DNA from: an uncultured Chloroflexota bacterium
GTDB lineage: Bacteria > Chloroflexota > Anaerolineae > Promineifilales > Promineifilaceae
Length of the DNA stretch: 35,163 bases
Direction: 5' to 3'
Assembly (NCBI GenBank): GCA_900696625.1
Contig: CAADGU010000352.1
Location: 1 to 35,163, forward strand
Position 1 is the first letter of the stretch; each line of letters opens with the position of its first letter. Below are positions 1 to 35,163 of this stretch, in pieces. Both the position numbers and the translations under genes were made by a program. Under the pieces are notes generated by a model. That model saw only the letters and a program-made list of their open reading frames with translations, was not told where the DNA came from and did no database searches.

Positions 1-1
1 C

Positions 2-2632
2 GCCTGGGCCATCGTGCCCCTGGTCTTGTGGGGGTTGCGCCGCTGGCAGGTGGGGCGTACGCGGTTGGGGCTGGCAACGGCCGTCCTCAGCTTCATCCTG
101 CTCATCTTCACCCACGACGTAACCGCTTATGCTTTCCTACCCTTCATGGGTGGTTGGGTGTTGGCAATGGCGTTGGCGGAACGCAGTTGGGCCAGCCTAT
201 GGCGCGGCCTGTTGGCGCTGGCATTGGGGATGGGGGGCAGCGCCTTTTTCTGGCTGCCCGCCATCGCCGAACGCCACTTTGTGCAATTTGACCGGGCCAC
301 AAGCGCCTGGCCTTTCCTCTACTTCAACAACTTTCTTCCCCTCTCCCAACTCTTGGCCCTGCCACGTCAGGCCGACCCGTCGCTGCTCAATGATTGGCCG
401 GAACGGGGGTTGGGCGCATTGCTGGCGCTGCTGGCTGTGGCGGGCACGGCCGTCGCCTGGCGGCGTCTGCCCGGCCATCGCTGGTTGATCGGCTATCTGG
501 CGTTGGCGCTGGTGGGGTATGTGGCGCTGGTGGTGGCCGTGTCACGGCCGTTGTGGGACGCCTTCCCCCTGCTGCAAACCTTCCAATTTCCCTGGCGCTT
601 CCTGGCGCCGGCTACGCTGGCGGCGGCGCTGCTCTGCGGCGGCCTGCTGCCGGGAAACGGTAATCGGTTAGCGGTAATCGGTGAAATACGCCCTTACCGA
701 TTACCGATTACCGATTACGGATTACCTCTTCTCCTCATTATCCTCCTCTCCGCCGCGCACTGGGGTTGGCTGTATCCGCAGCACTGTGCGCCGCCGGACG
801 ATACCAGCCTGGCCGGTATGGTGGCATGGGAAGCGGCAACGGCCACGGTGGGAACCACCGCCAGCGCGGAGCTGCTGCCTACGGCCGTCAGGCAAATGCC
901 TTCGGCTGAAACCGATACGCCGGTGTGGGCGGCGCGGTTGTCGCCGGCCGATTTGCCGGAAGGATCGCAAATCTTCACAGCCGTTTACCATCCCTTGCGC
1001 GCCGAAATAGAAATGGAAACGGCCGTGCCCTTCACCGCCCGCTTTCGCACATTTTATTTTCCCGGCTGGCGCGCCTGGGTAGATGGCGAAGAAGTCCCCA
1101 TCGTTACCGGCGATCCAGATGGGCTGATTACCTTTGCCGTGCCGGACGGCCGTCATACCCTGACCGTTGCTTTTGGCGAGACGCGGTTACGCCTGCTGGC
1201 AAACCTGATTTCGCTGCTCAGTCTGGCCGCACTGGCCTTTATTTTGTGGCGCACCCCGGCTGCACACCGCAAAGCAGAGATACAGACGCCCATACCGGCG
1301 CGTTGGTGGCTGGCGCTGTTGGTGGTGGGGCTGGCGCTGCTGGCAGTCAAATGGCTGCTGGTTGACCCTGGCTATACGCCGCTGCGCCATAGTCACCTGA
1401 GTGAGACGGGGCTGGCGGGTTTTGCCGCGCCTTCCGTCACTTTTGGCAGCCCGGACAACCCGGCACAGATACGGCTGTTGGGGATGGAGGATTGGCCAAC
1501 GGCCGTGCCTGCCGACCAACCGCTGCCCGTCACCCTCTACTGGCAGGCATTGGCCGCGCTGGAAACGGAGTACCGGGTGGGGCTGGTACTGGTAGACGAA
1601 ACGGGCATACGCTGGTCTACCACCGATTTGCGGGACGACCGCTGGTCACGCGCTGCCCCCACCACCACGGCCTGGCCCCTCGACCAGTATGCGCGGACAG
1701 CCCTGCTGGTAGACCTGCTGCCAGGCACACCGCCCGGCGCCTACACGCTGCAATTATCCTTATTTGACCGGGAATCCTTGATGCCCTTAACGGTTTATGC
1801 TCAAGGGCAGCCGCCTGGCCCTTACCTGTCATTAGGGCAAATTGACGTGCAGCCACCGGCGCAAACGGCCGTGCTGGAAAGTGTATTGTTTTCCGATAAC
1901 GCCGTTACGGTTCATGGCGCATTTCTGGACCGTGCCCAGGCCGCTCCGGGTGACACGGCCGTATTGACGCTGTTGTGGTCGTTGCCAAAGGGGGCGGGCA
2001 CGGCCGTTACGCTCTCCCTGGCGGATAACACGGGCACGGTGCGGCACACCTGGCCGGTGGCACTGCCCGCGTATGGGCCAGGCAGGTGGCGCAGCCAGTT
2101 GGCGCTGGCGCTGCCGGTGACACTTCCAGGTGGCCCGTATACCGTGCAGATCAGCACACCGGCGGGGCAAACGGCCGTTTTGCCCGATGTGCTGTCCATC
2201 CAGGAACCAGAGCGCCTGTTGGCGCCGGTGGACATGGCGACGGCCGTGCATGTCTCTCTGGGCACAAATGACCAACCACTGGCGACGCTGGTGGGGTTTA
2301 CGCCAGACGTGGGCTGCCAACAGCCGGGCGGCCCGTGCCAGATCACCCTACTATGGCGCGCCGAAGCGCCCTTTTCCGGCAGCTATCGGGTCTTTGTGCA
2401 TCTGCTCGGTGCGCAGGGGCAGATCGTGGCGCAATCGGATGCTATACCGGCCGGCTGGACGCGCCCCACCACCGGCTGGCTGCCCGGCGAATACATTCTG
2501 GATACCCATACATTGGGAATGCCGTCTGAGGGGACATACACGCTAACAGTCGGCATGTATGACGAAAAAGGAGAACGCCTGCACACCCCAGACCACAATT
2601 CCACCATTGGCTTAGGCACCCTGCCAGAATAA
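2..2632 (+). CDS. Large polytopic membrane protein (PTPS-related/YfhO-like) with beta-sandwich tail, 5' end cut by window
   Basis: The reading frame is open from base 2, and the first possible start (GTG at 14) lies inside a hydrophobic stretch, so the true start is probably upstream of the window. The first ~230 visible residues are multi-pass membrane helices with the THD, FFWLPA and FPWRF pattern of the 6-pyruvoyl-tetrahydropterin-synthase-related/YfhO-type membrane proteins, which are thought to act in cell-surface glycan or lipid modification. A periplasmic segment with a FPGWRAWVDG motif follows, then more helices near residues 390-450. The last ~400 residues hold about three beta-sandwich repeats (LYWQAL, LLWSLP, LLWRAE starts; GxYTL ends). 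The same module ends the proteins at 9672-12134 and 30295-32451. A 70-bp heptamer array sits in-frame at 659-728, and twelve ACGGCCGT copies lie in the gene. Family placement is by pattern; the substrate is unknown. Confidence 0.72.
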   Translation, partial: AWAIVPLVLWGLRRWQVGRTRLGLATAVLSFILLIFTHDVTAYAFLPFMGGWVLAMALAERSWASLWRGLLALALGMGGSAFFWLPAIAERHFVQFDRATSAWPFLYFNNFLPLSQLLALPRQADPSLLNDWPERGLGALLALLAVAGTAVAWRRLPGHRWLIGYLALALVGYVALVVAVSRPLWDAFPLLQTFQFPWRFLAPATLAAALLCGGLLPGNGNRLAVIGEIRPYRLPITDYGLPLLLIILLSAAHWGWLYPQHCAPPDDTSLAGMVAWEAATATVGTTASAELLPTAVRQMPSAETDTPVWAARLSPADLPEGSQIFTAVYHPLRAEIEMETAVPFTARFRTFYFPGWRAWVDGEEVPIVTGDPDGLITFAVPDGRHTLTVAFGETRLRLLANLISLLSLAALAFILWRTPAAHRKAEIQTPIPARWWLALLVVGLALLAVKWLLVDPGYTPLRHSHLSETGLAGFAAPSVTFGSPDNPAQIRLLGMEDWPTAVPADQPLPVTLYWQALAALETEYRVGLVLVDETGIRWSTTDLRDDRWSRAAPTTTAWPLDQYARTALLVDLLPGTPPGAYTLQLSLFDRESLMPLTVYAQGQPPGPYLSLGQIDVQPPAQTAVLESVLFSDNAVTVHGAFLDRAQAAPGDTAVLTLLWSLPKGAGTAVTLSLADNTGTVRHTWPVALPAYGPGRWRSQLALALPVTLPGGPYTVQISTPAGQTAVLPDVLSIQEPERLLAPVDMATAVHVSLGTNDQPLATLVGFTPDVGCQQPGGPCQITLLWRAEAPFSGSYRVFVHLLGAQGQIVAQSDAIPAGWTRPTTGWLPGEYILDTHTLGMPSEGTYTLTVGMYDEKGERLHTPDHNSTIGLGTLPE
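659..728. repeat. Heptanucleotide tandem array folded as an inverted repeat, inside a gene
   Basis: Ten consecutive 7-nt units fill exactly 70 bp. The left part is built on GGTAATC and the right part on its complement phase, TTACCGA, so the two halves can pair into a hairpin. The array is translated within the membrane protein as a stretch containing YRLPITDYG, an unusual polar insertion between two hydrophobic segments. It has the same size and architecture as the array at 13283-13352. Confidence 0.85.
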
Positions 2633-3049
2633 TGGCCCTTGTCGGCACTTTAGTCACCGACGCGCGTAATCGTCTTTCATCAAAGTTTTCCCACAGGTTT
2701 ATTTATAGATTCTTATTGGCAGTAGTAATTAGTAGGGGGTGTTAGTTTGTGGATAAGCAGATTTTGGCCTGATATATAGCCGCATTTTAGCCGGCGTACC
2801 TGTATGTGGCGGCAGTGGGCGGGGAAAAGTCAGGAAAGATTAGCGGGAACTGAAACGGGGGGATGGACACGGCCGTAGCCCCCATTTTTATCCCGCCCCA
2901 CATCTTCTCCGTTGTAACCCCAAAACCCCATATCTGGCGCTGCCGGGAAAAGAGATGACATAAACCGCGCCCACTGTTTTCCACAAAACAAGGGGGTTTT
3001 CCACAACTATTGGGTAGTTATCCACAGTTTTGTGGGCAAAATGCGGGTT
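2633..3049. other. Convergent intergenic region with DnaA-box cluster, candidate replication origin
   Basis: This 417-bp gap between two converging genes holds two perfect DnaA boxes, TTATCCACA on the minus strand at 2748-2756 and on the plus strand at 3018-3026. Two more sites match TTWTNCACA (TTTTCCACA at 2977-2985 and 2997-3005), and a weaker TTTCCCACA lies at 2687-2695. An A/T-rich patch at about 2696-2735 could serve as an unwinding element. One ACGGCCGT lies at 2869. No dnaA, dnaN, gidA or parAB gene is in the window, and converging flanks are not the commonest origin setting. Origin function is therefore an inference from the box cluster alone. Confidence 0.5.
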
Positions 3050-4600
3050 TCACTCCCGTTGGGGCGTGGGTTGCGACGCCTCAGAAAGAGACATATGAGG
3101 GGGTGGGGCTACCCCCTCGTGGGGCGCAGCCGCCAGCCGCGCCAGCTTATGCCGGGCCACCGGTAATGAGGCTGACCGGTACAGGATGGCGGCCATTTCC
3201 CGCACATGGCCGGGCCGCCAGTGGGCGGGTTTCCCGGCCACATCCCGCAGCATCTGCCAGCTTCGCCGCGCCCGAAACTCTTTGTGCAGCGTCACATGCA
3301 GTTGGCGATAAAATGCGGTGGAAAATGGTCCCTGGTACATCATGGCCAGGTCGGCCGAGTCCGTCCAGTTTTGTTTTGCGCCCAATTGCAGTTGCACGTT
3401 TTCGTAAAACCGGGTGCCGGGCAGTGGGTAGGAAACAGACATGCCAATGTCATCTGGCTGGCAATCACGTACCATTTGCAGCGTTTTTTCAATGTCGGCC
3501 CGTGTTTCACCGGGGTAGCCAAACTGCAAAAAGAAACCCACGCGCACCCCGGCGGCGTGAAGCTGCCGGGCGGCTTCATAAATTTGTTCCACAGTGGTGC
3601 CCTTTTCCATGGCGTTCAAAATATGCTGCGCGCCGGATTCTGCCCCCAGCCAGACAATCTCACACCCGGCGCGGCGCAGTGCCTGGACGTTGTCCGGGTC
3701 ACGCACAATCAGGTCGGCACGGCTGAGGCATTTGAAGGGCAGGTGAATCTGGCGTGCTTCCACTTCGGCGGCAAAGTCTGCCCACCAGCCCGGTCTTAGC
3801 CCCATGATGTCGTCGGCAAACCAGATGTGGTCGGGCCGGTAGGTTTCTTGTAACCAGTGCATTTCTGCGGCCACGTTTTGGGGGCTGCGTGAATGGTAGC
3901 GTTGGCCCCAAATGGGTTTGGCGCACCAGTTGCAGTGGTAGGGGCAGCCGCGGGTGGTGACCATGTTCATGGAGTAGTAGCCGTGTTTCTGCTGCCACAT
4001 CTGGCGGTAACGGGGCACATCCACCAAATCCCAGGCGGGGAAGGGTAACGCATCTACATCTTTCAGTGGGGGGCGGCGGGCATTGCGGTGCGGGCCGTCT
4101 GGGGTGTGATGGGCCAGACCGGGGATGGCAGCGCAATGGTCAATTGTCAATTGACCATTATCCATTGACAATTCCTGCAGGAGTTCGGACAGGGTTTCTT
4201 CGCCTTCGCCGAGCAGGACGTAGTGGGCGCCGGTGTGCAGGTAGGCTTCGGCGTGGTCGGTGGCGTCTGAGCCGCAGACGATGGTGATGCAGCCCTGCGC
4301 CTGGGCCTGCTGGATCATGGTGAAGGCGGCTTCGCGCATGTTGAGCAGGCACATTTTGGACAGGTAGTTGAAGTTGTCTTCGTAGATGATGGCGTAGCGA
4401 GGTTGGTGCTGATTGAGTGCCTGCGCCCATTCGTCGGTGGAAGCGGCCAGCATGGCATCGAACAGGGCGACGCTGTAGCCCTGGGCGCGCATGGCGCTGG
4501 CGGCGTACAGTGTGCCCAGGGGGGGGTAGGGCTGCATGGCGGCCCACAGTTTGGGGTCAAAGCGGAGGTAGTAGGATTGGCCGAAAAGGATGTCTGTCAT
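3050..4600 (-). CDS. B12-binding-domain radical SAM protein
   Basis: A 516-residue protein. The N-terminal ~140 residues resemble a cobalamin-binding Rossmann domain (PPLGTLYAASAMRAQGY; later GEGEETL). The radical SAM core follows, with its CxxxCxxC 4Fe-4S motif at C219, C223 and C226 inside TTRGCPYHCNWC. Class B radical SAM enzymes typically perform methylations or rearrangements on lipids, cofactors or secondary metabolites; the substrate cannot be read here. The start at 4600 is chosen because AGGAG lies 7 nt upstream; a longer frame to 4648 would run through a repeat element. Residues near 146-156 (MDNGQLTIDH) are encoded by a 42-bp heptamer array, an in-frame insertion of 14 codons. The gene carries no ACGGCCGT copy over 1.5 kb, unlike its neighbours. 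It is the third gene of a minus-strand set with 5726-7249 and 4757-5692. Confidence 0.85.
   Translation of the reverse strand: MTDILFGQSYYLRFDPKLWAAMQPYPPLGTLYAASAMRAQGYSVALFDAMLAASTDEWAQALNQHQPRYAIIYEDNFNYLSKMCLLNMREAAFTMIQQAQAQGCITIVCGSDATDHAEAYLHTGAHYVLLGEGEETLSELLQELSMDNGQLTIDHCAAIPGLAHHTPDGPHRNARRPPLKDVDALPFPAWDLVDVPRYRQMWQQKHGYYSMNMVTTRGCPYHCNWCAKPIWGQRYHSRSPQNVAAEMHWLQETYRPDHIWFADDIMGLRPGWWADFAAEVEARQIHLPFKCLSRADLIVRDPDNVQALRRAGCEIVWLGAESGAQHILNAMEKGTTVEQIYEAARQLHAAGVRVGFFLQFGYPGETRADIEKTLQMVRDCQPDDIGMSVSYPLPGTRFYENVQLQLGAKQNWTDSADLAMMYQGPFSTAFYRQLHVTLHKEFRARRSWQMLRDVAGKPAHWRPGHVREMAAILYRSASLPVARHKLARLAAAPHEGVAPPPHMSLSEASQPTPQRE
4134..4175. repeat. Heptanucleotide array (CAATTGA type) inside radical SAM gene
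   Basis: Six 7-nt units built on CAATTGA/CCATTGA fill 42 bp. The units near the left contain the palindrome GGTCAATTGTCAATTGACC, so the array can form a hairpin. Its length is a multiple of three, and it adds 14 codons between the B12-binding and radical SAM domains without breaking the frame. Confidence 0.8.
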
Positions 4601-4612
4601 GGGGTACTCCTG

Positions 4613-4765
4613 AGACCCTAAGTAAGCGTCTAAAAATAACTTCCCCATTTGAGATTAGGAGACTAAGAGATTGGCAATCTCCTAATCTCCCAATCTCTCA
4701 ATCTCGGTCGGGGAGGAAGTAATAAATGGACACTTACTAAGGGTTTTCTGAAACCATTAGGGTCT
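4613..4765. repeat. MITE-like inverted-repeat element with octamer array in its centre
   Basis: The ends are AGACCCTA (4613-4620) and its complement TAGGGTCT (4758-4765). Inside them an imperfect second arm pair runs from AGTAAG...AACTTCCCC (4621-4646) to GGGGAGGAAGT...CTTACT (4710-4738). The right arm carries about 20 extra bases. The centre (4651-4706) is seven octamers built on GAGATTGG and its complement, again able to fold back. There is no ORF inside. The right end overlaps the stop codon of the 4757-5692 gene and the left end abuts the ribosome-binding site of the 3050-4600 gene, so the element fills the whole junction. Confidence 0.55.
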
Positions 4766-5692
4766 TGGTCTTCCCTCTAGCCGGGTTTGGTAGGCGGTGA
4801 GGGCGTATTGTTTGTGAGCATCGAAGTGGCCTTTGCACCAGTCGCGGGAGAAGGCGGCGTCTGAGCCGGCCGCTTGTGGTTGAAATTTGCGGATTTTACG
4901 CTGCATTTCCCAGTGATCGAGCCATTGGCCGAGCGGGGTGCGCAGGGGGAGTTCGGCCAGGTGTTGCAGGTGAGGATGTGGCACACGGCCGTCCCCCCTG
5001 ACATGTGGCGCGCCAACTGCGTTTGGCAGAAACGCCGCCGTCCACCTGTTGATTTGCCGCATCTGCTGATAAACCGGCATGCCGGAAAGGGGCGCCATTT
5101 GGGCCACTTCGTGAGCGGTATAGAGGTTATGTTCGGAGAAGAATAAGGCGTTTTCGGCCAGGATGTAGTTGGGGCAGAGAGTATACCCGCGCCGGGCGGC
5201 CAGGCGCACGATCAGAATAGCAAAAGCGCGGTTGAGCCAGACACGGCCGTTGACCGCCACCAACAAATAATCTATATCCCCATTCGGCGCTACGTTGTCT
5301 ACAGCCAGTGACCCGGTGACGGCGACCATGCGGGTGAAGGGCAGGCCGGACAGCAGACGGCCGTATTTTAAGGCCACCGGCCACAACTGGCGGGCGTGTT
5401 CACCCCGCTCCTGGCGGATGGCGACGGTATTTTGGCGTCCGGGCAGGGTGTAGTACGTGTTCACCTGGCAGAGGTGAGTCTCTGCCAGGTGGCCTAGTGA
5501 TGCTTCTACTGCGGGCAGGGAGGCGGTGGTTTCCACCAGGTAGCGGTGAATTTCAACGGCCGTGAGCGGATAGTCAAACACGTCGGCGTAGGCAATGGCC
5601 CGCCAGACGGCCGTTTCCAATGGCGTCAGGTGGGGGGGCAGTGCCTGGGGAGTGGCGGAGGGGCGAGAGTGTGCCGCAGCCGGTGTACTCAT
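4757..5692 (-). CDS. Nucleotidyltransferase-fold protein with N-terminal winged-helix-like region
   Basis: A 311-residue soluble protein. Residues ~24-85 look like a small helix-turn-helix/winged-helix domain (LETAVWRAIAYADVFDYPLT). Residues ~122-146 carry a nucleotidyltransferase-like signature: Gly127-Ser128 followed by Asp139 and Asp141 in NGDIDYLLV, the pattern of pol-beta-fold enzymes. The remainder (~150-311) is helical and unrecognised. The start ATG at 5692 has AAGGA about 9 nt upstream. It begins 33 bp after the radical SAM gene at 5726-7249 and precedes the one at 3050-4600, so the three are probably co-transcribed. The sandwiching implies a shared pathway. The family name is from the motif only; substrate and true activity are unknown, and the protein could be a catalytically altered member. 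Confidence 0.6.
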   Translation of the reverse strand: MSTPAAAHSRPSATPQALPPHLTPLETAVWRAIAYADVFDYPLTAVEIHRYLVETTASLPAVEASLGHLAETHLCQVNTYYTLPGRQNTVAIRQERGEHARQLWPVALKYGRLLSGLPFTRMVAVTGSLAVDNVAPNGDIDYLLVAVNGRVWLNRAFAILIVRLAARRGYTLCPNYILAENALFFSEHNLYTAHEVAQMAPLSGMPVYQQMRQINRWTAAFLPNAVGAPHVRGDGRVPHPHLQHLAELPLRTPLGQWLDHWEMQRKIRKFQPQAAGSDAAFSRDWCKGHFDAHKQYALTAYQTRLEGRPRP

Positions 5693-5725
5693 ACGGTTTG
5701 TTCCTTTGCCATGGGGGATGGGTAT

Positions 5726-7249
5726 TCAAAAGCCGGAAGTTTCCGGGCGCTGGTAGGCAATGAGCCGGTGCAGAGCGCGCAGTTCCAGTGGTGAACGGTA
5801 GATGTGGGTGTGGTAGCGCCAGGATGAGATGAGCTTCAGCAGGCGGCGGTGGGCGCCGGTAAGATGGGTATCGGTGGTGGTGGGGTAATAGGCGTTGAGG
5901 ACGCGCTCAAAGTCATGCAGTTGTTGGTGTAACGGCCGTTTGATCCAGGGCATGGTCAGGCTGCGGCGTTGGGAAAAGTTGAGCCATGCCGGGCTGACCC
6001 ATTCGTCCAGGGTTTGCGGGAAGGCAAACCCTTCGGCCTGCGCTTCGTCATAGAGGTTGCCAGCGAGTGGCACAGGGGTATAGAGGTACATGATGATTTC
6101 GGCGGCAGGGTTGATTTGTTTCACCTGGCGGATGAAATTCATGGTCTGGTGGGCGTCGGCTTCGGGGTCAGGCGGATTGCCCATGACGAAGGAAAGTTCA
6201 GGCACAATGCCGTAACTTTTCATGCGGCGCACCATCGCCAGCGTTTTTTCCGGGGTCATTTGCCCGCCTTTGTCCATGCGTTTGAGGGTGTCTTGTGAGC
6301 CGGATTCCGCGCCCAAAAAGACCATTTTGAGACCGGCGTCACGCATGAGCGCCCAGGTGTGGTCGCTGTATTGCATCATGGTGTCAATGCGGCCTTCACC
6401 CCACCAGGCAATGCCCATGCCCATGATGCGCTCGCTGAATTCGGCGACGCGAGCTTCCTGGGTGAAGAAATTGTTGTCGTAAAATTCGATGGCGTTAACG
6501 CCCCATTGCTGTTGGTAGAGGCGGGCTATTTGTTCCAGTTGCACGGCCGTTTGGGGCAGCCAACGGCCGTTGACCATATTCACCACCGCGCAGAAGTTGC
6601 AAAAAAAAGGACAGCCGTAGGAGGAGTGGTAGCCCAGGGTGCGTGACCCTAAAAAGGTAGGGCGCACGTAACGGCCGACGGGTACGCGGTCAAAGTTCCA
6701 GGGGGGTAGATTCTTGGGAGCGGGGATGGGGGCCAGCGGGTTGGTGGTGGGACGGCCGTTGGTTTTGTAGGCGAGGCCGGGGATGGATAATTTGGTAACT
6801 GGGTAATTGAGTAATTGGGTAATTGGAGATTGGGAGATTGGGGGATTGGTACGGCCGTGCAGGTGGTCGAGCAATTGCAGGAAGGCGTATTCGCCGTGGC
6901 CGCGAATGACGAAATCTACAAAGTCGGCGCGCAGGCAGACGTCCCAATGTTGGGTGGGGAAGTAGCCGCCCCAGATAATGGTGAGGTGGGGGTGGCGGTG
7001 TTTGAGTTCGCGGCAGAGGGGGACGGCCTGTTGCAGTTGCGGGCCAGGCATGACGGTGACGGCCAGGATAGGGGTGGGGCCGGCCTGTTGGATACGGCCG
7101 TGCAGTTCGGCTAATGGGTCATCCACCAGATTGCCATCCACGATTTCGTAGGCATAGTGCCCTTCCAGCACAGCCCCTACCGCCAGCAATGACATGGGCA
7201 GAATGGGTTTGCGGTTGGCCGAAGACTGCGGGTTGAAGAAAATAATCAT
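5726..7249 (-). CDS. B12-binding-domain radical SAM protein
   Basis: A 507-residue protein of the same general architecture as the one at 3050-4600. It has an N-terminal cobalamin-binding-like domain (NPQSSANRKPILPMSLLAVGAVL; IIWGGYFPT; RGHGE) and a radical SAM core with C213, C217 and C220 in YGCPFFCNFC. Later conserved pieces include FLGAESGSQDTLKRMDKGG and a typical C-terminal helical domain. The start ATG at 7249 is preceded by a GAGGGG sequence. Residues about 134-155 (NPPISQ...YPVTKL) are encoded by a 56-bp octamer array and form a proline/serine-rich linker between the two domains. It is the first gene of the minus-strand set running down to 3050; the region upstream is shared divergently with the gene at 7339. 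Confidence 0.85.
   Translation of the reverse strand: MIIFFNPQSSANRKPILPMSLLAVGAVLEGHYAYEIVDGNLVDDPLAELHGRIQQAGPTPILAVTVMPGPQLQQAVPLCRELKHRHPHLTIIWGGYFPTQHWDVCLRADFVDFVIRGHGEYAFLQLLDHLHGRTNPPISQSPITQLLNYPVTKLSIPGLAYKTNGRPTTNPLAPIPAPKNLPPWNFDRVPVGRYVRPTFLGSRTLGYHSSYGCPFFCNFCAVVNMVNGRWLPQTAVQLEQIARLYQQQWGVNAIEFYDNNFFTQEARVAEFSERIMGMGIAWWGEGRIDTMMQYSDHTWALMRDAGLKMVFLGAESGSQDTLKRMDKGGQMTPEKTLAMVRRMKSYGIVPELSFVMGNPPDPEADAHQTMNFIRQVKQINPAAEIIMYLYTPVPLAGNLYDEAQAEGFAFPQTLDEWVSPAWLNFSQRRSLTMPWIKRPLHQQLHDFERVLNAYYPTTTDTHLTGAHRRLLKLISSWRYHTHIYRSPLELRALHRLIAYQRPETSGF
6794..6849. repeat. Octanucleotide array (GGTAATTG / GAGATTGG) inside radical SAM gene
   Basis: Seven 8-nt units in one orientation: four of GGTAATTG type, then GAGATTGG twice, then GGGATTGG. 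The GAGATTGG unit is the same as in the arrays at 4651-4706 and 19741-19764, so these form one sequence family. The array is translated as the inter-domain linker of the radical SAM protein. Confidence 0.8.
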
Positions 7250-7303
7250 AGCCCCTCATTTGCCCTGAAACTCAGAGCAAATGACGGGCATTATAACACT
7301 GAC

Positions 7304-7332
7304 TGGCAAGAGGGAAACATCAGGGGGATAAT
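7304..7332 (+). promoter_or_regulatory. Candidate promoter giving a leaderless transcript for the DUF952 gene
   Basis: A TGGCAA element at 7304-7309, a 17-bp spacer and GATAAT at 7327-7332 place transcription start about at the ATG at 7339. No Shine-Dalgarno sequence fits between them. An 8-bp inverted repeat (TCATTTGC at 7256-7263, complement at 7277-7284) lies upstream, between this gene and the divergent radical SAM gene, and could be an operator. Confidence 0.4.
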
Positions 7333-7338
7333 GGCGGT

Positions 7339-7680
7339 ATGATCATTTTGCACATTGCCCGGAGAGAGGAGTGGGAAACGGCCGTGACCCTGGGACAGTA
7401 CACGACCGATTCATTGGCGGCAGAAGGTTTCATTCACTGCTCCACCGTTGAGCAGGTATTGATGCCGGCGAATGAACGTTTTCGGGGGCAAACGGATTTG
7501 TTGTTGCTGTGCATTGACCCTTCACGGCTCACAGCGCCGCTGGTGTATGAAGATTGTTATGAGACGGGGGTGCAGTTTCCACATATTTATGGCGCGTTGA
7601 ACGTCACGGCCGTGCTGCGCGTTCTGGATTTTCCACCACAGGCCGATGGCTCCTTTACCCTGCCGCCCATGCTCCAGTAG
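7339..7680 (+). CDS. DUF952 domain protein
   Basis: A 113-residue protein covering a complete DUF952 domain. The family hallmarks are present: IARREEW near the N-terminus, the AEGFIHCS motif around residues 28-35, NERFRGQTDLLLLCID, and the FPHIYGALN motif near residues 81-89. Members are small cytoplasmic proteins of unconfirmed function, sometimes annotated as glutathione S-transferase-like. The ATG at 7339 is almost directly behind a -10-like GATAAT, so the transcript may be leaderless. Two ACGGCCGT copies lie in this short gene (7378 and 7606). It is separated from the next gene by a 17-bp inverted repeat. Confidence 0.85.
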   Translation: MIILHIARREEWETAVTLGQYTTDSLAAEGFIHCSTVEQVLMPANERFRGQTDLLLLCIDPSRLTAPLVYEDCYETGVQFPHIYGALNVTAVLRVLDFPPQADGSFTLPPMLQ

Positions 7681-7785
7681 AGCAGGCCTTGTGCCTACCC
7701 CATCCTGGGCAACCACAAGCGCCGCCCCTACTTCACATAATCTTTCTGGTGTGTTAAAATTCTGACCAATCAATCGTAACTGTCC

Positions 7786-7848
7786 AGACCTGACAGGTTT
7801 TTCGCCAGTTCACCTTGAACCTTTAATGGTCAAAAACCTGTCAGGTCT
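7786..7848. repeat. 17-bp perfect inverted repeat with 29-nt loop
   Basis: The arms 7786-7802 and 7832-7848 are perfectly complementary (AGACCTGACAGGTTTTT and its complement). The inner CCTGACAGG is itself near-palindromic. The pair sits in the 195-bp gap between 7680 and 7876, the only notable content there. It could act as a terminator for the upstream gene or be a small dispersed repeat; the Ts after the left arm fit the former. Confidence 0.65.
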
Positions 7849-7875
7849 CCAGAGGAACTGATCGCTTACCTGGAT

Positions 7876-9651
7876 ATGACCACCAAACTGGAGTTTCTGA
7901 AAAACTATCACCTGTTCAAAGAGCTAGACCCGGAAGACCTGGCCGATCTGGCGGCGCTGGTGGAAGAGTACGAGTACCGTGATGGCACGGTCGTGGCCTA
8001 TCAGCGTGACGCCGCCGACAGCCTGTTCATTGTCAAAAGTGGCCGGCTCTATGCCAAAACAGTTGAGCGGGGTATTGTCACCCAAACCCGCCATTATTTG
8101 CCTGGCGATTATTTTGGCCTCGATTGGCTTTTTGCGCCCCATGTACACCCGGCGGCCATTCAAGCCAAAGCGCAAGATGATCGCCCGGTGCGCTTATTGG
8201 TATTGCGCAGCCGTAACTTTTTGCCATACCTGAGTGGTCATCACGATGTCATTGATGCCCTGGAGCCGGTGTACGATGCTACCGACACGCGGGTCGCCGG
8301 TTTCCCAGAAGAGCAGTACGCCGAAGCGCTCAAGATGAGAGCCAAACGTGACCGGCGCAGCAACACCATGAAAATACTGCCGGATGAGTTGATTGAGTTT
8401 ATTGATCGGCGGAGCGGCTGGTATTTGTTTGTGCGCCTGATCCCGGCCCTTCTCGGTTTCTTGTTGGTTACGGTATTGCCTTTTACATTTCTAACCAGTC
8501 AGCCACCGGGGTCTATTCTCTATAACATGCAGTTTTGGTGTCCCGGCGCCTTGTCACTTTTTATGATTGCCTGGGGGCTGTTTCGCTTTTTCGACTGGAG
8601 AAATGATTATTTTATTGTAACCAACCGGCGGGTCATTCACCGTGAATTTAACTTACGCGCCTTTAGGGTTGACATAAAAATAGCGCGGATTGATCAGATT
8701 CAAAGTGTGACCGTGTTAAAACCATCTTTGCTGGCTAACTTGTTTAAGTTTGGCACTGTCAAGCTGACGACGGCTTCGCAATATGGGGTGATTCTATTTG
8801 ACAATATCAGCCAGCCAAAGCGGGTGGCCGAGGTGCTGGACCGGCTGACAAAGCGCGTCAGCACGTTGGATGCCAGCCGGGAGCAGACGCTGGTGCGCCG
8901 CTCAATTGAGTCCTATTTTGGCTTTGACCAGCCTTATGAGCTGGTAGGGGAAGAAAGTACCGGCGCGGCCGATGCTGAGCCGGAAAAGTTGGGCTGCTGG
9001 GGCACAATTATGCACCGTTATCGGTGGCGCATGGAAGAAGATGGCGTGATTACCTACCACAAGCATTTCCTGGTGGCGCTGGGGGCTATGTTTTGGCCGC
9101 TGCTGATTGGCACTATTATCGCCGTGCTGGCTTTTTTTGCGGTTCGTTATAATTTGGTGACCTGGCAGTTGGGTGCTGGGGTTTTGTCGCCCATTTATTT
9201 CGTTTTGTTGTTATGGCTTGTTTGGGATTTGGAAAATTGGCGCAATGATTTGTATCAGTTAGACGGCCGTTTCATATTTGACATTGACCGGCTGCCCTTT
9301 GGTTTTGGCGAGAGCCGCAAGCAGGCATCGTTGCAAAATATCCAAAACGTGAAAGCGTATACGCCAGGGCTGCTTCACACCATTTTTAATTATGGTTTTG
9401 TGGAGGTGGAAACGGCAGGTGTGGATAGCAACATTGTGTTTGAGCATGTGCCGTTTCCGGGGGTGATTCAGAGTGATATTTTCCAACAAATTGAGGAGAT
9501 GAAACAGCGCCAGCGCGAGGCGGAAGATACCCGCCGCCATAAATCCTTTGCTGTGCTGCTGGATGTGTACAAACAAGAAGAGGAGCAAGGCCGGATGCCC
9601 CGCCGCACTCCGCCGCCGCCACCGTGGGAAGATGAGGACGACGAAGAGTAG
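7876..9651 (+). CDS. Cyclic-nucleotide-binding domain protein with two membrane/bacterial-PH-like units
   Basis: A 591-residue protein. Residues ~1-120 form a cNMP-binding beta-barrel (FLKNYHLFKELDPEDLADLA; SLFIVKSGRLY; LPGDYFGLDWLF). Two similar units follow, each with a pair of membrane helices and then a bacterial PH-like domain. The first is around residues 180-345 (YFIVTNRRVIHREF; IARIDQIQSV). The second is around 390-545 (LYQLDGRFIFDIDRLPFGFGESRKQASLQNIQNVKAYTPG). Each helix pair ends in a DWRND/NWRND motif. The tail is a charged coiled coil ending in a PPPPP-acidic segment. A likely role is membrane-anchored sensing of a nucleotide or phospholipid signal. The PGDYFG segment suggests ligand binding, but which nucleotide cannot be told. 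Only one ACGGCCGT copy lies in 1.8 kb. No good SD precedes the ATG at 7876. Confidence 0.8.
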   Translation: MTTKLEFLKNYHLFKELDPEDLADLAALVEEYEYRDGTVVAYQRDAADSLFIVKSGRLYAKTVERGIVTQTRHYLPGDYFGLDWLFAPHVHPAAIQAKAQDDRPVRLLVLRSRNFLPYLSGHHDVIDALEPVYDATDTRVAGFPEEQYAEALKMRAKRDRRSNTMKILPDELIEFIDRRSGWYLFVRLIPALLGFLLVTVLPFTFLTSQPPGSILYNMQFWCPGALSLFMIAWGLFRFFDWRNDYFIVTNRRVIHREFNLRAFRVDIKIARIDQIQSVTVLKPSLLANLFKFGTVKLTTASQYGVILFDNISQPKRVAEVLDRLTKRVSTLDASREQTLVRRSIESYFGFDQPYELVGEESTGAADAEPEKLGCWGTIMHRYRWRMEEDGVITYHKHFLVALGAMFWPLLIGTIIAVLAFFAVRYNLVTWQLGAGVLSPIYFVLLLWLVWDLENWRNDLYQLDGRFIFDIDRLPFGFGESRKQASLQNIQNVKAYTPGLLHTIFNYGFVEVETAGVDSNIVFEHVPFPGVIQSDIFQQIEEMKQRQREAEDTRRHKSFAVLLDVYKQEEEQGRMPRRTPPPPPWEDEDDEE

Positions 9652-9679
9652 AGACGTGGCATGCAACGTCTCTACTCTT
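9644..9679. terminator. Bidirectional hairpin terminator between converging genes
   Basis: A perfect 14-bp stem (AAGAGTAGAGACGT at 9644-9657, complement at 9666-9679) encloses an 8-nt loop. It overlaps the stop codons of both converging genes, 7876-9651 and 9672-12134, so one element ends both transcripts. A-rich and T-rich ends flank the stem on each strand. Confidence 0.75.
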
Positions 9680-12134
9680 GCACTGCCACCTGCCCCAAAA
9701 TAAACCGGTCGCCGTTGAGGTTGCCGTTGTTGTCTGAGATGTGCAGACGACGGCCGTTGACCATTTCATACAGCCCCACTTCAATCCAATAATCACCGGG
9801 TGGTAGTTCCGGGGGGATAACCAGCCGGTACGGGTCTAGCATTTGTTGGCCGGGCAGCCATTTGGGAATCCACAAATGGGTTGGCGTGGCCCCGCCCAAC
9901 GGGGTGTAATCCAGCGCCACGTAAGGCACATTGTTGCCGTCAATGAGATGCACAAACACAGTGTAGCTCTCTTCGGCTTTCGCCAGACTTTCCCATTCCA
10001 GGATGAGGTGGATGACATCGCCAGGTTGGGCAGTGATGGGATTTGACCAGGGAGCGCGGGCAGTACGGCCGTTGGCCCAACCCGTTGCCCCCACCAGCCC
10101 CATCCGCTGCCGGAAGTTTGCCAGCAGGTGATCCGTGTTTGGGGGATTGGCTTGTGGTGTTACTGTCAGGCTGCCCATTGTCAGTTGGGCCGGGTATTCC
10201 TCATCCCGGCTGAGATTTTTCAGGCTGACCGTTACGGGGTAGTCGCCGCCGGGCAAATCGTGTGGTAGGGCAAAATCGAAGCGTTCCACAATCACTTCGC
10301 CAGGCCACCAGGCCGGGGTGATCAGGTGGCTGTCGGTGGTAAATTCATAACGAATGGCATTTTCTCCTGCGCCTACGGTGATGACCGGGACATAATAATC
10401 GCTTGTGCCTTGCGGTGCGCGCATAGCCAGGGTGAGGGGCACAAAATCGCCGGCAGTCACGGCCGTGTCCGGCAATGAATATCCCACTATCTCAATATCC
10501 GCCCCTGTTAGCGCCGCAGGCGTTAATTCCGGCGGCAGGGTTTCATCACCTGGTTCTAAGACCTGGTAAAAGGAGCCAGACGGCCGTAGCCGAAACTCCG
10601 TCCCGGCAATAGCGTTCGGGCGGAAATTACTCAGGTAAACCGGGCCGCCGGGCAGGAAACGGAAGATCGCTTCCAGCCAGGGGTTAGCGCCGCCGGTGGA
10701 GATGAATTCGGGGCGCACATCGGCGGGGTTGGGCCAACGGCCGTCTACCCATTGCGCGTACCATAGCGGTGTCATATGCTCCCAATCATTCAGCAGCACC
10801 GCTCCCTCTCCCTGCCCGACAAACTGGTCAAACACGGCGTTTACATAACGCTGCGCCTCATCATAATCCTGCAGCGAAACAATCGGCGCATTCCGGGCAA
10901 ATTGATAAACCGGCCCGACCAGGAAAAATAAAACAAGAACAAAGGTGGATATGGCAACGGCCGTTTGCTCCCCTCTGCGCCGCAGCGTCTCGGCGTTAAA
11001 AACAGCCCACAGCAAGCCAAATAGCCCAATCCCTGCCCACAACCCCACCACGGCCAACGGCCCAATCAGATACGCCATAATGTCTTGCGCCCGCAGGCTG
11101 ATGACAAAGGCGTAAGTGCCCAGGGCGGGCAAGGTGTAGAGGATGAGCAGGTGAGCAGGTGATGGGGTGAGGGGGTGTTCGCTTGCCACCTGCCACCGGC
11201 CACTTGCCACCCAAAGCAGCCAGCCAAAACCGAAGATCGCCAGCAGGATGGTGGGCAGGGTGTATTGCAGACGGAGCAGGGTCCAGAAGACAAGCTGGCG
11301 ATGGGGTAGTTCGGCCAGGGGGAAGGTGGGCAGGCTTTCCGTCAGGCCGCGCGCCAGCACATGCGCCAGGAAACCATCCAGGGTGTTCATGGTGGTGGGG
11401 CCAAAGCCGGGGTTCATGGGGCTGCGAATGGGGAAATACAGCCAGACCGTTAATCCTAACAGGGCAAAGGCGAACATTTTGAGCAATGTTTTCCAGTCAC
11501 GCAGGATGGACGGCCGTACCACTAAAATAAACAGCGCATACCCCACAAAACCAAACACGGTCAGCGGATGGTGCGTCACGCCCAACCCGGCGGAGAGGCA
11601 GAAGGCGTACAGCCAACGATCAGACGAGTCCTCATTCGTCTGATCGTTGGCCGCCCACCACTTCGTCAGGAAAAAGAGGTTTGCCAGCAGAAAGGTACCG
11701 GTGATGATGTGGGGGTTGGCATGGATGGAATGTTGCCAGTGGTTCACGGCCGTGCCCACCGACAGCCCGGCAAACAAAGCGGCTATTACACTCAAACCTG
11801 AGGGGTTTCGGGCAACCTTTGGTTGCCAACCGCTCAGGTTTTTGGTGGCGGTGTGGACCGTGCCAAACACAAACAGCGCTGCCAACGTCCCGCTCAAGGC
11901 TGCCAACAAATGCATCCGCCAGGCGATGCTGCCAATGGGCACTATCGTCTGGATCAATTTGCCCATTAGTGTGGTGAAAGCATAGCCAGGCGGATGAGCG
12001 ATGCCCAACATGTGGGCGACAAAGGTATATTCGGTCGGGTCGCCATAGACGGGCGTTTGCGCCAGGGTAAACAGGTAGCTGAGGAAAACAAACAACAACA
12101 GAACAAGAAGCGCCAGGCGGGGATGAAATTTCAT
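9672..12134 (-). CDS. DUF2723 (protein O-mannosyltransferase-like) membrane protein with beta-sandwich tail
   Basis: An 820-residue protein. The N-terminus shows the DUF2723/TMEM260 pattern (TPVYGDPTEYTFVAHMLGIAHPPGY), with an acidic loop after the first helix as in GT-C glycosyltransferases. About ten membrane helices extend to residue ~430. The C-terminal ~380 residues are extracytoplasmic and end in beta-sandwich modules (LILEWESL...YTVFVHLIDG...GDYWIEVGLYE) like those of the other two large membrane proteins here. It follows the GT4 gene by 17 bp, and its start codon and ribosome-binding AAGGA lie inside a heptamer array. Three repeats are embedded in the coding region (11143-11210, 11613-11650, 11794-11841). 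It probably transfers sugars from a lipid carrier to a surface glycan or protein; the acceptor is unknown. Confidence 0.78.
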   Translation of the reverse strand: MKFHPRLALLVLLLFVFLSYLFTLAQTPVYGDPTEYTFVAHMLGIAHPPGYAFTTLMGKLIQTIVPIGSIAWRMHLLAALSGTLAALFVFGTVHTATKNLSGWQPKVARNPSGLSVIAALFAGLSVGTAVNHWQHSIHANPHIITGTFLLANLFFLTKWWAANDQTNEDSSDRWLYAFCLSAGLGVTHHPLTVFGFVGYALFILVVRPSILRDWKTLLKMFAFALLGLTVWLYFPIRSPMNPGFGPTTMNTLDGFLAHVLARGLTESLPTFPLAELPHRQLVFWTLLRLQYTLPTILLAIFGFGWLLWVASGRWQVASEHPLTPSPAHLLILYTLPALGTYAFVISLRAQDIMAYLIGPLAVVGLWAGIGLFGLLWAVFNAETLRRRGEQTAVAISTFVLVLFFLVGPVYQFARNAPIVSLQDYDEAQRYVNAVFDQFVGQGEGAVLLNDWEHMTPLWYAQWVDGRWPNPADVRPEFISTGGANPWLEAIFRFLPGGPVYLSNFRPNAIAGTEFRLRPSGSFYQVLEPGDETLPPELTPAALTGADIEIVGYSLPDTAVTAGDFVPLTLAMRAPQGTSDYYVPVITVGAGENAIRYEFTTDSHLITPAWWPGEVIVERFDFALPHDLPGGDYPVTVSLKNLSRDEEYPAQLTMGSLTVTPQANPPNTDHLLANFRQRMGLVGATGWANGRTARAPWSNPITAQPGDVIHLILEWESLAKAEESYTVFVHLIDGNNVPYVALDYTPLGGATPTHLWIPKWLPGQQMLDPYRLVIPPELPPGDYWIEVGLYEMVNGRRLHISDNNGNLNGDRFILGQVAVQE
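11143..11210. repeat. Octamer array followed by heptamer array, inside the DUF2723 gene
   Basis: Five 8-nt units of GTGAGCAG/GTGAGGGG type (11143-11182) run directly into four 7-nt units of TTGCCAC/CTGCCAC type (11183-11210). The octamer part, read on the gene strand, has the same unit order and the same end unit CTGCTCAT as the array at 24300-24339. It encodes the same peptide core TPSPxHLLIL. Confidence 0.82.
11613..11650. repeat. Perfect 15-bp inverted repeat inside the DUF2723 gene
   Basis: The arms 11613-11627 and 11636-11650 (CCAACGATCAGACGA and its complement) enclose an 8-nt loop. The stem lies in coding sequence for a hydrophilic loop (ANDQTNEDSSDRW) between membrane helices. Such a long perfect stem is not needed by the protein sequence and looks inserted. 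Confidence 0.75.
11794..11841. repeat. Nested inverted repeat inside the DUF2723 gene
   Basis: The outer arms are AAACCTGAGGGGTT (11794-11807) and 11828-11841, complementary except for one base. The inner arms GGCAACC (11811-11817) and GGTTGCC (11821-11827) are perfect around TTT. The whole 48 bp folds as one stem. It codes for a cytoplasmic or periplasmic loop (WQPKVARNPSGLS). Confidence 0.75.
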
Positions 12135-12157
12135 AATTCATCCTTCATCATTCATAA
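12130..12157. repeat. Heptamer array forming a gene junction (stop, SD and start)
   Basis: Four 7-nt units (TTCATAA, TTCATCC, TTCATCA, TTCATAA). On the minus strand the first unit read provides the TGA stop of the GT4 gene (12152-12154), the third contains the AAGGA ribosome-binding sequence, and the last provides the ATG of the DUF2723 gene (12132-12134). The repeat therefore builds the whole translational junction. Confidence 0.8.
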
Positions 12158-13279
12158 TTCCCGCAGCAGTTGGTCATAAATGATAATGGTTTCCTGAGCG
12201 GCGCGCGCCCAGCTAAATTGGGCGGCCTGGGTGAAGCCAAGCTGTTGGCGGTGATGGTACTCATCTTTATCGGTGAGCAGACGGTGGATCACGGCCGTCA
12301 TTTCCTCTACATTTTCCGGGTCAAAATAGACCGCTGCGGTGCCGCCCACTTCTGGGTGGCTGCTGGTGCGGCTGGCGGCCACCACCTGCCCACAGGCCAT
12401 ATGTTCCAGGATGGGCAGGCCAAAGCCTTCATACAGGCTTGGCTGCACGGCCAGATCGGCGGCGGCCAGGATGGCCGGTAAGTCTTCATCGGGAATCCAG
12501 CCCAGGGTGTGTACGGCCGTTTGCAATCCATCCCGCTCAATCTTGGCGAAGAAATCATCATACAGCCACCCTTTGCCCCCGACCAGGACGAGGGACAAAT
12601 TGGGGAGGGTCTGGCGGAGAGTGCGGAGCGCATCAAGCAGCCGGTTGAGATTTTTACGCGGCTCGATGGTACTCAGGTGTACAAGGAACCTTTCAGGTAA
12701 CTGGTATGTCTGTTTAATGTGGGCGACCCTGGTCGGGGGCGTGGGTTTGAACAGGGAAGAGGGCGCCTCATACACGACATGAATTTTAGCCGGGTCAATG
12801 CCATATTGTTTGACGATGTCTTGCTTTGTTGCCTGCGAAACGGCAATGATGGCGTCGGCGCGGCGGCAGTAAAGCGGCATGGCTAGATTCAAATACCAGT
12901 GGTTGAGCTTCTTGTGGTAGATGGGAAATAGTTTGTAGATGAGGTCATGCACGGTGAGTACGGTGGGAATGCCGGGCAAAGGCAGCAGCAGATGTTCGGT
13001 GCTGTGAAACAGCCGGGCGTCGGGGATGAGCCGGTTAAAGCCGATATGCGCCCACTGCCCGGCCAAAACAGCGGCGCGCCAGGGTTTGTAGCCGCAGTGA
13101 ATGGTACGTTGGGGAACGTGCGTGGGGAGGATGTGGGGGTAACGGCCGTTTTTGCCCAGATTATAAAAGAGGGCAAAACGTTCTGGCTGTGCCTGGATGA
13201 GGGCCGCTGCCAATGATTCACTGTAGCGCCCCAACCCGGTTTTGCTGTGGACGGCGGCGGAGATGTCTATGTAATCCAT
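12152..13279 (-). CDS. GT4-family glycosyltransferase
   Basis: A 375-residue cytoplasmic, GT-B-fold glycosyltransferase of family 4. N-terminal GLGRYSESLAAAL is the usual acceptor-side glycine loop. The C-terminal half has the family signature STIEPRKNLNRLLDA, LVLVGGKGW, LGWIPDEDLPAILAAADL and the E-x7-E pair Glu284/Glu292 in YEGFGLPILEHMACG, which binds the nucleotide sugar. The annotated frame could be extended 17 codons to 13330, but those codons are only a heptamer array (RPITHHASRITHH), so ATG 13279 is preferred. No ribosome-binding site is visible before it because the array abuts it. It lies between an epimerase and a DUF2723 membrane protein, fitting stepwise assembly of a surface glycan. 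A mannosyl- or glucosyltransferase is likely; donor and acceptor are unknown. Confidence 0.88.
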   Translation of the reverse strand: MDYIDISAAVHSKTGLGRYSESLAAALIQAQPERFALFYNLGKNGRYPHILPTHVPQRTIHCGYKPWRAAVLAGQWAHIGFNRLIPDARLFHSTEHLLLPLPGIPTVLTVHDLIYKLFPIYHKKLNHWYLNLAMPLYCRRADAIIAVSQATKQDIVKQYGIDPAKIHVVYEAPSSLFKPTPPTRVAHIKQTYQLPERFLVHLSTIEPRKNLNRLLDALRTLRQTLPNLSLVLVGGKGWLYDDFFAKIERDGLQTAVHTLGWIPDEDLPAILAAADLAVQPSLYEGFGLPILEHMACGQVVAASRTSSHPEVGGTAAVYFDPENVEEMTAVIHRLLTDKDEYHHRQQLGFTQAAQFSWARAAQETIIIYDQLLREL

Positions 13280-13282
13280 TTG

Positions 13283-13352
13283 GTGATGCGTGATGCGTGA
13301 TGCGTGATGCGTAATCGGTCTTCGTCTCACGCATCACGTGTCACGCATCACG
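13283..13352. repeat. Heptanucleotide array folded as hairpin between epimerase and GT4 genes
   Basis: Ten 7-nt units fill exactly 70 bp: GTGATGC four times on the left, complementary CATCACG-type units on the right, and a short diverged centre. The halves pair. The stop codon of the epimerase gene (13348-13350) lies in the last unit, and the GT4 start codon is 4 bp beyond the first. The architecture matches the array at 659-728. Confidence 0.85.
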
Positions 13353-14298
13353 GGTTTTTCGTCCACCAATCCAGCGACCAGGCTACCGCTTTGGCAATGC
13401 CTTCACGCAGGGGGGTCTGGGGCGTGTAGTCCAGCAGGGCGCGGGCTTTGCCCACGTTGGCGACGTAATGGGTGACTTCGCCCACGCGGGAGGGTTCGAT
13501 GGTTATGCCGGGTGTTTTGCCTAATTCTGCGCCGATGAAACGGGCCATGTCTACCAGGCTGTTGCCCTGCCCGTAGGCCAGGTTGATGGTGTGGTTGCTC
13601 ATTTGCCCACTGACCAATCGCTCAATGCCCCGGTAGACGCCGCTGACGCAGTCGTCAATGTAGGTGAAGTCCAGCACTTTGTCCTGACCATAAATGGTGA
13701 TGGGACGGCCGTGCTGAATTTCGCGGATGAAATAGGGGATGACGCGCAACATACGTTCGATGTCGTTGTCGTAACGGCCGTAGACGTTGCTGAAGCGAAA
13801 TACCAGATATTTCAGCCCATAACATTGGGCATAGGAATAGATGAGCGCCTCGCCGGAGATTTTGCTGGCGGAGTAGGGGCTTTCCGTAAAGGCAAAGTCG
13901 GCGTAGGACTCTTCGGTAATATAGCGGTGGATGTCACCATACACTTCCCGCGAGCTGCTGAAGATGATGGGGATGTCATGCTGGCGGCAAAATTCCAACA
14001 CGTTAAAGGTCATGGTGATGTTTTCCAGGGCGCGGTGGGGCTGCTGCACCAGTTCATGCACTTTGGCATGAGCGGCAAAGTGGACAACGGCGTCCAGGTC
14101 GGGTGGATATTCCACGTTGCCAATGCCCTTGTCAAAATCACGATGGGGGGCGCTGAGGTCTTGCAGCAAGGTTTCAATGGCGGTCGTCCAGGTGTTTGGC
14201 CGTTTGTCTATGCCAAAAACGTAGTGGCCTCTTTCTTGCAAGTAGAGGCCCAGATTGGTGCCAATTTGGCCGCTGGAGCCGGTGATCAAAATGCGCAT
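13348..14298 (-). CDS. NAD-dependent epimerase/dehydratase (extended SDR)
   Basis: A 316-residue protein with the complete extended short-chain dehydrogenase pattern. Gly7-Ser-Ser-Gly-Gln-Ile-Gly13 binds NAD(P). HFAAHAKVHE lies near residue 73, IIFSSSREVYG carries the catalytic Ser near 115, and Tyr142/Lys146 sit in SPYSASK. FRFSNVYGRYD and the C-terminal substrate region follow the UDP-glucose 4-epimerase/dTDP-glucose dehydratase branch, which interconverts nucleotide sugars in the cytoplasm. The ATG at 14298 has GAGGAAA upstream. It starts the minus-strand glycan set, followed by a GT4 glycosyltransferase and a DUF2723 protein. The exact sugar cannot be assigned. Confidence 0.88.
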   Translation of the reverse strand: MRILITGSSGQIGTNLGLYLQERGHYVFGIDKRPNTWTTAIETLLQDLSAPHRDFDKGIGNVEYPPDLDAVVHFAAHAKVHELVQQPHRALENITMTFNVLEFCRQHDIPIIFSSSREVYGDIHRYITEESYADFAFTESPYSASKISGEALIYSYAQCYGLKYLVFRFSNVYGRYDNDIERMLRVIPYFIREIQHGRPITIYGQDKVLDFTYIDDCVSGVYRGIERLVSGQMSNHTINLAYGQGNSLVDMARFIGAELGKTPGITIEPSRVGEVTHYVANVGKARALLDYTPQTPLREGIAKAVAWSLDWWTKNP

Positions 14299-14373
14299 GG
14301 TTGTGTTTCCTCTATTTGTTTTATCCGGCGCATTGTAGAGCGGATTGGGGTAACGGACAAGTTGAGCGTTATG

Positions 14374-15495
14374 TTAAGTTTTGGCACGGAGGGCGGTGGA
14401 GGAAATATCCAGGCGGAAAGGTAGCGGATGAAAGAGGCTGCTGAACTGAGCGGGGATAGGCAGATCGTATATGTTGTGAAAGAGGCCATCTTCCCCTAAG
14501 CGCCCGGCGACGAGAAAGGTGTTACCGAGCGATTGTATTTCATGCAGAGCGGCGAGGAGGTTGGCCGGATTATCCTGGTAGAAGCGGGGTTGCAGGATGC
14601 GTACGGCCGTGTCATACCCCACCACAAAGGGGATGCCCGGGTAGAGCCGAGCTTTTTCCACAAAAGTGGGGGCGGCGCTGGCAAAAATAGGCCAGCGCCC
14701 GGCAAATTGGGCCATCCGGTTGAGCAGGGTTTCGGGCGGAAGGGGTGGTTTGTCGGCGTTTACGGCCGTGCATTCAAACGCCACCGGTATACCCAGATGG
14801 TGGCTGGCTGCTTGTGCCAGTTGGGCGTGCCCCTGGTGCAGTGGGTTGAATGCGCCGGAGAGGATGGCGGCGGGCGGGGTGGTGAGGACACGGCCGTCGG
14901 CGCTGATACCGAAGTAAGCTGTTTCCCGGTTAGTGACTTGCCGGGCACAGAGGGCAAAGTCTGTTTCGGAAATCGTTAGATTGTCCGCAGGCAACAAATC
15001 CTGCACCAAACGCTCAGGCAGGGACATTGCCTGCGCCAGGCAATTTAACATAAGATTACTTATGAGCCGCTCCTCTTCTTCCCGGCTGCGTGCGCCTTTG
15101 GTCAGGTGCAAGTCTTGGGTAATCAGGTTTTGGGGCTGCCAGGCGGCGATGTGGGCATGATGCTCGCCCCGTTTGGGGTAGTCGGTGGTGATGGTGGCGG
15201 AGCAGGACAGGCCGAGGACAGCAGCAGCCGGCGCTAAAACACGTGCTCGTGAAAGCGCGCAACCAGCCAGGCATACGGCCGTGTCTTGGGCGACATGTTT
15301 TGCCGGGGTGTAGCCAAGAAAGCTGTCAAAAGAGGCGGCGCTATAAGGGACAATGGCTTCCAGCAAGGTACGGCTGGCCCCAGCCACCGCCAACAAATCG
15401 GCCAATGCCTGTGCGCCAGCCCCCGCTGTGACTAAAACAATCTGGTGCGGGTTATGGTGAATGGCAGTAATCAGGCAGCGCGTCTGGTCATTCAT
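14374..15495 (-). CDS. Fusion of CinA-like domain and NMN/NaMN adenylyltransferase-like domain
   Basis: A 373-residue protein. Residues ~1-150 resemble the CinA C-terminal (PncC, NMN amidohydrolase) fold: an LVTAGAGAQALADLLAVAGAS segment, VPYS near residues 49-52, and AxTxxYPKRG further on. Residues ~205-373 form a nucleotidyltransferase domain with ILSGAFNPLHQGH (HxGH at 220-223) and a late DISSTALR motif, as in NadD/NadM enzymes that adenylylate NMN or NaMN. If both halves work, NMN would be deamidated to NaMN and then joined to AMP, two steps of NAD salvage. The usual TAESCTGG motif of active PncC is altered (TAGAGAQA), so the first activity is doubtful. The start at 15495 overlaps the stop of the upstream gene (ATGAATGA), indicating translational coupling; a start at 15564 is less likely. 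Confidence 0.75.
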   Translation of the reverse strand: MNDQTRCLITAIHHNPHQIVLVTAGAGAQALADLLAVAGASRTLLEAIVPYSAASFDSFLGYTPAKHVAQDTAVCLAGCALSRARVLAPAAAVLGLSCSATITTDYPKRGEHHAHIAAWQPQNLITQDLHLTKGARSREEEERLISNLMLNCLAQAMSLPERLVQDLLPADNLTISETDFALCARQVTNRETAYFGISADGRVLTTPPAAILSGAFNPLHQGHAQLAQAASHHLGIPVAFECTAVNADKPPLPPETLLNRMAQFAGRWPIFASAAPTFVEKARLYPGIPFVVGYDTAVRILQPRFYQDNPANLLAALHEIQSLGNTFLVAGRLGEDGLFHNIYDLPIPAQFSSLFHPLPFRLDISSTALRAKT

Positions 15496-16480
15496 GATCC
15501 GCGGCGCCGGATTCGGCCCGTGAGGAGCGGGGGTAGTCGTTGGGGTAGCGTAGTTCTGTGCCAAACATGGGGCTGGTTTTAGCCGTCCAGTCGTTTTGGC
15601 TTACATCGTCATTCAAATGGTCAAAGTAGCCTTGTATCCGGCTGTCTAGCAAATCAATTTGGTGCAGCAGAATGGCTTCCAACGTTTTGGGGGTGATAGG
15701 TGATCCCCATTCCAAGGTACCATGATGGGAAGTGACCAGGTGAATGAGCTGGCGCAAATTTTCTTCAGAAATGGTGTCAAGCGTTTGTGCGGCCTGTTCG
15801 ATCAGCACCACCGCCCGCACAATATGGCCGACGAGACGGCCGTCGTCCGAAAAGGCAAACCCCTGTGTCACATCATACTCAATTGCTTTACCGATGTCGT
15901 GCAGCAGCGCGCCTGTCACCAGCAGGTCCCGGTTCACATGGGGATAGTGATCGGCCAACGTGTGTGCCAGATTGGCCATGCTCAGGCTGTGTTCCAACAA
16001 ACCACCCAGGTAGGCATGGTGCATTTTGCGGGCGGCGGGGGCAATGGAAAATTGGTGCAGAAAAGCGGTATCCGCCAACAGGAGTCGTGTCACCAGGGCG
16101 CGCCACGGTTCAGCCAACAAACCCACAATGTCTTTCAATTCGGCCGCCATCACCTCGCGGGGACGGGAACTGGCGGGTAAGAAGACGGCTAAATCAGGAT
16201 TGAGACATTCGTTTAGATCGGTGATGGCAATTTGTAGGCTGTCTTTGTAGTTATTTATACGCCCGGTGACGAGGACGACATGGCCGGGTTGTGCCCAACG
16301 AAAGACGTATTCAGGTACATCCCAGTAAACAAAAGTTACCTGGCCAGACTTATCACGCAGATTGCCGAGGAGGTAGTCACGGCCGTCTTTCGTTTTGCGG
16401 GCGATGGCATCCTGCAATAGAAATGGTTCGTGTTCTAGCGCGTTTCCGGCTTGCAAATCGGTTACGAATATTTTTTTCAC
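15488..16480 (-). CDS. YhaM-type 3'-5' exoribonuclease (OB-fold plus HD domain)
   Basis: A 330-residue protein close to the ~314-residue YhaM/CBF1 length. Residues ~20-90 are an OB-fold nucleic-acid-binding domain (LLQDAIARKTKDGRDYLLGNLRD; PGHVVLVTGRI). Residues ~152-310 are an HD-domain phosphohydrolase: HHAYLGGLLEHSLSMA with His164, then LLHDIGKAIEY with His194-Asp195, and later GRLVGHIVRA. The family degrades RNA or single-stranded DNA from the 3' end using divalent metals. The start is the GTG at 16478-16480, with AGGAG 10 nt upstream, giving KKIFVTDL as N-terminus; the longer frame to 16717 crosses the divergent promoter region. The GTG lies inside an ACGGCCGT octamer. The gene is translationally coupled to the downstream CinA/NMNAT fusion. 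Confidence 0.85.
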   Translation of the reverse strand: MKKIFVTDLQAGNALEHEPFLLQDAIARKTKDGRDYLLGNLRDKSGQVTFVYWDVPEYVFRWAQPGHVVLVTGRINNYKDSLQIAITDLNECLNPDLAVFLPASSRPREVMAAELKDIVGLLAEPWRALVTRLLLADTAFLHQFSIAPAARKMHHAYLGGLLEHSLSMANLAHTLADHYPHVNRDLLVTGALLHDIGKAIEYDVTQGFAFSDDGRLVGHIVRAVVLIEQAAQTLDTISEENLRQLIHLVTSHHGTLEWGSPITPKTLEAILLHQIDLLDSRIQGYFDHLNDDVSQNDWTAKTSPMFGTELRYPNDYPRSSRAESGAADHE

Positions 16481-16510
16481 GGCCGTTTTTCTCCTGAGTC
16501 GTTTGATGAG

Positions 16511-16543
16511 ATTGTAGAGGGATTTAACTTTTCTGGCTACAAT
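16511..16543. promoter_or_regulatory. Symmetric promoter/operator between YhaM-like and UbiX genes
   Basis: In the 138-bp divergent gap an inverted repeat ATTGTAG (16511-16517) and CTACAAT (16537-16543) places TTGTAG/TACAAT-like elements on both strands. It could be a bidirectional promoter core or a dimeric repressor site. The 20-bp spacing is longer than ideal. Confidence 0.3.
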
Positions 16544-16618
16544 TGAGAACGGCAGATGGTGGCTGGTGGCAATTACTAACATCAGCCCCCAGGGACTATG
16601 TTTAGGACAGGGCATGCG

Positions 16619-17197
16619 ATGAGAAAAATAATAGTTGGTATCACAGGGGCGAGCGGGGTTATCTATGGCATCCGTTTCTTGGAGGTGCTGCGCACCGTGC
16701 CCGATGTGGAGACCCACCTGGTAATGAGCAGCGCCGCCGGAATCACCATCAGTTTAGAAACAGCCTATACCCCGGAGCAGGTGGTAGCCCTGGCCGACGT
16801 GCAATATCGTTTCATGGACATTGCTGCTGCTATTTCTTCTGGCTCTTTTAAGACGGATGGCATGGTTGTCGTACCGTGTTCTATGAAGACGTTGGCCGGG
16901 ATTGCCCATTCGTTTAGCGATAATTTACTGCTGCGGGCGGCCGATGTGGTATTAAAAGAGCGCCGCCGGTTGCTCATTGTTCCCCGTGAAACACCGCTGC
17001 ACTTAGGCCATTTGCGGCTGATGGTGCAGGCAACAGAGATTGGGGCCATTGTTGTGCCCCCCATGCCGGCCTTTTATCACAAGCCACAATCGGTGATGGC
17101 TATTGTCGATCAGACGGTGAACCGGCTGTGTGATCTGCTAGACATTACGCTGCCCGAAGATTTATTTGATCGCTGGCAAGGAGCGAAAGGTGAGTGA
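16619..17197 (+). CDS. ubiX: UbiX-family flavin prenyltransferase
   Basis: A 192-residue protein, the normal UbiX/Pad1 length. It shows GITGASG at residues 7-13 (flavin-binding), PCSMKTLAGIAHSFSDNLLLRAADV in the middle, and LLIVPRETPLHLGHLRLM, the prenyl-transfer signature. The family attaches a dimethylallyl group to FMN to make prenylated FMN, cofactor of UbiD decarboxylases. No ubiD is in the window. The ATG at 16619 has AGGACAG 8 nt upstream and is preferred to the ATG at 16598. The next gene overlaps its end by 8 bp. A parS-like 16-mer at 16978-16993 falls in the PRET codons. No ACGGCCGT copy is present. Confidence 0.92.
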   Translation: MRKIIVGITGASGVIYGIRFLEVLRTVPDVETHLVMSSAAGITISLETAYTPEQVVALADVQYRFMDIAAAISSGSFKTDGMVVVPCSMKTLAGIAHSFSDNLLLRAADVVLKERRRLLIVPRETPLHLGHLRLMVQATEIGAIVVPPMPAFYHKPQSVMAIVDQTVNRLCDLLDITLPEDLFDRWQGAKGE

Positions 17198-17663
17198 CGC
17201 TCCAGGGCACGAGGCGGTATTACGCGCTGAGGTATTGGCCTATTTGCAGGGCCACCAGGTGATGACGTTGGCGACGGTGGGCGCAGAAGGGGTGTGGGCA
17301 ACGGCCGTGTTCTACGTAAACGATGGTTTTGACCTCTACTTCCTCACGGCCGGGCACACCCGGCATGGGCATAATATAGGGGCGCGGGCGGTTATAGCCG
17401 CCGCCATTCAGGAAGATTACCGGGATTGGGATGACATCAAAGGGATTCAGCTAGAAGGTGAGGTAGTGACGCTGGCGGGAGATGAACGGGACACGGCCGT
17501 AAACCTTTACACACAAAAATATCCTTTCATCGCCCAGGCTGACGACACCATGCAGGCGGCCCTGGCAAAAGTGAACTGGTACCGCCTGCGGCCTAAACGT
17601 CTCTATTTCATTGATAACAGGAAGGGGTTAGGCCACCGTGATGAAGTTGAACTGAACTGGTAG
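17190..17663 (+). CDS. Pyridoxamine 5'-phosphate oxidase-family (split-barrel flavin) protein
   Basis: A 157-residue protein of the FMN-binding split-barrel type. It has VMTLATVGAEGVWATAVFYVNDGFDLYFLTA near the N-terminus, HGHNIGARAVIAAAI in the middle, and GIQLEGEVVTL with YTQKYPF later. Such proteins bind FMN, F420 or haem and act as small reductases or oxidases. The GTG start at 17190 overlaps the ubiX stop and has AAGGAG 6 nt upstream, so the two are translationally coupled. The link to prenyl-FMN metabolism is suggestive but not proven. The stop codon lies inside the heptamer array at 17659-17720. Confidence 0.82.
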   Translation: MSDAPGHEAVLRAEVLAYLQGHQVMTLATVGAEGVWATAVFYVNDGFDLYFLTAGHTRHGHNIGARAVIAAAIQEDYRDWDDIKGIQLEGEVVTLAGDERDTAVNLYTQKYPFIAQADDTMQAALAKVNWYRLRPKRLYFIDNRKGLGHRDEVELNW

Positions 17664-17720
17664 CTGGTGGCTAGTTGCTTGTACTAGCCACCAGCCGCCA
17701 GCCACCAACCACTAGCTACC
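17659..17720. repeat. Heptamer array hairpin between converging genes (probable terminator)
   Basis: Three 7-nt units of GGTGGCT type, a 6-nt centre, then five of the complementary AGCCACC type. The halves form a long stem. The first unit contains the TAG stop of the PPOX-fold gene (17661-17663), and the array ends 6 bp before the stop of the converging NYN gene. It can terminate both transcripts. Confidence 0.8.
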
Positions 17721-17726
17721 AAAGAG

Positions 17727-18956
17727 TCAACTTTCCCCTGGCGCATACGTTTGCATTACCACTTTCAGGTAGCGCATATGGCCGGGGGTGTAATAAAGGG
17801 CGAGGGCGGCTTCTTCAAGGTCAAAGGGTTCTGACAATGCCAACATTTCCTGCAAATAGGCCGCGTCACAGCGCATGACGGCTTCCTGAAACGCTTTTTC
17901 GCCTTTGACTTCTAGCAGCAAGGGGGCGGTGGAGAGGGATTTACTTTTCAAGGTACGGATCACCTGCGCCTGCCGCGCCACCAGCAAGATGGCATTGACC
18001 GTGTTTTTGGAGATGTCCTTGTTCTCTTGCTCATATTTCTCGGCCAGAATGTCAATCAGTTCCCGCCAGCGTAATTGGTCGTTCTGTTGTAAATTGACGA
18101 TCATATCTTTGAGGATGGGAAACCGCTGCTCCGCGGGCACAATACGCAGGCGGGCTTTTTTGAGTTGGCTGCGATACCGTTCGTGCAACGGCCGTTGCTG
18201 TTCCTGTTTTTGCGGGCGGCAGACATAAAGCGTGGTATTCACCTGCTTGATTTCCAGGATATGGCTGTACTTTTCCAGGAATTTGCGAAAACTACCCTCA
18301 GCATAGGAACTTTTATCAAAAGCGCCAGTGCTTAATTCTGAGAGTGCCTGGCGCACTACGCTGGCGCGCACCTGGGTTTCTTCGGCCAATAAGCGGTCTA
18401 CGGCCGTTTGTACCAACAGTTCCACCTGGGCATCATTTAATTTGGTCGAAGGCACAATCTCTTCGTAATAAACATACTCATCACATAAACTAACAAAACT
18501 CCTGCTGGCGGTATGCCGCAGGCCCAACCCGATCACATGTTTGCCCCGCTTGCGCAGCGATTGTACCAACGGCGTAAAATCCCGGTCGCCGGTGATGAGG
18601 ACATACGTACTGTACTTATGTCCATCAATCAGCGTATCCATTGTATCTACCACAATTTGCATGTCCGCCAGATTTTTACTGAAGTTGTTGATGCGAATGG
18701 TAGACTGCGTGGAAAAGCCGGCGACGGCCAAATCTTTCATTAACTGTTGGTTCTGCCGCCAATCGCCATAGGAACGTCGTAGGACGATACGGCCGTGTGT
18801 CATCCGTTTGATCTGATCGAGTATGAGATTGATGTCAAAAGTTAAATTGGCTTGTTTGGCCCCGATCACCAGATTGTCTAAATCTAAAAAAACAGCAACA
18901 TCAATCGTGTTTGTGTTACCCGTTGCTGGTTGGCTATCTGTTGACCCGTCGTTCAT
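17727..18956 (-). CDS. NYN-domain (PIN-like) ribonuclease with LOTUS-like region
   Basis: A 409-residue protein. Residues ~18-165 form a NYN/LabA (DUF88) domain with the acidic metal-binding residues in place: Asp25 and Asp27 in FLDLDN, Asp98 in NLADMQIVVD, and Asp124/Asp126 in ITGDRDFTPLV, with GKHVIGLG after them. Residues ~180-250 (LVQTAVDRLLAEETQVRASVVRQAL...FRKFLEKYSHILEI) resemble an OST-HTH/LOTUS RNA-binding helix-turn-helix, the usual partner. The last ~150 residues are helical, with a second, weaker similar region. The family cleaves RNA. The gene stands alone on the minus strand, with no SD visible before ATG 18956. Confidence 0.82.
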   Translation of the reverse strand: MNDGSTDSQPATGNTNTIDVAVFLDLDNLVIGAKQANLTFDINLILDQIKRMTHGRIVLRRSYGDWRQNQQLMKDLAVAGFSTQSTIRINNFSKNLADMQIVVDTMDTLIDGHKYSTYVLITGDRDFTPLVQSLRKRGKHVIGLGLRHTASRSFVSLCDEYVYYEEIVPSTKLNDAQVELLVQTAVDRLLAEETQVRASVVRQALSELSTGAFDKSSYAEGSFRKFLEKYSHILEIKQVNTTLYVCRPQKQEQQRPLHERYRSQLKKARLRIVPAEQRFPILKDMIVNLQQNDQLRWRELIDILAEKYEQENKDISKNTVNAILLVARQAQVIRTLKSKSLSTAPLLLEVKGEKAFQEAVMRCDAAYLQEMLALSEPFDLEEAALALYYTPGHMRYLKVVMQTYAPGES

Positions 18957-19024
18957 GCGATTTCAGCCGGATTCTCCCGATCTCACTTTATGCTAATTCT
19001 ACTCTAATCATTCGTTCCCGCAAT

Positions 19025-19040
19025 TGTTTCCCGTGAAACA
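19025..19040. promoter_or_regulatory. parS-like 16-bp palindrome
   Basis: TGTTTCCCGTGAAACA differs from the bacterial parS consensus TGTTNCACGTGAAACA at one position (A to C at position 7). It lies in the 167-bp divergent gap between the NYN gene and the membrane-anchored protein. ParB binds parS sites near replication origins. No parA or parB gene is in the window, so function is inferred. Confidence 0.5.
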
Positions 19041-19062
19041 TGGCAGTTTACACTTTGCCATA

Positions 19063-19092
19063 TTCGTGTTACCATAATGTTGTTTGTATAAT
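19063..19092 (+). promoter_or_regulatory. Candidate sigma-70-type promoter
   Basis: TATAAT at 19087-19092 is preceded, 18 bp upstream, by TTCGTG at 19063-19068, in an A/T-rich stretch. It would drive the gene at 19124, whose GGAGG ribosome-binding site lies at about 19113-19117. The -10 is perfect; the -35 is weak. Confidence 0.5.
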
Positions 19093-19123
19093 ATGTCAAC
19101 TTGATGCGCAACTGGAGGTCAAA

Positions 19124-19735
19124 ATGAACGAAAGAAGTAACTGGGTATGGGAAGGAAAACCCTGGGAGGCGTTCAAATCGTTTGCCATCATCTTTTCCTT
19201 TGTATTGAACTTCATTCTCTTAATTGTGTTATTACTGATGGGGCCACTGATATTCCCCGTCATCCTCAACAACACGGTGGAACCAATTGTTAGTGGGCTA
19301 AATGACAGTTTTGTTTTAATGAGTAATGCCACCATTTCTACCACCATTCCTCTGGACAAAGACCTGCAATTGAACACAACCATCCCTCTTTCGACGACGA
19401 CTGATGTGCGGATCATTGAAGATGTACCACTGAGCGTAAACGCCACCTTTGTTCTTCCGGCTGGCGGGGGCACCATCAATGGTACGGTGATTTTGGCGCT
19501 GCCCGCCAATACCACGCTGCCCGTCGCGCTGAATCTGGATGTGCCTGTCAACCAGCCAGTACATGTTTCCACTGATGTGCCCGTGCAAATAAAACTCAGC
19601 GAAACTGACCTGGGTGTGCCCTTTGCCAAACTGCAAAACCTGTTTAACCCTCTGAATGACCTGGTGACAAACTTGCCCTCTTCTAACGAGGAGTTGGCGC
19701 AGCGCGCCTCTGGTGCGGTGCTGGAACCGCGATGA
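19124..19735 (+). CDS. Membrane-anchored protein of unknown function
   Basis: A 203-residue protein that I do not recognise. Residues ~1-20 are cytoplasmic and aromatic (NWVWEGKPWEAF). Residues ~21-48 form one hydrophobic helix (FAIIFSFVLNFILLIVLLLMG). The rest is outside the membrane and rich in Thr, Asn, Val and Pro, with a repetitive pattern of alternating short phrases (TISTTIPLDKDLQ, NTTIPLSTTTDV, VPVQIKLSETDL) that looks like beta-strands. ATG 19124 is chosen for its GGAGG 7 nt upstream; the frame opens earlier at 19040. No ACGGCCGT copy is present. The stop is followed by three octamer units. Confidence 0.75.
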   Translation: MNERSNWVWEGKPWEAFKSFAIIFSFVLNFILLIVLLLMGPLIFPVILNNTVEPIVSGLNDSFVLMSNATISTTIPLDKDLQLNTTIPLSTTTDVRIIEDVPLSVNATFVLPAGGGTINGTVILALPANTTLPVALNLDVPVNQPVHVSTDVPVQIKLSETDLGVPFAKLQNLFNPLNDLVTNLPSSNEELAQRASGAVLEPR

Positions 19736-19740
19736 GGTAG

Positions 19741-19764
19741 GGAGATTGAGAGATTGGTTGATTG
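19741..19764. repeat. Short octamer array (GGAGATTG type)
   Basis: Three 8-nt units GGAGATTG, AGAGATTG and GTTGATTG follow the stop codon of the membrane-anchored protein. They belong to the same unit family as the arrays at 4651-4706 and 6794-6849. No inverted partner is visible here. Confidence 0.65.
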
Positions 19765-19832
19765 CGGAAACAAAGATCGAGAACAAGACGGGTATCGTTC
19801 ATATGGTTCGGGTTTCTGGCAGAGAATCGCGC

Positions 19833-19838
19833 TATAAT
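19833..19838 (+). promoter_or_regulatory. -10 element directly before the methyltransferase start
   Basis: TATAAT at 19833-19838 ends 8 nt before the ATG at 19847, and no Shine-Dalgarno sequence fits in between. A transcript starting at about +7 would be leaderless. No clear -35 is seen. Confidence 0.4.
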
Positions 19839-19846
19839 CCGGTGCC

Positions 19847-20746
19847 ATGAGTGATATACCGCCTGTTTGTGATTATGAAGGTTCGGATTATCGAACGCGA
19901 TTTTGGGAGGGGCAGGGCCGCGATTATGAAGATCAGGTTGAGCGCATCGCCTTACGCCGCTTAATGCCCCCCACCGGGGAGACGTTAATTGAAATTGGGG
20001 CGGGCTACGGCCGTCTTGCCAACGAATATCACGGTTATAACAAAGTCGTCCTCTTTGACTACTCTCGTTCCTTGCTGCGTGAAGCTCAGGCGCACCTGGG
20101 TGATGATCTCCGATTCATTTATGTAGCCGGTAACTGGTACAACATGCCCTTTGTGGACGGCCTGTTTTCAACGATGGTACAAATCCGTACTCTGCATCAT
20201 GCCGCCGATGTGCCCGCCTTATTTCACGAATTGGCGCGCATTGCCCGGCCACACGGCCGTTACATCCTGGAATTTGCCAACAAAAAAAACCTCAAAGCCA
20301 TTGCGCGTTATGCGGCCCGCCGCCAGGAATGGTCGCCTTTTACCGGTGAGCCGGTAGAGTTTGCCGCTCTCAACTTTGACTTCCACCCGCAATGGATTCG
20401 CCAACAGTTATTGGCCGTTGGCTTTGCACCGCAGCGCGCCCTGACCGTCTCCCACTACCGTTTTGGTCCGCTGAAGAAAACCATTCCCACCGGCCTGCTG
20501 GTGAAGCTGGACGCCATCGCCCAACGCACGGGCAATTGGTGGCAGTTATCCCCCAGCGTTTTCCTGGAAGTACACCACCCGGCATCTGGCAGCCCAACAG
20601 CCCCCCACCATTTTTTCGCCTGCCCTACCTGCAAGACGCTGTTGGGTGCGATGGTGAACGGCCGTCTCGCCTGCCCCAACCCTGCCTGCGGCCACCAATG
20701 GCGCGTCGAAAATGGCCTCTACGATTTCAAAGAACCACAAAATTAA
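19847..20746 (+). CDS. Class I SAM-dependent methyltransferase with C-terminal zinc ribbon
   Basis: A 299-residue protein. The SAM-binding motif I is LIEIGAGYGRLANEY, with Gly51, Gly53 and Gly55; the acidic motif II end is VLFDYS and motif IV is near MVQIRTLHH. The C-terminus has a Trm112-like zinc ribbon with Cys259, Cys262, Cys276 and Cys281 (CPTC and CPNPAC), a module often seen in small-molecule or RNA methyltransferases. The substrate is unknown. The start ATG sits just behind a TATAAT. A nonamer array begins 2 bp after the stop. Confidence 0.82.
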   Translation: MSDIPPVCDYEGSDYRTRFWEGQGRDYEDQVERIALRRLMPPTGETLIEIGAGYGRLANEYHGYNKVVLFDYSRSLLREAQAHLGDDLRFIYVAGNWYNMPFVDGLFSTMVQIRTLHHAADVPALFHELARIARPHGRYILEFANKKNLKAIARYAARRQEWSPFTGEPVEFAALNFDFHPQWIRQQLLAVGFAPQRALTVSHYRFGPLKKTIPTGLLVKLDAIAQRTGNWWQLSPSVFLEVHHPASGSPTAPHHFFACPTCKTLLGAMVNGRLACPNPACGHQWRVENGLYDFKEPQN

Positions 20747-20747
20747 C

Positions 20748-20823
20748 CACAGATAATGCGGATGTGACGGATTATTACGGATCAAAAATCAGTGAGAATC
20801 CGTACCATCCGTCTAATCCGTGG
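20748..20823. repeat. Nonanucleotide array folded as inverted repeat
   Basis: Left units of the GACGGATTA type (20748-20783) and right units of the AATCCGTGG type (20797-20823) are 9 nt long and mutually complementary. They form a hairpin directly after the methyltransferase stop codon, a plausible terminator. This is the only 9-nt family seen. The rest of the gap to 20891 holds nothing notable. Confidence 0.7.
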
Positions 20824-20890
20824 CTCAAATTCCCCTCATCTGCTCCACCATAATTTGCCAGTGACGATATGCCGCCAGTAAACTTGGGGT

Positions 20891-22738
20891 ATGAAGTTTT
20901 GGAAATTATCATTATGTCTACTTGTTTCACTAATCATTGTCGGCAGTGCCACGGCGGCGCCGGCCGAGAGACCAGCAGCCGCACCGGTGGATGCCCGGTT
21001 TGGTATTGTCGAAAGTTATGTCAACTCGGCTGAGGCCAATAACCTGGGTGTGGCCTGGACACGGGTGCGTTTTCAATGGGCAGAGGTGCAGGTGGGTGGC
21101 CCCGGCACCTGGACGCCCAGAGTCAGCGATGCCCAGATCAACAATGAGATCGCCAACGGCCGTACCGTTGTCGGTTTGCTCATTGGCGTGCCGGACTGGG
21201 CCTGGAACAATGGCCTACCGGCCGGGTTAAATTTGCCCCACGATGACCCCAACAACACCTGGGCTAACTTTGTGCGCGAGGCGGTGGGGCGGTACAACGG
21301 CCGTATTCGCCACTGGATCATCTGGAACGAGCCGGACATCAACGACCCCAACGCCCCCGGTTTCACCTGGCCCGGCTCCACACAAGACTTTTTACAGTTG
21401 CAGCGCACCGCCTATCTGGTTGCCAAAGAAACCAACCCCAACGCCGTCATCCATCTGCCCGCCTTCACCTACTTCTGGAATCCCAACTACATCTACCAAT
21501 TTTTAGACGTGGTAGTAGCCGACCCGGCCGCGCCGGAGCATAACTACTACTTCGACGCCATCACCGCCCACCTCTACTTCCAGCCCGACTCCGTCTTTTC
21601 GCTGATTCAGACTTTTTACGGCGCGGTGCAAAGCCGGGGCATCCCCTGGAAACCGCTCTGGCTGGTGGAGACCAATGCCCCGCCCAGCAATGATCCCGCC
21701 TGGCCAGTGGCGAACTGGACGTTCCAGGTGACGTTGGATGAGCAGGCGGCCTATATTCCCCAGGCATTGGCCGTGGCCATGGCCGCCGGGGCGCAGCGCA
21801 TTGCCATCTACAAATTGCAGGACATTCCCGGCGATGAGGCGGCTAACCCGGAACCGTTTGGCCTGCTGCGTATGGATGGGTCACGGCGGCCGGCGTTTAA
21901 CAGCTATCAGGTCGCCATTCGTTACCTGGCCGGGGCGCAAGGCGCGCGGCGCGAGCGGTGGAATGAAGTAGGGCAGGTGCGGCTGGATCAGGGCACGTAT
22001 ACCACGCACGTCCTTTTTTCCCGGCTGCCGGCGCCGCAGCAGGTGGAGATTGAGGCGACGGCGAACACGGCCGTCCTCGTGGACATGTGGGGCGGACGGC
22101 GCACCATCAGTGCCCAAAACGGGCTGTTCAAAGTGGATTTGCCCGGCGCGCTCTGCGTGCAAACGGCCGGGGATTACTGCATGATTGGCGGCGCGGTGCA
22201 ATATCTGGTGCAGGCCAAAGAAGGTGGCTCTGTGCCTTCAGCGCCGCCAGGGGGCAATGCGCCGCCACCCCCAACCACTGGCGGCGCAACGGGCACACCG
22301 GACGGCACGGCTACTTCGGCGGCGCTCAGTACGGCCGTCCCCACAACCACACCCGACCCCAACGCACCCACTTCAGCAGCGATCCTGACGGCCGTACCCA
22401 CAACCGAGGCGACGGCCACGGCCGTGACCAACACCCCCCGGCCCACCAACACACCGCGCCCCACGCGCACACCCACCGCTACCATAACAGCCACACCTGC
22501 GCCAACAGAAACGGCCGTACCCGCTATTACCCCATCTCCTACAGCCATCCGTGCTACTGAAATAGCGGAATTGTTGCCGACATCAACGACCAGCACCGCA
22601 TGGGCAGACTCAACGGAGTTGAATCGCTCAGAGCAGGCTCAGCCACCCGCCGCCAACAACCTTTCCTTCCTGTTTATTGGCGGCGGCCTCTTGTTGGCGG
22701 TAGGATTAGGGGGTTGGTGGTGGCGGTCACGGCCGTGA
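20891..22738 (+). CDS. Exported TIM-barrel glycoside hydrolase-like protein with Thr/Pro stalk and membrane anchor
   Basis: A 615-residue protein. Residues 1-23 are a signal peptide (ending GSATAAPA). Residues ~34-350 look like a clan GH-A glycosidase: IIWNEPDI with the putative acid/base Glu147, and LWLVETNAPP with the putative nucleophile Glu260; IAIYKLQD and a GSRRPAFNSYQV end follow the pattern of GH39/GH5-like enzymes. Residues ~440-585 are a Thr/Pro/Ala-rich stalk with NTPRPTNTPRPTRTPT repeats, several of whose TAV triplets come from ACGGCCGT copies. A C-terminal helix (LSFLFIGGGLLLAVGLGGWWW) plus Arg anchors it. No LPXTG motif is visible. It probably acts on extracellular polysaccharide. 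It opens the exported-protein run. Confidence 0.78.
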   Translation: MKFWKLSLCLLVSLIIVGSATAAPAERPAAAPVDARFGIVESYVNSAEANNLGVAWTRVRFQWAEVQVGGPGTWTPRVSDAQINNEIANGRTVVGLLIGVPDWAWNNGLPAGLNLPHDDPNNTWANFVREAVGRYNGRIRHWIIWNEPDINDPNAPGFTWPGSTQDFLQLQRTAYLVAKETNPNAVIHLPAFTYFWNPNYIYQFLDVVVADPAAPEHNYYFDAITAHLYFQPDSVFSLIQTFYGAVQSRGIPWKPLWLVETNAPPSNDPAWPVANWTFQVTLDEQAAYIPQALAVAMAAGAQRIAIYKLQDIPGDEAANPEPFGLLRMDGSRRPAFNSYQVAIRYLAGAQGARRERWNEVGQVRLDQGTYTTHVLFSRLPAPQQVEIEATANTAVLVDMWGGRRTISAQNGLFKVDLPGALCVQTAGDYCMIGGAVQYLVQAKEGGSVPSAPPGGNAPPPPTTGGATGTPDGTATSAALSTAVPTTTPDPNAPTSAAILTAVPTTEATATAVTNTPRPTNTPRPTRTPTATITATPAPTETAVPAITPSPTAIRATEIAELLPTSTTSTAWADSTELNRSEQAQPPAANNLSFLFIGGGLLLAVGLGGWWWRSRP

Positions 22739-22751
22739 CCCACCAAAAGGA

Positions 22752-24155
22752 ATGACCGTGTTTCCACGACAATTAATGAGACTCAAGAGAGAGGCTACGA
22801 ATTTCACGCATGTCACGAGTTTTTCTGCGGTAGGTTTTCGTAGCATTCAAAGATTTTTCAAAAGCTCTGTGTTTTTGGTGATGGGATTGTTCGTGATCAC
22901 GGCCGTCGCACATCCCCTGTCCGCCCAATCTCCTATCAACGTGCAGAGCGACACATTGGATGATAGTGGCTACCCGCGCCGTGTCACCTTCCGGTTAGAT
23001 GTGGACGCGCCCGCCGAAATTACCCAGGCCACGCTGCATTATGACGTGAGCAAGGTTAGCTGCCTGGATGGGGGGGCGACTGTACCCGTAACCATTGAAG
23101 GCGACAACTTGCAGTGGACGTGGGAGATGGTGCGCTCCGGGAATCCGCCGCCGGGCACGGCCGTGACCTGGAGTTGGACGCTCACCGACGCGGATGGCCA
23201 TACCCTGACCACGCCGCCACAAACCCACACCTTCACCGACACCCGCTACAACTGGCGCACCGTCGAGGCAGACAATCTGAAGCTGCACTGGTATGAGGGC
23301 AACGTGGGGCCAACCTTGCTGAACGCGGCGGTAGATGGCCTGGAGCGGCTGGAAAACGAGATGGGCATTGAACTGCAAGCCGAGGTCAACCTGTTCATCT
23401 ATGGCGATACGGCCGATATGCGTGACGCTGTTTTGTACATTCAAGATTGGGCCGGCGGCGTGGCGTTTAGCGAGTATAACGTCATCCTCATGGGCATCCC
23501 GCCGTCGCTGGCCAATACCTGGGGGCAGGATGTGGTGCCGCACGAACTGGCGCATCTGGTGGTGGCGCAGTACGGCCGTAGCTGCGTCGGCGGCAGCCGT
23601 CCCAACTGGCTGGAAGAAGGGTTGGCCGTTTATGCCGAAGGCGATCCCTCCCCTGAAATTCGCGCTGACATCGAACGTGGCCTGGCGAACAACAGTTTTG
23701 AACCACTGCGCAGTCTAAATGGCGCGTTTTCGGCGCATGGGACGGAAGCGGGTATCGCCTACAGCCAGAGTTACAGCACGGTGGCCTATTTGTTGGAGAG
23801 TTACGGCCGTGAACCTCTGCAACAACTCATCCTCACCCTGGCCGAAGGCAAAAGCACCGACGCCGCCCTGGAAGAGGTGTATGGTTTCAACGTAGATGGG
23901 CTGGAATTGGCCTGGCGCGCCCACCTGGGGCTGCCCGCGCGAGACATCCCACCCACGCCCACGCCCATCAACCCGGCGGCCATCCCCACCATTGTACCCG
24001 AAGGTCTGCCCGCCAGCCTGCCCACGCCACCATCAGCGGCGGCAACGGCCGTGCCGCTCACCAATGCCCCCGCCGCTAACCCCGGCATCTGCAACGTAGG
24101 GCTTATCCCCTTGCTGCTGGTGGGCCTGTTTTTTGCCAGGAGACGGCGCATTTAG
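22752..24155 (+). CDS. Exported peptidase MA-like metallohydrolase
   Basis: A 467-residue protein. A hydrophobic segment at ~38-58 (VFLVMGLFVITAVAHPLSA) is the signal sequence; the longer N-terminus from 22752 is uncertain, and a start at 22776 is possible. An N-terminal beta domain (~60-165) precedes a zinc metallopeptidase domain. This has His264-Glu265-xx-His268 in VVPHELAHLVV and the downstream NWLEEGLAVYAEGD (Glu288/Glu289), the third-ligand region of peptidase MA-like proteins. A Pro/Thr-rich stalk (~397-440) and a C-terminal helix followed by RRRR anchor it. It lies 13 bp after the glycosidase-like gene, so the two are likely one operon. It probably cleaves extracellular proteins. Confidence 0.82.
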   Translation: MTVFPRQLMRLKREATNFTHVTSFSAVGFRSIQRFFKSSVFLVMGLFVITAVAHPLSAQSPINVQSDTLDDSGYPRRVTFRLDVDAPAEITQATLHYDVSKVSCLDGGATVPVTIEGDNLQWTWEMVRSGNPPPGTAVTWSWTLTDADGHTLTTPPQTHTFTDTRYNWRTVEADNLKLHWYEGNVGPTLLNAAVDGLERLENEMGIELQAEVNLFIYGDTADMRDAVLYIQDWAGGVAFSEYNVILMGIPPSLANTWGQDVVPHELAHLVVAQYGRSCVGGSRPNWLEEGLAVYAEGDPSPEIRADIERGLANNSFEPLRSLNGAFSAHGTEAGIAYSQSYSTVAYLLESYGREPLQQLILTLAEGKSTDAALEEVYGFNVDGLELAWRAHLGLPARDIPPTPTPINPAAIPTIVPEGLPASLPTPPSAAATAVPLTNAPAANPGICNVGLIPLLLVGLFFARRRRI

Positions 24156-24164
24156 CCATCATAT

Positions 24165-24273
24165 GTCATTCCGAACCGTTCCCGGTGAGGAATCCTGACG
24201 ACACAGCCAGTCGAAAGGGATTCCTCACTCCGAAGACGAGCCTGCCCTGAGGCATCGAAGGGTTCGGAATGAC
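24165..24273. repeat. Imperfect inverted repeat between peptidase and lipoprotein genes
   Basis: The outer arms GTCATTCCGAACC (24165-24177) and GGTTCGGAATGAC (24261-24273) are perfectly complementary, as are the inner arms GTGAGGAATCC (24185-24195) and GGATTCCTCAC (24218-24228). They enclose a diverged centre. The element fills most of the 131-bp gap and has no ORF. Similar GTCATTCCGA-type repeats are dispersed in many bacterial genomes. Confidence 0.7.
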
Positions 24274-24286
24274 AATTCCGTAGATA

Positions 24287-25918
24287 ATGAAACGCATTTC
24301 CCCACACCCCCACACCCCCTCACCCCTTCACCTGCTCATCCTGCTCGCCCTGCTTACCCTCAGTTGTCGTTTGGTAGATGAAGCCTTGCAGAGCGGGGCC
24401 AACGAAACGCCGGCGGGGGTAGACCGCAGCGACGCCATTTTTTTTGATGGCGGGCAGCCGTTAACGCTGGACCCGGCCAAAACACATGGCGGGCCGGATG
24501 GGGAATTGGGCCACATTTTTAGCGGGTTGGTGACGCTGGATCAGACCATGCAGGTGCAGCCGGAACTGGCGGCGGGGTGGGCGGTGAGTGATGACGGCCG
24601 TACCTACACCTTCTATCTGCGCCAAAATGCCCTGTTTCACGACGGCCGTGCCGTCACCGCCCAGGATGTGGTCTATTCCTGGGAACGGGCCGCCAATCCC
24701 GCTACCGGTTCCGATACCGCCCAAACGTACCTGGGCGATATTGCCGGCGTCCAGGAAATGCTGGACGGGCAGGCCGACCACATCAGCGGGCTGCGCGCCC
24801 TTGACGACCATACACTGGAAGTGCAACTGCGCGAGCCGGTGGTTTACTTCTTGCAAAAGCTGGCATACCCCGTCGCCTTTGTGGTGGATAAAAACAATGT
24901 CACGGCGGCCAATTGGGAGCATCGCCCCAACGGGACGGGGCCATACAAACTGCAAACCTGGCGGGATGATGATCTGATTGTGCTGGAACGGTTTGATAGC
25001 TATTACCTGGAACCGGCGGCTACGCGCCACATTGTCATCAATCTGGGGCCGGGGTTGTCGCTGGCGCGGTACGAACAGGGGCAGATTGACCTGGTAGGCA
25101 TTGGCGGCGCAAACCTGGAGCGGGCGCGGGATCCAAACAATCGTTTTTATGATGAATTGGAAACGGCCGTTGCTCTCTGCACCGCCACCATTGGCCTGAA
25201 CAACCGGCTGGCCCCTTTTGACGATGCCCGTGTGCGGCAGGCATTTAATCTGGCGCTGGATCGGGAACTGCTCATCGAAACCTTTTCTGACGGCAATGCC
25301 ATTCTGTCCGCTGGCGTCCTGCCGCCCGGCATGCCCGGCTACATCTACAAACCGGAACGCGGCTACCCCTACGACCCGGAAAAGGCGCGGCAGCTATTGG
25401 CCGAAGCCGGGTACAGCGATATGAGCCAGTTTCCCACCCTCACCTACACCACTTCTGGCTACGGCAGCGTGGGCGGTTATACTGCCGCCCTTATTACCAT
25501 GTGGCAAGACAATTTAGGCGTCACCATTGAGCCGCACATCATAGACCCCTACCAATATTTTGAGGAGCTATACAGTGGTAATGTCGGTCACTTTTATGAC
25601 AGCGGTTGGTGCGCCGACTACCCTGACCCGCAAAACTTCCTGGATATTCTCTACCACAGCCGCTCCCGCCAGAACAATGGCGGCTACCAGAATGCCACCG
25701 TAGACGCCCTGCTGGAAGCGGCGCGGGTGGAGCGAGACGTGACCCGGCGGATGGCGTTGTATGCGGAAATTGAAGATATGATTGTGGCCGACGCCCCGGT
25801 CGTCTTTTTGAATCACGGCCTCAGCGCCGTTCTGGTCGGCCCGGAACTGCAAAATTATGTATTGACGCCGTTTGGCGTACGGCAGTGGCATGTGCTGACA
25901 GTCAATCGCGGCTCGTGA
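24287..25918 (+). CDS. ABC transporter substrate-binding lipoprotein (peptide/SBP_bac_5 family)
   Basis: A 543-residue lipoprotein. The signal peptide ends in the lipobox LTLSC with Cys27. The family-5 solute-binding pattern follows: LDPAKTHGG, LAAGWAVSDDGRTYTFYLRQNALFHDGRAVTAQDVVYSWERA, GTGPYKL, FNLALDRELLIE, VLPPGMPGY, YPYDPEKARQLLAEAGY and NDGG-type C-terminal elements. Such proteins deliver oligopeptides, nickel or other solutes to an ABC permease; no permease or ATPase is encoded nearby, so it may be an orphan. The first ~19 residues are encoded by the octamer array at 24300-24339, which supplies the peptide HTPSPLHLLIL of the signal sequence. No SD is visible before ATG 24287. Confidence 0.88.
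   Translation: MKRISPHPHTPSPLHLLILLALLTLSCRLVDEALQSGANETPAGVDRSDAIFFDGGQPLTLDPAKTHGGPDGELGHIFSGLVTLDQTMQVQPELAAGWAVSDDGRTYTFYLRQNALFHDGRAVTAQDVVYSWERAANPATGSDTAQTYLGDIAGVQEMLDGQADHISGLRALDDHTLEVQLREPVVYFLQKLAYPVAFVVDKNNVTAANWEHRPNGTGPYKLQTWRDDDLIVLERFDSYYLEPAATRHIVINLGPGLSLARYEQGQIDLVGIGGANLERARDPNNRFYDELETAVALCTATIGLNNRLAPFDDARVRQAFNLALDRELLIETFSDGNAILSAGVLPPGMPGYIYKPERGYPYDPEKARQLLAEAGYSDMSQFPTLTYTTSGYGSVGGYTAALITMWQDNLGVTIEPHIIDPYQYFEELYSGNVGHFYDSGWCADYPDPQNFLDILYHSRSRQNNGGYQNATVDALLEAARVERDVTRRMALYAEIEDMIVADAPVVFLNHGLSAVLVGPELQNYVLTPFGVRQWHVLTVNRGS
24300..24339. repeat. Octamer array encoding part of a signal peptide
   Basis: Five 8-nt units: CCCCACAC twice, then CCCCTCAC, CCCTTCAC and CTGCTCAT. 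The last three correspond in order and phase to the array at 11143-11182 read on the gene strand. Here they encode the N-region and the start of the hydrophobic core of the lipoprotein signal peptide. Confidence 0.82.
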
Positions 25919-25987
25919 ACGGCCGTGAATCCTCAATACACTTATTGTGGCCGGTTTTCAACCGGACCCCTCCTGGGATACTTCTCT

Positions 25988-27916
25988 ATGCTAAAAAGAA
26001 ACACTTTTTTGCTGGCAGTCGTTTTGTTTTTTTTAGGGGCGGCAACGGCCGTACTCTTTCCCCCCAACCGCCCAGAAACCACGCTTTACTCCTACAGCGC
26101 GCCGGCAACGGCCGTGTCCGGCGAACGCACCAAATGGCATCCCATCACCATTGATTTTACCGGCCCCTTTGCCCATGAAACCGACGACGCCCCTAACCCA
26201 TTTCTTGATTACCGGCTGCAAGTAACCTTCACCGGCCCACAGGGTCAGGTATACCATGTGCCCGGCTTTTTTGCCGGGGATGGGCAGGGCAATGGCAGCG
26301 GCGACATCTGGCGCGTCATTTTTGCCGCCGACCACGCGGGACTCTGGCAGTACACCGCCGCCTTCCATACCGGCGCCAATATCGCCGTTGATTTAGATAT
26401 GAATAACGGCGCGCCGCACAGCTTTCATGGGGCCAGCGGCGACTTTCAGATACACGACCCCATGTGCCCCCAACCCGGTTTTCTGGCACACGGCCGTTTG
26501 GAATACGTCCACAACCACTATCTCAAATTTGCCGACGGTGACTATTGGATCAAGGGTGGCCTGGATAGCCCGGAAAACTTCCTGGCCTACGCTGGTTTTG
26601 ACAACACCTTCAGCCAGGGCGGCATCTTGCCAGATTTTATCCACTACTATGAACCACACATAGCCGACTGGCAGCCAGGCGACCCCTACTTTGTCAGCGA
26701 AGACACCGGTTATGATTCCAGAGGGATCATCGGCGCTTTGAACTATATCTCCTCACAGGGCCTCAATTCCATCTACTTCCTGCCCATGAACCTGGGCGGC
26801 GATGGGCAAGACGTATACCCCTTCATCGCCCCGGAAAACAGCCACTACAACAAAACCCATTACGACATTAGCAAACTGCATCAATGGAATATGGTGCTGG
26901 CCCATGCCCAAAACAAAGGAATTGCCCTGCACATCGTGTTGGCGGAAACAGAACTCGCCAACCGGACATGGCTGGATGGCGGCGAACTGGGCGTCGAGCG
27001 CAAGCTGTATTACCGTGAATTGATCGCCCGCTTTGGCTACTTGTTAGCGATCAAATGGAATTTGAGCGAGGAGAACGATTACAGCGTCCATCACCTGCAT
27101 CAGTTTGCCGCCTATATTCGGGCGCTTGACTGGAATAAACATCAACTGGCCGTCCACACCCACCTGAATGATTTTTCTTATTACCTGGCGCTGTTGGGCG
27201 ACCAAAAATTTACCAATACCTCCATTCAATACACCACCGACCTGGCCGACAGCCTAGTGGAGTCCTGGCGCAACCAGTCTGCCCAAACCGGGCACCCCTG
27301 GGTGGTGGATATGGATGAAAATAGTTATGCCCTCACCAGCTCGAACGAAGATAATTTGCGCATCCAACTGCTTTATCCCATCTACTTTAGCGGTGGGAAT
27401 ATCGAATGGTATCTGGGTTATTACCCTTTGCCATTGGGCGGGGATGTCAACCTGGAGGATTTCCGGTATCGAGATAAAATGTGGCGGCACACCCGGTATG
27501 CCCGTGAATTTATGAGCGCGAACCTGCCTTTTTGGGAGATGGAGCCGCAAGATTTTTTGCTGACAGGTGAAAACGTCAGCCGGGGTATTGGCCAGGTTTT
27601 TGCCAAACAGGGGGAAGTGTACGCGCTGTATTTGCCGACGGCCGATGGCCACGGCCGTCTCAATTTAACGGGCTACCCTGGCGTCTTTACCCTGCGCTGG
27701 TTTAATCCCCGGCTTGGTCTGTTTATGGGCGAGCCGCGCCTGGTTGCTGGCGGCGGCTCGGTGGACATTGGCTCGCCGCCGGAGCAAGTGAATGAAGATT
27801 GGGTGGTATTGGTGCAACAGGGGGCGGGACGCGGCCGTTACCAGCCCCTTGTTGGCGAAAATCTGTCATTTCTACCGGTTGTTGTCCGCGCTTGTCCCGG
27901 CGGAATTATCCCTTAA
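25988..27916 (+). CDS. Exported DUF5060 glycosidase-like protein
   Basis: A 642-residue protein. Residues 1-22 are a signal/anchor (TFLLAVVLFFLGAATAVLF). Residues ~42-135 match DUF5060 (KWHPITIDFTGP; NPFLDYRLQVTFTGP; VPGFFAGDG; GLWQYTAAFHTG). A TIM-barrel glycosidase-like domain follows (WIKGGLDSPENFLAY; ISSQGLNSIYFLPMNLGGDG; AIKWNLSEENDY; HTHLNDF), and a C-terminal beta domain like the putative collagen-binding module (GQVFAKQGEVYALYLP; GVFTLRWFNPRLG). WNLSEEN may hold the acid/base Glu. It ends in NLSFLPVVVRACPGG, the [YF]LP motif shared with four other exported proteins. ATG 25988 fits the signal sequence; the GTG at 25925, inside ACGGCCGT, would add 21 residues. Extracellular glycan cleavage is likely. 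Confidence 0.75.
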   Translation: MLKRNTFLLAVVLFFLGAATAVLFPPNRPETTLYSYSAPATAVSGERTKWHPITIDFTGPFAHETDDAPNPFLDYRLQVTFTGPQGQVYHVPGFFAGDGQGNGSGDIWRVIFAADHAGLWQYTAAFHTGANIAVDLDMNNGAPHSFHGASGDFQIHDPMCPQPGFLAHGRLEYVHNHYLKFADGDYWIKGGLDSPENFLAYAGFDNTFSQGGILPDFIHYYEPHIADWQPGDPYFVSEDTGYDSRGIIGALNYISSQGLNSIYFLPMNLGGDGQDVYPFIAPENSHYNKTHYDISKLHQWNMVLAHAQNKGIALHIVLAETELANRTWLDGGELGVERKLYYRELIARFGYLLAIKWNLSEENDYSVHHLHQFAAYIRALDWNKHQLAVHTHLNDFSYYLALLGDQKFTNTSIQYTTDLADSLVESWRNQSAQTGHPWVVDMDENSYALTSSNEDNLRIQLLYPIYFSGGNIEWYLGYYPLPLGGDVNLEDFRYRDKMWRHTRYAREFMSANLPFWEMEPQDFLLTGENVSRGIGQVFAKQGEVYALYLPTADGHGRLNLTGYPGVFTLRWFNPRLGLFMGEPRLVAGGGSVDIGSPPEQVNEDWVVLVQQGAGRGRYQPLVGENLSFLPVVVRACPGGIIP

Positions 27917-27921
27917 CACAG

Positions 27922-28941
27922 ATGCAAACAATGAATTATCTGCTCTTTTCTATCATTCTCCTCTTGTCTGTCGGGCTGTTTGCGCCAGCCGCACCCACCG
28001 GCGAGCATATGGTGTATCTGCCGGTGGTGCTGCGCCCGGAGGAGTTGGCTCCTTCAGAAGAATTCAGATTACAAATTACACCCAACGGTTGGCTGTTGAG
28101 CAGCACCTTTGAGCCACATTCCTTTGTATTGATAAACCCGGCGGGCAATACGCAGCGGGTTGTGCAGGTGAGTATTGATTTGAGTACGGCCGTGTTTATG
28201 GATATGGTGTACGATCCGCATGGAATTGCTGGCGACCTGGTCGCCAAAGACCTGACGGTAGACAGTAATGGCCCATTGGTTGGATTTGCCGGGCACTCCT
28301 TTGCCGGCGCTCATCACGATGGGTATGATCAGTTGAACCTGGCCTTTCAACACTTTGATCCAGGTGAAACTTTTACATTTTCCGTGGACGTGGACCCCAC
28401 CTCTATTCGCGGCGTCGCGGCGCCGGGGCCGTATGAATCGGGCAGCGTCTCTGGCTTAGAACTGGTAGGCGCGACGGTGACGGTGACGTTTGCCGATGGC
28501 ACGGCGCTGAGCGGGCAAACGTTTCGGCTGCCGCACAGCCTGGGCGGCTCGCAGGCGATTGTGCGCAGCCACCTGCCGCTTGCGCCACAGGTAGAGGTGG
28601 TGGGGATATCGGGGAACACGGCCGTTGTCACCGACCCGCACCAGACCTTACAAATTCACACATCATCGCGTGGTTTAGTCAGAGCCTTAGTTATCGAAGG
28701 TGGCCTGTTTACGGAAGGCGTACCCGGTGGTGGATTTGATCTTGACCCATTTGAAGCCAACACGGCGCTAACGGCCCGCGAGTATGAATACTTTACCAAC
28801 GGGGGGACAATGTATTTACCGGTACAATTGAGCCGCTCCCATGCAAATGGCGGCCTGAACATGATTGTCGTGGTACAGGAAAACGTCTTTAATTACAAAG
28901 GCGCCGTTTCCCCACCGATTATTGTTGAGTTACAGGATTAA
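27922..28941 (+). CDS. Exported protein of unknown function with YLPVVL motif
   Basis: A 339-residue protein, not recognised. Residues 1-24 are a signal peptide (NYLLFSIILLLSVGLFAPAA). Right after it comes MVYLPVVLRPEE, the [YF]LP motif. The remainder is beta-rich with no cysteine pairs or catalytic motif visible; phrases such as LVGFAGHSFAGAHHDG, FSVDVDPTSIRGV, VTVTFADGTALSG and FRLPHSLGGSQAIV suggest Ig-like or jelly-roll domains. ATG 27922 is 5 bp after the DUF5060 stop, so the two are probably one operon; ATG 27931 is also possible. The next gene follows after 1 bp. Confidence 0.7.
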   Translation: MQTMNYLLFSIILLLSVGLFAPAAPTGEHMVYLPVVLRPEELAPSEEFRLQITPNGWLLSSTFEPHSFVLINPAGNTQRVVQVSIDLSTAVFMDMVYDPHGIAGDLVAKDLTVDSNGPLVGFAGHSFAGAHHDGYDQLNLAFQHFDPGETFTFSVDVDPTSIRGVAAPGPYESGSVSGLELVGATVTVTFADGTALSGQTFRLPHSLGGSQAIVRSHLPLAPQVEVVGISGNTAVVTDPHQTLQIHTSSRGLVRALVIEGGLFTEGVPGGGFDLDPFEANTALTAREYEYFTNGGTMYLPVQLSRSHANGGLNMIVVVQENVFNYKGAVSPPIIVELQD

Positions 28942-28942
28942 C

Positions 28943-30319
28943 ATGCAAGGTTATAAGAAGCTGTTTCATATTGTTTTTTTTGTTGTCTTTTTGACGGCCG
29001 TTGCTATCGTCGCGCAGGCAGGCCCCGCAGAAGTTGATGTAGCTGAAGCAGGTTCCTTTTATCTATCAGCCGCCCCCATGGGCCAGAATTCCGTTTTTTT
29101 GCCGGTTATATTTGTACCCATTTTGCCGGCGCCGCCCATTCACGCCGTCCCCTTTTCGGGTGTCATTAACACCGACACCATCACAGACATCGCCTCTGCC
29201 GGGGATGAACGCCTGTTTGTGACGGCGCGCCAGGGAATCATTTACATCGTGCAGCCAAATGGTCAGGTTTTGCCAACCCCGTTTTTAAACATCACAGAAT
29301 TAGTGACCATACAAAACTGGGAGCAGGGTATGTTGGGGTTGGCATTCCATCCTGACTACCCGACTACCCCCCACTTTTTTGTGAGTTATACCCGTAAATT
29401 CACAAACCAGGTGGAGATCATGCGGTACTCTGTCAGCCAGACAAATTCCAATGCCGCTGATAAATCTACTGGCAGATTGCTCATGCGAATTGACAAAACC
29501 GAGATGCTAAGCCTGGTGCATAATGGCGGCGACCTGAATTTTGGGCCTGATGGCTATCTTTACATTGGCATTGGCGATGGTGGGCCAGACCCCCATTACG
29601 GCAGCCCCGATGTCCACGATCCGGCCAACAATGGGCATCGTTTGAATACACTGTTGGGCAAGATTTTGCGAATTGACGTGAATGGTACGGGCTTGCCGCC
29701 ACAGGATAGTTGTAACAGTGATATTGTCGTTTTTCACTATACCATTCCCCCAGATAATCCATTTGCCGATGGCAGCGGCTCTAATTGTGACGAGATTTGG
29801 GCCAGGGGTTTGCGCAACCCCTGGCGGTTTAGTTTTGATCGCGCCACCGGTGATTTATTCATCGCCGATGTGGGGGAATGGGAACGCGAAGAGGTAAACA
29901 TAGAAACTGCCGGTTCGCCCGGTGGTCTGAATTACGGTTGGCGATGTTGGGAAGGCAGTTTTGATCAGCGGATCCCCCACCCAGAAATTGCCGGTGGTTG
30001 TTTGCCCCAGGCGCAGTACACATTCCCGATATATGAGTATGACCAGTCTGAGGGCTGTTCCATTGTGGGTGGTTTTGTTTATAACGGCCGTGCCTATCCA
30101 GCCTTGCGCGGGCATTATATTGTCGGGGATTTTTGTAATGGCGTTTTGAAGGTGTTGAGCCGCTCGCCTGAGAATGAAAATGAATGGTTCAAAGCGCGCC
30201 AGATAGGTACCGGCGTGTTTATCAGCACGTTTGGCGAAGATGTGGCGGGTGAACTGTATATGGGTACCTGGAGCGCCAGCAATCAGGCGCGTGTTTACCG
30301 GCTCGTGGCCGAGAATTGA
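28943..30319 (+). CDS. PQQ-dependent sugar dehydrogenase-like protein, exported
   Basis: A 458-residue protein of the soluble aldose sugar dehydrogenase/HHIP-like beta-propeller family. After a signal peptide (LFHIVFFVVFLTAVAIVAQAG) comes NSVFLPVIF, the [YF]LP motif. Family features are EQGMLGLAFHPDYP, the VHNGGDLNFGPDGYLYIGIGDGG active-site region, ANNGHRLNTLLGKILRIDV, RGLRNPWRFSFDRATGDLFIADVGEWEREEVN, and GGFVYNGRAYPALRGHYIVGDF. Such enzymes oxidise sugars at the cell exterior with PQQ. No PQQ synthesis genes are in the window. ATG 28943 is 1 bp after the previous stop. Its 3' end overlaps the converging gene by 25 bp. Confidence 0.88.
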   Translation: MQGYKKLFHIVFFVVFLTAVAIVAQAGPAEVDVAEAGSFYLSAAPMGQNSVFLPVIFVPILPAPPIHAVPFSGVINTDTITDIASAGDERLFVTARQGIIYIVQPNGQVLPTPFLNITELVTIQNWEQGMLGLAFHPDYPTTPHFFVSYTRKFTNQVEIMRYSVSQTNSNAADKSTGRLLMRIDKTEMLSLVHNGGDLNFGPDGYLYIGIGDGGPDPHYGSPDVHDPANNGHRLNTLLGKILRIDVNGTGLPPQDSCNSDIVVFHYTIPPDNPFADGSGSNCDEIWARGLRNPWRFSFDRATGDLFIADVGEWEREEVNIETAGSPGGLNYGWRCWEGSFDQRIPHPEIAGGCLPQAQYTFPIYEYDQSEGCSIVGGFVYNGRAYPALRGHYIVGDFCNGVLKVLSRSPENENEWFKARQIGTGVFISTFGEDVAGELYMGTWSASNQARVYRLVAEN

Positions 30320-32451
30320 CCCAGCCAATAAGCGTCGTTGGGCTGGCGCTGTCCATTTACATAAAGTGGCAGGCGGCTGCCGGTAGCCGGGTCATAAAAG
30401 CCGATGTGAAGGGGATAACGGCCGTCTACCCCACCCGCCGGCAGCGCCAGCGTATACGTATCGGTAAATACTTCACCTGCTGCCCAAAATGAAGTGGGAT
30501 AAAAACCATTTCGGGGGGGGCCGTCTGCCTGGGCGATGGGCGGCGCGGCGGGATCACCCAGGTGGACAAATGTGGTGAGCGCCTGGCCCGGCGGCTGCGT
30601 GATATGCCATTGCAACTGAACTTCCAGCGTTTGGGTGGTGGTGAGAACCTGCGCCCAGGTGAGCAGAATGCCATCCCCCCATTGTGCCAGAACCGGTGTG
30701 CTTGTTTCCGGCCATTGCGCCGGTATGACCTTCACCCGGCCGATCTCCACTGCTGTGCCGGCGTCCAGAATGGAGACAAAGAGGCGCGCTTCGGTAGGGC
30801 TGCTCGTGGTTGGTTCCAGGTATACGGAAACATCGTCTACGATGATGGTATCATCCGGCCAAAAGGTGGCCGGGAAAAGGCCATTGCCGTGATAGGTGTG
30901 GTGGCTGCCGACCAGCGCCAGGTCATGCCCTAAAACGGTAATGACTTCGGTGGGTGGGTGCGAGACGTTGCCCGTTTTCCGCCAATAGAGGGTGAATTCT
31001 AAGCGTTCGCCGGGTACGGCCGTTGCCGGTAAAGGCCCCACGGCAACCAGTTCCAAAACGCCGATGGGTGTCTGCACCAGGCGCGCCGTTGGCGGCAAAT
31101 CGGCCATGGTGATGAGCGGTGGCGGCATATACGCTGCCGGGATGACCACCAGGAGGGCATAACACGAGGTGAGCAAAGCGACGATTCCGGCCAGCCAGCC
31201 ATACCGCCACTGGCTCAGCCCATAAGCCAGCGCCAGGGAAATGGGGAGTATCGCCGGAAAGAGCAGCCGCCCCTGCTCCGCCGGGGTTCTGAGTAAAAAT
31301 TGTAGCCAACCGGCTGTGAGCAGCGCTACCCAACCGGCCAGGATGCCCACTAATTCCCATCGGATACGGTCATGGCGGTACACGGTCGTGCCTGTTCCCC
31401 CCAATCCAACCAGGGCAATGCCCCCCCACAACCAATAAACAAATGACGGCGGTTTTATCGTCATCCAGCCAAAATAGGCGACGGCGGATTGAGCGACGGT
31501 GACAAGCTCACGCAATAGCTGCCGGACGGTCAACGTTCGTTCACCACCGGCCAGTTCGATGAAGACAGTCGTCGCCGTGGGGTCGCCATAAAGCGCCCAG
31601 TTACGCCCAAACCACCAACCGGCAAGCAGAAAAGCGGGCAACAAGGTGAGCAAAATAAAGTCGCGCACGGCGGGCCAACGGCCGTACTGCTCCCCATGCC
31701 GCCACCACCACCAGCCCACTGCGCCTGTTCCCCATACCAGCAGCAGCAGCCCGGCCGTTTTGCTGAGCATGGCTGCCCCCAGTGTGATCCCCAACAAAAA
31801 CAGCCGTTTCCGGCTGACGCCGCTTAGCCACAACCGGAGAACTTGCCAGATGACCAGGGAGCTAAAGAGAATGATCAGTGTGTCGTTGCTGATGACGGCA
31901 TGGAGAAAGTTAAACTGGGGCAAAAAGGCGACCAGGGACATAGCCAGCAGCGCCCGGCCAGGCTGCAGCGGCCACAGCAGCCGCCCCGCCTGGTAAATGA
32001 GTGCCAACGTCAGCCCGCCGAGCAAAACAGAGACGAGACGAAGGCGGAAAACGGCCGTTTGCCACACGGCCGTTTCCCTCGTTTCTGGCACATACAAATT
32101 GGGGTTGCCCGTCGTCTGGCCCAATTGGGCGTAGGGGTTTATCTGCAAAGATGGCCCTTCACCCGACCGGCCTAACAGCACCGCCAGCAGCAGGTAATAA
32201 AGCGGCGGTTGCGCCGCCTCCTGACGCGCCAGATCATCCCCCACCCCTAGCAAAGTGGCCGCTACGCCTGGTAGAGTGGTTGCTACCGGCAAACGGCCGT
32301 TGACCGCAATTGCCTGCACCGTATAAAAATGGTGGTTTTCATCCGGCGCTTCAAAAACGGGCGTCACCAGCGCGTAACCGATGGTGAGCAGCCCATAAAG
32401 CAGCAAAACAGCCGCAGCCAAATAGCCAGGACGATGAATGTGCAATATCAT
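30295..32451 (-). CDS. DUF2142/GT-C-like polytopic membrane protein with beta-sandwich tail
   Basis: A 718-residue protein. The first helix is followed by PVFEAPDENHHFY (Asp37-Glu38, His40-His41) and QPPLYYLLLAVL, the pattern of DUF2142/GT39-like integral glycosyltransferases, whose first extracytoplasmic loop carries the catalytic acids. About eleven membrane helices reach residue ~450. The C-terminal ~260 residues are beta-sandwich modules (TLYWRKTG; QLQWHITQPPGQALTTFVHLGD; GRYPLHIGFYDPATGSRL). They match the tails of the proteins at 2-2632 and 9672-12134. ATG 32451 starts a divergent gap of only 39 bp to the gene at 32491. A lipid-linked sugar donor is likely; the acceptor is unknown. Confidence 0.72.
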   Translation of the reverse strand: MILHIHRPGYLAAAVLLLYGLLTIGYALVTPVFEAPDENHHFYTVQAIAVNGRLPVATTLPGVAATLLGVGDDLARQEAAQPPLYYLLLAVLLGRSGEGPSLQINPYAQLGQTTGNPNLYVPETRETAVWQTAVFRLRLVSVLLGGLTLALIYQAGRLLWPLQPGRALLAMSLVAFLPQFNFLHAVISNDTLIILFSSLVIWQVLRLWLSGVSRKRLFLLGITLGAAMLSKTAGLLLLVWGTGAVGWWWWRHGEQYGRWPAVRDFILLTLLPAFLLAGWWFGRNWALYGDPTATTVFIELAGGERTLTVRQLLRELVTVAQSAVAYFGWMTIKPPSFVYWLWGGIALVGLGGTGTTVYRHDRIRWELVGILAGWVALLTAGWLQFLLRTPAEQGRLLFPAILPISLALAYGLSQWRYGWLAGIVALLTSCYALLVVIPAAYMPPPLITMADLPPTARLVQTPIGVLELVAVGPLPATAVPGERLEFTLYWRKTGNVSHPPTEVITVLGHDLALVGSHHTYHGNGLFPATFWPDDTIIVDDVSVYLEPTTSSPTEARLFVSILDAGTAVEIGRVKVIPAQWPETSTPVLAQWGDGILLTWAQVLTTTQTLEVQLQWHITQPPGQALTTFVHLGDPAAPPIAQADGPPRNGFYPTSFWAAGEVFTDTYTLALPAGGVDGRYPLHIGFYDPATGSRLPLYVNGQRQPNDAYWLGQFSATSR

Positions 32452-32490
32452 TTGCCAGCAATTTTCTACCAGGGAAAAGGATATTTCAAC

Positions 32491-33030
32491 ATGATAAAAA
32501 AAACCTTTCGGTTGTTCTTTATTGTTTTACTTGTATTTGGCGCGGTTCAATATGTGTTTAGCTTCTCAACGGGCATTGCCGGTTTTTCCGGCATGAATGG
32601 CGGCAACAGTTGTAATAACTGCCACCACAGTGGGGTTACGCCCGAAGTCAGCATCAGCGGTTCCCAGGTTGTTTTGCCCGGCGACACCCAGATTTACACC
32701 CTGATCATTTCTGGCGGGCAAGAAACCGCCGGTGGTCTCAATGTGGCCGTGACCGATGGCAGTTTACTCTCGTTAAGCGGCGAAACACAGTTAATCAATG
32801 GCGAAATTGCCCACACCACACCGAAATCCGCCAACCAGGATGGGGATGTGGTGTTTAGCTATGCCTGGACGGCACCGGTGATTACCGGAACTGTCACCAT
32901 GTATGGTGCCGGTAATTCCGTGAATGGCAATGGCTCAAACAGTGGCGACGCGGCCGGCCTGACGGCGCTGTCCATTGTGGTGATGGAACTCAATGAGAGG
33001 CTCTATTTGCCCCTGATCCAGCGGGATTGA
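32491..33030 (+). CDS. Exported choice-of-anchor V-like protein with one CxxCH haem site
   Basis: A 179-residue protein. Residues 1-26 are a signal peptide (FRLFFIVLLVFGAVQYVFSFS). GIAGFSGMNGGNSCNNCHHSG follows, with the haem-binding CxxCH at Cys41, Cys44 and His45. The reelin-like beta domain of the choice-of-anchor V family comes next (VVLPGDTQIYTLIISGG; AGGLNVAVTDGSL; HTTPKSANQDGDVVFSYAWTAP). It ends in ERLYLPLIQRD, the [YF]LP motif at the very C-terminus. ATG 32491 has AAGGA upstream; the frame opens earlier at 32329. It is divergent from the DUF2142-like gene. No ACGGCCGT copy is present. Electron transfer at the cell surface is possible. Confidence 0.8.
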   Translation: MIKKTFRLFFIVLLVFGAVQYVFSFSTGIAGFSGMNGGNSCNNCHHSGVTPEVSISGSQVVLPGDTQIYTLIISGGQETAGGLNVAVTDGSLLSLSGETQLINGEIAHTTPKSANQDGDVVFSYAWTAPVITGTVTMYGAGNSVNGNGSNSGDAAGLTALSIVVMELNERLYLPLIQRD

Positions 33031-33036
33031 TGGGTG

Positions 33037-33068
33037 GATTGGTTCAATCTACAAAGATTGAACCAATC
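33037..33068. terminator. Bidirectional hairpin terminator
   Basis: A perfect 14-bp stem (GATTGGTTCAATCT at 33037-33050, complement at 33055-33068) with the 4-nt loop ACAA lies between two converging genes. The right arm touches the stop codon of the gene at 33068-33736. Confidence 0.8.
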
Positions 33069-33736
33069 TAAGGCGCAGGCACACAGGGCGATTCCGGCCA
33101 ATCATCCAACTGCCCCATGCCATTGGTGGAAAGTACCAGGCGATCTAGCCGAAAGCCGGCCGAACGGGCGGAAAGTTCCAGGGTGTGCAATCCGGGCTGC
33201 ACATTGAAAAATTCTGCCGCCGTCAGATGCCCACCGCCGTAATCAAAGTTGAAGTCATACGTCCAGGCATCCACCACATTGGAAAAACCTTTGACCCAGG
33301 GGCGATCATCCAGGCGTACCCAGACATCGTTAAAGTCGGTGGGGCTAAGTGGGTGGGAATTGCGGATGTTGAGCCGGTAGGTACCGGATTTGGTCAAACT
33401 GATGGGGTAGGTTAAAACGGCAATGCCGGGCTGCGCCAGATAGTCGGGGCCGGTCCAGACGTAATAGCCGCTGCCGGTATAACCGGGGAAACCGGTCTGC
33501 AACTGCCACTGGTCTACGGCCGTTACCGATTCAATCTCAATCACCAAGGCGTCGTCCGTTTCCGTGTAGTAACAGATGTCTGGCGGGGAGATGACCAGGG
33601 GGAGAAAGACAGGCGGCGCTTCCTGCCCGGCAGCCCCTGGCTGCGCCAGAAAGAAAAACAGAGCCAGCAGAGCTACCGTTGTAATCCCCGTCCCAACAAA
33701 TAATAATCGTCCTCTCCACAGGTCTGAATTTTCCAT
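33068..33736 (-). CDS. Exported CBM-like (galactose-binding fold) protein
   Basis: A 222-residue protein. The signal peptide spans ~13-35 (LLFVGTGITTVALLALFFFLA). PPVFLPLVISPPD, the [YF]LP motif, comes directly after it. Residues ~55-215 resemble a carbohydrate-binding module of the galactose-binding fold: VIEIESV, GYTGSGYYVWTGPDY, GTYRLNIRNSH, DVWVRLDD, GLHTLELSARSAGFRLDRLVLS. It may bind surface or environmental glycans. The ATG at 33736 has GGAGG about 7 nt upstream; an ATG at 33751 overlaps that site and is not preferred. It converges on the choice-of-anchor V gene. Confidence 0.75.
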   Translation of the reverse strand: MENSDLWRGRLLFVGTGITTVALLALFFFLAQPGAAGQEAPPVFLPLVISPPDICYYTETDDALVIEIESVTAVDQWQLQTGFPGYTGSGYYVWTGPDYLAQPGIAVLTYPISLTKSGTYRLNIRNSHPLSPTDFNDVWVRLDDRPWVKGFSNVVDAWTYDFNFDYGGGHLTAAEFFNVQPGLHTLELSARSAGFRLDRLVLSTNGMGQLDDWPESPCVPAP

Positions 33737-33796
33737 CAACTTCCTCCTCATAACTTCAGGGTGATTTTCAAAAGCACCCTACCACAAATATCGCGC

Positions 33797-34183
33797 TTAG
33801 CGAAGATAAGGTTGTTGGACGTTAAGCTCTTGTATGACACGAAAATGCTTGATGTTGAAAGAAAAAAGTGTCGCAGACTGGTGTATGGTCTGGGCGGCAA
33901 TTAAGCAGTCTGGAATGCTCAAACCGGTCGTGAAACGATATTGTGCCAGTAAGCTATAGGCCGAAACAAAGTCAGCGGCCCCCGGCCTGGTAACAGTAAA
34001 CAGGCCCAAAAACTTTTCGGTGTGTTTTAATTCTGCTTTGCTGCCACACCCTATTACCAGTTCCATGGCAACCACACCGGAAACTTGAAATTGAGTTGAA
34101 GATGCGGTAGAAAGCCAGTTTTGTGCTGGGGGCAGCCCACGTAAACAATCTATGAGAACATCTGTATCCAGAAAAACCGTCAC
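33797..34183 (-). CDS. vapC: VapC-type PIN-domain toxin
   Basis: A 128-residue PIN-domain protein of normal VapC length. The acidic residues of the metal site are seen at Asp6 (VFLDTDVLID), Glu41 (VVAMELVIG) and Asp92 (LSIPDCLIAA), with Asn110 in FNIKHF. VapC toxins are endoribonucleases, often cleaving tRNA or rRNA, held inactive by VapB. It starts with GTG at 34183, overlapping the antitoxin stop (GTGA), the usual arrangement of such pairs. Confidence 0.88.
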   Translation of the reverse strand: MTVFLDTDVLIDCLRGLPPAQNWLSTASSTQFQVSGVVAMELVIGCGSKAELKHTEKFLGLFTVTRPGAADFVSAYSLLAQYRFTTGLSIPDCLIAAQTIHQSATLFSFNIKHFRVIQELNVQQPYLR

Positions 34184-34428
34184 AGTGATCTGCTCCAGGC
34201 TTGCTGACGCAACTGACGAGCATAGTCATTGGTAACGTCCGTACGATCTTTCCACATGCCGAAGAATTCGGAATTCAGTAGATCACCTAGTGTGTTCAAT
34301 GTTTTTTGTTCAGGCAACATTAAAAAAATCAAGAACTTGGTAGGTCCTGCCGGAACATCATCGGGTAATTTAACGTAAATTTCCCGCTCCTTTGTTGTTT
34401 CAGTCGTGAACTCAAGTGCTTTTATCAT
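34180..34428 (-). CDS. VapB-type antitoxin partner
   Basis: An 82-residue protein paired with the PIN toxin. The N-terminus (MIKALEFTTETTKEREIYVKLPDDV) is beta-strand-like. The C-terminal half (SEFFGMWKDRTDVTNDYARQLRQQAW) has the FGMWKDR...YARxLR pattern common in small partners of PIN toxins. ATG 34428 is chosen because GGAGG lies 5 nt upstream. Antitoxin first, toxin second, with a 4-bp overlap, is typical. The DNA-binding type is unclear. Confidence 0.75.
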   Translation of the reverse strand: MIKALEFTTETTKEREIYVKLPDDVPAGPTKFLIFLMLPEQKTLNTLGDLLNSEFFGMWKDRTDVTNDYARQLRQQAWSRSL

Positions 34429-34466
34429 CATATCCTCCGTCAGCCCATCACACACGTTTCATAATA

Positions 34467-35159
34467 TCAGGTTCTATGCAGAGCCTTGATGCCATTTGCC
34501 GTAGCCAGCACTACGTCCGTGGCCAGGCCGAGAAAGAGGCCGTGTTCGACGATGCCGGGCTGTTGGCGGATGGATTGCGCCAACGCCGCCGGGTTAGGGA
34601 TGCCGTCGAAATGGCAGTCGAGGATGTAATTGTTTTCGTCGGTGAGGTAGGGTTGGCCGTCTGGCCCTTGCCGTTTTTCCACGCGCGCGCCTAGAGAGAT
34701 CAGATAGTCGTGGCACGGCCGTACCGCAAACTGTACCACCTCCACCGGCACCGGCGCGCGCGTGCCCAACAAGGCCACCTGCTTACGCTCATCGGCCACA
34801 ATGACCATCCGTTTGGAAGCGGTCGCCACAATTTTTTCGCGCAGCAGCGCCCCGCCGAGTCCCTTGATCAGGTTAAAGTTTGGGTCAATCTCGTCTGCGC
34901 CATCAATGGTTACATCAATGTGAGCATAATCGTCCAGTGTGCCCAGAGGAATGCCCCACCGTCGCGCTTCTTGGGCTGTAGCCTCCGAAGTCGGCACGCC
35001 TACAATGCCCGGCAGCGCCCCCGCCTGCCATAGTTGGCCGATCTTGCGCGTGGCGTGTACGGCCGTGCTGCCCGTACCCAGGCCGATGATCATTCCTGGC
35101 TTCACCGCCAGCATCACCGCCTTCTCCCCAGCCTGTTGTTTTAATGTTTCAATGTCCAT
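34467..35159 (-). CDS. rpiA: Ribose-5-phosphate isomerase A
   Basis: A 230-residue protein, the full RpiA length. It interconverts ribose-5-phosphate and ribulose-5-phosphate in the cytoplasmic pentose phosphate pathway. Signature pieces are GLGTGST at residues 26-32, the catalytic DGADEID at 86-92, KGLGGALLREKI at 99-110 and GLATDVVLA near the end. ATG 35159 lies 4 bp from the window edge, so the gene is complete but its ribosome-binding site is not visible. It ends 38 bp before the antitoxin start. Confidence 0.95.
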   Translation of the reverse strand: MDIETLKQQAGEKAVMLAVKPGMIIGLGTGSTAVHATRKIGQLWQAGALPGIVGVPTSEATAQEARRWGIPLGTLDDYAHIDVTIDGADEIDPNFNLIKGLGGALLREKIVATASKRMVIVADERKQVALLGTRAPVPVEVVQFAVRPCHDYLISLGARVEKRQGPDGQPYLTDENNYILDCHFDGIPNPAALAQSIRQQPGIVEHGLFLGLATDVVLATANGIKALHRT

Positions 35160-35163
35160 GCTC

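What the first reader, a model, noticed from the sequence alone, without database searches (positions are those of the whole stretch)
77..35066. About 89 copies of the palindrome ACGGCCGT: a HIP1-like genome signature
Seen: about 89 copies by hand count against roughly one expected at ~57% GC, nearly all in coding sequence. Most CGGCCG hexamers carry the flanking A/T, so the octamer itself is kept. In genes it is read mostly Thr-Ala-Val (ten of twelve in the first gene) or x-Gly-Arg, rarely Arg-Pro, so frame is filtered by protein tolerance. Known: cyanobacterial HIP1 behaves this way and is linked to methylation and repair. Inference: a methylated or protein-bound site spread by gene conversion, mutational bias or selection. 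I know of no description of this octamer in that role.
Basis: partly seen in the sequence, partly recalled or inferred. Interest (0 to 1): 0.88.

Follow-up and report, generated by a model that had tools for sequence, protein, structure and literature searches.

The report
Dialectal DNA watermark ACGGCCGT in Chloroflexota
One family of uncultured bacteria carries the same eight-letter DNA word about every 500 bases, kept in place so firmly that it bends their protein sequences, with spelling variants between genera and copies in viruses too, although no matching DNA-methylating enzyme was found consistently.

Summary
It is a highly iterated palindrome (HIP) like cyanobacterial HIP1, but in an uncultured Chloroflexota family: 29 of 52 family genomes hold over 2,800 copies, none of 24 from other families does. 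The family shows dialects of one strict core, CGGCCG: A..T, T..A, G..C, free flanks; one genome switched to TGCCGGCA. Sites are held in place between species far better than similar octamers, fourfold-degenerate bases included. One-mismatch octamers stay near background, so reading of the core is all-or-none. Proteins carry the imprint: Thr-Ala-Val is 7.9-fold over-represented. Viral contigs, two with phage packaging or head genes, carry the word too. Abundance and loss rate fit one weak fixation-biased force per site (S about 4.2-4.7), not a gain-only ratchet. Methylation is not supported as the general cause: 12 of 24 copy-rich genomes lack m5C methylases, and one free-flank genome lacks all four methylase families searched. 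The reader protein is unknown; methylase-free modification such as phosphorothioation was not tested.

The parts
77..35066 (.). 89 copies of the palindrome ACGGCCGT (8 bp each). Starts: 77, 446, 544, 881, 1019, 1146, 1499, 1865, 1955, 2000, 2171, 2240, 2869, 4985, 5243, 5357, 5556, 5607, 5932, 6543, 6563, 6752, 6851, 7094, 7378, 7606, 9263, 9750, 10065, 10459, 10580, 10737, 10957, 11510, 11746, 12291, 12513, 13142, 13705, 13774, 14603, 14762, 14890, 15275, 15836, 16379, 16479, 17301, 17493, 18188, 18400, 18789, 20007, 20253, 20658, 21156, 21297, 22067, 22331, 22388, 22418, 22511, 22729, 22899, 23157, 23572, 23803, 24045, 24594, 24642, 25163, 25919, 26045, 26108, 26490, 27651, 28186, 28618, 28994, 30084, 30418, 31016, 31678, 32051, 32066, 32293, 33516, 34715, 35059
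   Evidence: Direct count; null models
14..2632 (+). Example gene (ORF): 12 sites, 10 of them read Thr-Ala-Val
446..453 (.). Example site: ACGGCCGT in G000, G001, G003 and G004, GCAATCGT in G002
4069..4076 (.). Position without the site here but with it in G002 and G004 (gain in that branch, or loss here)
2877..4984 (.). Longest site-free gap in the window; covers the ORF at 3050-4648

Best explanation
Shown: a highly iterated palindrome of an uncultured Chloroflexota family, with a strict CGGCCG core and lineage-specific outer bases, held in place by a force that acts on DNA and is all-or-none for the core. Its abundance (about 65-110 fold) and its loss rate (0.06-0.10 of control) agree roughly with one weak fixation-biased force per intact site, S about 4.2-4.7. 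Some viral contigs carry it too. It occurs in genomes without a convincing CGGCCG-specific methylase of the common classes. Inferred: a host-encoded, symmetric (dimeric), restriction-enzyme-like or repressor-like protein reads CGGCCG plus outer bases on any DNA in the cell, and an intact site makes that DNA slightly more likely to be kept, most likely because the site is an entry or nicking point for repair or recombination, so that intact alleles are favoured by biased repair or conversion or by weak selection. Dialects arise when that protein gains, changes or loses contacts to the outer base pairs. The protein and the biochemical step are not identified.
For: Abundance and one-mismatch test. 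In-place conservation with identity falling to background at the first flanking base; 48 of 75 positions present in all five species against 9.2% of other octamers. Fourfold sites 98.2% against 73.8% identical in G000/G003 and 94.3% against 59.9% in G000/G004. Loss rate against prediction. Dialect map of 41 sampled genomes with a second shell, AACGGCCGTT, W-TCGGCCGA-W, Y-GCGGCCGC-R. Dialect-matched tripeptides: Thr-Ala-Val 428 against 54, Ser-Ala-Glu 46 against 8.7, Ala-Ala-Ala 58 against 13. Near-random spacing, CV 0.95. Viral contigs with portal, terminase or head genes carrying sites. Genomes with the core but without methylase candidates.
Against: No reader protein was found. Selection and biased conversion cannot be separated with these data. 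The S estimate assumes equilibrium; parsimony by eye gives about 17 losses and 10 gains, i.e. perhaps slight net loss, and measured loss (0.063-0.103) is a little above prediction (0.043-0.065). Gained positions align to octamers with 3-5 differences more often than a one-step path suggests. Outer-base one-mismatch octamers are raised 3-4 fold in other genera and viral contigs, so the outer base is softer than all-or-none. Enrichment is weaker in g6 (9 fold), g4 (2 fold) and for TGCCGGCA in G016 (20 fold). Ala-Ala-Ala is also 3.1 fold in G016, so that tripeptide is a less specific imprint. The link between viral contigs and these hosts rests on the word alone.
Confidence: 0.5

Rival explanations
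1. Methylation-coupled HIP as proposed for cyanobacteria: a methylase recognising GGCC or CGGCCG marks the sites and methyl-directed mismatch repair ratchets them up.
For: Elhai 2015 (PMC4390886, parts read) reports at least one putative methylase able to act on the word in every cyanobacterial genome with a highly over-represented word. Outer-position bias of one-mismatch octamers resembles his HIP1 pattern. A D12 methylase domain is found in 42 of 52 family genomes, and he notes that D12 can hold a GGCC enzyme.
Against: 12 of 24 genomes with at least 2,900 ACGGCCGT among the 35 family genomes lack PF00145. G002 (14,867 copies) has one D12, PF02384 matches and two marginal PF01555 hits (E 4.6e-4 at best); G010 (CGGCCG O/E 10.6) has no match to PF00145, PF01555, PF02086 or PF02384. 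The G002 D12 is nearest the DpnII GATC methylase and TIGR00571 dam, and D12 also occurs in genomes without a clear HIP (G014, G032, G026). G003 (15,176 copies) has no D12 better than E 2.7e-4. GCGGCCGC has no adenine. A gain-only ratchet predicts loss at the control rate; 0.06-0.10 of it is seen, although a ratchet that also blocks losses is not excluded by that.
Confidence: 0.13
2. A methylase-free modification, such as phosphorothioation (from memory, the Streptomyces dnd system has a GGCC core), marks the sites and protects or directs repair of DNA.
For: Fits methylase independence and viral sharing; core GGCC (recalled, no call).
Against: Such systems are usually patchy (recalled), whereas the HIP is conserved across a genus.
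Confidence: 0.1
3. DNA uptake sequence: competent cells prefer DNA with the word, so transformation spreads it (molecular drive).
For: Neisserial DUS also has a core with dialects (PMC3630211, abstract and passages), and drive would mimic selection, as seen.
Against: DUS is not palindromic (recalled; the 10-mer quoted is not). Phage structural genes carry the word, where uptake gives no clear benefit. Competence genes were not examined.
Confidence: 0.12
4. Chi-like or self-recognition octamer that spares self DNA from a helicase-nuclease; phages copy it to survive.
For: GC-rich, all-or-none core, variants between lineages, shared by viral contigs.
Against: Chi is asymmetric (recalled). In g1 the PDDEXK_1 domain occurs only in frames of 185-298 aa (none at all in G001), none of AddAB or RecB size; frames of 949 aa or more are in G025, G059, G073, G074, G075, G006, G022 and with weak scores in G018 and G033. 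A diverged nuclease could be missed.
Confidence: 0.1
5. Composition, codon or protein bias: Thr-Ala-Val is common and its codons happen to spell the word.
For: 46 of 89 sites are Thr-Ala-Val.
Against: Codon shuffle mean 9.8 against 87; two main frames; tripeptide imprint follows the local dialect; fourfold sites constrained.
Confidence: 0.01

Closest known systems
HIP1 (GCGATCGC) and alternate HIPs of cyanobacteria (Elhai 2015, PMC4390886)
   Same: GC-rich palindromic word; most HIP1 genomes have 300-2700 per Mb and O/E 55-228; palindromic extensions; relatives with replaced words; outer positions softest.
   Different: Other phylum, other core; one core with exchangeable outer pairs across genera; a matching methylase is not consistently found; viral contigs carry it (the word 'phage' does not occur in that paper's main text).
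DNA uptake sequences of Neisseriaceae and their dialects (PMC3630211)
   Same: Thousands of copies, constant core with lineage dialects.
   Different: Palindrome here; hexameric core; present in phage genes; uptake not tested.
Recognition sites of EagI (CGGCCG) and NotI (GCGGCCGC) restriction enzymes (site names recalled)
   Same: The free-flank and G..C dialects are exactly these sites; all-or-none reading.
   Different: Sites are enriched, not avoided; the NotI-family domain passes its cut-off in 4 of 52 genomes only.
Chi sites of RecBCD or AddAB (recalled)
   Same: GC-rich octamer in E. coli, species variants.
   Different: Chi is asymmetric; AddAB or RecB-size nuclease not found in g1 by its PDDEXK_1 domain.

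Membership tests
Highly iterated palindrome (HIP class, Elhai 2015) | Palindromic, GC-rich oligomer grossly over-represented genome-wide | tested here: met
   13,708 against 192 control; over base composition 62-143 fold in samples of 23 of 24 ACGGCCGT genomes, 24 fold in G060
Highly iterated palindrome (HIP class, Elhai 2015) | About 300-2700 copies per Mb | tested here: met
   13,708 in 6.949 Mb, i.e. about 1,970 per Mb in G000
Highly iterated palindrome (HIP class, Elhai 2015) | Replacement by other palindromes in relatives | tested here: met
   TCGGCCGA, GCGGCCGC, CGGCCG, TGCCGGCA
Highly iterated palindrome (HIP class, Elhai 2015) | A methylase that can recognise part of the word is present (reported correlate) | tested here: not met
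   G010 has no match to four methylase families; G002 has no convincing PF00145 or PF01555. MAG gaps possible
HIP1 proper | Sequence GCGATCGC in cyanobacteria | tested here: not met
   Other sequence; congeneric records are titled Chloroflexi or Anaerolineae; CGATCG is avoided, 5 against 40 expected outside sites
DNA uptake sequence | Core plus lineage dialects | tested here: met
DNA uptake sequence | Enhances uptake by competent cells | not testable with these tools
   Needs a transformation assay; competence genes were not searched
Chi site | Asymmetric sequence (recalled) read by AddAB or RecBCD | tested here: not met
   Palindrome; no AddAB or RecB-size PDDEXK_1 frame in g1
NotI/EagI-type restriction system | Cognate endonuclease in the genome | tested here: not met
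   PF12183 over cut-off in 4 of 52, none in g1; an EagI-specific model was not searched

The most novel reading that the evidence does not exclude
A methylase-independent DNA watermark: an unknown dimeric host protein reads CGGCCG plus dialect bases and gives every chromosome or phage segment with an intact site a weak, constant fixation advantage, strong enough to rewrite the proteome (Thr-Ala-Val, Ser-Ala-Glu or Ala-Ala-Ala by dialect). Dialects switch by changing outer contacts on conserved core positions.
Probability: 0.45. Interest if true: 0.93.

Novelty: new variant of a known kind. Interest (0 to 1): 0.86.

Why it matters
The role of HIP1 has been open since the 1990s. A second phylum with the same phenomenon, natural switches of the outer base within one family, and copy-rich genomes without a convincing matching methylase separate the word from methylation and make the question testable: find the protein whose DNA contacts vary with the dialect. 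It also gives a measured case of a DNA-level force bending protein sequence on a large scale, and a word that may help link phages to these uncultured hosts.

Tried and rejected
Rejected: chance, composition and codon bias; insertion of copies (few gaps at sites); a spacing set-point (near-random gaps; density also differs between free-flank G022 at 5.3 per kb and the octamer genomes); NotI-family enzyme as universal reader; conserved m5C methylase; Dam-type D12 methylase as the marker; AddAB/RecBCD Chi in g1; Thr-Ala-Val as protein motif.

Led nowhere: text search for the octamer returned 196 papers; only 20 were listed, and by title and abstract start none of these concerns a genome signature; the other 176 were not seen. 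One plasmid tblastn of a window epimerase was uninformative. Cross-dialect alignment G059/G022 covers about 5 kb: 4 of 7 distinct G059 cores are also CGGCCG in G022, but only those 4 of about 31 distinct G022 cores are CGGCCG in G059 (counted by eye with duplicate rows merged). Delaye and Moya 2011 is not held.

Dropped rows: 4 of 22 D12 proteins (G029, G071, G024, G031) came out in a wrong frame and were ignored; the rest were compared by eye, no tree was built. In one search, 5 of 80 positions, present only in G005, were left out of the 48 of 75. Dialect classes rest on about 5-88 kb per genome (41 of 52 family genomes), not on whole genomes. One search leaves one-residue tripeptides such as Ala-Ala-Ala out of its ranking.
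Full report
WHAT IS THERE. The window holds exactly 89 ACGGCCGT. Order 0-3 models with sites masked expect 0.7-1.0; an unmasked order-6 model expects 78, because the sites fill its heptamer counts. The window is G000:C352 of a 6.95 Mb, 641-contig genome with 13,708 copies and 192 of the reversed control. I suspect the family is Promineifilaceae (recalled, not tested).

RANGE. All six genomes of the genus have 10,726-15,176 copies. In 52 genomes of the family, 29 have more than 2,800, the other 23 have 14-1,727. The 24 genomes of other families have 0-287. For the core CGGCCG against its reverse GCCGGC, G000 has 19,896 against 5,031; among 400 genomes of the phylum (three of this family) none outside comes near in both number and ratio, read by eye; the highest ratio outside that I saw is G355, 871 against 259.

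DIALECTS. Sampling 5-88 kb from each of 41 family genomes (408 kb for the genus in all) shows one core with exchangeable outer pairs. A..T in genera g1, g2, g3, g5, g7, g9, g11, g13, g14, g16, g17, g19 and g20; T..A in G012 and G059; G..C in G019; free flanks in g6 and G022, weakly in g4 and g21; no clear enrichment in G014, G032 and G026 (core O/E 1.6-2.2). G016 uses TGCCGGCA (3,665 copies) and avoids CGGCCG (3 in 34 kb). G022 and G059 share a genus, so the dialect can change within one. A second shell exists: AACGGCCGTT in g7 (84-97% A), W-TCGGCCGA-W in G012 and G059, Y-GCGGCCGC-R in G019. Between G059 and G022, 4 of 7 distinct G059 cores are also CGGCCG in G022 although flanks differ; most of the about 31 G022 cores there are not shared (about 5 kb).

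ALL-OR-NONE. Over 408 kb of the genus, 900 sites stand against 10-13 expected from site-masked Markov models; the 24 one-mismatch octamers together 614 against 476-501, with an excess mainly at the outer position; two-mismatch octamers 3,912 against 4,669-4,762. The same holds for G012 (47 fold; one-mismatch 0.87), G019 (59; 0.86), G059 (81; 1.34) and for the hexamer in G022 (73; 0.99). In 18 sampled stretches of other ACGGCCGT genera the fold is 65, with outer-position mismatches 3.1 times and core-position mismatches 0.5-0.8 times expectation. Weaker cases: G016 20 fold, g6 9 fold, g4 2 fold.

HELD IN PLACE. Pairwise alignments within the genus, sites and control octamers both counted from either side: sites conserved 94-95% where controls of like composition are 40-55% conserved, 83-86% where controls are 17-24%, 64-70% where controls are 8-10%; identity falls to background at the first flanking base. 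Counting each position once, 78 of 87 are conserved between G000 and G003. Of 75 positions alignable in five species, 48 hold the word in all five; 2,010 of 21,750 other octamers are identical in all five. Fourfold-degenerate bases inside sites are 98.2% identical against 73.8% outside for G003, 97.3 against 81.0 for G001, 91.5 against 60.2 for G002, 94.3 against 59.9 for G004 and 82.1 against 48.5 for G005. So the force acts on DNA.

PROTEOME. In 275 ORFs of the genus Thr-Ala-Val occurs 428 times against 54 expected (7.9 fold, the most enriched of mixed tripeptides counted 10 or more times). In T..A genomes Ser-Ala-Glu is top (46 against 8.7); in G019 Ala-Ala-Ala is 58 against 13, but it is also 39 against 12.6 in G016, so it is less specific; in genomes without a clear HIP Thr-Ala-Val is 14 against 10.

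KIND OF FORCE. If abundance is e^S times background, 65-110 fold gives S 4.2-4.7. A fixation bias of that size predicts loss at 0.043-0.065 of the neutral rate. Measured against control octamers in seven pairs: 0.063-0.103, bootstrap intervals within 0.03-0.15. A gain-only ratchet predicts 1.0; pure suppression of loss predicts 0.009-0.015. This assumes equilibrium and treats half of the changed positions as losses. Selection and biased conversion remain indistinguishable. Gaps between sites are nearly random (758 gaps, mean 434, CV 0.95, mild deficit under 50 bp), so sites act independently.

VIRAL CONTIGS. Their median density is only 0.37 per kb, so most are probably chance, but 16 loci from 14 records have six or more copies at O/E 60 or more (the scan selects for close pairs, which inflates short loci). 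Of 20 proteins from six contigs scanned against PHROGs, clear packaging or head genes were in two contigs: in L278 the portal, head-protease and terminase-like frames hold 4, 2 and 5 sites, in L262 the terminase frame holds 1 and its neighbour 4. L209 has a helicase-loader-like gene; L226 and L264 could be phage, phage-plasmid or other elements. That these viruses infect this family is inferred from the word alone. A control scan with TCGGCCGA gave 0 of 79 loci at that threshold.

METHYLASES. Of the 24 genomes with at least 2,900 copies among the 35 family genomes, 12 have no PF00145. G002 has two marginal PF01555 hits, one D12 and PF02384 matches. G010 has no match to any of the four families. 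G024 has no PF00145 or PF02384, one D12 and four PF01555 matches, the best E 9.5e-10. The G002 D12 is nearest the DpnII GATC methylase and fits TIGR00571 dam. D12 is also in G014, G032 and G026, which lack a clear HIP. These MAGs are 94-100% complete (G002 97, G010 94, G024 100) with a few per cent contamination, so single absences may be assembly gaps; the pattern over several is stronger. No reader was found.

KNOWN WORK. Elhai 2015 (PMC4390886; I read the abstract, sections 2.1-2.5, most of 2.6, 3.1-3.4 and the start of 3.5) defines HIPs and reports a putative methylase for every cyanobacterial HIP; his model needs one. DUS dialects (PMC3630211; abstract and passages only) are a partial parallel. 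Searches for HIPs outside cyanobacteria or for this word showed none among the papers listed (for only 20 of 196 were listed); the library lacks most subscription papers, and I recall a 2018 selection study of HIP1 that I could not see.

VERDICT. It is a HIP by pattern, a new variant because of its host phylum, its dialects on one core, its presence in viral contigs and its occurrence without the methylases searched. How it works is open; a dimeric reader linked to repair or recombination is my leading inference.

Noticed in passing
L200 (G000:C30), L202 (G000:C314) and methylase genes of g1: Methylase genes are poor in the word (4 in 12.6 kb over nine stretches chosen around the matches); contig C30 has 0 in 5.5 kb and the C314 stretch 1 in 8.9 kb, as if recently acquired.
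   Followed up: partly
G016 (L065, L066, L151): A family member with TGCCGGCA as its iterated palindrome and strong avoidance of CGGCCG: a natural switch worth full sequencing.
   Followed up: partly
genus g1 sequences, 408 kb: Outside the word many 6-bp palindromes are strongly avoided (ACGCGT 0.09, CGATCG 0.12 of expectation) while CGGCCG is at 0.83.
   Followed up: no
window 17648-17730, 24160-24280, 13300-13362: Intergenic or gene-edge stretches, two of them with inverted repeats, match many places in G000 and congeners in the BLAST listing: dispersed repeat families (sequences).
   Followed up: no
L169, L170 (G034, G033): Strong NotI-family endonuclease genes in two genomes that carry over 8,000 ACGGCCGT; their protecting methylases were not examined.
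   Followed up: no
window 4069, 20594, 35096 and others: Positions that gained the word often align to octamers with 3-5 differences, while lost positions mostly differ by one base.
   Followed up: partly
L226 and L285 (IMGVR_UViG_3300033417_000002): A 100 kb viral contig record whose held parts carry 2.8-3.7 sites per kb, more than the 2.2-2.6 per kb of the ACGGCCGT-rich genus stretches measured; ParA, anti-repressor and FtsK-like genes.
   Followed up: partly
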